From assembly GCA_949152475.1 (NCBI GenBank), contig OX424564.1:23062165-23126164 (forward strand): 64,000 nt of DNA, read 5' to 3'. How positions within the stretch are numbered: the stretch's first letter is position 1; each line of letters starts with the position of its first letter. A program made the position numbers and the translations under genes. Below are positions 1 to 64,000 of this stretch, one piece after another. The stretch comes from Terebella lapidaria (Eukaryota > Annelida > Polychaeta > Terebellida > Terebellidae). The notes beneath the pieces are model-generated. The model was not told the origin of the DNA. It saw only the letters and a list, made by a program, of their open reading frames with translations, and searched no databases.

Positions 1-2104
1 TGAAACAGGATATTTTTCTCACTACAACTGTATAACTATATTTGAATAATGAACGTTACACTGCAGGATTTGGAAGGCAATCACTGAAGGCAATTATCAC
101 AGATTATCACCCTATACAGAAATGTAAATAGCTGGAAAATCACACCATAATCACAAGCCGTGGTCTGGTATTATAACGAGCACATGGTCATGACAAAGCA
201 TATTATGACCGCGTAAAATCGACAAAAATGGCTCCAAGCCAACTGGGCAAGACAAGACCATCTAGAAAAGCCAAGATTGTTACTCAGACATTGAAAGTGG
301 AAGGCTTTCAATAACGAGGCCTTCACACATGCAACAGAAAACTGGAATAAACCCAGTGTGTTGCTATTGGAGCTCCTACTAATAGAAGCCCGCCACACAA
401 AAATACATTGATTTATCCTGGCCAGTTCAAATGCATCAGCACATTACCGTTCAGGCAGAAAACACATTATGATAACAGGGACATGATTCTCTCCTAGATC
501 AGTCAGAATCGTAGTTTTAGGAATGAAGGGAAAACAAGTCCCACGCAACTGCCAATATGCGCTGCTTACTGAATTTACCAGACAGCAGATCATTATACAT
601 ACATGTGTATTCCCCAGAGAGGTGAAAATGTCAACATTGAATCACTTTGCAGAATTGATCAATAGTTCTTAAGACAATATATAGATCCGTTTTCCTAAAA
701 GTTGAAATATGCCAGGAATATTGATAAACAGGTTTAAGCCACCACATGTTCAGTATCATGATATCTGACATGCTAGTATCTCATATAAATACTCAACCGA
801 GTCAACAAAAGAGGTCCTACTCAAACTGCATTATTTATAACAGGCCTCACACATTGTAGATATTCACAGCTTCAATATTAAAGTACATAGTTTATACTGG
901 TGGTGGCTTCACAGGCTGTCAGTTGAGGAAATGATAGTGTTCCAGAGCACTTCAACTGGACCGGAGATGACCTTTACCTCAATGTTATTACACAGCTAAC
1001 AAGGTCATTTGGATAGCTTCCAGAACCCATGTTTCCAATAGTACTATAGACCTGTATGTACCAGGCATTCATTCAGTGAAGGTCACAGCCCTCTATAACC
1101 AATGCATCGTTTGGATATAAGTATATTACCACAAGTTTGAAGACGGATGTCGTTTACTGAATAAATATTCCTTTCAGGGCCCCTGCTGGGGGTCTTTCAA
1201 CATAGGTTGTGTATTCACAGCACACCTGTTCGTATCTGTCCACACTAGAGGCCTAGTATGGGAAGTTGCAGCTGTGCATTTTAACTGATAGAAATCACAT
1301 TTAAACTCCATTTACAGTTGTTGAAACATCATGGACATCAGCACATGTGGATGTACACATGGCATATACCCGAACCAGGCATACGACCACATGCTTTAAC
1401 TGCTACTAGTACTAGACTAGATATAATGCCGTTTTTTTTTATTGCATCAAGATATCACCATGCTTCCATTTGAATATTGACTTTTTTCCTGTCCATATGT
1501 ATATTTGTGTGTGTGCAGAAGAAAAAGAACATGGTTTAAACAGGTGCAAGAATGATTGAGGACTGACTGTCAGTACACTGGCCTTGAGCACATGATCAAA
1601 CTACTTGTCTTATCTTTTATTTTTTCACTTCCATTCTTTCTCACTTATTCATTTTGATAGCATATTGACAACTTGTACAAATTTTCTGGCACCAAGCCAA
1701 TGACAACAAAATATCCTATGTTTCAATTCTCATTTCTTGTTTTAAAACATTGTTAAAGAGTTAGTTTCCATGAAAAGCTGTACCAAAGTACCATGCTGTA
1801 CGGGTAATGTTTTGTTTTTCAAAATGTTTGTTGTAAAAAGACAACTGGATCCAGAATTTGGCCAGATGCACTGATCTGATCTGCCACATAAAAGATCTGC
1901 AGCAGAACCGAGATCACTAAGTGTTATCAATACTGGAGTGCAGAATGCAATATTTTAACTTAATATCTACCATCGGAATAAAATGGATTTGAGGTGTTTT
2001 GACATTTAGGCTGAACAGTTCACGATGGACAAAACCAAAATGCACTTCCAAGTGTCCCACATTGAGGCAATAACATGTACAATTTATGGACATGATAAGC
2101 TTAC
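1..2104. other. Probable intron of the RANBP9/10 homologue; no exon seen
   Basis: This stretch lies downstream (minus strand) of the second coding exon of the RANBP9/10-like gene. I looked for the next SPRY exon, which in the family continues with a Tyr-Met-Gly-Ile-Gly stretch, and did not find it on the minus strand. It is AT-rich, has no long open frame, and is best read as intron, with the remaining exons off the left edge. Confidence 0.5.
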
Positions 2105-4567
2105 CCATCTCTGCCTTTACTGACGATCTTGACTTCGAAGTAGTAAATTCCACAAGATGGAGGAATAGGGTGTGTAGCCCGAACACTGGCGGCATCACGG
2201 TGGTTCTTCCCAACACCTATAGATCAGAAATCAGCTCACACAGTCATCATGTACATCAAGTATTCCACACAAATATCATATATTTTTCAACAAATGAAAA
2301 CTACTTGAAAGAAACACAACTTGTTTACCCCGGTACCATGTTTACCTTGTTACCAACTACCGATGAATAGGAATAGGCAGAATAGTCCAGGCCATATTTT
2401 TCTATCATGATAATCATATTAGTTTTGTTCAACCCATTGTTTGCATTTATTCGCTCCAATAACACTGCAGAGCTCTGTTCAATAAATCTGTGAAACTTGT
2501 GATATTCTACCGGGTAATCAAATATACAATTTGGAATCCATTTGCCCAAACTTACAATTTACCACTCAAAGTGGCATGCCATTTTTTTACTGATTGAAAA
2601 TGCATATCCATTGCCTGCCATTAAACACAAATCATGGTGATCAAAGTGCATGTGCATTTCCAACTAAACGAGAAAAATAGCATGCCATCAAGTTTAGACA
2701 AATGGATTACACATCAAATATTTTGATTAAACTTGGTTGTTCAAGGTGGCTTCAGAATACGTTGATGTCATAGCCCCTACATGATATATGTAAGACCTAC
2801 ATTGGCATAAAGTGAGACTCTCATCTGAGAGCATAAATATCAGCTTGTAAGCGCAGTCACAGAGAGTTTTGGGGCGCGGTGTATGGACAACCCAGCCGCC
2901 AGTCCAGCAGCATTAATTAGACCATGGCGGTATGACTGATGTACACTAAGATACGACAAGATGTCAGAAATAATGAAATCACTTGTCGATCTTAAAAGAT
3001 AGCTTGGCACAGATCTAATTTTCCTTGAGTTTTTTTATTTAGCACTGATAAGCATCTGAACGAATTCCGAGGCAGACATTATTCCTCATAATCTATCCAA
3101 TACAATATGATAATTCATGGAAAGTTGAGTTTTTTTATTATTTTGATGATTACTGCTTGAGAGCCGGATTGCCAGATGCAATATCATTTACATACTTTGA
3201 CCTAGTTCTGCAACCAATCATAAGGGTCCTCATGAATGAATGTATGACAAAATTTTTACTATGAATCTCATTTGCATGCTACAACCTATTGGAGCTCCCA
3301 ACGTGGCAACTCACGAATGGCTTACTTAGTATTTTGTCTCCTCGATAACTTCTGACGAGTATGGCACAGTTTAAGAGCGTCTGTTTAATCGTTCTTCACC
3401 TAACATCAATGTAACTATATTTTTTAGTGCTGCAATCTGAGAGACTAGAATTCAAGCAGAGATGGATGGACTGATGCATTAACAAATATCAATACAAAAC
3501 GACGAACGATTACAGGCCCCCTAAACTGTGCCCCGCTCTTCAGAAGTCGTCAAGGAAACAAAAAAAAACATTCATGAGTTGCCAAACTGGTTGCCACACC
3601 AGTTAGTTTAGAGCCACACGGATGAAGACTTGTCATTACGGATTTCTAGCCAAGGGTGTCATGTGGCTCCATCAACCGCCCATATCGATCACTAAAATGA
3701 AGAGCCACTTTTGTGGCGAGAGTAAACATTGTTCGCAATGAGGGATACCGGTAGTTGATTTGCAAAATATGTTTTCGTTGCAAATTTTTGCAAGAAGTGA
3801 TGAATGGAACAAGGGATTCGACTTAAGATACCGAACATGATCCAGTCCAGCCAACATAAGATCACGATGACATCCATAGAACACTGAAACTTAGAGTACT
3901 CTGGATCTAACCAAAACTGTGATGAATTGAATGACAATACAATTGCAATCCATCACATGCCATGGACATGGTGTCTTCACACGATCAATATGCAAGCGTT
4001 CCGGCATTGTGGCTTCTGACTACGAGTGCCGGCCAGGTGAGTCGGTGGCCGGGTCGTGGGGTAGTGGGCACAATTTTAACAGTGTTTAATGGGGCATTTT
4101 ATTTCTCTGTCCAGACAGCAATGACTGATCAAGGGCCAAGGCTAGATCTAGAGTCAATCAGTTGTTGAAGAGGGTAGACTCTATTTGAATAGAGATGAAT
4201 GAATGTGTCAAGAGGCTATATCATTCATTGGAATGCATTATAAAGGCATATTGATTCCGATAAATATCATGTGATATAGGGGTCTAATCAGTTCGTGTGG
4301 TGTTTGAAGTGAATGACGACATGCCATCTGATTTGTCAGAACGAACAAATGATCAAAATGACACAACAAAAACACACCTTTGTAGTGCACCCTCAAGTTG
4401 TTCTGAGACAGAACTATGTACGTATATTTGTCTTTCGGACTCCAGGATCGAGGCATGGGAGTCTCATCTTCGTTCACAGCAGGATACAAGACTTTCAGTC
4501 GATCCGGAGGCTGTGGTTGCGCGGGATTTTGCCCTTCTCCAGAACTTGTACTCGCCATTCCTGCCAT
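2105..4567 (-). CDS. RANBP9/RANBP10 homologue, first two coding exons (partial)
   Basis: The product is a scaffold of the CTLH/GID E3 ubiquitin-ligase complex in the known family, with SPRY, LisH, CTLH and CRA domains. Exon 1 is 4378-4567, starting at ATG 4567. It encodes a short Ala/Ser/Pro-rich leader, then [16 protein letters not shown] and [20 protein letters not shown], the family signature before the SPRY domain. It ends in phase 1 at a GTGTGT donor. Exon 2 is 2105-2216, with a TAG acceptor and a GTAAGC donor. It encodes [12 protein letters not shown] and [17 protein letters not shown], the start of the SPRY domain. Phases join exactly (1+2) and exon 2 ends in phase 2. The rest of SPRY and the other domains are outside the window. 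A nearby ATG at 4558 is an alternative start. RANBP9 and RANBP10 cannot be told apart here; an invertebrate would normally have one pre-duplication gene. Confidence 0.9.
2217..4377. other. Intron 1 of the RANBP9/10 homologue
   Basis: This is sequence between the two recognised coding exons. I see no other supported coding sequence and no clear mobile element; short open frames on both strands lack splice signals or homology I recognise. Confidence 0.7.
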
Positions 4568-5417
4568 TTTCTTCCTAGAAAATACCCGGATGAATTCCTG
4601 GACCCAAAACAAAACAAAAATGAAACACGAGCTGTCATTGGACACTATTTATAGCAAATTCCTGTACACACCAATCAAAACACGGATTACAAAATCTTAT
4701 ATTATTTTCGACCGATGGGTGTCGCTTTACGAGAGATTTTACCGTACGTTCAGTTCTTCTGTATTTTACGATTTGAAGAACAGCTGCCCCGGAATATTTT
4801 TTTCGCGCGTTTTCTCCTGCTTCAATAATACCGATATTACGGAAGAAGCAGCTTACGTACAATATAACCGGATCCTTTGAATATTACACAAATTCGTCTA
4901 AGCCTATGTATAGGCTAAATCTATAATTATTCTGCTGTCATCTAGACTAATCTGTGTCATCTAATCTCAGATGACTCCTTCCATGATGTTTCGGTGAAGA
5001 CAAGCCATATATTATGTACTGCCATGTGTCATGTTGCTTATTTCAACATACAGGCTTGCAGCAACCATTACAAAGTTTGCCTACTGTAGATTTATGTAAT
5101 TCCTGCGTGCAAAGTAAAAAAAAGGTTATGTGGTGATTTTGCCCTTAGCCTATTATATCGAGACATTTTGGCTCACGATCGACTTCTGATAGGGACAGAC
5201 AATAAATACTACTTGTGAGTAGTGGGCAGACAATAACATGTCACCTGGAATGTAGCATACACATGTAGACCGCACTGTAGTGTCACCCTTGAAGGTGTGC
5301 AAAAAACCTGTGCCATACTGTCGAGACTGGGATTCTATCCGCGTGTTGACCGTCGGTGAAGCTGAACAATTAGGTAACACACCCACATGCCCATGTGCTG
5401 TGTGGCACTGATTGATT
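4568..5417. other. Upstream flank of the RANBP9/10 homologue; no gene seen
   Basis: This holds the 5' untranslated region and promoter of the minus-strand RANBP9/10 gene. An ATTTATAG word near 4645-4655 is a weak TATA-like candidate on the plus strand only. No coding feature is supported. Confidence 0.5.
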
Positions 5418-5422
5418 GAATG

Positions 5423-5855
5423 CAGTGCCGTAGCTTCCATTAGGCAAAGGGAGGCAAATGCCTCCTATCTTTTTTTGCAAAAAAGATGCCTATCAGTATT
5501 TAAAGTAATGACAATTTGTTTTGAAGAACATCGGTCAGTGATGTCCCTGATCTACTGGGCCTAAATAATAAAATTTAATAAATGTCTGAATCGGCTGAAC
5601 TGTTGTGTGTTCATTTTTTATACGCATTTCTGTAATTTCTCGTGTCTATGTTGGATTTTTTGTCAAATCACAAACCAATCTCAGTAAATATCCATGTATT
5701 GAGAGTTGTCTTTTATGTCATAAAAAACGCTCAAGTCCCACCAGAAGCCACCTAGGATCCCTAGGCGGGCCCCAGACCCCACGCCTATTTGGAGTAGTCA
5801 GTCACCAATTCATAACATTTGCCTCCTAGCTTTGCCAAGGCTGGCTACGGCACTG
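5423..5855. mobile_element. Short TIR element, CAGTGCCGTAGC ends (hAT-like)
   Basis: The left end CAGTGCCGTAGC (from 5423) is inverted at the right end as GCTACGGCACTG (to 5855). The element is flanked by the 5-bp direct repeat GAATG at 5418-5422 and 5856-5860. Ends of the form CAGTG..GTAGC are typical of hAT-type non-autonomous elements. The usual hAT target duplication is 8 bp, so the superfamily is uncertain. No transposase frame is present. Confidence 0.65.
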
Positions 5856-5863
5856 GAATGTCA

Positions 5864-6761
5864 CATCTGAGTAGCACATGCCACTGCCGTGTGGGTCTTC
5901 GACACCCGGTAGGATCGTTTGGAACATCCCCAACCATGTCCCCCTCAGCAGCAGGAGAGTATTGCTGGTCCCCACCAGCAACGATCAGTTACTTCCATCA
6001 GGCAGAGTAGCACTGTAACCCAGCCGACCAGCGTCACAGCCATTACCACAGTATCCTCAGTACCTGAGGGTTTACAGCTCTATGGCAGTGGAGAGTTTGC
6101 AGTTCTTGGCAGACTTATCCTTTAGTGACTAGATTTTTTGTGTTAGATTTTTCGACCGACTAGGTTTTGGGTAGGGTAAGCTCTGAGGGCAGAGCTTGAA
6201 CGAAGGGGTGTAATGTAGATTTTTTTTTTCAGGTAGAATCCACCCCAAAACCTTTTCCAGCACATCATGCATACAACAATTTTACTGACAGGCCACATCT
6301 ATGATGACATGCAGTCTGATGTTGTATCGAGATGGCCAGTACCTCCATCTGAGTAGCACATGCCACTGCCGTGCGAGTCTTCGACACCCGGTAGGATCGT
6401 TTGGAACATCCCCAACCGTGTCCCCCTCAGCAGCAGGAGAGTATTGCTGGTCCCCACCAGCAACGATCCTTTACTTCCATCAGGCAGAGTAGCACTGTAA
6501 CCCAGCCGACCAGCGTCACGGCCAGCACCACAGTATCCTCAGTACCTGAGGGTATACAGCTCCATGGCAGTGGAGAGTTTGCAGTTCCTGACAGACTTTT
6601 CTTTAGTGACTGTTAGATTTTTCGACCGACTAGGTTTTGGGTAGGGTAAGCTCTGAGGGCAGAGCTTGAACGAAGGGGTGTAATGTAGAATTTTTTTTCT
6701 CACTTAGAATCCACCCCAAAACCTTTTCCAGCACATACATGCATACATCATAACAATTTTT
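5864..6761. repeat. Direct repeat, two ~415-bp copies (5864-6282 and 6346-6761)
   Basis: Two same-orientation copies begin with CATCTGAGTAGCACATGCC and run through a Gln/Pro-rich open frame. They continue into GGGCAGAGCTTGAACGAAGG followed by GGTGTAATGTAGA, a poly-T stretch, and AATCCACCCCAAAACC. They differ by scattered substitutions and small gaps. The Gln-rich frame followed by a TGTAATGTAG motif resembles the 3' end of an LTR retroelement, but no polymerase motif is visible, so this is only a suggestion. Confidence 0.7.
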
Positions 6762-7959
6762 GTGCTCCGACCCCGTCTTTTCCAGGATGTACCCAGTGCT
6801 TCCTGGTCCACAAACATGTACCTTCAGATAAGACTAAAACCACACAAGCAAATTACAACCACCTTCAAAGCATAAACTGATCAGAACATGTTATAGACTT
6901 GACATCTCCTTGCGACCTTGGCATTCGCAAATGTTTTCCCACCACAAAACAGATGTTGGGCTGTTCCCGCCTTTCCCCCCCCAAGTAGTTGTTAGAAGGT
7001 GCTAGGGTAAGGATGTGTTTAAAAATAACCCGTGATTGTATAGTGGATTAGAGTGAACCTTGGGTTGTATCACGGACTATTAAAACTAGAACTGTAAACC
7101 CTTGGGAGGTTTGTGTGTTCTTCGCATAAAGATTTAAGAACTCGGCCTGGACAGGGTTCAGGATAAACCTGTAGAAAATCCTCTATAATATTTAGAAATA
7201 ACTCAACAGGGTGGTCATTTTTAGTGTTTTGAGTTTTAAATTTTTTCATAATCAAAATGGCGTTTTTTTTCTTCGATCAACGTTCCTCCCGGACCTTATG
7301 TTGGAATTGTTCGAAACTTCATGTGGGATAAGAAATCACACATGAGCTTTACAGTGATTTCATTTTGACCTTGAGCTGTCAATATCGAGGTCACATCAAG
7401 GTTGAAATGGACAAATTGGCTCCAGGAGACAGAACAGTAGATAGCTAGAGCTTACCGTATTGATCCGCAATATGCGCCTATATTCGAATATAGGCGAATG
7501 CGCCTATAAGTGAGACACTTTATTTTTCCTGCCGAAAGCCAATATTCACATATAGGCGCACGTCATCGGAAAAACAAAAGCACGTACATGGAATGGATCG
7601 CAATTCAGAAAACATGTCTGTTGCTGTGTTACACAGTGCCGTTCGCGGGTACATGAGTAGGCGAGGTTCCCTCTTAGACATATGCAGATGGTACTGGCGC
7701 CCGATAATATGTCGAGCTACAGACACGCTGTTATTGTGCTTGATTCCAAAGCCAAAGACAGTATGGTTGGAGATGTTGCAGCTGAACATTCGAAATTAGA
7801 GCAGCGAGGACAAAGTATGCCCCCATAAACTAACTGTCAGTAGCCTACGTGTTTTATTAAACTGTATTATATTTTATACAATTTGTTTTCCGATGAACGG
7901 CAACCAATATCAGGGCATATCTGACCTTACAATCAATGTCAAATATCCTAAACACTTAA
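6762..7959. other. Intergenic, no supported gene; palindromic motif at 7475-7496
   Basis: There are open frames near 7070-7255 (minus) and 7593-7799 (plus), but neither has splice signals, homology I recognise or a paralogue. A perfect 22-bp palindrome with centre TTCGAA lies at 7475-7496 and recurs almost exactly at 9156-9176, on the other side of the MITE at 7960-9039. Confidence 0.5.
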
Positions 7960-9039
7960 AGAGCATGTGTCACGAAAATTGGGTATTGGGTTTTTCTGTG
8001 TATGTGAAAGCACAATTTGAATTGAATAAAACGGTCTTTACAGCATATTGATATCATGATTTCTTCCAAAGTTATGGCACTTCAAACATTTACATATTCA
8101 CAGAATCTGACAACAGAATCTTACAGCTAATTAATATGCAAATGAGATGTGTGATGTCATCGACAGACTGGTTTTTAATTAGACATTTTAAAATGGAATA
8201 ATGAGAATGTTTCTTTTCATAATTGTTCACCAGAACCCACTTTTTATGTATCATGGTTAAAATAGTCAGTGATTTCATGAAATTTTTGGTTACCATGGCA
8301 ACCATTGGCCGGCTGGGTCCCTTAGCAACCATGGTTGCTAAGGTCCATATCTAATTAAAAACAGGACATACAGGAATGAAACTATTTCAGACAATGAATA
8401 ATGACAATATATTGTGGAATATATCAGCAAAATGTTTGAACACAACACTTAGCAACCAATAAAGGCATTGGAAACCAGTGGTAATGGTATCCATTCACTT
8501 GCAATGGCTTTAAACATTGGTGATTTCTCAGGCCTGTATCGGTTGCTATGGTGTGTAGTTGAACAATTTGTTTATTAACTCCACTAGATATTGTCATTAT
8601 CTCGTTATTTGTGTTGGTTTCATATTTTCATTTCGTGTTTTGACGTTAATATTAGCCTTAGCAACCACGTTGCTAAGGCCCAAATCAGCCTATTGGTTGC
8701 CATGGCAACCAAGATTGGCATGCACTCACTGACTATTCCTACTGGACAATATTTCTGATGGGTGTTGGTGACCAAATGTGAACATAAAAAGCTCCATTTT
8801 GTCATGTTAAGACACCTAATTAAAAACCAGTCTGTCAATGACGTCACACATCTCATTTGCATATTAGTTAGTTGTCAGATTCTGTTGTCAGGTTCTGTGA
8901 ATATGTAAATGTTTGAAGTGCCATAACTTTGGAAGAAATCATGATATCAATATGCTGTAAAGACCGTTTTATTCAGTTCAAATTGTGCTTTCACATACAC
9001 AGAAAAACCCAATACCCAATTTTTAGTGACACATGCTCT
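7960..9039. mobile_element. 1.08-kb foldback MITE with TTAA target duplication
   Basis: The left end AGAGCATGTGTCAC (7960) is inverted at the right end as GTGACACATGCTCT (to 9039). Both ends abut a TTAA (7956-7959 and 9040-9043). The inverted arms are long: about 230 bp on each side match with few changes. The core holds smaller inverted words (GTTGCTAAGG / CCTTAGCAAC). A TTAA duplication is the hallmark of piggyBac-type insertion. There is no transposase frame, so it is a non-autonomous element. Confidence 0.85.
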
Positions 9040-9448
9040 TTAATTTATGTCGCCTTCAAGTATTTCACCTCATCAGCTTATGGTGAATCAATGTAACCTA
9101 TAGAATCTATGTTTGTAACTGATGGATCTGTATGATTTGGAGGCCTTTGGGGGTGCACCTATATTCGAATATAGGCGCATGCGCCTCTAAGTGACAGTTT
9201 ATTTTTCAACTGCACCAGAAAATATGCAATAACTCGCATATAGCCTATATGCGGTACCTTTTAATATGAACATGCCCGAGTTACATGTATGGTGCATCTT
9301 CCAGTGATCTTGAATTTGACATGGTTTGTTTTGACCCTTTCACTGCTAGAGATGACTTTATTTGACAGAGGGTTTTCACTGCTGATTAATCCATGAGCAC
9401 AAATTGTTAATCTTTGAACATGAATTGGTAATTCACGAACACGAATTA

Positions 9449-9652
9449 CTGTAAAACGACTAATTTTGGCTGCTATTAAATTTGGCGGTTATGAGCCCCA
9501 CACTATTTTGCGAAGATTTAATTTGACAGTTTTAAAACCACATATATTATTTACTTACCATATAATATCTGGTTAATTTGGCAGACAATTTAATTCGGCG
9601 ATATTTCCCCTACTGCCAAATAAATCGTCTGCCAAAATTAGTCGTTTTACAG
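9449..9652. mobile_element. 204-bp MITE with TA target duplication
   Basis: The inverted ends CTGTAAAACGACTAATTTTG and CAAAATTAGTCGTTTTACAG bound the element, with TA at 9447-9448 and 9653-9654. The interior also folds (ATTTGGCAGAC, TCTGCCAAA). This is a Tc1/mariner-type non-autonomous element by its TA duplication. Nothing is encoded. Confidence 0.8.
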
Positions 9653-9654
9653 TA

Positions 9655-10814
9655 TCAATAGGTGCGCTTGGATTGCTGAAACTAAATAGCAATTCGTGAG
9701 TACAAAATAGCAATCCTAATTCCGTGGGCACAAATTCAAAAATATTTTTGGTATGTCACTTCACGGACTCCGAGGTGTGTTATTGTGCAGAGATGTTACA
9801 ATTATTGTGCAGAGATGATACAAAAATATGTATGAACACATACTTATTTATTCATAAAATCTGATTATCAAATATATTCATTCTGACTATCATGAATATT
9901 CAACCATAAAGTATATTCATGTTTGAATGCTTCACCTTTTCAACTTTCACCAAGGAAAATTATTTAGTGTTGTATGTATCAACAACACATAAAAATGTAC
10001 TAACGCTTGAAAACATCTTACATTTAGAGCAACACAACGGTTACATAAATATATGTATATATAGCTTTTGTCAACAATGAGAAGAGGCACAGGTTTTCTG
10101 TGTATGAAAACTATCAAATGATATTACTCAAAAGGAATTTTTCTGTCAACACACCTCGTAATCTGGTCCATCAGCATCACTTAGTAAAATAACCCTTCAT
10201 GCACATCGTTATTAAAGTCAATTACAGAACATTTCTTGAACAATATAAGTTACATACTGCAATGTCCAAAGTATAATTGACATGTACACTGAAGATCTAT
10301 ACATGTAGTAGTAATTACATTACAACTTTTCTGTGAAGACTGGCAATCATTCAACAATCAGTCAAAACAGCAAACAAATATCAATTGAAGGCCCACACAA
10401 CTTGTAGTTCCATCTGACTATGTTGATACTTTATTTGTTTAAATTTTAGAAAGTCATGCAAGATCACATAAAAGTATTGGACGTTTCCCCAGTGACATCA
10501 CTTGTTGTCACTGTAGCACACAGGCAGTTGTCTTTGTGCCGATACTCTCATCAGAGACCTATGTTTGGTGAAAACAGACCTAAATTTGGTGAAAAACACA
10601 AACATATCAATAAAGTTACACTCAAACAATACCGCAGAAAATTCATATAGGATGACAAAAGAATGGAATTCATAATAACATTTATTCGACAAAGAACATT
10701 GATACTGGTAGCTCTCAAGCATTGTGAATACATGTATTTTTTTTTCACTCACAAAGCAACAATACCTCAGTTTTTCATGTGAAACACACTACATGTATAT
10801 TTTAGAAAACTTAC
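9655..10814. other. No gene seen
   Basis: AT-rich sequence. It may contain intron or further 3' exons of the minus-strand exons at 10815-11368, but I could not identify one with confidence. A short minus-strand stretch ending in a TGA near 10155 reads LLSDADGPDYEVC and could be a terminal exon, but its acceptor is poor. Confidence 0.4.
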
Positions 10815-11368
10815 TGGTGCCAGTTCATTGCATAAATTTGTGCGTTCCAGTTTAACAATGCAATTCTTGATGCTTGGATCCTTTCGATGCTGACTGATGT
10901 TGGCAAGTGTCTCTTTGCCAATCTGGGTTGGATTCAAGCAAACAGTATCATACTGAAAATAACACGAACAGGCATCATCTTGTGGCATTACGATTATTGT
11001 TCTCGGACAAATTTGAAAAAGTTACCAGATTCTAGTTCCATTTATTCATTGACATTCAGAGTTGATTTCATCCCACTTGTACACTTCCAACTTTACATCA
11101 CATAGACAAGATAGCATTCATCCTGGTCCGCCATATAATACTTGGTAAAATTTACTCACCTTGTCTTGCGAGTGAGAACTAGGAATGATGATAGAGTCAT
11201 CTACATCCTTCCGCGGTGCCTCCACACTTGAGCTGGTGACAATCGACAAACTGTCGTCATCGATATCCAGAATTTCCAATGAAGTGCGACTGGTTGTCTC
11301 GTTGTCCAGGTTGATGTCATAGCTTTCACTTGCATCAAGCTCTCTGTCTGCGCTGGCGACTTTGCTAT
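10815..11368 (-). CDS. Two coding exons of an acidic, Ser-rich protein; possible 3' part of the triple-ETS gene
   Basis: Exon A is 11160-11368. It has a TTTAG acceptor entering in phase 1, a consensus GTGAGT donor leaving in phase 0, and 69 codons rich in Asp, Ser and Glu (SESYDINLDNETTS, LDIDDDSLSIVTSSS). Exon B is 10815-10952. It has a TTTTCAG acceptor, a GTAAGT donor, and 46 codons, phase 0 to 0 (YDTVCLNPTQIGKETLANIS, VKLERTNLCNELAP). I do not recognise a domain. Entry in phase 1 fits the exit of exon 14 of the ETS gene. It also fits a GT at 'CTCAGCTG|GT' inside that gene's last exon, whose acidic Ser/Glu composition this continues. They may therefore be alternative or true 3' exons of that gene. 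Alternatively they belong to a separate gene with its 5' part hidden among the mobile elements. Confidence 0.55.
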
Positions 11369-11498
11369 CTAAATAATCAAACAAAATAAAGATCTCCCAC
11401 TGACCAGTTACAACTAGACGTTCCAACACAAATGAAGACACAGGTGCATCCCTGACTGCTTACAACAATGAAGTAACAGCTGATTAAAATAAACTTCC

Positions 11499-13048
11499 AA
11501 AATTAGCCCAAAGGCTCAGATAGGTTACCGGACAATTTTGGTTTGGCCATGGCAGCATTGGCAGGTAACAGACCTTGAGATTTACCAATCAAGGTTCGCA
11601 GTGTAAACATATGACCTTGGGATTTACCAATCAAGGTCATCCGTATGAACTTCGATGTAACCATTACATGTATGTGTGCGGCATTTGATATTCTATATGT
11701 TGGGTGGAATCGTTTAGGCCGCTCAGGTCAATTTACACATTCCAAGTCAGACATTTGGCACTCAAGGTCATCTGACGTCAAGTTCAAGGTCATCATTAGT
11801 TGTGCCATATATGTCTTCCTATATGTTCATAATGCAAACATGAGCTCTATCTGCAAGCATTTCATCTACAAAGGCAAATCTGGGCATTTTTTGACCCCAA
11901 AATGGCTGTTTTGACCTTTCAAGGTCATCCAAGGTCAAATTCAAGGTCACCACACAAGTCGCCATATATGACTTCCCATTTGAAAGTGCCAATTTCTAAG
12001 CTCTATCTTCAAGCGTTCTATGAGTGCAGTCGTGACAGCTCCCATTATGAAGGAAAAAAGTGCCGAAAATTTTCCAAGTCCAAAATTTTTTTCAAAGGGT
12101 GAAAATTTTTTTTTGCCTAGAAATGGCCCAAAATGGATAGTAATGAGATTTGGGGCGAAAATTTATTTTTTCGCCGACTCGTCAAAAATTCAAAATGGCC
12201 GCCACACTGAGATCGGCGATTCAAGGGCAACAAAACTTATACACGTCACAGAGGTATATAAGAGGAATCTTTTTAAGCAAAAATCTCAAAACTGATCAGA
12301 GAGTTTTTGAGAAAATACAGACCAGGTGCAAATTTGAGCATTTTTCGACTCAAAAATGGCTGTTTTGACCTTTCAAGGTCATCCAAGGTCAAATTCAAGG
12401 TCACCACACAAGTCGCCATATATGACTTCCCATTTGGAAGTGCCAATTTCTAAGCTCTATCTTCAAGCGTTCTATGAGTACAGTCCGGACAGCTCCCATT
12501 ATGAAGGGAAAAAGTGCCGAAAATTTTCTAAGTCCAAAATTTTTTTCAAAGGGTGAACATTTTTTTTTGCTCTAGAAATGGCCCAAAATGGATAGTAATG
12601 CGATCTGGGGCGAAAAAAATTTTTTTCGCCGACCCGCCAAAAATTCAAAATGGCCGCCACACGGAAACCGGCAGATTTAGGGCAACCAAACTTATACATA
12701 TCACAGAGGTATATGAGGGGAATCTTTTGAAACCAAAAACTCAAAACTGATCAGACAGTTTTTGAGAAAATGGCCGTCAAAGTCCAAAATTGAGCGTTTT
12801 TCGACAAAAACGTCCGCCATTTTGAAAAAAAAGCGAAAATCAAAAAACAAAATAATACCTCCTTCTCAAAATATTTTTAGGCATTTTTGTGCAAAATTTC
12901 AGAAAGATTCGATCGTTAACTTTAAAGATAAAAATGTTAACGCCGGACGGACGGACGGACGGACGGACGGCTAGACGGACGGACGGACGGACGACGGACG
13001 CAACGCCATGCCAATAGGTTATCGGACCAAAGGTCCGGTAACCTAAAA
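11499..13048. mobile_element. AGGTCA-rich repeat, copy 1, with an internal duplication
   Basis: The copy begins at AAATTAGCCCAAAGGCT and carries the 12-bp inverted pair AGGTTACCGGAC (11522-11533) and GTCCGGTAACCT (13033-13044). Inside, a ~455-bp unit is present twice (from about 11900 and 12356). Each unit has an apparent 66-residue frame starting MAVLTFQGHPRSNSR and several AAGGTCA words. Near the right end is a GGAC minisatellite. The 66-residue frame is the same in all three units of both copies, which is expected of a young repeat and is no proof of coding. The element has no recognisable transposase. Confidence 0.8.
12944..13000. repeat. GGAC tandem repeat
   Basis: A run of GGAC units with one interruption (GCTAGAC) lies near the right end of repeat copy 1. 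The same array is at 16373-16415 in copy 2, so it belongs to the element. Confidence 0.9.
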
Positions 13049-13329
13049 ATTTAATTGTAATTTTTCTGATTATTGTTAAACTTACCTCTGAAATACTACA
13101 TGCTCGTACTTGTACCGAGCTAGACCATTGGACTACCAAGAAAAAAAGGATGCCATTATGAGTGGCATACTGTGATCCTGAGGAGGCTGCAGCAGAGCTG
13201 CTGTAGAAGCCTTATGCGGCCTTCCCTGCACCACTGCCTTTGGCAGTCACCCTAGTGAGGGCCTGATCACGAAAATTCTGCAAAAAGGCCATAACATCCT
13301 CATGAGAAACATCACTGAAAGTGAAGTTG

Positions 13330-14448
13330 ACAGTGGCCAAGCCCGCAACTCAGCTTCAAACTACCGACTTCAGCTCCAGAGTGCGCAGCTCTGCCTCCCT
13401 GGCCGTCAGGTCCAGGTGAGCGCTTATATAGGTTGAGTTATGCTCAGCCCTCTTGAGAACACTGGACAGAATTTCAGCGCTGCCAAGAAAGAATAATGCT
13501 CCCCATCAGGCAGTGCACTCTCGTCCACGAACTCCTGTATCAAAGTGGTCAGGTGATCCGCGAGTGACAGCTGACCCATCAACTCATGGAGTGCCATGTC
13601 TGAAAGCGAGCCTTCTTGATGTAGGCAGACCACACAACCCCCTGCTTGCGAGACACCAAGCGAAGATGGGGGTCTTCGACCTGAGCAACTGACTGGTCCC
13701 CACTATTGCCGGCCGATTGATAGGTTTCGACAGCAGTGGCTGAAACTTTTACAAACAGGAAAGCCTCAGTGCGAGAGACTCCCCGCATCGAAGTGTCCCA
13801 TTTGTTGATTCACTGCACTGCAGCTAATAACGGCCGGGCTACAGGCAGAGAGATATGCTGGGGTTGAAGAGCCGCAGCAAACCTACCCTTGCCCTGGGGA
13901 GGCTTTGGAGCTTCAATCTGACGACTCATCCTAGTCGCGATCGGCTGCATCGCCAACTGAAAGTTAGAACTCTTGGCTGATCGAGGTCAGGCTCCTGGTC
14001 TGAATCCAAGTCCCGATCATGACTTATCCATTCTAGGAATGCGACAAGCACCCAAGGAACCCGCCTGACTACCAGGTGCGGCCGCCCACCGACTTACACG
14101 AACCACATCAGGATTACGGTCTGAGGCCGGCAAGTCGACCACAGACCACCGATCGAGAAGACGACTATCAGCACCATGACCACGACTAGAACATTCGTCA
14201 GGTTAGTGATCAGCTCCGAACATGGCAATCTAGGAGCCTGGGAACTGGTCCCCTGACTCGGACCAACTAGCACGCGAGTCCTGCAACGACAAAGAACTTT
14301 CTTCTGGGCCAAAGCCCTTGAAAGACACCCTGCCGTCAAAGAGAGATGACTTTGGGAGACGGGCTAGCTGAGACTTAGGAGCAAGCCCCTTGGGCCAAAA
14401 AAAAAATGTTTTGTTTGCGTCCCAGTGATGCTCCGAAATCGGTGCCAT
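13330..14448 (-). pseudogene. Decayed gag-like coding remnant
   Basis: Minus-strand frames join only with frameshifts and stops. Recognisable stretches include LARLPKSSLF, SNFQLAMQPIATRMSRQIEA, GGVVWSAYIKKA-like text, LSLADHLTTLIQEFVDESAL, and LKRAEHNSTYISAHLDLTAR followed by EAELRTLELKS. The GC content is higher than in the flanks. The style (charged, helical, no enzyme motif) resembles the gag-like first frame of DIRS-type elements, but I cannot confirm the family. It lies inside the composite inverted-repeat element. Confidence 0.45.
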
Positions 14449-14799
14449 GGCGGTGAGGTTTTTTTAATTTTTTTATTTGAGTACTGGTTTATGTATTTTT
14501 TTTTAATGAAAAGTGTGCTTGTACCATATTTTTTTCTGCAACAGTAAAAATATAGATTTATTCAAAGTCTATTGGACCTACGATGGCTGATTTAGGACAC
14601 CCCGAAAAAAAAATTTGCCGTCATTTCGAGAAAATTGTTCACGACAGCAAAAAAATATTGCTTTTTATCTCATTTCGAGTTAAATTTCTCGTCCTTTCAA
14701 GATAACTAGACGTCAAGGCCTAAAAATGCCTTGGAGGCATTTCGGTGTGATGATTAATTTATAATATCTACTAGACATCGACGAAAACAAAAAATGCTG

Positions 14800-15013
14800 A
14801 CTCGGCAAAAAAATTTCGGGTCAAGGTCAAAGTTCATTCATAATACATTTAAGACCTGTTTGCCTGGGGTGACGAGTCCGAAAATAATGTTCGTTTCGCT
14901 CTACGACGCACCGTTACGCACCGTTTCCGACTTGGCAAAAAATTTTGGGTCAAGGTCAAAGTTCATCCATAATACCCATTAGACATGTTTGTCCAGGGCG
15001 ACGAGTCCGAAAT
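14800..15013. repeat. Tandem duplication, two ~85-bp units
   Basis: The segment GGGTCAAGGTCAAAGTTCAT, then AATAC, then GACGAGTCCGAAA, occurs at about 14800-14884 and again at 14930-15013 in the same orientation. It lies in the repeat-filled middle of the composite element, next to a degenerate run of ATCTCGTTATTT-like words at 15030-15130. Confidence 0.75.
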
Positions 15014-15356
15014 GCTGCCGAAATGCCTTAATTATGTCGTTATTTTGAGATTGTTGAGTCATCTCGTTAATTTGAGATAGTATCTCATTATTTCAAGATA
15101 ATTATGTCGTTACATTGAGATAGTATAGTTATATAGGACAGTATTAATATAACGACCAACAATTATCTTAAAAACAAATCTGTAAAGTATTAGGTCGCTA
15201 AATGATTGGTTTGTAGCTTTCACAGTTACTGAGTAAACGCCTGGTTGGTTCCTGCAAGATTGCGATCCTCGACAGTCACTAATGCAGCCACTTTGGGGAC
15301 GCTCATTGACTTGCACAGAATTGGAATGTGGCCGCTGCTTGTACAATACCATGATG

Positions 15357-16466
15357 AAAAATTAGCCCAAAGGCTAAGATAGGTTACCGGACAATTTTGG
15401 TTTGGCCATGGCAGCATTGGCAGGTAACAGACCTTGAGATTTACCAATCAAGGTTCGCAGTGTAAACATATGACCTTGAGATTTACCAATCAAGGTCATC
15501 CGTATGAACTTCGATGTCACCATTACATGTATGTGTGCGGCATTTGATATTCCATTTTATGTTCATAATACAAAGATATGTCTGGGTGGAATCGTTTAGG
15601 CCGCTCAGGTCAATTTACACATTCCGAGTCAGACATTTGGCACTCAAGGTCACCTGACGTCAAGTTCAAGGTTATCATTAGTTGTGCCATATATGTCTTG
15701 CTATATGTTCATAATGCAAACATGAGCTCTATCTGCAAGCATTTCATCTATAGAGGCAAATCTGGGCATTTTTTGACCCCAAAATGGCTGTTTTGACCTT
15801 TCAAGGTCATCGAAGGTCAAATTCAATGTCACCACACAAGTCGCCTTATATGACTTCCCATTTGAAAGTGCCAATTTCTAAGCTCTATCTTCAAGCATTC
15901 TATGAGTACAGTCCTGACAGCTCCCATTATGAAGGAAAAAAGTGCCGAAAATTTTCTAAGTCCAAAATTTTTTTCAAAGGGTGAAAATTTTTTTTTGCCT
16001 AGAAATGGCCCAAAATGGATAGTAATGCGATTTGGGGCGAAAAAATTTTTTTTCGCCGACTCGTCAAAAATTCAAAATGGCCGCCACACGGAGATCGGCG
16101 AATTTAGGGCAACCAAACTTATACATATCACAGAGGTATATAGGAGGAATCTTTTTAAACAAAAATCTCAAAACTGATCAGACAGTTTTTGAGAAAATGG
16201 CCGTCAAAGTCCAAAATTGAGCATTTTTCGACAAAAATGGCCGCCATTTTGAAAAAAATGTGAAAATCAAAAAACAAAAAAATACCTCCTTCTCAAAATA
16301 TTTTTAGGCATTTTTGTGCAAAGTTTCAGAAAGATTCGATTGTTAACTTTAAAGATAAAAATGTTAACACCGAACGGACGGACGGACGGACGGACGGCTA
16401 GACGGACGGACGACGGATGCAACGCCATGCCAATAGGTTATCGGACCTAAGGTCCGGTAACCTAAA
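15357..16466. mobile_element. AGGTCA-rich repeat, copy 2
   Basis: Same element as at 11499-13048 and same orientation. The inverted pair is AGGTTACCGGAC (15381-15392) and GTCCGGTAACCT (16452-16463). It has one internal unit rather than two, hence 1.1 kb instead of 1.55 kb, and the same GGAC array near its right end. It lies within the composite inverted-repeat element and separates the two gag-like blocks. Confidence 0.85.
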
Positions 16467-16529
16467 AAAAAATCTGACGAGGGAGGTTTGGGACGACGGG
16501 CGCGGGAACGCAAACCAAAACATGTATTT

Positions 16530-16963
16530 TTTTCAGCCTTAAGCTTCTTGGGAGCCAGGGAACAAAACCCTGGGAGGGTATGGAGGGCTGCTCCAGTGTA
16601 GCTTCCAGTGAAGTCACAGAATCGGAGAGATCCTCTGGAGCCAACTTCCTCTTACGAGAAGCCTTCTTAGGCTTGGCGGACTTCTGTAAGAGAGGCTCAG
16701 AGGATCCCGCAGACTCCCACCCCCAGGAGGCCAGAAACCAAGGGACCCTGGGGAGGAGGGACCAGACACAAACCCTTAAGAACTGACAGGATACTGGAGG
16801 TAAGTACCTCCTGAGACAGCCCTGGGGCAGATCTGCTCTGATGCGCCTCTGCCTTAAAGTCCTTGGGACCGTGCTCCAAACAATTGAAGCACAGTACGTG
16901 CTTCTTCCCTATACGGAGGGTGTTCAGGTTACACTGCAGACAGACCCATTCACGAAACAACAT
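16530..16963 (-). pseudogene. Gag-like N-terminal fragment with a CX2C-X13-CX2C motif
   Basis: From ATG 16963 the minus strand reads a short zinc-binding-like segment, CLQC...LCFNC (CX2C, 13 residues, CX2C). Next comes a charged stretch, and after a frame change a basic segment AKPKKASRKRKLAPEDLSDS. A GTACTT donor and a CCTCCCCAG acceptor could remove the frame change, so an intron is possible. The frame ends where repeat copy 2 begins. It is probably the 5' part of the same element whose remains lie at 13330-14448. Confidence 0.45.
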
Positions 16964-17540
16964 GGAACTGAACCAAAACTAATGGTTGATACTAAGAAAT
17001 AGTTATTTGTGCTAGCCATGGAAGATCGTGGAGAATCTTGATCAGAAACTGTCTCCCACCAATGAAGTTGAAACAGTAAAACACACCAAGTGGGCAATAA
17101 TTGGTGAGATCTAGATCACGGAATCTGAAGTTACTTAAATCAACCAAAATCCAATACTTATCCAATTATTGCCTTCCTATTCTGAAAGCATTAGCCAAGA
17201 GGTGAAAAGATGCCACTGGGATCGCTTAATACATGCCAATATACCGGTAATACAAAATCCTCAGACAAGTTCAGAACTCTACAGGTTTGCAACCAACAAG
17301 ATGGCTCCCGAAAAGAAAACATGTAGAAGAGTTTTGGCGGGAGTTTGAGCGGCTGGCCACAGTATGGCACTCATAATGGCACACTTTTTTTTCGTGGTAG
17401 TCTGATGGTGTAGCTCGGTGCAAGTACGAGCATGTAGCATTTATTTTATTTCCGATGATCACAACTTGCCGGTAATAGCATCCACCGAAAAAGATCAATA
17501 GTTAAATACATGGTTGGCTAACAATGACGATTCTGTGAAA

Positions 17541-20500
17541 TTATGAGTAGAATACATGTAGTGTACCCATGTACATGTTGTGCTTCTGACCAGCTGAGTC
17601 GTCTTCCGACAATGACAGATCCTCCGATGAAGAAGATACTGCCTCATCTGAGTCCTCATCTTGCGATTCTCCCTCCTCTTCAGAAGTCCAGTCCGCCGCA
17701 GGCCAGTTCTCACGCTTGGGTGCCTTACGCTTCTTTTGTCGTTCGGGCGTCTTGTTACTTTCTTTTTCTTCAATGGAAGTTTGTTCTTTGATTATGACAA
17801 TCGGTGATGCCAGTTGTTAAAATTTCACATCATGTCACTCATAGTATACATACCAATCTGACCAGGACTAGGCCGTTTCGTTGAATCTGGGAATCTGTAC
17901 TTTTTCTCACCCATCTAAAAACAAAACAAAATTTTTTTTTTTTCGTGTTCCTTCTTTATGAAAACTCAACTTTATGAGAGCTGGCAATATACATTTTCCT
18001 TTTCACACCTTTTCCAGCATGTTTTTGTGCACTGTGTAATAAGTGATGGCAGAAGAAAATCCCTTGTTGGTCGACCTTTTTCCTCTCCATTTGCCGAACA
18101 AATCAGATGCCCTGTCACTGTTCCTCAACAGGAAGGTGCCGTCATTATCGACCCAGCAGATCACTTCCCTGTGTCGTCCTTCTCGAAGTACCTCCCAGAA
18201 GAAATTGATAACAGTGCAAGGTTCTGCAAGATAAGGCAGTCATATTATGCAAAAATCGTATCGAATTCGACAGTATGAAGACTGATAGAGTAAACCATAC
18301 AGTTCTCACAAACTATCTTGAAGACAAGCAGAGAACATGTAGTATATCAGCAGTTTAATCATGTATGACTTTTCTTCACAGTGAACAAAAGCTATACACA
18401 AATTGGCAAATTTGCTTAATACTTGCCTTGAATGGATGGATCTTTTCCTGAAACGAAATGTGAAAGTCACTTTGAGGTTCACTATTATATACACTTTCAG
18501 GTGAATTACACGCAATAAATTGAAGCATAATACTAGAACATACAACGGTCCCTGTGAGTAGAGAGGACCAGATTTTGTAATGCCATCAGTTAAATATTTT
18601 ATAAGTTTTCATTTCAATTTATGTTAATGAAGCCTTGAAATTAAATTCTCAGTGGGACAGAGCTTTCCCGCAATAGGTAAAGTAGGAGTGCTTCACTATA
18701 AAATGCTCATTATTATTATATTATTACTATTTCTTGAATAACCGGTCACAACGCAGTATATATAGTAATTGACTGGCATTCACATCACAAGCATAGTATA
18801 TATCTATATTAGGACATTTGTCAAAATGATTTCACTGAACTACAGCTTAAAACGTCCCCGATAAGTTTAGACGTTCTACAAGCAAGTCAAAGGAATCTGG
18901 GGGTAGCTTTGAGTGATTAAAGCAACCCTTAGTTGCCGAACATCTTTTTGTAATTCAGCACGTTTAATAAACTGATTTAAGCATTTGAAGTGTTGTGAAA
19001 GTGATTTATTGTTCGCTAAGAAGGAAATAAAGGTGAACAGTCCGAAATTGTACAGCCATTATTGCAAAGATGAACAGTCTTTGGGGATTTAATTGGAGAC
19101 AAGAAATCTTTATCCAGCATATATAATACACAATGTATCCGGATTCCCTACCAGTTTTCTGGCAAGCTCCAGTCGATCTTGTTCTGGTTTTATCAGTGAA
19201 TTTGTACATGTGAGTAAGCCGCTTGACCTGAAGAAACGAGATCATGATACTGGCTACTACTAGATGCTTTCCGGTCGCAGATGACCACACAGGTGTATCT
19301 CCCTGATGCTTGAACATCCAGAACAAAATTGATTCACAGACTGAGAAATTATTATTAAAGTATCAACACTTTTCACCATTCAACCATTCATGCTGTCAAA
19401 AACACCTTAAGTAATAATCAACACAATATAAGTACATGTACAAGCCTAATGTAGATGCTAATTTTTTTCTTAATTAAAATTTTTTGCACACCCTTATCAA
19501 TTTGTTTGGAATGTGATTCCTTAGCAAATTGCCCATCTGTGGTCGATAGCCAGGCCTCTCCTTTTTCTCGCCATACAACATCATCAAACTCAGTCCATTC
19601 GATTTCGGAATGTTGAAGGTGTCGTCATTAACCCAATGAATTAAGCTGGTGTGGCATCCTTCTTTCAGCAGTACCCACAAGAAGTCCACAATTCCTATGC
19701 CTGTGAATGTAAAATTTGAGCAACTCCCGATGTATCGTTTCTACAACAGTATGTTGTTATTTAGCACTCTGAGCACAGTCAAGCCCAATACCGTCAGATA
19801 CATACACTAACAATAATATGAAATGAATATATGTTTCTGATAAACTTTAATGAATGGAGAGATTTATATAGAGCCAGCCTACATTCTAACTGAGCTAACC
19901 AGGCAACCTATACCAACTTTGAGCAGGGCATCAATACACGACCAGGTACAGGTTCAAATTTCTGGTACTATTGCTACATACTTGATGAATATTTATCCAC
20001 TGGGCAGCTACCACCTGCATGAAGTGTACACGTGGGCAGTTGGGGAGTGGCTTTTTTCTTCCGGGGTCGGTGCTGAATGGTCACAGTGCCATGCGGGGGC
20101 CACAAGCTCTTGTCCAAAAACCTCCACATGTAATTGGGTTTCTGAAGAAACAAAAACATATCTAATTTGTACAGTGCACATTATTTAATACACTCCATGG
20201 GTAGCAAAAACACATTTATACTTTAGCACAGTATCACAAGATTAGTATCAACACAATCAATTGACATCTTCTGGAAGGCTTTAAAATACATTGGAATGTT
20301 TTGATATTGAAGGATTCAACTTACACTGACAATAGTGATGCCATATTTGGGGAATAAATGATGTGGTTGGAACCTCTCCCCCGATAACTTGAACAAACCC
20401 TCCATATCTTTGATTTGGAATCTCCCACCGGCAGTGACCCACTCCAAGTAGTCCTTGTGCTTACCACCCTGGAGCAAACCGTACAGATACTCTGCAGGCT

Positions 20501-23500
20501 TGGTATTGCCGTCATCCAGTCCTGGAATTGTGTAATAATTGTATTAATTGTATTGTGTAATGTTAATTCCCCTCATAGTAGTAGTAGTAGTGTTTATTGA
20601 CATATATAATACACCACCACAATCGCTCTCTGCAATCCACCAAATCATATCAAATGATTCAGTTTGTGACTCTGCATTTAGTATTCTGTTTTCAACTGCT
20701 TCCTTTCAATCCAATTTCAACAAGGATAGACACATAACTACCATACATACTTCTACCCGTTTTCTTACCCTCTACTTCATTTGCTCCTTTGCATAATCTA
20801 CTCCTTGCATTTGAACCTTCTGTTGAGATTTCTTGATGGACATCATCGTTTTCAGTTTCACGTCTCCTCACAGATAAAAGGGACTCTGAACTTGGACTCG
20901 CTGGCGGGGGATCATGTTGGGCATCTGTCTGCCCTGTGTGTTCCTTCTTGAACTCCAAAGGTACTAGTCTGATAGCTCTCAATTCCCTGGTGTTGTTGGC
21001 ACCTGTATCATTTTGATCACGAACTTTAGTAGTGATAATTTGTCTCTTCACTTTTGATGCAGAAATTGGGCTTATCGGATTCCTTTGGTTTTCCGCTGAC
21101 ACCCCATGTGATTCATCAGACCAATACTCTGTTTCGCTGGCCGTCAGAGTTGTATCCAGTGAAGAATTCCGTCCAGATGACGTCACCATGTCACCACTGC
21201 AGTTCAGATCAACAATTTCTCCATCACTTTCGATGTCCTCCCCTGCAATGATCTGACATTCACCATTGACTGACGCTGCTGGATTTACAGTGTCTTTGCT
21301 GCCTGTGTCAGGCAGTATAACAAGGCTCTCACTCTCCTGGCCACTGCTTGATATGCATGCATCCTGTGTGGGACTTGACGAGATCATGATGCACTTCTCA
21401 AGAGTTGAAGCTTCTCGATCATCTGACGAGAGTAAACCATAGAAATGCTTGGCATAAATACCGGTACTGCGATATATGTGGTGCAAAATGGTGGTGCATG
21501 GAACTCAAATACATGTACTGTGAAACTGGTTGTTTGGGAGCATTTAGAAATCATGTTGATGTCATCGATAACGAGAAATAAATAAATTCTTTCGAATAAA
21601 TAAACGTGGGGCATACCATTTTGACCATTTTTTTCCTGTGGTGGAAAACCGTCTTCATCAACAACCTTGGAGCGCCCAACAGAATCTTGGTGCAACTCGA
21701 AGTCTTCAGAAACGCACGTTTCAATCACACTTAACATGGGGAGAAAAACATATTCAGTTGAATAATTGTAGTAATTTGTATACAATGTAAGTATTTATGT
21801 ATGTAAATATATATAAGCTCTATACTTGGATCTATAAATGTGTTAAAGCATTAAACATGTCAAATCAAATGTTATGACTACAACCAGCCCTTTGAGAACT
21901 TTTGCTCATTTGAACAGGCGGTTCATGGTTAAATTCAGGAACTGTATCCATCACACGCAGGTGTAAACAAAGCATGAAAATCTAAAACGGACTGACAATT
22001 CCACGCACACCACCATATATCACTAATTATATTCTCATAACTACACTATATATACAGATACAAACTGGAAAATCTCATCGATGTGGACTTTCAAAGGCAA
22101 TTTGGACATTTGTTTACATTCGGGTTTGATGGATACACTCTATTTGTTCATATACATGTACCAAACTGGTATAAAATGTGTGTTAAAACAGATGGAAAAA
22201 CAACTTGGACGGACTGCAATCGTCAAAATCAATGTGCACGTGGTTTGTTATCTTGTATTAGAAAGAGTTGCACTGAAATTTAGTTTTGAAAAAAATATTG
22301 CATACATTCGAAGGCAGTTGCTTTAATATCAGTTCATGTATATCCTCAATCAACACTTTCACATGGGAACTACTTCACCTACATTTTACATAATTGAAGT
22401 TTATATATCCAATTATTCATCACCATTCTATCAATTTTCAAATATCAATGTCTGTCTGAACATACTTGTTTTCCGTTTTTCCAGTGCCAGGCCAAACACG
22501 AATCACAGCAAATGGTAAAATCTTTGATACATCGTATTCATCTTCCCCGTCATCAGTGTTCCCTTGCTCCCCGAACTCTGGCACAAAGCCTGTGCTGGTG
22601 CTCAGCGCGGGGTTCTGTGGGTCTGTGGACTCCCTACTCAACCGAGGCTGCTTGCCGGTCATCTTATACATGCGCCCGTTCCATCTGTTCATCGATTCGC
22701 CAGAGGAGATTTCCTCTGGAGTCTTGCGCTTGTGAGTGGACGGTGATCTGATGCCGGTGAAAGGTTTGGTATACACGTTGGACTTGTTCGGATGATGGCA
22801 GGGCTGTGACTCGAACCAGTCCGTGGCATCTGTGCTAAGGCCGCTTGCATGTTGGAACATACAAAAACTTTTCAAAGACTTGCCTTATTTCATACAACAG
22901 ACTTTGATATGGATAAACATGCTTTTCCATTTATAAAATATACTGACTCTGAATCAAAACATGAGAACAGATTTCTTTGTCAGGCAATAACAGATTTTTA
23001 TGTTATTTCTTGGAAATCCCAATCAGATGCCCTATAATTATTATTGTATTGGTCCAACTGAAAGCACAGTCATGCTCTAATAGAAGAGTGCCCCTCTTCA
23101 CTTCATAACTGACCATAATTACTTTAAAAGCATATATTGTTTTGACCATCCTATCTAGGCTAATTTCACTAAATTAACACATAATAAACACTGCATAGGC
23201 ATCATATCAATGATTTTCCAAAAAAAAGTGTCTCTTATTATGATGAAACTCTTGCATAAGAGGGACGCTCTCCTTGTAGGACCAATGCGAGATCCATTTA
23301 TCAAGATCTTTGATTAGTATATCTGTCCGAATGGCTTGCACCTGACACAAATAGTTTCACAGCTCCCATGCAGGGAACATAATGATGGATGGATGTTGCC
23401 ACATTCCACGAATGCAATCACACTCACGTGCTTGTAGACACGATGTTGTACCCCTCGCGATGTCTGATTCCCGAGCTTTTGGGAGGCCTCAGCGCTTGGA

Positions 23501-26030
23501 GCAGGTTTAGACAGTCCGCCTCCCCCAGATCTGACTTCAGTGACAACCAATCCAGGAACAGGTCCACCGAGGATATGTTGTATTTATAAAGCTGCTGCAC
23601 TAAGTCTGACTTGGGCCCAGCTTCTAGTATCTGAAAATAGGTTGAAGTTTGTATATGTTTTGTGGAGTACTCACACAATTAGAATAAACTGATTTGGAAC
23701 ATGATTGATATCTTTGAATTGTAATTGGTTTTTCGCCGCAAATGAGAGTGATTAAGGATATATAGAACACTGCACACCAATGCCCAAGAAATTCATAAAG
23801 TGATTGAGAAAATATGCATACTTTTTTTTGTTAAATAGCTTTCTCTTGATCAATAAAAGTTACCAAACCTTTTCAATTGGTGTTTTGGGGAATTCTGTGT
23901 TAACAGCTACAAGTAGGCGCTCAACTAGCTCGACCAGTTTCAAGTCGAATTTGGACCCAAACTCTCTCTTATAGTGTTGCTTCATGTAGCCTTGTAAGTA
24001 TTCCTTACTGGCAGTCAGCGTAAGGAAGAAACTGCGGAAGTGTTCTTGAAGGTTTGCAATACTTTCCTCCTCAACATTCAACTGAAACAGTGGAATATCC
24101 CCATGACATCCAGAACATGCCCAAACTGATGACTAACTTTATTATTTATGTACCTCAAGATCCAGAAGACAACACAGTTGCTGAACATTCTAGATTCAAT
24201 GAAAAAAAATGTTCAACTTAGAGAAAATTCTAACATACCTCGGAATTAGAATATTCATTGCGTTTTGGGAAGAACTTCTTCAACTGCTCCACTACGTCTG
24301 GTCGCTTCAACTCAATCATTCTGAATAACATCTGGAAATGAGAGAATCTGCACAGTAAAATTGAACACCAGTGTGGTAACGAAAAGAAAACACTCAATGT
24401 TGATATCATGACAGTATACTTTGTGATTGAACTGCATTCCTCAACGATACCCACCTTACATTTCATCGAGGAAATGATTCGAGCGACAACCATCGACGAT
24501 ATCCTCTGATTGATGGCAGTAGACAAGACTTCCACAATGACCAGACCATCTCCAAACCTATCAACATCGTCATTCTTCACCATCCGGTGTAGACCACAGG
24601 CTGCCAAGGCAGAGGGCGGTAGACCCAACTCCAGCAAATTGGGGCCGTTGGTTCTGCTTCCCAAGACTGCACGGACAGTCAAATTCTATATATCACACAG
24701 TGCGTACTTGAAATCTCAATGGCATCTTCAGTAAAGCAGAATTTATCTATTGTAGGGCTATGCTCTATCTGAATGAATGAATTACGATAGATCCGGGTTT
24801 TGATTTGAGTTTTTTATTGGCCAAAATGCACATGAATGTTAGCCAATAAATATAAAGCCAAGACTGTATGATGTCAAAGATAGCAAAAAGTACCTAAACA
24901 CCTTTTATCGACGTGGTGCTCAGATGAGAAAATTGAGAATGATTTGACTGTACTGACCTGGCATTGACCTTGCATTTGGGGTACTTTTGTTCGGTCTGTT
25001 ACTTAATGATCAGATATTGTTTATAAGAAGCTTTGTAGCCTGTAGGCATCATTCAAGGACTGTTCAGGCTTAAAATTATTTGTTTTGCTGGTGTGGCGTT
25101 CTCGTAAAATAGGTCCCCCTACATTATGATGAGGTTTATTCAGTTAAAATAGAGACACCATCTTGATGTTTTCAGTCAACTTCCATATTTCAGAGAATCC
25201 TGGAAGGTGGTGGATGGACACACAACAATCTCAATGTCCGAAATAAAAGAGACCTATTTTACGATACATGGCTGTTGTTGGTTGGTTATTTTATTGGCAG
25301 GGCTGACCAACGATGCACTTCCTTTCATAGGTCCTGCCATGGCACATCAAAACATCGCTATACAGCAGCATGAGTGAAGCGGAGTATCTGAGATGGCTGT
25401 CATGAATTCACACTTGAAAGGGAAATCATTTGGATCTGTTTTCAGCGAAAAAAGCACTAAGTTTCAAAACTGTCATTCTCAAGTATCATCTATACACTGA
25501 GGTCTGAGGTAACGTAGATCAAATTAGCATAATCAGGCCATATCTGGTAACACACGTTTGAAAACACATGACTTCCGCATGGTCATGGTGAGGATACGCT
25601 TCACATAAAATTAACGAAAAGGTTTTCAAGTATATACTTATCAATGACTTTTACGTGAATGTATTCGATTTATCATCATGATCATGTCCCAAATGTTTTG
25701 AGTGCTTATTTCGTGATATTTATTGGAAAAAAATTCTTAGTTCATTGAATGAGTACTCGGTTATCAATTTAAAACTCGGTTCTTGCTGTGACTCGACTCG
25801 TTGTCCAGTACTTGAGTACTTGTGCTGTCCCTATTTTTTCTTGAAAATAAGTCCAAACGATGTTCATTTCAAGGGTGAATGCACCTGAGAAATCTCAAAT
25901 GCTCGGCGTTAGATACAGTGTCTAGAACATGTCAAAGAACTAGGAATACTTTACCTTCTAAAACTCTAAAGTAGAAACGTTTGGCTGCAAACCAAGCGAT
26001 CCATCTCTCAACAAGGCAAATGCCATCCAT
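17541..26030 (-). CDS. Multi-exon protein with three tandem ETS-like winged-helix modules
   Basis: The model has fifteen exons: 25955-26030, 24455-24666, 24239-24331, 23869-24081, 23428-23630, 22466-22843, 21617-21729, 20769-21422, 20325-20521, 19982-20141, 19492-19700, 19152-19227, 18009-18223, 17854-17914 and 17541-17785. Phases all join and the total is 1034 codons plus stop. The start at 26030 has good context (ACCATGG). Residues 1-265 are helical, with no domain I recognise (no SAM/Pointed motif seen). Residues 266-647 are a low-complexity Ser/Glu linker. The ETS-like modules are near 648-725, 767-848 and 862-945. Their cores include FFWEVLREGRHREVICWVDN (module 3), FLWVLLKEGCHTSLIHWV (module 2) and EYLYGLLQGGKHKDYLEWV (module 1). 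Each ends in a K-x-x-Y-x-F hairpin (KKYRF, HMYKF, NYMWRF). The GGA-reading Arg pair of classical ETS helix 3 is not conserved. The tail is acidic. The acceptors of exons 6 and 15 are weak, and the 3' end may instead continue into 10815-11368. Confidence 0.75.
25102..25264. mobile_element. Small inverted-repeat element upstream in intron 1 of the ETS-like gene
   Basis: TCGTAAAATAGGTC at 25102-25115 is inverted as GACCTATTTTACGA at 25251-25264. The interior is short and non-coding. No clear target duplication is visible, so it could be a MITE or a chance foldback. Confidence 0.45.
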
Positions 26031-26552
26031 GGTTTCTCGCGTGTCAAATCCAACTACAATAGGGAGTTTAAAGTTCACTGTTTACACGTGACCTGGTCGC
26101 TGATGCAACCCAGCCACCCGTTACCTCTCGTATTATCATAGCATGGGCAACAGCAGTGTGATCGCCAATAATGTAATTATAATGTAAAACAGGATTACAT
26201 ACTTGACTTCAATGTTTCCAATCACATACCAATCCACTCACAAACCTAAGTATATACTAGTATCCAATTTACAAATGTATAAAAAATAAATGTTTTGATC
26301 AATTAGATTACTGGTGATCAAGGGAAGTCATATGACACCTATAATAGAAAAAAATACACAAACTGAAGAATCCATCACAGTTTGAAGCAGAGTTATGGAA
26401 GCCACCAGGCAAAAAACAAACAAACCTTAGTCGCCATAAAGATGAAAAAAAAAACTGAAAAGACTTTACCAGAATTATTATATATTTATTATGGTACATC
26501 AATAAACATGATTTTTCGAGTATCTCGATGGCCATATTATCTCCCATAAATA

Positions 26553-26768
26553 CGAGCCATCCGTCCTAAATTCGCCGCATTCCCAAATTCGCCAACGTGG
26601 ATTTCAGGCCTTGTAATGTAAATGAAACTAACAAGTACGATCGTCAATCGAGACTCTGATATCCAATCTTTGTTCCAGTAATTTATTTTCCACAAAACGA
26701 GCTTCTGAGATCTGATAATATCAAGTTGCCGAATTTTGGGAAGCAGCGAATTTAGGATGGATGGTTCG
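26553..26768. mobile_element. 216-bp MITE with TA target duplication
   Basis: The inverted ends CGAGCCATCCGTCCTAAATT and (right strand) AATTTAGGATGGATGGTTCG bound the element, with TA at 26551-26552 and 26769-26770. The subterminal sequence also pairs (GCCGCATTCCCAAATTCG against CGAATTTTGGGAAGCAGC). It is a Tc1/mariner-type non-autonomous element, 37 bp from the hAT-like element that follows. Confidence 0.75.
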
Positions 26769-26805
26769 TACTGAAACCATGGATCAGAAATTTAATAGTG
26801 ATGTC

Positions 26806-27247
26806 TAGGGCTTCAACGAGAACAAAATTTCCTGACCGGTTACTCGTTAGCTTGTAACCGAACCGTAACCGGTTACTCGTCAAAAAATATAGAGCTAAAT
26901 ATTTTCCAAAGTAACACCAATTTTTTTCGCAGTTCGCATTTTATCAAATCTCTGTGTCAAAAACGGGTCAAAATCCCGCCCGAAACTCAACATTAGACGT
27001 CATTTTCGCGTGAAAATATGCAATATTATGATGAATAAACATTCTAATTGGATTGGAGAGTGATAAATCACTTCAATTCTGCGTGTTTGGGCGGAGATTT
27101 GACTGATGTGAAGTGTTTTAGGCTGAATTACGAGGGTGCAAAGTACGTTCACGATTAACCGGTCACAAAATCTGTAACCGGTTACACTCTGTAACCGAAC
27201 CGTACCGGTCAGTGGTACCGGTTAACCGAGTACTCGTTGAAGCCCTA
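26806..27247. mobile_element. 442-bp hAT-type non-autonomous element
   Basis: The inverted ends TAGGGCTTCAACGAG and CTCGTTGAAGCCCTA are flanked by an exact 8-bp duplication GTGATGTC (26798-26805 and 27248-27255), as expected for hAT insertion. The interior carries repeated GTAACCGGTTA-like words near both ends, plausible subterminal transposase sites. No transposase frame is present. Confidence 0.85.
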
Positions 27248-27710
27248 GTGATGTCAATGGTGATTAAATCAAATATTACACCCGTAGGATAGGGTTTTAT
27301 GTGCGTATGATGTGTATGAGAGGTAACGGGCGGCCGGGTAGTGTCTGAGGCCGGCTCACGTATACGGCGGCGGCTACGGCCCAGTTTCATCACTTGAATG
27401 TGTGAGCGTTTTCCTGTTTTATCGCCCAATCAAAGGAAATATGACGAACGGTTTACGAAAAACCCTACAATCCTTATCATGTATTATCTAAATTTATAAT
27501 GGAAGACGGAAACAAATAAGCTGAATTGGTGTATCTCCATGAATAGAACTGTGGAGGAACATGAACGTGAAAATTCGACGCCACTAACTTTCCAAAATTT
27601 CCCTCCGCCATTACGATATTGCATAAAATCAGGTATAAAGAGTGACTCGTAAATCAGAGTCATCAAATGACATCATTGCGGGATGACCTGGTTTTCAAGG
27701 CAGTGTCTTT

Positions 27711-27915
27711 GTTTTAAACCATACTTGCATTGTTCTCGCAGGTGTTTAATCAATGCTGTATGTTGGTTAAACACCTGACGGTCACGGCTGAGTAATTTTC
27801 TGTATGGTTTAAAATAGAGAAACCCCTCGAGTAACAGGGAGTTATTCAACATAGTCTCGGGCTGCCGCCCTCGACCATGTTGAATAACCCCCTGTTCCTC
27901 GGGGTTTCTCTATTT
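27711..27915. repeat. Pair of adjacent foldback structures
   Basis: The outer arms GTTTTAAACCATAC (27711-27724) and GTATGGTTTAAAAT (27802-27815) enclose an inner hairpin CAGGTGTTTAATCAA / TTGGTTAAACACCTG (27739-27753, 27763-27777). A second hairpin follows directly: a ~40-nt arm beginning AAATAGAGAAACCCCTCG (27812-27852) pairs with 27877-27915. This is probably a small foldback element or two nested ones. Confidence 0.7.
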
Positions 27916-29510
27916 CATCGTTCTCATGAGCTGGAGAAGCAGAGATTTTGCATGGCCATCAGTACCCAAAATTTCGGGTATTTCACCCCGGGTCCATTCA
28001 AGGTGTCGTCAAATATGCTGATATATGCATGCTTATCACGCGATGTCCCGGATACTTCATTCGATATTTAACTAGCAGAGTGGTTAGGCTGAACTATTTT
28101 TTTTAGAAAGGTGCCATGGACCACCAAACTAAGACCATTTAGCAATGAGTATGGCCAATTCAATTACTATTATATACCCATAAGGTCCAACGCCATGAAC
28201 ATTGAATCAGGCGCCACAACTTGAACTGATGTAAATGTGGATTGCAGGGCCTTTTTTGATATATATCCATTCAATAATTTTAAACCTCATTTTGCATACC
28301 AGTCCCGAAATAAACCCTCTACTGTAATCACTTTGCGATGGGCCGTATGTGAAGTAGGTATGGTTGCCATATATTGTTGTTTCTGCTTGAATACACGCTG
28401 TCATCGAGGTTGTCATTTATAGGACTAAACTACACACGTGCGTGAGACGGACATCTGGACGCGCCCTCGTCAATGGTTCATACACGCGCGCATGACGCGG
28501 ACGCTTGAGGGTACTCGGGAATGGAAAAAACCCCAACATATATGCATATAGATACATCTTATGGGTGTTGTGTATTTTTTTTTTATTAGACTCTAAAATT
28601 AGCTATTTCAAGCAAATGAGGCCCATTCGCGTGACACCATGAATACTCATTAGGCCTATAATAGCTAACAATGAGCTTCATAATTCCAGACCAAAAAAGA
28701 AGAAAAAAACAACTTGACACAAAACTGTTAATTTCTCGAGAAGGGTTAAAGACATTTAACCAGTTCTGTAAACTGGTAAAAGCCAGCACTTCATTTTTTT
28801 TGCATTTTCTTTCACACAAAACACGATGAATTGAAATTCATTCTGACTTGAGTCAGATTTTGATTTGAATGTAATTTTTATCACGGCCTGAAGAAAAGTT
28901 TATTTCTACAGGCCTAGCTAATATTTCCAGTCGCAGTAAAACAATCATGACTTCACCGACCATTTCCATCTTATTTGACAAATAAGCCTGATAGTCTCAA
29001 TTACTTTCGTCCATTGTTTATATTGTATGAAATGCAGCTTTTCAGTGTAATAAAGATGCTGGACTTGTCTGGCCACCCTTTGAATCCAATGCAAGCATTT
29101 GTCAGAACCCGACACTCACTCTTCGTGATAGTCGAGGTTAAGTTCAATACTCTGTACCGATGCTATCTCTATGCTATGATGAGCTGATCGGATGAAATCA
29201 TATTCATTTCAAAATATTCCATTCCAGATTTAATTTATTGAAAAACTTACTTAATGTTACAATATCAATTTCCATGTGAAACGAAGTATGGATACTGGGG
29301 TATACCACCACAGCCGATAGGAATGAGAAGTTTTAATAAAAAATGGCACAACTGTTGACTATTATTATGCTCCAAATGTGTAATAGTCCCGATTACTGAT
29401 ATCAAAACAAATAGTTATCTTCCACGCAGAGTAAAAACGGAAACATCCAGTCATTCGAGTTGTTTATTTTGTCCATGTGATATACATGTATAGTAATGAT
29501 ATCGAAAGAA
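27916..29510. other. Intergenic, no supported gene
   Basis: AT-rich sequence between the foldback pair and the 3' end of the PGAP4-like gene. No coding segment, RNA gene or clear mobile element was recognised. Confidence 0.5.
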
Positions 29511-30785
29511 CTATAACAAGAAGGGGTCAACAATTTGGCCCCTCAGTGCCGAGTACAGTCCAATATGTTTGAAAGTGTTTGGCTGCACCAATTGAGCATT
29601 CGAATGTGTCCATTTTGCATTGAATTGGTCGAGTATATGGTCCTTTGCATAGTTGTTACTGCAAACAGATGTGTCTAATGCTTTTAGCAGTCTTTTTCCG
29701 CTAGCTCTGGGATAGAGAATAGCTTGGGTACAACAACTGGGTGCAGGGGTGATACTATAAAGATATGGCGATATGTTTCGTCTCAGCTCAGACACATTTG
29801 TTCGACCCAAACTGAGAGCAACTAGTATAAAATACAACGTGAACAGCAGCCACAGTGTATGAACAGAACGTTTCTGTCTAGTTAGTCTTAGGAAATCACG
29901 TGTGTACAGATACGACGACAACGAGGAAAATACGACTGCAAACGCCGCTAATTCTGGAAGTCTTTCCGGGCTCATTGATAGGTAGGTTAGAAATCGTTCT
30001 GGGTGATAAAACTTCACATACGGTATGTTCCGTCTATCGCCAGCACCATGGTCTGATGATCTCGACGTGTGGAATGTCAAGTAATGATCCAATACCTCCA
30101 GCATGTCAGGTGTAGGGAAAGCATCATCCTCCACTAGAAATACGAAATCAGTACCGAATGCGATGCTCTGGTTCAAACAAAACTGGTAATCCTGTTTTTC
30201 TTTTTCTTTGGGGTGAACCATTGGTAATTGTAGATGACTGAACCGTCGAACAGTTGCTACATATTCTGAAAGCTCTTGTACCTCATGATAGAAGTCAGGA
30301 TCCGGGTCAACGTTACACACCTGCGGATAAAATATCACTTTTTCTCGTCGAGAAGACTGTTGCCATTTTGAATGCAAGTTAATCAGCTTGAGCATTTGCG
30401 AAGCAGTTTGCGTGACGTAGCAAGGGTTTGTGCCAGCGGGAAAGAATCTAGTTCTGGAATGTGTGATCACAGTGATGAGAACTTGCGTTGTAGGTGGAGC
30501 TAATGCTTCAATATTAGCGTCCCGTTTTATGTCATCTACTAGACTTATTTGCTCACGCTTGGGCAGAGTTTGTAAATATTCTTTTGCATCCTGTATTCGG
30601 GCATCATTTTCCTCAGAAAGTTTCTGTATGGCATCTGCTTGGTTCTTCCAGCCACGGAAGTAAATCGAATGCTGTAGGTTCCGACACAACAATGGCATTA
30701 TAAAGAAGAATGTGATGGCATACAGGCACATGACATCCCTGTATGCTTTGCAGAGCAGGCATTTGGAACAAAACCATCGGTACAT
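29511..30785 (-). CDS. PGAP4: PGAP4 (TMEM246) homologue, GPI-GalNAc transferase
   Basis: In the known family this Golgi enzyme adds the GalNAc side chain to the first mannose of GPI anchors. The coding region is one exon of 424 codons, against about 403 in human. The start chosen is ATG 30785. An in-frame upstream extension runs into a polypyrimidine tract and CAG acceptor at about 30814, so the 5' UTR is probably spliced. An N-terminal membrane segment lies at about residues 17-36 (LYAITFFFIMPLL). The acidic metal-binding triplet EDD is in FVFLVEDDAFPTP at residues 219-221. The family's tandem membrane pair inserted in the GT-A fold lies at about 279-295 and 308-326 (LWLLFTLYFILVALSL). The C-terminal half retains the PAPSCCTQAILYPR and FKHIGLYSALRG segments. 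No stop or frameshift breaks it, so it looks functional. Confidence 0.88.
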   Translation of the reverse strand: MYRWFCSKCLLCKAYRDVMCLYAITFFFIMPLLCRNLQHSIYFRGWKNQADAIQKLSEENDARIQDAKEYLQTLPKREQISLVDDIKRDANIEALAPPTTQVLITVITHSRTRFFPAGTNPCYVTQTASQMLKLINLHSKWQQSSRREKVIFYPQVCNVDPDPDFYHEVQELSEYVATVRRFSHLQLPMVHPKEKEKQDYQFCLNQSIAFGTDFVFLVEDDAFPTPDMLEVLDHYLTFHTSRSSDHGAGDRRNIPYVKFYHPERFLTYLSMSPERLPELAAFAVVFSSLSSYLYTRDFLRLTRQKRSVHTLWLLFTLYFILVALSLGRTNVSELRRNISPYLYSITPAPSCCTQAILYPRASGKRLLKALDTSVCSNNYAKDHILDQFNAKWTHSNAQLVQPNTFKHIGLYSALRGQIVDPFLL

Positions 30786-31912
30786 TACGCTCGTTCCTGC
30801 TCGTTCAGTTAACCTGAAAAAAAAAATACAAAAGTTAGTATAGTGAATAGTAGTCATAGTTACTATAATTCATCAAAGATAACACGAGGATCCATATTTC
30901 AGACAGATATATTTGAGAATAATGTCTTAATCATGCATGGCAGATTCCGACTTCCGCAGAAAGCATTCATTTATACAGTCCCGATTTGTTTCCAAAGTGA
31001 GCGATAATGAGAGTAAAGTGACGTTCACCTGATAAATATGACACAAAAAAGAACCACCAATGAATCATAAGTATTAAATTCCCATCTACTGATATAATTA
31101 CATAATATTTCCCCCCGTATCCTGAAAATTAAAACGACTGTGTGAATCAAAGCCTGATGCAGCGTTCGAACGTCCAAAAAGGTCGTTCCATGAACACTGA
31201 TATCCGTAACGGTTGCATATCAGCTCAGCATACTGAGTCTGATGACCGTAACGACCAGCACATTTTTTGTCTGCTCATCGACATTAGGCCTAATTGAAAT
31301 TAATCAGCACATATCTAGAGTTAAGCGTATTTTTGCAGATTTCTGCTTCTCTCAAAGGTGTGTGAATCACCTTCCCTAACTACCACTATGTCTTGAGAAT
31401 TTGAGCATGCAGCCTCGTATGCCCCTACATTTGCAGGTCCTATCACCGATATGGAACTACACCAATATATATTTCCTATAAATTTTCCTATGAAAATATG
31501 GGAACCGGGTATTAGGGCGTCTCTCATTTTTGTTCTTGAACCGGGCAAAGCATCTTCTCATTTTTGTTCTTGCCAATGATAATATTCCGAGCATACAGGT
31601 CTCAAATGATGTACGTATATGCTGGCAGGTAATATGTGATTCAATTTAAAGGTCAGCATGTACGTGGCCCACGTACATGCTGACCACGGTGGCATCTGTC
31701 CATGCCATCAGAAGAAGAAAAAATATCAGTCTAGAATAAAAATATTTTGTTTGCAGCAGTAAACCTTCTATTGATTTTTATTTTCTACCACAAAAAAAGC
31801 AGTCAGATCCATCCATACACACAGTAATATTACACAGTTAATAAATATACATCAATATGATAAGCACTGATAAGTGTTGTAGAATGACAATATGTTATAC
31901 AGTGAATAATTT
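30786..31912. other. Upstream of the PGAP4-like gene; no further gene seen
   Basis: This contains the probable 5' UTR acceptor at about 30814 and presumably the first non-coding exon and promoter of the PGAP4-like gene. A short minus-strand frame at 31321-31548 has no homology I recognise. The perfect palindrome at 31651-31685 is listed separately. Confidence 0.5.
31651..31685. repeat. Perfect 35-bp palindrome
   Basis: The arms GGTCAGCATGTACGTGG and its exact reverse complement are separated by a single C. It could form a tight hairpin or cruciform. It also contains two opposed ACGTGG/CCACGT words of bHLH/bZIP type. Confidence 0.95.
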
Positions 31913-32819
31913 TCAGTTCGTGGCACCAAAATTTTGTATCAGTGATATTTTAAGAAGAGGTTCTGATGAGTGTCCGACTGTACTGTTTGGTGTGCTGAAC
32001 TGTCGTAGCAATGGCAGTGGAGGCCTGGGGATATCACGAACAGTGGCATCGTCTTGGAAATGTTCGGTTGTGACAAGATGGGCGATGGGTATATTGCTGG
32101 GATGTAAGTTGGAGTCCACAAGAAAGACAGTCCTGCGCTGTGAATCTCTGGGTCAATTCCCTGGCGCTTGTCTTTAATTCGACGGTTTTGGAACCACGTT
32201 TTGATCTGGAGTTAGAGGAAATGAATTCGTCTATATTAATGAAATAGACAACAGGTAGAAAAAAAGAAAACAGTAGGCTTATGTCATGAGAAAATTTGGG
32301 ATACGGCCACAGTAATAAATAATCCTACCTGACGATCAGTTAATCCCAGTTTGCTTGCCAGCTGTTTACGCTGTTCTGCTGGAAGATATTTCTGTTTTGT
32401 GTAAGCCGCCTCCAGAACTTCCAACTGATGGTTTGAGAAACATGTTCTTGTTTTCTTCCGTTTAGCAGCTGGTGGACTATCATCGAATAAACAGAAAGAA
32501 TATCACTTAACTATAAATAATACTGAACGAATTGTCATGTACATATATTTAAGTCGATGTAGATAAGTTTGATATCAAAGTCGAAAAAAAAACCAAAAAA
32601 CAAAGCATATAACTTACCAGAAGATGATTATGTCGAGAGTGGTGAACTCACCCGACTGCCGACAGATCCGTCACCGGACTCATCCAGTGTTGGTTGGACA
32701 GTGTTGATGTATTACTGCTGGTCACAATTGTTGGCATCTTCATAATATTTTCGTTTTGTTGATTGATTTGAAACATTAGACAATGGGCGATTGTTCAAAA
32801 TATTCTCAATGATGAACAT
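31913..32819 (-). pseudogene. Homeobox paralogue H1, decayed
   Basis: It has the same three-exon plan as its neighbours: exon 1 32618-32819, exon 2 32329-32483, exon 3 31913-32205. It is broken in several ways. Exon 1 has a TAA after about 35 codons and a second stop near its end (the usual ACAGAA read as ACATAA). The exon 2 acceptor is CG where the relatives have AG. Exon 3 has a frameshift in the proline-rich segment. The homeodomain exon itself is open (RTCFSNHQLEVLEAAYTKQK, KQLASKLGLTDRQ), and exon 3 reads IKTWFQNRRIKDKRQ, with V45I and M54I. The start reads MFIIENIL, close to the FTIENIL of H2 and H9, so it belongs to that subgroup. Confidence 0.85.
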
Positions 32820-32982
32820 GATTCTCAAGTTTCTAACCACAAGCTATTTACAAAATGATAGGAATAACTGGAAAGTTGATGATATTCTGATGGATGCATC
32901 CAGTCAGCTTCTAACTTATATAATTTGCTTGAAGTACCCTTCACACTTCCCCTTGAGAAATCAATTGCTATGTAGTTGTGAA

Positions 32983-33033
32983 GTCAATCAGGCGTGACGG
33001 TCAGAACCCTCATGTCTGGAGGTCTGGCGCCAG
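32983..33033 (-). promoter_or_regulatory. Conserved upstream module of H1
   Basis: GTCAATCAGGCGTGACGG, then CAGAACCCTCATGTCTGGAG, then a CTGGCGCCAG palindrome. It begins 164 bp before the H1 start codon. A TATAAG box (minus strand, 32915-32920) lies between it and the gene. Confidence 0.8.
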
Positions 33034-33912
33034 AGTAGATGTGTGCAGACATAACTTGCCCTGTCCTTTCAGCATGATATGCTTGTGTTGGAGTTTGTGT
33101 GGCATAACAAACCAAGTGTCGCCCATGCCGTTTACTGAGTAAGTAGTGATCTATTCAAATACGCAATCTACACCGGTACTAGTACAGTAAAGGAAAGTGT
33201 AAAACATTTCTGTGGTTTCTTTGTTCTGACACTGAATACTTTAATGAATGCAGAAACGTGATCTGCTACAATAAGATACATTTTGACCTTGAATAATTTG
33301 ATGAATACATAAACGTAATCTAGCAAGATACTACCGAATTATATAATGATGTGTATCTTTCAACATAAGGAATTGCTAGGTTTCATTCGAACCGTGGCTA
33401 TATTACTGGGTTTCATATGTTGTTAACGCATTATTTGTGAATTATACCCCTCATGTCTGGAGAACTAACGCCAGTGTCAGGGAGTATTTTCTATAATACA
33501 CCAATATATGATTGACAAATGAGTCAATAACTGATCAGTTTGTTACAAAGTGGGAACGACAAGTGACTTGTTAATTGTATGTCACCATTCAAATGATGAT
33601 CTCTCTGAGGCATTTACAAAATTATTACATTATATGTAGCTGATAGCTGTTGAAGAAAGCATGGTGCAGGTTTTGAAATAAATGGAGTCACAATATGTTA
33701 TGACCGATGTTACTATTTTACATGTCCTGTTTAAAACAACTCAGAGATACTCATATGCATGGTTCATATTATGATAATATGCATCAGTATTATAGGTAAC
33801 TTCTCAACTGTGTGCTCTTTGTAGCACATGGCAAGTTGTATGAATTCAATAATATACAGGCAAAAAAGAATATAAGTTTGATAAAAAAAACTTGATGATA
33901 TTCTGATGTATG

Positions 33913-34033
33913 TAAACTAAAGTAGTGGAAGGGCGCGAAGCGCCCCAGTGGGGGCCCTTGGGAGGACCCCCACACCCTTGGTTCGGACTCCTTGGAGTCC
34001 CTTCAAGGGTCCTTGGTTTTTTAAAGTGGTTTG
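33913..34033. mobile_element. 121-bp GC-rich insertion with 8-bp target duplication
   Basis: An exact 8-bp repeat GATGTATG flanks it (33905-33912 and 34034-34041). The interior is unusually GC-rich (GGGCGCGAAGCGCCCC), and the ends TAAACTAAAGTAG and CTTTAA..TTTG form an imperfect inverted pair. It interrupts a sequence that, in the H1 upstream region, is continuous (TTGATGATATTCTGATGGATG followed by CATCCAGTCAG). It is a small hAT-like insertion in an orphan promoter. Confidence 0.7.
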
Positions 34034-34126
34034 GATGTATGTATCCAGTCAGCATCTAATTTATATGATTTGTTTAAATGTTTTTCACACTTCCCCGTGG
34101 GAGGTCAATTACTGTGTAGTTATGGA

Positions 34127-34177
34127 GTCAATCAGGCGTGACGGCCAGAACCCTCATGCCTGGAGGTCTGGCGCCAG
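34127..34177 (-). promoter_or_regulatory. Orphan copy of the homeobox upstream module
   Basis: This is a full copy of the module (GTCAATCAGGCGTGACGG ... CTGGCGCCAG) with the downstream TATA-like TTTATATGA, as in H1 and H2. No exon 1 follows at the expected distance; the sequence there is only a degraded leader interrupted by the 121-bp insertion. It is the promoter of a gene that has been lost, or a product of partial duplication. Confidence 0.75.
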
Positions 34178-36000
34178 TGTCGGTGTATGCAGACATAACT
34201 TGCCCTGTCCTTTCAGCATGATATGTTTGAACAGGAGTTTGTGTGGCATAAGAAACTCAGTGCCGCCCATGTAGTTTACTGAGTAGTTAAACATGCATTG
34301 ATATATACAAATGTATAATAATAAATCTCTAGGTTGCTGATATTTTTCCACGACAGAAAAACGGTCCTTGGTCAGCTGAATTATTTCTCCAATACACAAA
34401 TTTGGCTAAGTTGTGTCTCTCCTGTTTATTTGCAATGCTTTATTCACATTCGAAACTGGCGTTTCTGAAAAGTGTAGCCAAACAATTAAATTGATATTCA
34501 CCAAAAGTTCCAAGGACGATACGAATTGGATGTGAATCCGATTTTTTTTTTATATTAGAGTGATATTTTAGCTATATAATTTTCATGAACCATTGTTGAC
34601 CTGTGAAACAATTTACGTCTCTGTGTCTTCTTGCAAAAGTAATTTAATGTGCCACATGCTACGAGATGGGCTCAGATCAAATCCTAATGGAACAAAAATA
34701 GTTTTTACCCTAATGTAACTCGAAATGTCATGTATCATGCAAATCTATTTTAGATGTTAACGGAAACAAGCAAATCTTGAGGGCATTTTTTCGACAATTG
34801 AATTATGTGATGGGGAATGTTTGAAGCACAAACATCATGTTATCTTACATCAAATTCTGTAACACGAAAGCAAGGGCAGCTCATTTACACATCAGTGTGT
34901 TTGTAGATAGATGTATAATCGCTCATATGATTGAGCACTTTATATGCAGCTCATACTCTGATTTTTCCAACTTGTTTATTTCGTTTTTTTGCTGGTATTT
35001 GTGTATGGTATTATAACCCGTCATACTTCACTTGGGAGTCAAGCAGCATTTTTTTTCAGTCAAATTTCAGACTTGGCAATTTACTCCAATGTTGAATTTC
35101 AGTCCAGATTGGAATCTCGGGAATCTGAACATATTTGGGGATTTGGGTCGATTTACATCCATCAGGATTCGGACTATTGTTATAATTTTGGACCAGGAGA
35201 CATATGGGCCACTGAAAATGCAGGCAAATGCAACAAGGTAAAGTCTGACAAGTTATAACTGGACTCCCAGGTGAAGAATGACAAGTTATAATAAAATGTC
35301 ATAATAAATGAATGAGAAAAGTATACAGCTACCTTCTTTCGTACATGCCGGAAATGTCAGCCACAAATTGAACTATTTATCATTTAAAAACATAACATCC
35401 ATCTCCAACACAGTGTTACAATAAACGTCCTCCTAACGCGGCATATCTTCATGTCATGCAAATAATTGACAAGTCACTTATAGTTCACACTTTGACGAAA
35501 ACTGATGAATCATTAACCCCATCATTGATTGATGCGTTATGGATTACAGCCACTGACCATGGCACCGGTATTTCATACATGAGAATTCTAGCGGTCACGA
35601 CTGATTGACCACACAATACAAGAACATCTGTTGCGAAATCGATGAAAGATATGTATCATGTGCAGTTTTGAGTGTGTGAATTTGTATATTTGGAATATAA
35701 TTCATTCTGACCAAAATGAAATGATATTTTCGTTTGTCATGGTCCATCAGAAAATATTAGCAACCTAGATTTAGTTGTAGTTTGTTGAGGCTACTTTGAA
35801 GTTGGTGCAATGCATCAAATGTAGAATGTTATACATCGTAATGAACAAAATATATACTTGATTTTTTTTATTTTTTTCACAACACACTAAACAGTTACAT
35901 CCATAGACACAAATGGTATAATTCACAGTTCATGAATGACAATATCACAAGCACCAGTGTGGCAAAACCATAGTCAAAGGAGACACTACGAAACAATAAT

Positions 36001-36964
36001 TCAGCTCGTGACACCAAAGTTGTGTATGGGTGATATTTTGAGAAGAAATTCTGAGGAGTGCCCGAGAGTACTGTTTGGTGTGCTGAACTGTCCCATCACT
36101 GGCAGTGAAGGGGGTATCACGAACAGTGGCGTCGTCTTGGAAACGTTCAGTTGTGACGAGATGGGCGATGGGTATATTGTTGGGATGTAGGTTGGAGTCC
36201 CCAAGAAAGACATTCCTGTGCTGTGAATTTCTGGATTAATTCCCTGGCGCTTGTCCTTCATTCGACGGTTTTGGAACCACGTTTTGACCTGAAATGAGAG
36301 AAATACAGTCCACTACAATTTGCAAAGAAACAATAGGTAGAAAAATATTTTTTTTTGTAATGAGAAAAGTTGGGATACGGTTATGTTTCTGAATTATCTT
36401 ACCTGACGATCAGTCAATCCCAGTTTGCTTGCCAGCTGTTTACGTTGGTTTGCTTGAAAATATTTCTGTTTTGTGTAAGCCGCCTCCAGACCTTCCAATT
36501 GGTGGTTGGAGAAACATGTTCTTGTTTTCTTTCGTTTAGCAGCTGGTGGACTGTCATCTGATAAACAGAAAATAGTTAACATCTTTTAAATAGAAATATA
36601 AATCTTCATGTAAATATTTGAGTCCATGTGAATAAGTTTGATATTCAATCTGCAAAAATAGGCAAAACAAACATATAATTTACCAGAAGATGATTCTGTC
36701 GAGAGTGGAGAACTTGCCCGACTGCTGACAGATCCGTCATTGGACTCGTCTGGACTGGGGAAGATTCTCCCGAAGCCAGAAAAGTTTAAATCTGGATGAA
36801 CTTGTATTCTTGTTGCAAGTGACAAATTGCATGTTCGGTTGGACAGTGTTGATATAATCATGTTTGTCACAATTGTTGGCATCATCAGAATATTTCCGTT
36901 TTGTTGATTGATTTGAGATTTTAAACAGTGGACGATTGTTCAATATATTCTCAATGGTGAACAT
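36001..36964 (-). CDS. Homeobox paralogue H2, intact except for a one-base frameshift in exon 1
   Basis: Exon 1 is 36684-36964, exon 2 36403-36557 and exon 3 36001-36288, all with consensus splice sites. Exon 2 encodes homeodomain residues 1-44 (KTRTCFSNHQLEGLEAAY, LASKLGLTDRQ). Exon 3 encodes VKTWFQNRRMKDKRQG and the conserved Pro-rich C-terminus. Exon 1 starts MFTIENILNNRPLFK and should end in the shared FSGFGRIFPSPDESNDGS and SSPLSTESSSG segment, but its length is 281 bp (3n+2) where intact copies are 3n+1. The extra base lies in CAACAAGAATAC (the H9 copy has CAACAGAATAC) at about residue 53. It is probably a young pseudogene, although a sequencing error would give the same picture. The upstream module and TATA box are intact. 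Confidence 0.8.
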
Positions 36965-37124
36965 GATTCGCAATTTTCTAGGCACAAGCTATTTACCAAA
37001 TGATTTGAACAACTGGAAAGTTGATGTTATTCTGGTGTATGCATAATGTCAGCATCCAATTTATATCATTTGCTTAAAATGTTTTTCACACTTTTAAAGA
37101 GGTCAATTACTGTGTAGTTATGGA

Positions 37125-37175
37125 GTCAATCAGGTGTGACGGTCAGAACCCTCATGTCTGGAGGTCTGGCGCCAG
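37125..37175 (-). promoter_or_regulatory. Conserved upstream module and TATA box of H2
   Basis: GTCAATCAGGTGTGACGG through GTCTGGCGCCAG, 161 bp before the start codon. A TATAAA box (minus strand, 37060-37065) is about 96 bp before the start codon. A weaker half copy (GATATCTGGAG, CTGGCGCCAGCG) is at about 37765-37792. Confidence 0.85.
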
Positions 37176-38642
37176 TGTCGGTGTATGCAGACATAACTTG
37201 CCCTGTCCTTTCAGAATGATATGTTTGTATGGAAATTTGTGTGGCATAACAAACTCAGTGTCGCCCATGACGTTTATATGGTAATTAAACAGGTTGTGAT
37301 GTATGAAAACACGCAATCGACTTTGGCAATGCATATTCAGGTGAGGAAAAAAGACATTTTTTTAATGTTTTTCTGTCCCACAATACCTGGTACTAAAATA
37401 TGAAGTGAGATTTCACATAAAATTTTTACATAAGGTTTCATCATTTGTTGTATATTAGTGAGGCTGACATAAACGTTTATAACCTGTTTGCAACGAATGT
37501 ATTAAACGTATAAACGTCATTGATTATAAAATTATGCTGATTGCTGAGTTATATGTTTTTATTTAAAGGCTAAGAAATGTTACTAGGCGCTATTCGAGAC
37601 GAGACTACAGTCATTAATCCCTGGTATAAAACAAGGATCATGGTCATGGCACATCGAATTTTAACACTCAATGATGTATTTTTTAAACAATCATTAGCCA
37701 ACAAATTTCTTCAGCAAGCGTTCTCTATTTTGTCGCCAATAGCCCGTGAGAGTAAGATCTCTGATATCTGGAGAGCTGGCGCCAGCGTCAGCGACTATCG
37801 CCCATAACGCCTCAATCAATGATTGCCAATCATGTCAATGACTCGTGAGTTTGCGTCGAAGTGTGAACTACAACTGACATGCCAATTGTATACATTGTAT
37901 TATGAAGATGCGTTGATGGTTGATGCATGCAATTCGCAGGTAAATCTTTAGGGTGGCATCCAGATCGACGAATTCTGAACGGGCGATACTTGCATGGAGG
38001 GTCTGCATTGGATGAAATGCTTGGGAACTTGTTTGCTGGAAAAGTCATTGTATGTAATATTTGACAATATATGTGCCAACAAATTAGTATACTTTTGACC
38101 TATTCACAAGTCGTTATTTGAATTTTATAGATGGATATACAGTAGTGTTATATCAGTATGCAGCTTGTAATCATACGACATGCGTATTTGCATGTTTGTA
38201 ATGTATCAAAATTCAATGGCGACATCCTGAGAAATCAGGATTTGTTTGATACAAAACCAAACATGACGATATTTTTTCAAGGAAATTGGACCTGCGAACA
38301 TCTGACAGGACTATGTGGCCATTGGCGTTATTGTGTATTTGGAACACGTATTTCGGGATCAATGCAAGTTGTCAAAGATGAAAGGATTTTTCCGTCTATG
38401 ACGATCCAAACTGATGTATTTATTCATAATTCAATGCTGCTGGTTTTTGTCCATAAAAGGCGTCGAATTGTTCATGTGAGGCAAAGCATGTACAAAATAT
38501 ATCTGTATTTAAGGTCTTTATTCCCCACCACACCTAGTCGTCAGCTCAATCTATGCACACAACTAATATACATAATACAGAAATACACTTAAATAAGCAC
38601 CAGTATTGCAAAATGGTTGCCAAAGGAAACACCATACGCATA

Positions 38643-39599
38643 TTAATCCGTGGCACCACAGTTTGGTGTTGATGATATTTTCATAAGCAGTTCTGAGGAG
38701 TGTCCGAGTGTACTGTTTGGTGTGCTGAACTGTCCTATCACTGGTAGTGGAGGGGATGTGATGAAAAGTGGCGTCGTCTTGGAAACGTTCAGTTGTGACG
38801 ACATAGGCGATGGGTATGTTGCTGGGATGTAGGTTGGAGTCCCCAAGAAAGACAATCCTGCGCTGTGAATCTCTGGATCAATTCCCTGGCGCTTATCCTT
38901 CATTCGTCGGTTTTGGAACCATGTTTTGACCTGAATTTGAATCAACAAAGAATATAAGTCTCATATCATAATTATCTGAATTAATTGTTTCCTTCATAAA
39001 AATGGCATTGCATTGTATTCTGTTCACAAGGAGTATGTGCAAATGTTTTCTCCTAAAAGTAGTATTCTTACCTGACGATCAGTCAATCCTAGTCTGCTTG
39101 CCAGCTGTTTCCGTTTTGCGGTTTGTAGATATTTCTGTTTCGTGTAAGTCGCCTCCAGACCTTCCAGCTGTTGATTGGAGAAACATGTTATTGATTTCTT
39201 CCGTTTGACAGTTGGTGGACTGTCATCTATAAATGATAAAATAGAGTCAGTACAAATTCAATGAAGTTACATGACAACATAGTTGTGCTGTGCTGTAGAT
39301 ACTGCTCATTAATGTAGTATTCTAGAATATTTTTGTATTAGTTCCTTACCAGAAGATGACTCTGTGGAGATCGAAGAGTTTGCCCAGTTGCTGACGGATC
39401 CGTCACTGGAGTCATCTAGGCTGGGAAAGATTCTTTCAAACACAGAAACATTCAGCTCGACAGTAGGTTTGGTAACACAAAGAAACATATCCCGCGATGA
39501 ATCGTTATGTTTTATAACTGGCCCATCATCATCTGAACGATGGCGTTTCTGTGCCTTTGACAGAGGTCGATTATTTAGGATATTATCAATGGTAAACAT
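38643..39599 (-). CDS. Homeobox paralogue H3, intact (230 aa)
   Basis: This is a divergent ANTP-class homeodomain protein, a predicted nuclear DNA-binding repressor. Exons are 39350-39599, 39072-39226 and 38643-38930; the phases (1, 0) and lengths are consistent. Exon 1 starts MFTIDNILNNRPLSK, where FTIDNIL matches the Groucho-binding eh1 pattern FxIxxIL. It then has a basic RKRHRS-like stretch (here QKRHRSDDD) and the FERIFPSLDDSSDGS motif. The homeodomain (ITCFSNQQLEGLEATYTKQK ... RQVKTWFQNRRMKDKR) retains L16, W48, F49, N51 and R53, with Y20 in place of F. Its N-terminal arm reads KKSIT rather than KKART, losing R5, a minor-groove contact in most homeodomains. A poly(A) signal on the minus strand lies at 38517-38522. 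Unlike its relatives it lacks a recognisable TATA box. Confidence 0.88.
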
Positions 39600-39737
39600 G
39601 ACTGGGTTCTCATAGATTTTTTTTTCAGATCTTGATATAACTCCAGTGATATCAGTGGATACTCTGATGGACCGAGCTATTTAACGGTTGCCTCATACAT
39701 TATATTCATTTAACGGTTGCCTCATACATTATATGAC

Positions 39738-39786
39738 GTCAATCACCCGTGACGTTGCGAACCCTCATGTCTAAAGGAACGGCGCC
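39738..39786 (-). promoter_or_regulatory. Conserved upstream module of H3
   Basis: GTCAATCACCCGTGACGTTG, then GAACCCTCATGTCTAAAGG, then AACGGCGCC, 139 bp before the start codon. In this variant the first half contains a full CRE-like TGACGT at each edge. A ~28-bp direct duplication (ATTTAACGGTTGCCTCATAC) lies between it and the gene, where relatives have the TATA box. Confidence 0.8.
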
Positions 39787-40374
39787 TAAAGTTGGTGTTT
39801 TGTCTTCAACGACGTCTCACACATTGACAAATTGTTTGTTTTGTTGTGAGTGTTAAAGTCGGTGATGCAATTAGATAATTCACAACTTTGTTTGCGTTCC
39901 CAGTGGGTAATTTTCATGGTAGATTGAGCTGTCAATTATGAGCTCAATTTGCAAATGCTTGAACTTAAATAATCGATAACTATTATTCCAACCTTTCCTC
40001 TTGTTGAACCACACACGCATATTCGTTCTTGATAGTCATTGCCTAAAAAAAACATTCAATGCCATAAAAAATCACTTTCGAATGATCTACATAAAAAATA
40101 TCACTATAATGCTGTTTATATTTTTTCATTGATCTGTTGTCTATTATCTATCATCTGAGCATTCAGATAATGACACGCTAATAAATAATCATGCATATTT
40201 TCCCCTGTCCATTCTAAATGTAATAACGAACGTAAATTTCTGACATAATTTTCAGTGAACCATTAGGATGGAAGGGTAACATAATCAATGAGCATAACAC
40301 TGATCAGATACAAGTTGCTTGAAATGTTTGTCAAAATCTCACGTAGGAGATCAATATTGTTGTGTAGTTATGGA

Positions 40375-40424
40375 GTCAATCAGGCATGACGGCCAGAACC
40401 CTCATGTCTGGAGGTCTGACGCCG
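40375..40424 (-). promoter_or_regulatory. Distal module copy upstream of H3
   Basis: GTCAATCAGGCATGACGG ... CTCATGTCTGGAGGTCTGAC, GCCGG. It is about 780 bp upstream of the H3 start. Its counterpart upstream of H4 is split by the insertion at 44134-46671. Confidence 0.75.
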
Positions 40425-40734
40425 GTGTAGGTGTTGTATAAAGTATATGATACCCTTCTTTCCACCGTGGTATGTTGATATGGGAGCTTGTTTGATATAA
40501 CAAGCTAAATATTGCCCCTGTTGTTTATTGAGTAACCGAACAGGTTGTGATTTCTGAAAATATATTGCTGACTTTCATAATACATGGTAAGCTGAATAGA
40601 ATTCTATATATTTTTTGTGTTTACTCAACAGCTGTTATATGTTTGTATTTGAACACAATGAATTGCTACTAGGCATTGTATTGAATATCTTGTATAATAC
40701 TGTGACTTCGCTCCTACTAGCTTGGCTAGTGGGA

Positions 40735-40807
40735 TGTCCCTTTAGCTCACTTGGTAGAGCGTCTGTCTCGAAACGCAGAGATCGTGGGTTCATCCCCGGC
40801 CTGGGTA
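40735..40807 (+). other. tRNA-like sequence (tRNA pseudogene or SINE body)
   Basis: An A-box-like TAGCTCACTTGGTAGAGC, an anticodon-arm-like TCTGTCTCGAAACGCAGA with loop triplet CGA, and a B-box-like GGGTTCATCCC are in tRNA order and spacing, about 73 nt. The acceptor stem pairs poorly. The homologous position upstream of H4 has a second, more altered copy, so the sequence predates that duplication and has drifted. It is not a convincing functional tRNA. Confidence 0.6.
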
Positions 40808-40927
40808 ACAAATTTTCGGTTGTCACAATACCAATGGACATGACACTTTATTTTTTGGGATTTCAATTCCAATGATATTATCATTTTCATCCAACACACT
40901 CCCTAGCAAACGTTCATGTATTCTGTG

Positions 40928-40976
40928 GTCAATCAGCCGTGACAACTAGAACCATCCTGTCTGGAGAACTGGCGCC
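40928..40976 (-). promoter_or_regulatory. Second distal module copy upstream of H3
   Basis: GTCAATCAGCCGTGACAACT, AGAACCATCCTGTCTGGAG, AACTGGCGCC. Its partner in the H4 unit is at 47210-47258. Confidence 0.7.
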
Positions 40977-42379
40977 AATGTCATTGATGGTCTTCATTAG
41001 CACATCGGTTAATGATTGGTAAAGTCAATGATTTTTCAGTTTGCGTCAATATGTGGACAAAACGTGATAATAATCAGTTGTTCAACATGAAGATATGTTA
41101 ATGTTTGATACTGGTAATTTTACAAACATCCGAGATGGACGACTTCTGAACTAACGATACATGAATTGAGGATCAGCATTGGATAATTTATCACACATTT
41201 ATTTGTAAGATTGGTACTGTTCTTCGTGATGCGATAATGTGTATCATTATACATAATATATAGTGTTCAAATTAATTGTGTATTACCGAAAACACTTTCA
41301 AATTTTGCCGCCGATAGGCAAATTGCTTTTTCACATCGAACGATAGTTATTTGATTTCATCGTCAAATAAGATCATTTACCGTGTATCTACACACAATGG
41401 ACATAGGAAGTATCACCTCATAGTAATTTTCGGGAAGTAGAAGAACAACGAAATATGTTCACTAAACAATTAATAATGTGTTCAATGATATTGAACTCTC
41501 CCCAGTGCCAATATTAGAAGTTGTTTCATCAAAACCATCAGAGAGGTGCTGAATTTAGGTCAATTTTGGACTAACGTCTGATGAGTTTAAACAGCACTGC
41601 GGTTTGTCTCGTAATGCAGGGGTGACACTTCTTATGTACAGTCTGTGTATTTATCCATAAGCAATTAAAATGTGTAATGCACAACGTTTTCATTTTGGAA
41701 TAAATCTCAGACACAATATATGAAGTGCTCCACAAATGGTTTATACACAGAAAACAATAAAATATCATGACTTTGAATAAAAGCATTTGAATCATTCATC
41801 CATTCAGGTATCATCCACTTTGAGTTTGATTTTCGTGGAAATAGTTAGTAGATTTGTAATGTCCCAATGATACAATTGTATATATCATGATATGACTGCA
41901 GTTAGTGTTCGTGATTCATGTTTATTTGCATGTTTTCTAATGTATCAATATTCAATTATGCCAATATCAAAAATCAGGATTTGCCTTATATGAATAAAAA
42001 AATGACAATATTTTCATGAAATTGGAGCTTCGAGTATCTTTCACCATGGGACAAATGGCGTCCTCCTCCATTCAAGACAGGCATTTCGAGGATCAGTACT
42101 TTCATCAATTAGGAGGAATATATATTTCTCGTTCATGAAGGTTCAAACTGATATATTTTAACTCACTGCTGCCGGTGTTCGTTTCGTATAAGGCGTTGAA
42201 ATTGTTTATGTGAGGCAAAGAATGTATAAGATACAGGTATTGAAGGTTTTTATTCACTACCACACCCAATCGTTAGCTAGATTTATGTACACAAGTAATA
42301 CACATAATACAAAAATACACTTCAATAAGCACCAGTGTTGCAAAAATAATTGTCAAGGAAAACATAATACAACAATCAC

Positions 42380-43335
42380 TCAGTCCTTGGCACCAAAGTT
42401 TGGTGTTGATGATATTCTCATGAGCAGTTGTGAGGAGTGTCCGAGTGTCCTGTTTGGTGTGTTGAACTGTCCTATCACTGGCAGTGGAGGTGGTAAGATG
42501 AACAGTGGAGTCGTTTTGGAAGTGTTTGGTTGTGACGAGATGGGCGATGGGTATGTTTCTGGGATGTAGGTTGGAGTGCCCAAGAATGACAATCCTGTGC
42601 TGTGAATCTCTGGATCAATTCCCTGGCGCTTGTCTTTCATTCGTCGGTTTTGGAACCACGTTTTGACCTGAATTTTGAATAAGAATGTGAGTCACATATC
42701 ATAATCATAATAAAACGAGTACATTGTTTCCTTCGTAAAAAATGGCAAGTTGCAGTATATATTCTTACCTGACGATCAGTCAATCCCAGTCTGCTCGCCA
42801 GCTGTTTCCGTTGTGCGGTTTGCAAATATTTCTGTTTTGTATAAGCTGCCTCCAGATCTTCCAGCTGTTGGTTGGAGAAACAAGTCCTTGCTTTCTTCCG
42901 TTTGGCAGCCGGGGGACTGTCATCTGTGGACAATGAAAGTGGTCAAAACGAATATTATAACAGGGTACACGATAACATTGTTATGCTGTGCTATAGATAC
43001 TGATTATCAATTTAGTATTCAAGAACATTTTTTTAAATTAGTCGCTTACCAGAAGATGATCCTGCCGAGATTGAAGTGTTTGTCCAGCTGCTGACGGATC
43101 CGTCACTGGAGTCATCTAGGCTGGGGAATGTTCTCTCAAACCCAGAAACATTCAGCTCGACAGTTGGTATTGCAGTACAAAGACACTTCTCTCGTGATGC
43201 ATTATCAAGTCTAAAAATAGGCCCATCATCTTCTGAACGATGACGTTTTCGTGTTTGATTTGACGCCGTGTTTGATTGACGATTTGATGCCTTGGACACA
43301 GGTCGATTATTTAAGATATTATCTATGGTAAACAT
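42380..43335 (-). CDS. Homeobox paralogue H4, intact (242 aa)
   Basis: Exons are 43050-43335, 42769-42923 and 42380-42667, with consensus splice sites and consistent phases. Exon 1 begins MFTIDNILNNRPVSK (eh1-like), carries an insertion relative to H5 (an extra SNRQSNTA-type segment that looks like a local duplication of ASNQT), and a basic RKRHRSEDDGP stretch. It ends in FERTFPSLDDSSDGSVSS. The homeodomain reads ARTCFSNQQLEDLEAAYTKQ ... LASRLGLTDRQ / VKTWFQNRRMKDKRQG. The C-terminus is the family's Pro/Ser-rich segment (LGTPTYIPETYPSPISSQPN). The TATA box is at 43426-43431 and the poly(A) signal at 42249-42254, both minus strand. It is a close relative of H5 and H3. Confidence 0.9.
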
Positions 43336-43486
43336 GACTGGGTTCTTATAGATTTTTTTTCGGATCTTGATGTAACTCCAGTGATATCAGTGGATACTCT
43401 GATGGACCGAATGATGTTTTGCCTGTTTATATATCGTTTCCATGAGTTATTCGTTCAGTTAACCATTGCCTCATTCATTATATGGC

Positions 43487-43535
43487 GTCAATCACCCGTG
43501 ACGTTGCGAACCCTCATGTCTAATGGAACGGCGCC
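43487..43535 (-). promoter_or_regulatory. Conserved upstream module of H4
   Basis: GTCAATCACCCGTGACGTTG ... ACCCTCATGTCTAATGG, AACGGCGCC, 152 bp before the start codon, with a TATA box between them. Confidence 0.85.
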
Positions 43536-44152
43536 TAAAGTTGGTGTTGTGTCTTCAACGACGTCTCACACATTGACAAATTGTTTGTTTTGTTGTGAGT
43601 GTGAAAGTCGGTGATGCAATTAGATAATTCACAACTTTGTTTTGCGTTCCCAGTGGGTATTTTACATGGTAGATTGAGCTGTCAATCATGAGCTCAATTT
43701 GCAAATGCTTGTATTTAAATAATCAATAACTAATATTTCAATCTTTTCTCTTTGAACCACACACGCATATTCGTTCTTGATAGTCATTGTCTAAAAAAAC
43801 ATTCAATGCCATAAAAAATCACTTTCGAATGATATAAATAAAAAATATCACTCTAATGCTGTTTATATTCTTTCATTGATTTGTTGTCTATTATCTATCA
43901 TCTGAGCATTCAGATAATGCCACGCTAATAAATAATCATGCATATTTTCCCCTGTCCATTCTAAATGTAATAACGAACGTAAATTTATAACATAATAGGA
44001 AAGATGGAATATTTTCAGTGAACCATTAGGATGGAAGGGTAATATAATCAATGAGCATAACACTGATCAGATACAAGTTGCTTGAAATGTTTGTCATAAT
44101 CACACGTCAATTGTTGTGTACTTATGGAGTCAAGTTGTTTTGTTAATTTGAA

Positions 44153-44366
44153 GTGGCCGTGGCGCAACGCACTAAGTCGTTCGCCCGCTGCTGAAGGGAA
44201 TTCAATGTTCGTCGTTGGCGGGTTCGAGCCCCGCTCTCGGCGATCAAAATTCACTCAGCGGACCAAGGGCTACCCTCACTTCTCAGTCCGTCGGCCTGGA
44301 GCGGACACTAATATGGTGACCGGGTGATACATTGTAGACTGCTGCACTCGGTGTATCGGCGGTGGT
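44153..44366 (+). mobile_element. tRNA-derived SINE
   Basis: The head has Pol III promoter boxes: an A-box-like GTGGCGCAACGCACTAAG and a B-box GGGTTCGAGCCCC at 44220-44232. Their wide spacing indicates a Leu/Ser-type tRNA ancestor with a long variable arm. A non-tRNA body of about 130 bp follows. The precise 3' end is uncertain. Confidence 0.65.
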
Positions 44367-44774
44367 GAGGCCACACTAAATTGTAAAGTTGGTATATGGA
44401 TTTTCCCCCAAAATTTTCTATACAGAGGAGATTTTTTTTTTTTTTTACAAGTAAATTTTTTCATCTATGGAATTTTGACCAAAATTTTCTATACGGAGAA
44501 TTTTTTTTTTTTTACAATTAAATATATCTTCTATGGATTTTCGACAGTAATTTTCTGTGCGCGGGAAATTTTCTTACAAAATAAAGTTTTTCTTAACAGA
44601 CTTTCGACTAATATTTTCTATACGGAGGGTATTTTGGTCAAATGTTCCCACTCAGATTGTTATTACAGGTATCACATGTGGATCCAAGAGTTTTTACTAT
44701 GAATTTTACATACACATCTTAGCGCACACGTTGTTCAACTCGTAAGAACAAAGAATGAAACAATTGTGTGCATG

Positions 44775-45815
44775 TACGGAAGCGTATTAGGGCCACATGA
44801 CTTTTTTTTTCAATTCAATTTGTCGACTTACTATCTCGATAAATCGAGATATTATCTCGATAAATCGACTTATTATCTCGATAAATCGCCTTATTATCTC
44901 GATAAATCGAGATATTATCTCGATTAAATCGAGATATTATCTCGATAAATCGACTTAATTATCTCGATAAATCGAGTTATTATCTCGATAAATCGAGTTA
45001 TTTTCTCGATAAATTGACTTATTATCTCGATAAATCGAGATGTTATCGCGATAAATCGAGATATTATCTCGATAAATCGACTTAATTATCTCGATTTATC
45101 GAGTTATTATCTCGATAAATCGAGTTAGTTATCTCGATAAATCGACTTATGTCTTAGGCATTTAAAGTTCAAATAAAATGGAAATATGTTTAGTCACATT
45201 ATTCATATGTCGAATAGGCTTATGATGGACCATTATAACGTTAAATATTGAATAATACAGACAAAACTACCTAGTTAAAACTATAATGAAGTTACTATAT
45301 CACTATCTTTTATAAAGATGCAACATGTTCATCAATGAAAATGTTATAATTTTCTTTAACAATTCTTTAGCTATTAGACATGGATTGAGGTATATTCGTA
45401 AATTTATCTGTAACGGCTTCTTCAATTGTATAGTTTGCTATTATTTCAGAGATTAATGTTATGACTGATAATCATTTACTCCATATAGTTTTCAATATTA
45501 GTAATCAGTATATTTTATTTGTCCTATTGTTGCCAAGGTAACCAATGAAATGGTATGGCTCGCCTATGGTCGATGCATATTCATTTTACTTGTACTTTAC
45601 ATGTCTGAGTTCTAAGATGATTTATCGAGATACTATCTCGATTTATCGAGATAATATCTCGATAAATCGACTTAATATCTCGATTTATCGAGATAATATC
45701 TCGATTTATCGAGATATTAAGTCGATTTATCGAGATAACTAACTCAATTTATCGAGATAATAAGTCGATAAATTGAACTTTAAAAAAACTCATGTGGCCC
45801 TAATACGCTTCCGTA
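44775..45815. mobile_element. Nested element with arrays of an ATCTCGATAAATCGA repeat
   Basis: The inverted ends TACGGAAGCGTATTAGGGCC and GGCCCTAATACGCTTCCGTA are flanked by the 7-bp repeat GTGCATG (44768-44774 and 45816-45822). Just inside the left end is a ~330-bp tandem array of a 16-bp unit of the TATCTCGATAAATCGA type (about 44822-45150). Just inside the right end is a shorter, inverted array (about 45618-45775). The interior is non-coding. Arrays next to each TIR are typical of transposase-binding subterminal repeats. Confidence 0.8.
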
Positions 45816-45874
45816 GTGCATGAGATACTAGTACACACTTTATTATGGCCTCTATATGCACCAGAATGAATGTA

Positions 45875-46060
45875 CAGTGGTCCCTGTAAGATAAGACCTC
45901 AACGTTTGCAGAGACAATGAGGTCTTATCTCACCATGCTTACAGGAAGTCTTATTTCACAGGTTCATCTACATGTTAAACTGATCTTTGGGGAATACAAA
46001 AAAGTCTTTACAGACAGGGTCGTCTTATTTCAGAGGTGTCTTATCTAATAGGGACCACTG
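45875..46060. mobile_element. 186-bp MITE with CAGTGGTCCC ends
   Basis: The inverted ends CAGTGGTCCCT and AGGGACCACTG have TA on both sides (45873-45874, 46061-46062). It contains repeated TAAGAC/GTCTTA words. The ends resemble pogo/Tigger-type elements. It is non-coding. Confidence 0.75.
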
Positions 46061-47015
46061 TAATTAATATAATCAGTTAGGACACATATTGTTAACATAG
46101 AGATCTCAATAGGTGAGAAAAATGGAGAAAGATGTAAGTATTGGTATTATTAAATGTTTTGGGATTAGAAAGTACCATTACACATATTTAATACCAAGAA
46201 TAGTACAATTCCCTAGAAAAAACCTGCTTAGTACCATATTTTTTCTGAATTCTATATAGAAAAGCTTTGCTCGTTAACAATTCAAGATGAAATACGGGTG
46301 GCGGCGGTGAAATTAAAAAAAAAAAAATTTTGATATCGTGGAAATTCGTAGCGGCGATTTTTTTTCATAAAAAAGTGAAACTCGATTTTTTATAGGCGGC
46401 GATTCCATAGACCAACTTTACCATTTGGTGTGGCCTTAAGGGGCAGAAACCTAGATCACTAGGCGTACCCGGATCTGTCATGGGCCGCGCTACAAATACC
46501 CATCAATGCAGTACACCAGAAAATCCCGTCCATACACTACATACATACACGGGAACCAAAAATATGCATGGCGCTGCACTGCGGCGACGCGCCACCAATA
46601 TATCGCGGACCAAAGTTGGTCGGATGGTGGTAAGGCAAATCATCCCGTCAGTATAATCTATCTATCTATCTAATCAGGCGTGACGGCCAAAACCCTCATG
46701 TCTGGAGGTCTGACGCCGGTGTAGGTGTTGTATAAAGTATATACCCCTTCTTTCCACCGTGGTATGTTGATATGGGAGCTTGTTTGATATAACAAGCTGA
46801 ATATCGCCCCTGTTGTTTATTGAGTAATTGAACAGGTTGTGATTTCTGAAAATATATTGCTAACTTTCATAATACATGGTAAGCTATATTTTTTTGTGTT
46901 TACTCAACAGCTTTTATATGTTTGTATTTGAACACAATGAATTGCTACTAGGCATTGTATTGAATATCTTGTATAATACTGTGACCTCGCTCCTACTAGC
47001 TTGGCTTGTGAGATA

Positions 47016-47088
47016 CCCCTTTAGCTCACTTGGTAGCGCGTCTGTCTCAAAACGCAGAGATCGTCGGTTCATGCCCGGTCTGGGTAGC
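47016..47088 (+). other. tRNA-like sequence, second copy
   Basis: Counterpart of 40735-40807 in the H4 unit. The A-box-like TAGCTCACTTGGTAGCGC and the loop CTCAAAA are altered, and the B-box-like GGTTCATGCCC is damaged. A TACCC/GGGTA acceptor pairing is better kept here than in the other copy. It is a relic rather than a gene. Confidence 0.55.
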
Positions 47089-47209
47089 AAATTTTCGGTT
47101 GTCACCATACCAATGGACATGATAGTGTACTTTATTTTGGGATTTCAATTCCAATGATTTTATCATTTTCATCCAACACACTCCCTAGCAAACGTTCATG
47201 TATTCTGTG

Positions 47210-47258
47210 GTCAATGAGCCGTGACAACTAGAACCATCCTGTCTGGAGAACTGGCGCC
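47210..47258 (-). promoter_or_regulatory. Distal module copy upstream of H4
   Basis: GTCAATGAGCCGTGACAACT ... CATCCTGTCTGGAG, AACTGGCGCC. It is the partner of 40928-40976. Confidence 0.65.
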
Positions 47259-48644
47259 AATGTCATTGATGGTCTTCATTAGCACATCGGTTAATGATTG
47301 CTGAAGTCAATGACTTATCAGTTTGCGTCAATACGTGGACTAAACGTGATAATTATCAGTTGTATAACATGAAGATATGTTAATGGTTGATACCAGTACG
47401 TGTGATACTGCAGACATACGAGCTGGACGACTTCTGCACAGACGATACATGAATGGAGGATAAGCAATGGATAATTCATCCCACAATTATCTGTAAGATT
47501 AGTATTGTTCTTGGTGATGCGATTATATGTATCATTATACCTAATGAATAGTGTTCCAAATAATTGTGTATTACCAGAATCACTTTCATAGTTTGCCGCC
47601 GATAGGCAAATTGCTTTTTCACATCGAAAGTTAGTTATTTGATTTTATCGTCAAATAAGATCATTCAACATATATGTACACACAGTGGACATAAGTGTCA
47701 CCCCCTAATAATTTTCGCGAAGTAAAAGAACAACAAAATATGTTTACTAATCAATTGATAATGTGTTCAATGATATTCAGCTCTGCCCAGTGGCAATACC
47801 AGATGTTGTTTAATCAAAACCAGCAGAAAATTTGATTTCAGGTCAATTTTGGACCCAAGTCAGCGCTGCGATTTGTGTAATTATGCAGGGGGTGACACTT
47901 CTTATGTGCAGTCTGTGTATTTATCCGTAAGCAATTAAAATGTGAAATGCACAACGTTTTCATTTTGGAATAAGTCTCTGCCACACTATATGAGGTGCTC
48001 CATAAATGGTTTATACACAGAAACAAAAAAAAAAAGATCTTGACTTTGAATAAATAATCATTCATCCATTCAGGTATCATCCACTTTGAGTTTGATTTTC
48101 GTGGAAATAGTTAGTAGACTTGTAATGTCCCAATGATACAATTGTATATATTATGATATGACTGCAGTTAGTGTTCGTGATTCATGTTTGCATGTTTTCT
48201 AATGTATCAATATTATTCAATTATGCCAATATCAAAAATCAGGATTTACCTTATATGAATAAAAAAAATGACGCTATTTTCATGAAATTGGAGCTTCGAT
48301 TACCTTCACCATGGGACAAATGGCGTCCTCCTCTATTCAAAACAGGCATTTCGAGGATCAGTACTTTCATCAATTAGGAGGAATATATATCTCTCGTTCA
48401 TGAGGGTTCAAACTGAAATATTCTAACCCACTGCTGCCGGTGTTCGTTTCGTATAAGGCTTTGAAATTGTTCATGTGAGGCAAAGAAAGTATAAGATACA
48501 GGTATTCAAGGTTTTTATTCCCCACCACACCAAATCGTCAGCTCGATTTATGTACACAAGTAATACACATAATACAAAAATACACTTCAATAAGCACCAG
48601 TGTTGCAAACATAATTGTCAAGGAAAACATAATACAACAATCAC

Positions 48645-49576
48645 TCAGTCCTTGGCACCAAAGTTTGGTGTTGATGATATTTTCATGAGCAGTTGTGAGG
48701 AGTGTCCGAGTGTACTGTTTGGTGTGGTGAACTGTCCTATCACTGGCAGTGGAGGTGGTAAGATAAATAGTGGAGTCGTTTTGGAAGTGTTTGGTTGTGA
48801 CGAGATGGGCGATGGGTATGTTGCTGGGATGTAGGTTGGAGTCCCCAAGAAAGACAATCCTGCGCTGTGAATCTCTGGGTCAATTCCCTGGCGCTTGTCT
48901 TTCATTCGTCGGTTTTGGAACCACGTTTTGACCTGAATTTGAAATGAGAATGTGAGTCACATATCATAATCATAATAAAACGAGTACATTGTTTTCTCCG
49001 TAAAAAAATGGCAAGTTGCAATATATATTCTTACCTGACGATCAGTCAATCCCAGTCTGCTCGCCAGCTGTTTCCGTTGTGCGGTTTGCAGATATTTCTG
49101 TTTTGTGTAAGCCGCCTCCAGATCTTCCAGCTGTTGGTTGGAGAAACAGGTCCTTGCTTTCTTCTGTTTGGCAGCCGGGGGACTGTCATCTGTGGACAAT
49201 GAAAGTGGTCAAATCAAATATTATAGCAGGGTACACGATAACATTGTTGTGCTGTGCTATAGATACTGATTATCAATTTAGTATTTTAGAACATTTCTTT
49301 AGTTAGTCGCTTACCAGAAGAAGAGTCTGTCGAGATCGAAGTGTTTGCCCGGCTGCTGACGGATCCATCACTGGAGTCATCTAGGCTGGGGAATATTCTC
49401 TCAAACCCAGAAACATTCAGCTCGACAGTTGGTTCTGCAGTACAAAGACACTGCTCCCGTGATGTATTATCAAGTCTAATAATAGGCCCATCATCTTCTG
49501 AACGATGACGTTTTCTTGTTTGATTTGATGCCTTGGACAGAGGTCGATTATTTAGGATATTATCTATGGTAAACAT
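48645..49576 (-). CDS. Homeobox paralogue H5, intact (234 aa)
   Basis: Exons are 49315-49576, 49035-49189 and 48645-48932. It begins MFTIDNILNNRPLSKASNQ, then has RKRHRSEDDGPIIR and FERIFPSLDDSSDGSVSSR. The homeodomain is nearly identical to H4, but the N-terminal arm is KQKKARTCF where H4 has KRKKARTCF. Intron 2 falls between Q44 and V45 as in all copies, a position known in several NK-like homeobox families. The C-terminus is LGTPTYIPATYPSPISSQPN and a Pro-rich ILPPPLPVIGQF. The TATA box is at 49663-49668 and the poly(A) signal at 48514-48519 (minus strand). It is the last minus-strand member; H6 diverges from it about 1.5 kb away. Confidence 0.9.
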
Positions 49577-49713
49577 GACTGTGTTCTTAGATTTTTTCAG
49601 ATCTTGATGTAACTCCAGTGATATCAGTGGATACTCTAATGGACCGAGCTATGTGTACCCTGTTTATATTCCTTGATTCGTTCAATTAACCGTTGCCTCA
49701 TTCATTATATGGC

Positions 49714-49762
49714 GTCAATCACCCGTGACGTTGCGAACCCTTATGTCTACAGGAACGGCGCC
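49714..49762 (-). promoter_or_regulatory. Conserved upstream module of H5
   Basis: GTCAATCACCCGTGACGTTG, GAACCCTTATGTCTACAGG, AACGGCGCC, 138 bp before the start codon. Confidence 0.85.
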
Positions 49763-50864
49763 TAAAGTTGGTGTTTTGTCTTCAACGACGTCTCACATGT
49801 TGACAAATTGTTTGTTTTGTCGTGAGTGTGAAAGTCGGGGATGCAACTGGGCAACTCACGATTTTGTTATGTGTTCCCAGTGGGTATTTTACACGGTAGA
49901 TTGCGCTGTCAATTATGAGCTGATTCCGTGAATACTTGAGTTAAAATAAGCAACAGCTAATAACTTTGACCATTCAACTCAATGATCCACACATTCCGCC
50001 ATGATAATCATTGTAAAGAAAAATGAATGTCATATAATTGAATTACTGTCAAATGATCTGCACCAGAAATATTTTTCATGCATCTATTGTCTATTATTTA
50101 GGCATTCAAATACGCTAATAAAAAATCATGGATACTTTTTTTTCGTCAATTCTAAATTTGCTAATGACCTGATTTACTGAATAAATGAAAGTGATTTACT
50201 TAATATATCAAGAGGAGGTGATTATTTTCGAAAAATTGTCAGGACGGAAAAGCAAAATAATCAATGATCATTTTAATGTTTAAAGTTATATGTAACTGAT
50301 CAGACACAGGGTTAGCTTGTGTCTAGGGCCACAGTTGATTGACCGCGTATACTGGTTTGCATTCAATTGCAATCAGAGAATCAAAACAGGAAAAGGTTTT
50401 TTTTGAAAAGCATGAAAATCATTTCTCCAATGGGATTCTGGTGAACACTTATTGTGCAACTGGGAACACTTGTTTTAATAAAAGAATTTAGAATCTATCA
50501 TAAATATAAAAAGTTATCAAATTCATGTTATCATCATTGTATTTTGAAGAGATTATAATGGAGTTTATCGCTTTTTCAATGCTGATTACTAGTATGTCAC
50601 GGGAACGATAATAATTAGGAGTCTCAATCATTCAATACGGCTTCGTTTAGGTGACTCATTATTAGGTTGGGGAATCGGAATTATATTTGACAGCTGATAT
50701 TGTGTATACTCATAGTGACATGTCATACACTGTGACTGTAATATCACCAGAATTTTTGCGCATCAGACATAGTACCAAGAATACCCACATCATTTCACAC
50801 GTTCAGCAAAACAAACAATTTGGGCAAGGTGTGAGACGTTCGAAATGGACAAACACCAACACTG
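49763..50864. other. Divergence point of the cluster between H5 and H6
   Basis: No coding sequence is supported. This is the only head-to-head junction of the cluster and separates the minus-strand from the plus-strand members. AT-rich; no mobile element recognised. Confidence 0.5.
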
Positions 50865-50904
50865 GGCGCCAGTTCTGCAGACACGACCATCACGGGTGAT
50901 TGAT
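50865..50904 (+). promoter_or_regulatory. Conserved upstream module of H6
   Basis: GGCGCCAGTTCTGCAGACA, then CGACCATCACGGGTGATTGA, the reverse of the minus-strand modules. It ends 160 bp before the start codon. A TATATAAA box lies at 50975-50982. Confidence 0.85.
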
Positions 50905-51063
50905 TTCATAATAAGACAACACGGCACTGAGCATCCAATCGTATTGCGAGTGATCAAGCGAGGAGACAAAATCGTATATAAAGGAACAGCCGACTGTCAC
51001 ATTCATCATCTACTGATTTGTCGCAAATCTGAGAAATATTTCCAAGCACCTAGAGCCATCAGC

Positions 51064-52015
51064 ATGTTTACCATCGACAATATTTTGAACGACAGGCCCT
51101 TGTCGAAATTGTCAAAAGAAACACGAAAACGACGTCGTTCAGAGGACAATGATTCATCTACGCTCCAACAAATCGAAGCACTTGAAGGACTACCGATTAT
51201 CGCAAAGCCAGCGATCGACCTGAGTATCTCGGGCTTCGAAGGAATCTTTACCAGTCTGGATGAGTCCAGTGATGGATCTTTCAGCAGTCGGGCGAGCTCT
51301 CCACTCTCGACAGAATCATCTTCTGGTCAGTGAAACATCTGTTTAGTCTGTGGAATCTAAACCGCCTATATAACTAGTAACCAAACCACATATACTCTGA
51401 ATTGACAATAACAATTGTAGTATGAAAACGGCAAAATATTAACGGTCATTTCTCTCCTGTTTAGATGACAGTCCCCCTGCTTCCAAAAAGAAGAAAACAA
51501 GAACGTGTTTTTCCAACCACCAGCTGGAAGATCTGGAGGCGGCTTACACAAAACAGAAATATCTGCAAACGGTACAACGGAAACAGCTGGCAAGCAGAAT
51601 GGGATTGACTGACCGCCAGGTAAGAACACAATTTTACCGAGGAGTCATTTTTTACAATCACCTTGTGAACAAACACATTGCAACCTGATATTATATGTGA
51701 CCTACATTCTTTTTAATTCAATTTCAGGTCAAAACGTGGTTCCAGAACCGACGAATGAAGGACAAGCGCCAAGGAATTGATCCAGAGATTCACAGCACAG
51801 GATTGTCTTTCTTGGGGACTCCAACCTACATCCCAGCAACCTACCCATCGCCCATCTCGTCACAACCAAACACTTCCAAGACAACGCCACTGTTCATCAT
51901 ACCCCCTCCACTGCCAGTGATAGGACAGTTCACCACGCCAAACAGTGCACTTGGACACTCCTCAGAACTACTCATGAAAATATCATCAACGCCAAACTGT
52001 AGTGCCACGGACTGA
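51064..52015 (+). CDS. Homeobox paralogue H6, intact (234 aa)
   Basis: Exons are 51064-51325, 51465-51619 and 51728-52015. The exon 1 donor is the weaker GTCAGT. It starts MFTIDNILNDRPLSKLSK (eh1-like), then has RKRRRSEDND and a longer spacer ending ISGFEGIFTSLDESSDGS. The homeodomain reads KTRTCFSNHQLEDLEAAY ... RQVKTWFQNRRMKDKRQ. The frame stays open upstream to an ATG at 50845. That extension covers the conserved module and the TATA box, and relatives start at the MFTIDNIL methionine, so I place the start at 51064. A poly(A) signal AATAAA is at 52122-52127. It groups with H3-H5 in its exon 2 and 3 text. Confidence 0.9.
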
Positions 52016-53832
52016 GTTATATTTTCATCATTTTGCAACACTGGTGCTTATCGAAATGTATTTTTGTTTTATGTATATTATTCGTGTACATAGATCGAGC
52101 TAACGACTGGGTGTGGCAGAGAATAAAAATATTAATCATATAATCTACATTCTTTGTCTGATATGAACCATTCAATCGAATCAGGCAGCATCAAATTATA
52201 AATAAATCAGGGTTATCGTAAAAACGTGTTTATATTTATAAATTGAAATCTTTAGTACAAAAAGCACAATTACACCAATTGGCGACTGCGCAGAGGTTAT
52301 GAGAGAACCTGAATATCACAAGATTATTCATGGTGAAATTGTCGACGTCGATCCAAAATAAATTAAGACAGTTGGCTGATGTTCTGGCAACATATGAATG
52401 ACTTAATACTGCACACAGTCTGTTTGTAATGTTCATATTCACGGACTTTTGACACAGTTGGGCAATTCAGACAACAAATCATCTCGAACATCACTGTAGA
52501 ATATACAATGACGCAAGTTGTCACATGCTAGAAGATGCTCATAGGTCAAGCTCTATTGAAATAATCGCCAACATAATTTTGTTGTTGTTGAAATCATTAA
52601 ACATTGATATCACACAACACATGCGAAAAAGAATGACAGATGAACTAAATACTCGTGTAAAAATATACTCTATACTGGAAGTCAAGCTATCCTCCAACAC
52701 TTATATTTAATGACAGGATCCGACATGTCATTTACAGTCCTGTCATCGAAACTACTTTAGCAATAGGCGCCAGAAAATATGTATGAAACACACAAAATCC
52801 TTACATCAGCCGACCCGTAATGGCTGGAAGCTTTTTTTTTTTTTTTTGGGGGGGGGGGGGGGGGGGCAGCATCTATCAATGATAATGACATATTTTTGCA
52901 CAATCAGGAACAACGCCAATCTTATAAATAAATGACGATTGAGGGTTATTTAATTGAGATAATATGTGTTTCCGTGTTGAATATTACTATATATAGGCTC
53001 TGGTACATCTAAATATCTACGTGAAGAAAATAAATGATACATTTATCTTTAAATTGTTGCTAATGTAGGTTATCAGGTAATTATCATAGACAAGCCAAAT
53101 GGCGATATTGATGTTTCATATAGCTATTGACGATGTGAGTGCCAGCCCATATACTTTGGCAGCATGCATTTTTTGTATTACGTAGCCAATTAGCCATGAC
53201 AACTAAAATCTGGAGAACTGACGATAGTCTCAGTGACTGTCTTCTACAACGAACCGATGATTAGCAATTGATTCGATGACTGGTCAGTTTGTGTCAAAAT
53301 GTGAACTACAAATGACGTGCAAGTTGTAGAATATTAAGAGAGTTAACGGTTGATACATGTGATTTCCAGTTAACCTTACGGTGTCATCTAAGATGGATGG
53401 AGACTTTAATAAAATTGATCTAATAAAATTAATTTATCTCTATTCTGAATGGACAAAACCTGAATGGAAAGTTCGCAATGGTTGATTCCTCGTTGGACGA
53501 TAATTTGGAGCTTACATTAATTTGAGACGAGTTTTGACTTTAAAATACCCCAAATAATAAAGTTTTATTATAACATTATTTATACTCAAACATCTAATTG
53601 ATATCTTGCTCAAGAGTGTTGCGCTTTCTACAAGGAAGGTTGCCTTTTACACAGCCAACAGTGTGATCTGGGTACATAAAAGCAATGCGAATTGTGTTTG
53701 TTGACAGCCAATCCATGTTTAATTGCTCACTGAACGATACGGGCTACATTGAGTTTGTTACGTCACACAAATTCCAGGACAAACATATCATATTGAAAGA
53801 CGGGGTAAATTATGTCTGCAAACAACTACTCT
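52016..53832. other. Intergenic between H6 and H7; degraded module and T16-G19 run
   Basis: This holds the H6 3' UTR, a homopolymer block T16 followed by G19 at 52832-52866, and a degraded module copy at about 53181-53225 (CCAATTAGCCATGACAACTA, TCTGGAGAACTGACG). No gene is supported. Confidence 0.6.
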
Positions 53833-53881
53833 GGCGCCAGACCTCCAGACATGCGGGTTCTGATCGTCACGCCTGGTTGAC
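53833..53881 (+). promoter_or_regulatory. Conserved upstream module of H7
   Basis: GGCGCCAGACCTCCAGACAT, GCGGGTTCTGATCGTCACGC, CTGGTTGAC, ending 160 bp before the start codon. TATAAAA is at 53940-53946, 95-101 bp before the start. Confidence 0.85.
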
Positions 53882-54040
53882 TTCATAACTACACAACAAT
53901 TAATCGCGCACGAAGTGTGAAAACATTCACGATGGTTAATATAAAACCCAAAACGGTCTTGTTGCATCCATCAGAAATCATCTTATTTCCACTTGTTTAT
54001 ACCATTTCTTAATAATTTCGTGCCGCAGAACTCGGTCATT

Positions 54041-54985
54041 ATGTTCACCATTGACAACATATTGAATGATCGTCCCCTGTCAAGGTGTTCATATCAGTCG
54101 AGGAAAAGAAATCATTCAGATGCCTTTGACAACACTCAACAAAATGAGTCATACGACTTTAGCAATGGATCGTCCCCTGATCTGAATGCTGCTGGATTTG
54201 AGCGAATTTTCCCATGTCTGGATGAGTCCAGTGACGGATCTGTCAGCAGTCGGGCAAGATCACCACTCTCAACAGAATCATCCTCTGGTTAGTAAAATAT
54301 ATGTTTTCCCACCAAATCCTTAAAATGTGAAGTGAAAATAGGAACTTATTTATGTAATTAATAATAATTAATTAATTATGTAATTAATAAATAATTATTT
54401 ATGTTTTCTCTCGCATAGATGACAGTCCACCAGCTGGCAAAAGGAAAAAAGTAAGGACTTGTTTCTCCATCCAACAGTTGGAAGGCCTGGAGGCGTCATA
54501 CAGGAAACAAAAGTATTTGCAAACATTACAGCGTAAACAGCTGGCAAGCAGACTGGGGATGACTGATCGTCAGGTAAGTTAATCATGTTTCAAGTCAATC
54601 TTTCAACAGTTATTATTGTGAACAGAAGATACCATGTTGTATTGCAAATCTTTCAAGTTAAGGACATGATATGATTCATTTCCTTGGTATATTTCAGGTC
54701 AAAACATGGTTCCAAAACCGTAGAATGAAAGACAAGCGCCAAGGAATTGATCCAGAGATTCACAGCACAGTATTGTCTTTCTTGGGGACTCCAACCTACA
54801 TCCCAGAAACATACCCATCGCCCATCTCGTCACAACCGAACGTTTCCAAGACAACGCCACTGTACATCATACCCCCTCCACTGCCAGTGATAAGACAGTT
54901 CACCACACCAAACAGTGCACTCGGACACTCCTCAGAACCTCTCCTCAAAATATCACCCATACAAAACTTTGGCGTCACAAAATGA
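54041..54985 (+). CDS. Homeobox paralogue H7, intact (229 aa)
   Basis: Exons are 54041-54287, 54419-54573 and 54698-54985. Exon 1 starts MFTIDNILNDRPLSRCSYQ, with RKRNHSDAFDNTQQNESYDF and FERIFPCLDESSDGSVSSR. The homeodomain begins KVRTCFSIQQLEGLEASYRK and ends RLGMTDRQ / VKTWFQNRRMKDKR. I10 and the SYRKQK helix-1 end set it and H8 apart from the H3-H6 group. The C-terminus is the common LGTPTYIPETYPSPISSQPN and LLKISPIQNFGVTK. It is one half of a ~3.2-kb tandem duplication with H8. Confidence 0.9.
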
Positions 54986-57176
54986 TTTTTTGTTTGTTTC
55001 ACAGTGTCTCCCTGGACTTTCATTGTGCCACACTGGTGCTTGTTGTATTGTTATTTGTGAAATGTGTATTATATATTTTTGTGTTTATGGATGTTGCTAA
55101 CCGTTTGTTGTGTTGAGGGATTATAAAACTCCAACATCCATATATTATTTCATATTCTGTTCATTGAGACGTATAAATTTCTACGTCTGGTCAAAATCTA
55201 CTGCATCAACAAATTACTAATAAATTATTTCATCCAGACAGCATAAATTATATAAAAAATACCAATTAAAAAACAGAGTCAAAACTGCACAGGGCACATT
55301 GAAACTAAACAATCACATTGATATCCAATTCAATACAAATTGACAATACAATTGTGATGTGTCAAATATATATTTTCACATAACTAACATTTTATATCGA
55401 ACTTCATATTAAATCTGATAGTACACATGGTACACGTGAGCAACTTGTATTCTTGTTAGCCTTTATGTTCTGAAAACCATATAGCTTGCCGCAACTACAA
55501 AATGCACACATTCCAGAAGTTACATAGTTTTAATCCCAACGTATACTACCGTATTGCGAACCATGCATATAAATATACAATGAGTTATCTCTGAGTTATG
55601 TGAAGCAGAACAGGAAGCTACAAATACTAAAGTTCATACTTTTGTTGAAAATTTCATTGAGATATCATTATGAATGAGATTTTCATCTGTGACAAATTTT
55701 GCTGTCAATGTGCACTGCATAATATGCAGTCAGGCACACACGAGTTTGCTACTTTACCTTTGTGTTCCTCATATATCCTTTATATGAGCAGCAACGAAAT
55801 CTGCTGTTTACATAATAAAAAACTGCTAACCAATTTCATCCAGTCTTGGACTCGATTGGCGATCATCAATTGGTGCATTGTAGAAAACAATCACTGACAT
55901 TGGCGCCTGTTCTTCAGATAGGGGTTCTAGCTGTCAGGGCTGATCGACTTCAAAATACAGGAACTAATAATTCCTACTAATTGTATTAATAATAATTACA
56001 TTTATCAAAATAAAAAAAATCACAAAATAATAACTCGGCAATAAAACTCAGCTGTGAGACATGATTTAGTATATGCTTCAACCCAACGAATTGCTAAGTT
56101 ACAATCAAACCGAAGCGATATTATTGGGTTTCATTCCTAGTTAACAGAGCGTATTATTTGAAAATTACAGCCCTAAAAATAAACTAGTAAATTTTGCAGC
56201 AAACGATCTATTATTTTGTGGTCAATCAGTCGTGACAGCTAGAATTCACATTTATGAATGAACGGCTCCAGGGTCAGCGGCTGTCTTCTTTCACGCACCA
56301 ATCAGCGATTGCCAATTGGGTTAATGGCTCATCAATTTTTCGTCAGTGTGAACTACAAGTGATTTGTCAATTGCATGCTTTTTGTGCTTCAAGAATTATA
56401 TTTCATATAATTCTCAGCTGTCTCGGAGTTGGGCCTCGTGATCGAAATTGACAACAGTTGGTTGTTCCCGTTTATATCTATACTTGATTTGCATGATTCA
56501 TGATATTTCAATATAAACCCCTAGGGGTGTGATATCTGACCTTGATACCACTATGTAGTTAATTTGTGATCATGACCTCAGGATTTATAGGAGATAATAC
56601 ACTGATGGCACTCGAACAGATACTGATATCACTTCTCCTGAATCATTGCATCATCTCACACTTACATTGGTGAACAAAACCTACTTTTTCCACTTGGATT
56701 TGACCTGCTCGCATCTCGTAGCACAAGTTATCTAGTTTTTTGAAGACAAGTTATTTAGTTTTTGGAAGAAGACACACAGACTATATGTTTTCGCAGGTCT
56801 ACAATAGTGCATGAAATTTTATATTGCTAAAATATTATTTTCAATAAAATCACATCAAATATGTATTGTCATTGGAACTTCTGGAGAATATCAGATTGAT
56901 TGGTTGCTTACAGTTTTTTTTGAAACGCCAGTTTCAAACATAAATAAAACATTGCAAATAAACAGAAAACGTAATTTAGCCGATCTTGTTTATTGGGGAG
57001 ATAATTCACGGTGACCAAGATTCGTTTCTACATGGTTCATTATAAAATATTAGCAACCTGGGTATGTGTTACTGCATATTTTCATAAATCAAAGCATGTT
57101 TAATATCATACAAACTCCAACACAAATATATGATTCTGAGAGGACAGGGCAAGTTATGTCTCCAAACAACTACTCT
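54986..57176. other. H7 3' flank and H8 upstream region; two distal module copies
   Basis: This region matches 58303-60441 over most of its length. It contains module copies at about 55902-55952 (GGCGCCTGTTCTTCAGATAG, GGGTTCTAGCTGTCAGGGCT, GATCGAC, plus orientation) and 56221-56268 (GTCAATCAGTCGTGACAGCT, minus orientation). No gene is supported. Confidence 0.6.
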
Positions 57177-57225
57177 GGCGCCAGCACTCCAGACATGCGG
57201 GTTCTGAACATCACGCCTGATTGAC
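57177..57225 (+). promoter_or_regulatory. Conserved upstream module of H8
   Basis: GGCGCCAGCACTCCAGACAT, GCGGGTTCTGAACATCACGC, CTGATTGAC, ending 161 bp before the start codon. TATAAAA is at 57284-57290. Confidence 0.85.
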
Positions 57226-57385
57226 TTCATAACTACACAACAGTTAATCACGCACGAAGTGTGAAAACATTCACGATGGTTAATATAAAAACCAAAACGG
57301 TCTTGTTGCATCCATCAGAAAATCATCTGATTTCCACTTGTTTATATCATTTCTTAATAACTTCGTGCCGCAGAACTCGGTCATA

Positions 57386-58302
57386 ATGTTCACCATTGAC
57401 AACATATTGAATGATCGTCCCCTGTCAAAGTGTTCATATCAATCGAGGAAGAGAAGTCATTCAGATGTCTTTGATAACACTCAACAAAATGAGTCATCTG
57501 ACTTTAGCAATGGATCATCCCCGGATCTGAATGTTGCTGGGTTTGAGCGAATTTTCCCCAGTCTGGAGGAGTCAAGTGACGGATCTGTCAGCAGTCGGGC
57601 GAGATCACCACTCTCGACAGAATCATCTTCCGGTTAGTAAAATACATGTTTTCCCATCAAATCCTCAAAGTGTGAAGTGAAAATTGGAACTTATTTATGT
57701 AATTAATAAATAATTATTAATGTTTTTCTCTCGCATAGATGACAGTCCACCAGCTGGCAAGAGGAGAAAAGTACGGACTTGCTTTTCCAACCAACAGTTG
57801 GAAGGTCTGGAGGCGTCATACAGGAAGCAGAAATATTTGCAAACATCACAGCGTAAACAGCTGGCAAGCAGACTGGGGATGACTGATCGTCAGGTAGGTT
57901 ATTCAGTTTTCAACTCAATCTTTCATCATTTATTATTGTGAACAGAAAATATCATGTTGTATTGCGAATCTTTTAAGTCAAGGACATGGTATGATTCATT
58001 TCCTTATATTTCAGGTCAAAACATGGTTCCAAAACCGACGAATGAAGGACAAGCGCCAAGGAATTGATCCAGAGATTCACAGCACGGGGTTGTCTTTTTT
58101 GGGGACTCCAACCTACATCCCAGCAACTTACTCATCGCCCATCTCGTCACAACTGAACGTTTCCAAGACGACACCACTGTTCATCCTACCTCCTCCACTG
58201 CCAGTGATAGGACATTTCACCACACCAAACAGTGCACTCGGACACTCGTCAGAACCTCTCCTCAAAATATCACCCATACAGAACTTTGGCGCCACAAAAT
58301 GA
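57386..58302 (+). CDS. Homeobox paralogue H8, intact (229 aa)
   Basis: Exons are 57386-57632, 57739-57893 and 58015-58302. It is nearly a twin of H7: MFTIDNILNDRPLSKCSYQ, RKRSHSDVFDNTQQNESSDF, FERIFPSLEESSDGSVSSR. The homeodomain is RKVRTCFSNQQLEGLEASYR ... RLGMTDRQ / VKTWFQNRRMKDKR. The C-terminus is LGTPTYIPATYSSPISSQLN and ILPPPLPVIGHFTTPNS. All splice sites are consensus or near it (donor GTTAGT after exon 1, as in H7). AATAAA is at 58438-58443. Confidence 0.9.
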
Positions 58303-60441
58303 TTTTTTGTTTGTTTTACAGTGTCTCCCTGGACTGTCATTGTGCCACACTGGTGCTTGTCGTATTGTTATTTGTGAAATGTGTATTATATATTTTTGTG
58401 TTTATGGATGTTGCTAACCGTTCGTGTGTTGAGGAATAATAAACCCAAACATTCATATATTATTTCATATTCTGTTCATTGAGATGTATAAATTTCTACG
58501 TCTGGTCAAAATCTACTGCATCAACAAACTACTAATAAATTGTGTCATCCAGGTAGCATAAATTATATACAGAAATACCAATTTACAAACAGAGCCAAAA
58601 ATGCACAGGGCACATTGAATCTAAACAATTGCATTGATATCCAATTCAATACAAATTGACAATACAATTGTGATGTGTCAAATATAAATTTTCACAGAAC
58701 TGACATTTTATATCGAACTTCATATTAAATTTGATAGTACACGTGAGCAACTTATATTCTTGTTAGCCTTTATGTTCTGAAAACCATATAGTTTGCCGCA
58801 ACTACGTAATGCACATATTTCAGAAGTTACGTAGTTATAATCCCAACGTATACTACCATATTGCCAACCATGCATATAAATGTGCAATCAGTTATCTCTG
58901 AGTTATGTGAAGCAGAACAGGAAGCTACAAATGCTAAAGTTTATACTAAAGTTTATACTAGAGTTATTTTCATTGAGATATCATTATGGATGTGAATTTC
59001 ATCTGTGACAAATTTTGCTGTCAATGTGCACTGCATAATATGCAGTTCAGGCACACATGAGTTTGTTAACATACCTTTGTGTTTCTCATATATCCTTTAT
59101 ATGAGCAGCAACGAAATCTGCTATTTACGTAAATGAAAAACTGCTAACCGTTTTCACCTCAGTGTCATGCAGTCGACGAATCACTTATAGTTCATACATT
59201 GGCGCAAACTGTTGAGTCTTGGACTCGATTGGCAATCATCGATTGGTGCATTGTTCTTCAGATAGGGGTTCTAGCTGTCAGGACTGATTAACTTCAAAAT
59301 ACAGGAACGAATAATTCCTACTTATTGTACTAATAGTTCTATTTATCAAAATGAAAAATCACAAAATAATCCCGGCAATAAAACTCAGCTGTGAGACATG
59401 ATATAGTATATGCTTCAACCCAGCGAATTGCTAAGTTACAATCAAACCGAAGCGATATGATTGGGTTTCATTCCTAGTTAACAGAGCATATTATTTGAAA
59501 ATTACAGCCCTAAAAATAAACTAGTAAATTTTGCAGCAAACGATCTATTATTTTGTGGTCAATCAGTCGTGACAGCTAGAATTCATATTTATGAATGAAC
59601 GGCGCAGGGTCAGCGGCTGTTTTCTTTCACTCACCAATCAGCGATTGTCAATTGGGCCAATGGCTCATCAATTTGTGTTAGGGTGAACTACAAGTGACTT
59701 GTCAATTGCATGTTTTTTGTGCTTCGAAAATTACCTGTCATATAATTATCAGCTGTCTCGGAGTTGGCCCTCGTGATTGAAATTGACAAGAGTTGGTTGT
59801 TCCCGTTTATAGCTATACTTGATTTGCATGATTCATGATATTTCATTATAAACCCCTATATAATCTGATATCGCCGTTGATACCACTAGTTAATTTGTGA
59901 TCTTGATCTCAGGATTTATAGGAGATAATACACTGATGACCTCGAACAGACACTGATATCACTTCTCCTAAATCATTGCATCATCTCGCACTTACATTGG
60001 TGAAAAAAAAACTTTTTCCACTAGGAATTGACCTGCTCGCATCTCTTAGCATATGGCACGTTATATAGTTTTGGGAAGAAAACACACAGACGTACATTTT
60101 CTTACAGGTCGACAATAGTTCATGACTTTAATAAAATCACATCAAGTATTGTCCTTGGAACTTATGGAGAATATCAAATTGATTGGTTGCTTACAGTTCT
60201 TTAGAAACGTCGTTTTCAAACGTGAAGATAATTCATGCTGACCAAGATTCTTTTCTACATGGTTCATTAGAAAATATTAGCAACCTGGGTATATTTCATT
60301 ACATACTTTCATAGATCACTACACGTTTAATTACTCAGTAAACATTATGGGCGACACTGAGTTTGTTATGCCACACAAACTTCCACACAAACATATCATG
60401 CTGAAAGATCAGGGCAAGTTATGTCTGCAAACACTTACACT
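58303..60441. other. H8 3' flank and H9 upstream region
   Basis: This is the second copy of the non-coding part of the tandem unit. It contains a module copy at 59558-59607 (GTCAATCAGTCGTGACAGCT ... ACGGCGCAGG) and a partial one near 59255-59295. No gene is supported. Confidence 0.6.
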
Positions 60442-60490
60442 GGCGCCAGACCTGCAGACATGAGGGTTCTGGCCGTCACGCCTGATTGAT
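60442..60490 (+). promoter_or_regulatory. Conserved upstream module of H9
   Basis: GGCGCCAGACCTGCAGACAT, GAGGGTTCTGGCCGTCACGC, CTGATTGAT, ending 164 bp before the start codon. TATAAAA is at 60554-60560. The promoter is intact although the gene is broken. Confidence 0.8.
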
Positions 60491-60653
60491 TCAACAACTA
60501 CACAGCAATTGATCTCTCATGGGGAAGTGTGAAAAACATTTTCAAGGAAATGATATAAAATAGATATTGACTATTTGCATGCATCAGAATATCATCACCT
60601 TTCCAGTAGTTCATAACATTCGGTAATAACTCCTGCCTAGAAAATTGCGAATC

Positions 60654-61580
60654 ATGTTCACTATTGAGAATATTTTGGACAAACGTCCATTGCCTAAAGT
60701 TCCAAATCAATCAACAAAACGGATTCTGATGATGCCAACAATTGTGACAAACATGAATATAAAAGCACTGTCCAACTGTACGAGCAATATGTCACTTGCA
60801 ACAGAATACAAGTTTATACAGATTTAAACGTTTCTGGGTTTGACAGAATCCTCCCCAGTCTGGATGAATCCAGTGACGGATCTGTCAGCAGCCAGACGAG
60901 CTCTCCACTGTCGACAGAATCTTCTTCTGGTTAGTAAAGTACCTGTGTCCCCGCCAGATCCGTAAAATTTGAAATGAAGATATGAACTTATTTGCGTAAT
61001 TAATAAATAATTATCAATGTTGTTTTCCTCTCGCATAGATGACAGTCCACCAGCTGGCAAGAGGAAAAAAGTAAGGTGTTGTTTTTCCACTCAACAGTTG
61101 GAAGGTCTGGAGGCGTCATACAGGAAACAGAAGTATTTGCATACATCACAATGTAAAGAGCTGGCAAGCAGATTGGGATTGATCGTCAGGTAAGTCAATA
61201 CGGTTTCAAGTTAACCTTTCAACAGTTATAATGTGAACAAAATATACAATGCTGTATTATGAATCCTTAAAATTGAGGACAGGATATTATTCATTTTCCT
61301 TGTATATATATTTCAGGTCAAAACATGGTTCCAGAACCGACGAATGAAAGACAAGCGCCAGGGAATTGATCCAGAGATTCACAGCACGGGGTTGTCTTTT
61401 TTGGGGACTCCAACCTACATCCCAGCAACATACCCATCGCCCATCTCGTCACAACCGAACGTTTCTAAGACGACGCCACTGTTCGTGATACCCCCTCCAC
61501 TACCAGTGATAGGACAGTTCAGCACACCAAACAGTGCACTCGGACACTTGTCAGAACCTCTTCTCAAAATATCACATTGA
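60654..61580 (+). pseudogene. Homeobox paralogue H9, decayed by two 4-bp deletions
   Basis: Exons are 60654-60929, 61039-61189 and 61317-61580. Exon 1 is 276 bp where the frame needs 280: four bases (AAAT) are missing after AACAAAACGG relative to H2. Exon 2 is 151 bp instead of 155: ACTG is missing before ATCGTCAG, at homeodomain residues 41-42. The two losses do not restore the frame. Exon 3 is open but ends early (LGHLSEPLLKISH then stop). It begins MFTIENILDKRPLPK and shares NQSTKR and the NCDKH region with H1 and H2, although it is on the opposite strand at the other end of the cluster. AATAAA is at 61696-61701. Confidence 0.85.
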
Positions 61581-61701
61581 ATACGTTTCATTGGAGAAAA
61601 ATACAATTGCATTTAGAATTGGTGCTTGAAAGGATGCTTCATCTATTATTCAAATAGAGTTGTTTGTTACTGACTATTGGTTGATTGTGTATGTCAATAA
61701 A

Positions 61702-62525
61702 CATTGGTTTTCATTAGATGCGACTTTTGAATGGTCCATGAGATGATCTTCTTTCAGAACTGTGAGGTTGTATATGTACCAGTCAAATCGTCATCGTTCA
61801 TACGGTTATAATAATATTATCAGAGATACATTAAGTGCTTCTATTATAAATATGATTAGACACTTCAAAATTATAGAATACCCAGCCCTGTGCTGTGCTG
61901 TCTTCTATATTCAATGAGGACTAAAAAGGCGACAGTCATATAAAATGGCAACCATTTAGTAGGTGAGAAGTATCAAGGCGCAACGTATGATACCTGGGCC
62001 GGACATGCACCGCCATAAGCCTACATATTATGGCCCATGTGTGATAGGTCACTCCTTCTAAATTCAATGAAATTTGAAAAGGTGCCAAACGGATTAAATG
62101 ACATTCATTCAGTGGGTGAGTATTGGTAGAGTGTGCTACATGGGCCCATATTGTTCGTAGACGAGTACTTTCACAGTAACCAGATGTGATGTGAGCAATG
62201 CATTTTATACACACTACTTAACCTGAAAATGTTGACAGTGAGTACAATTTATCAACGATTTCAGTTTAGCTTTAGTGATGTGTACATTTGCGTTGACTTA
62301 TGAGTATACCACGAGGGTGTATCATGCCCGAGTGGCTTCACACTTTGAAGTGTAAATAGTTGCCGCAATGACTACTCATTTATGACGACACTCAATCAAA
62401 TCGGGGCACTCAAAAGATCAGTCAGCCGCTCAACTGCTCTCGGCTAATGTATAAATCGGACCTTCCCTCGAGGTGTACAGTAAAGAGACGAACGCTTTCG
62501 ATGTATCAAAGTCAGTGATGTCAAA
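61702..62525. other. Between H9 and H10; H10 promoter region
   Basis: No coding sequence is supported. A TATAAA box lies at 62450-62455, 71-76 bp before the H10 start. The ~50-bp module of the other nine genes is not recognisable here; only a loose TCAATCAAATCGGGGC at about 62393 recalls its first part. Confidence 0.55.
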
Positions 62526-63785
62526 ATGTTCACAAAATTTACCATCGAGAACATATTGTGCGATAACGCGCTAGGGAAATCGAAAGAAGTCGACACAAAA
62601 CGGAATGTCTCAGAAAACGGAAACGATAGTATTCCACCAATGAAAATCGCAAAGACAGAAGAAGCGTCTTCATCAAGTTTTTGTCAACTAGAAATGAAAT
62701 CGACTGCGTCGGAGCAAAATGTCTCATCCGTGTTCGTTGCTAATGGTAGGTACCCTTCACATACTAATACATCTACTTTAATAATACACACAATCTCAAA
62801 ACATACACAGATTTCGTAAAACTAAGGTATAAAACACTACTTAAAAGTCTTGCTATACCTTCTGTTGAAACAAACATTATTATTATTATCTCACCAAATC
62901 ACGAATATCACTAGTAAATGTACGAATAAAAAACTCTTGTAGATCTACTACTTTTTCACCCATCTGTTTACTTTGAAGAGTTTTCAACTCTGAGTATTCA
63001 TGTCTGCATCTAATCAAAGGAATATTCCATCATTTATGACAATAAATTTATAGTAATAATTCGACTCCTTTCAGAAAAGAAAAAGAAAACACGCACGTGT
63101 TTTACGCGCGAACAGCTGCACAGTTTGGAAACGACATATGCTAAACGGCGCTACCTACCGGCGAAAGACCGCACACTGCTAGCAGAGTTTCTGGGCTTGT
63201 CTTGTCAACAGGTGCGCAGTCAATTCAATTTTTCTTCTCACACACCAAATTATTGAAAATTCATTCATATTTAATCTATCATAATCTAAAATTATATATG
63301 TAGGCCACAAACATGATCAGTTCCTCCATTAAACGGAGTTCTTAAGTATTTCCCGTTATTTCCAGGTGAAGACCTGGTTTCAGAATCGCCGAATGAAGGA
63401 CAAGCGTCTATGTTTTGGTGTGAGTGGAAATCCCACTGCAGTTTTACCTAACCAGCTGGCTGCGTTCACAACATACTCCACCAATATGGTACAAATTCTC
63501 AACAGATTTTCGAGCTGCACGAGTACCCAGGCCAAGAGTAACCTCGTTGTGCTTGGTCCGTGGGTGCAAGGGTCCCAACCAGTTAAGGACGGTGTTCCAG
63601 TGTCCACGCAACCACCACATGGGGCTCTTCAAGTTGCCGGCAACTTGAATGGATCGAACAAGGCCTTGCAACCACCAGCTACAGCGCCATCTTGTATTTC
63701 CAACGGAAGTACCGGAAATGAGCCTATTTCCGTTCCGTGTGTCTCAGTGGGACAGTTTGTGACAACTGACACCATGCGGTCGTAA
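62526..63785 (+). CDS. Homeobox gene H10, divergent or founder-like member (258 aa)
   Basis: Exons are 62526-62745, 63075-63211 and 63366-63785, with the same intron phases (1 and 0) and the same Q44/V45 intron as its neighbours. The start is MFTKFTIENILCDNAL, with the eh1-like FTIENIL displaced three residues inward. The homeodomain reads KKTRTCFTREQLHSLETTYA, KRRYLPAKDRTLLAEFLGLS, CQQ / VKTWFQNRRMKDKRLCF. T9, E11 and the A29-K30-D31-R32-like segment are closer to ordinary ANTP-class sequences than those of H1-H9. The C-terminus is different and longer, with no LGTPTYIP segment. By its K-T-W-F-Q-N-R-R-M-K helix 3, the eh1 motif and the 44/45 intron it fits the NK-like group, with Vent-like families the nearest I can name. 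That placement is inference. Confidence 0.85.
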
Positions 63786-64000
63786 TTTTCAACTACATAT
63801 TTTTGTTTGAACCGACAGACTGTGTTCAGCAATTAGATGGGAGGACACATTTAGTTTGTTTGTTTGAAGAATAATCTTATATTCCGATAATTGTTTTCTC
63901 GTTTTCTATGTATTTTGGCACGATTTCGATTTAAATTATAATTATACTTGTACAGGTACATTTTCGAATAGATGATGTTACATGTTGGAAGGAAATATTC
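63786..64000. other. 3' flank of H10
   Basis: 3' untranslated and downstream sequence of H10 up to the window edge. No canonical AATAAA is seen within it (ATTATAATTATA-type text only). Confidence 0.5.

Follow-up and report, generated by a model that had tools for sequence, protein, structure and literature searches.

The window, a 64,000-nucleotide stretch of Terebella DNA, contains ten homeobox genes that are part of an NKL-type array extending over 208 kb. This is a lineage-specific tandem array, in which monophyletic local copies have been born, have died and have undergone conversion. At a rough probability of 0.7, we propose that nine of the ten genes (H1 to H9) originated from a gene resembling F, another member of the array, have since turned over by conversion, and encode predicted repressors with putative BMP-Smad promoters.

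H1 to H5 lie on the minus strand and H6 to H10 on the plus strand, the two arms diverging over the 1.5 kb that separates H5 from H6 (Table 1). All ten genes have three exons, with an intron between homeodomain residues Q44 and V45; exon 2 measures 155 bp in eight of the nine genes H1 to H9 and 151 bp in H9. The two genes scanned against Pfam, H6 and H10, gave Homeodomain scores of 77.5 and 71.9 bits, so far above the cut-off (22.9) that the match is not due to chance. Frames are open and splice sites are GT-AG in H3 to H8 and H10. H1, H2 and H9 are decayed, each by its own, differing lesions: H1 carries in-frame stops in exon 1, has lost the exon 2 acceptor (CG for AG) and changes frame in exon 3, and H9 is frameshifted in exons 1 and 2. 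At position 5 of the H3 homeodomain, I replaces R. No tRNA and no Rfam family was found within the window. The original prediction, of ten homeobox genes at this place on two arms of five splitting near 50 kb, with H10 and six of the nine H genes intact and three decayed, agrees with the gene models, frames and splice sites.

Table 1. Homeobox genes of the window and the interval between the two arms. Exons are listed in order of transcription; the first coordinate of exon 1 is that of the ATG.
Feature	Position	Exons	Strand	State
H1	31918..32819	32819-32618, 32483-32329, 32205-31918 (homologous extent)	-	decayed
H2	36001..36964	36964-36684, 36557-36403, 36288-36001	-	decayed, frameshift in exon 1
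H3	38643..39599	39599-39350, 39226-39072, 38930-38643	-	intact frame
H4	42380..43335	43335-43050, 42923-42769, 42667-42380	-	intact
H5	48645..49576	49576-49315, 49189-49035, 48932-48645	-	intact
Divergence point of arms	49577..51063		.	contains H5 and H6 promoters
H6	51064..52015	51064-51325, 51465-51619, 51728-52015	+	intact, mosaic
H7	54041..54985	54041-54287, 54419-54573, 54698-54985	+	intact
H8	57386..58302	57386-57632, 57739-57893, 58015-58302	+	intact
H9	60654..61580	60654-60929, 61039-61189, 61317-61580	+	decayed chimera
H10	62526..63785	62526-62745, 63075-63211, 63366-63785	+	intact; C terminus related to K genes

The cluster itself stands, but not its extent of ten genes. Reading the chromosome further out from the window revealed at least 23 loci, 14 of them open: H1 to H10, six two-exon K genes, six K-type remnants and a single gene F. 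Nine of the 23 are dead or remnants. Hox-type genes of the same genome lie on another chromosome (C14). Among the 150 candidates scored, out of 596, no foreign homeodomain lay on C11 in the interval from 11.7 to 32.9 Mb, and within these 150 no physical linkage of the array to a Hox or NK cluster was seen. Family copies elsewhere in the genome were sought among 39 short homeodomain pieces taken from listed candidate places, mostly ones ending at position 44-46; none resembled the family, the best matching an abalone relative at 24 of 44 residues, and four pieces (L035, L037, L062 and L067) were compared out of register. One Hox gene (L006) carries a KLTGP peptide after its homeodomain, which we take to be the Lox5 signature; this marks the genome as lophotrochozoan, from which trochozoan as such does not follow.

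Outside the homeodomain, F pairs with H1 to H9 and H10 pairs with the K genes. In shuffle tests, the N terminus of F matches that of H6 (z 17.3) and its C terminus matches H6 (z 4.4) and H8 (z 5.1), both with 0/500 shuffles, and the H10 C terminus matches K6 (z 11.2); F-K6 gives z -0.1 and K6-H6 z -1.0. F also shares the 155-bp exon 2 of the H genes. The exon 3 motif LGTPTYIP is absent from F, K, H10 and the aligned relatives. An H10-like founder of H1 to H9, as initially suggested, is disfavoured since the non-homeodomain parts of F match H1 to H9 while those of H10 match K, and we rejected it on these matches. Other observations cut the opposite way: the N-terminal part of H10 is similar to that of H6 (z 5.9), their C-terminal parts weakly so (z 2.3; 13/500 shuffles), and by its homeodomain alone F is closer to K, with 67-71% identity to K1, K2 and K6 and 60-64% to H3, H5, H6 and H8. 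Homeodomain trees place F with K (48) or with H10 and K (68.5/76).

The shared promoter type that had been proposed is borne out by a block, GGCGCC-N7-(C/T)AGACA, in the promoters of all nine genes H1 to H9, starting 186 bp (H5) and 199 bp (H6) before the ATG; in each of the nine, (C/T)AGACA is found exactly 13 bases past GGCGCC. Within 600 bp upstream, GGCGCC occurs in 9/9 H, 5/6 K and 1/1 F genes, for an expectation of 0.098 per 600 bp; H10 and K1 are without it. Promoter alignments of F gave z values of 2.0 with H5, 0.3 with H3, 3.1 with H8 and 2.0 with H6. Alignments of F with K6 or H10 did not exceed chance, and neither did that of H5 with K6 (z 1.0). The blocks in these promoters go back to common descent and do not count as separate events. 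From its sequence, the block is possibly a BMP-Smad element.

Intact, dead and chimeric copies coexist in this array, as expected from the local birth-and-death expansion originally put forward. The 5' half of H9 is H2-like and its 3' half H7/H8-like, with a breakpoint late in exon 1 (H2-like/H8-like sites 90/19 up to the break and 37/129 beyond it; 0/2000 shuffles). In H6, exon 2, intron 2 and the adjacent downstream stretch are H3-H5-like, and exon 1 and intron 1 are diverged from both arms (H5-like/H8-like sites 65/67 before the break and 69/14 after it; 0/2000 shuffles). Third-position divergence between H3-H5 and H7-H8 falls from 0.521 in exon 1 to 0.291 in exon 2 and 0.205 in exon 3, and codon positions 1 and 2 drop likewise. 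It is very improbable that the low exon 3 divergence reflects a second, overlapping reading frame instead of gene conversion: a shifted frame across exon 3 is indeed open for 96-123 codons in H2, H3, H4, H5, H7 and H8, but within exon 3 it is interrupted in H9 and, near its end, in H6, and the codon-position profile of about 1:1:2.3 is that of one coding frame scaled down. Dual coding as the main cause was rejected on these two grounds.

The intact H genes are under purifying selection, with dN/dS of 0.15-0.32 in all 15 pairs of the six. Values for K pairs are 0.35-0.79, and the ratio is below 1 in every one of the 30 H and K pairs tested, in line with the selection on intact copies that had been anticipated. 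An unlikely alternative to the proposed succession of F-like origin and conversion is that local recombination makes the array as neutral copy-number noise, only F and perhaps H10 mattering and the open copies being merely young. The nine dead or remnant loci and the dN/dS of 0.63-0.79 in young K pairs would fit it, and the authors of PMC9977156 propose, in the part cited here, a mutational driver for the moth Shx arrays. The low ratios of the H pairs argue against it, as does the concentration of constraint in the homeodomain (pN/pS 0.13 in H, 0.33 in K). Stop-free frames are also improbable under neutrality (5.6e-8 for six H genes, 5.3e-5 for six K genes), in a simulation that covers the nearest branches only, ignores indels and uses copies picked for being intact.

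Family placement was addressed with two trees. The first combined 50 of 71 protein matches (four were excluded, their homeodomain being misplaced or partial, and 17 were not entered) with nine of the 14 open array genes, two sequences from PDB output and 13 further known sequences; the second removed 14 of these rows and added 25 of 28 sequences picked from 90 new matches, three being omitted because their homeodomain was absent or truncated. The reach of the searches is limited to proteins that share short exact words. The nine array genes form one clade (98 in the first tree; SH-aLRT 95.7/UFBoot 95 in the second) and group with mollusc vent1-like genes ending in KEKR (UFBoot 75; 81.8/79). 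This motif suggests that the mollusc sequences are Clade I of the ANTP NKL genes (Paps et al. 2015), described in the cited part of PMC5322547 as trochozoan, with KEKR at the homeodomain C terminus. Since F and K end in KEKK, and H and H10 in KDKR, we term our genes Clade-I-like and not members of Clade I. Their homeodomains probably stand near the mollusc vent1-like group, close to Clade I, which upholds the NK-like affinity first noted, and not the statement that no family could be named. In the two trees, sequences of BarH, Barx, Bsx, Hmx and Hlx lie apart from the group of F/H/K and mollusc genes, save for one bird protein bearing the label Bsx, which is placed with vertebrate Vent; the backbone is weakly supported.

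The link to chordate Vent is weak. The best single match of H6 is an amphioxus vent1-like protein, but neither tree recovers chordate Vent as a clade, and in the first amphioxus Vent sits with LBX1/NANOG. An orphan NKL lineage, neither Vent-like nor Clade-I-like and drawn to molluscs by the shared TWFQNRRMK or by long branches, seems to us rather doubtful. It would agree with the homeodomains of F, K1, H10 and H5, whose identity to sequences outside their own genome does not exceed 66%, and with poor support at the nodes joining cnidarian, abalone and vertebrate Vent sequences in the second tree (UFBoot 74, 73 and 43); the mollusc grouping nevertheless recurs in both trees, and our genes, the mollusc genes and amphioxus Vent have in common an eh1-type motif close to the start. 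That relatives exist in other phyla and come in several copies in scallops, with three matches each in Pecten and Mizuhopecten among proteins sharing short exact words, counts against the original prediction of a family restricted to this lineage; the monophyly of the nine array genes in the trees and the dN/dS values count for it.

In the preferred reading, an F-like gene is the most likely ancestor of H1 to H9, by tandem and inverted duplication. The copies would then have kept turning over through unequal exchange and gene conversion among copies and arms, H1, H2 and H9 dying independently. Compact promoters sharing the GGCGCC and AGAC block most likely drive the intact genes, putatively under BMP-Smad input. 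These genes most likely encode short repressors, whose N-terminal eh1-type motif (FTIDNIL/FSIDNIL) would bind the Groucho/TLE co-repressor and whose T47/Q50 homeodomain would bind DNA; an embryonic role is likewise a prediction.

Homeobox sets are usually stable. The presence together of intact, dead and chimeric copies allows one to ask what drives growth, and whether copies share or split a job. If the Vent link is true, BMP control of the family becomes testable outside chordates, and the 2019 statement that Ventx is found only in chordates (cited part of PMC6466738) would need revision.

As far as the cited parts of the following papers go, several known systems resemble this array. Clade I and mollusc vent1-like genes share its homeodomain grouping, the eh1-type motif near the start and charged residues after M54 (KEKR/KEKK/KDKR), but number one gene in oyster (PMC5322547) and three matches in each scallop, against 14 open copies here. 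Mammalian ETCHbox genes have likewise been duplicated in tandem, lost and repeatedly converted, but are PRD-class and eutherian (PMC8208926). The 28 lineage-specific ANTP-class genes of Actinernus ANTP-group-c, 24 of them from tandem duplication, are cnidarian and dispersed over four chromosomes (PMC10598428). Xenopus Ventx genes, too, are of NKL type, carry an eh1-like motif close to the start and sit together on a single chromosome; they are six named genes, and vertebrate Ventx is under known BMP control, which is only putative here (PMC8911082). The words vent1, ventx and vent are absent as whole words from a Lingula BMP paper (PMC13121700). That our array is the spiralian counterpart of the Xenopus cluster, from a pre-chordate Vent that kept a BMP-Smad gate (GGCGCC and AGAC) and expanded into an array of 14 genes for dosage-tunable repressors acting dorsoventrally, with opposed arms still converting, strikes us as improbable. 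Lepidopteran Shx genes form lineage-specific tandem ANTP-class arrays of 7 to 165 loci (PMC9977156; cf. PMC4207634); they are zen-derived and inside the Hox cluster, whereas the Terebella array is NKL-type and off the Hox chromosome. With moth arrays of up to 165 loci published, calling such an array rare was an overstatement: moth Shx and Xenopus Ventx are precedents, and this kind of array is already known.

The ten homeobox genes originally predicted at 31.9–63.8 kb of the window, five on each strand, were borne out by gene models. In H1–H9, exon 1 opens with MFTIDNIL or a near variant, an N-terminal motif that we take to be of eh1 type, exon 3 carries LGTPTYIP (LWTPTYIP in H1), and the homeodomain is interrupted by the second intron at the Q44/V45 boundary. 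Exon 2 is 155 bp long in H1–H8 and 151 bp in H9. Frames are open, with GT-AG splice sites, in H3–H8 and H10. The lesions of H1, H2 and H9 all differ, and therefore represent three separate deaths.

The 200 kb past the window contain six open two-exon genes (K1–K6), six K-type remnants and one three-exon gene (F), bringing the array to 23 loci, 14 of them open. Five of the six remnants were read in three frames, the sixth (extended position around 161.7 kb) being a tblastn match only. With tblastn, no further copies were detected in the 10 kb preceding the window, within its initial 31.9 kb or in the 33.7 kb past F. An identical stop within the homeodomain is common to three remnants (extended positions 166.6, 173.5 and 178.4 kb), which thus seem to have been copied after death. 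Tandem repeats with 21-bp units, TCGAGTTATTATCTCGATAAA and one related to it, lie between H4 and H5. A 452-codon open frame near the array has no Pfam match at E 0.01; it presumably resembles a PGAP4/TMEM246-type protein.

Locations in the 761.6 Mb genome
Feature	Location	Strand
Window	C11:23062165-23126164	
Whole array	C11:23,094,080-23,302,416	
H3	window 39599-38643	-
Shifted open frame over exon 3	window 36235-35945	-
Shifted open frame over exon 3	window 38877-38563	-
Shifted open frame over exon 3	window 42614-42273	-
Shifted open frame over exon 3	window 48879-48538	-
Shifted open frame over exon 3	window 54751-55116	+
Shifted open frame over exon 3	window 58068-58439	+
21-bp tandem repeats	window 44823-45150, 45619-45769	
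452-codon open frame	window 29511-30869	-
Homeodomain exons outside window	C7:15372609-15455155	
Double-homeodomain frames outside window	C6:10583730-10598386	both

Pairwise dN/dS is 0.15–0.32 (15 H pairs) and 0.35–0.79 (15 K pairs, the youngest giving the top values), with the strongest constraint in the homeodomain. Frames free of stops are unlikely without selection, with the caveat that copies were picked for openness. H3 has isoleucine rather than arginine at homeodomain position 5, possibly altering a DNA contact, and its frame is intact. Six copies contain an open shifted frame of 96–123 codons across exon 3, probably a by-product of low divergence in this exon.

Turnover has also left mosaics. 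Before late exon 1, H9 has 90 H2-like versus 19 H8-like sites, and afterwards 37 versus 129 (0/2000 shuffles as strong); it is a chimera of an H2-like front and an H8-like back. H5-like and H8-like sites in H6 number 65 and 67 until the start of exon 2, then 69 and 14 (0/2000 shuffles). Such pieces, typical of the other arm, imply exchange between arms, or a later arm rearrangement. Third-position divergence between H3–H5 and H7–H8 falls from 0.521 in exon 1 to 0.291 in exon 2 and 0.205 in exon 3, other codon positions scaling down likewise, and the same blocks are visible in intron and flank identities of the H copies.

The best single match of H6 was amphioxus vent1-like (47% identity over 40% of the query); mollusc matches, labelled for example vent1-like, Hox-D3-like or ceh-30-like, have homeodomains ending in KEKR. 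Nine of the array's open genes, entered in two homeodomain trees, formed one clade (98 in the first; SH-aLRT/UFBoot 95.7/95 in the second) that grouped with these mollusc sequences (75; 81.8/79). A cnidarian sequence joins at 74 and vertebrate Vent at 43 (second tree), both weak nodes, and amphioxus and vertebrate Vent were not joined in either tree. The accessible part of PMC5322547 assigns the motif KEKR to ANTP NKL Clade I, whereas F and K genes end in KEKK and H genes in KDKR; they were therefore not filed as Clade I members.

Other homeodomain loci were observed in this genome. C7 bears at least 27 homeodomain exons with equal or nearly equal scores, many of them spaced by about 2.57 kb on a single strand; the sequence of two copies is RKRDRITYTSEQLDLLEKAFHQTKYPDFEDREKLSAMTNLSTTRIQV, which looks PRD-like by eye. 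On C6, four open frames (333, 443, 418 and 418 codons; two per strand) each give two homeodomain matches, possibly a lophotrochozoan double-homeobox family. One Hox gene contains the peptide KLTGP, which we take to be a Lox5-type, lophotrochozoan signature.

An H10-like founder had been proposed for H1–H9. We replaced it, as the stretches outside the homeodomain tie F to H6 and H8, and H10 to K6. The N terminus of F is like that of H6 (z 17.3), its C terminus is like those of H6 and H8 (z 4.4 and 5.1, respectively; 0/500 shuffles), and F shares the 155-bp exon 2 with H genes; the C terminus of H10 matches that of K6 (z 11.2). C-terminal comparisons of F with K6, F with H10 and K6 with H6 revealed no likeness; the comparison of F with K covered the C terminus and homeodomain. 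Against an F-like founder point the H10–H6 likeness (N terminus z 5.9; C terminus weak, z 2.3) and the homeodomain, where F is 67–71% identical to K and 60–64% to H, and is placed with K in the first tree (48) or with H10 and K in the second (68.5/76). Because the longer stretches outside the homeodomain count for more in our view than the homeodomain itself, an F-like gene is our preferred founder of H1–H9. We put the reading as a tandem array undergoing turnover at about 70%, slightly reduced because the homeodomain evidence conflicts over F.

All nine H1–H9 promoters carry GGCGCC, starting 186–212 bp upstream of the ATG, with (C/T)AGACA exactly 13 bases on from that start; TGATTGA follows within 45 bases in eight (TGGTTGA in H7). 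A TATA-like box lies at -89 to -103 in all except H3, and TCAGA was seen by eye where the start site would be in six of nine. In five of six K genes GGCGCC starts at 251–257, and F has two, at 245 and 442; it is absent within 600 bp upstream of H10 and K1. Its rate elsewhere is 0.098 per 600 bp. Promoters align for H8–K6 (z 5.3) and H10–K6 (z 3.6); H5–K6 shows nothing beyond chance (z 1.0), and the F promoter gave weak or no alignment. We assume GGCGCC to be a Smad1/5 site, AGAC a Smad4 site and TGATTGA a PBX-type site. The array genes may be repressors under BMP input, like the Xenopus Ventx family, with the homeodomain binding TAAT-like sites and the eh1-type motif recruiting Groucho/TLE; the BMP step is tentative, and we rate it at below even odds. 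The Ventx members are said to be repressors under BMP input in the accessible text of PMC8911082.

No such array in a lophotrochozoan was found in the open-licence literature among the best-ranked matches listed. As far as the accessible parts of these sources describe them, precedents are the moth Shx ANTP-class arrays, with up to 165 loci (PMC9977156), the mammalian ETCHbox homeobox genes with conversion (PMC8208926), the sea anemone ANTP-group-c expansion (PMC10598428) and the Xenopus Ventx cluster (PMC8911082). The Terebella lapidaria array is a further case of this known phenomenon.
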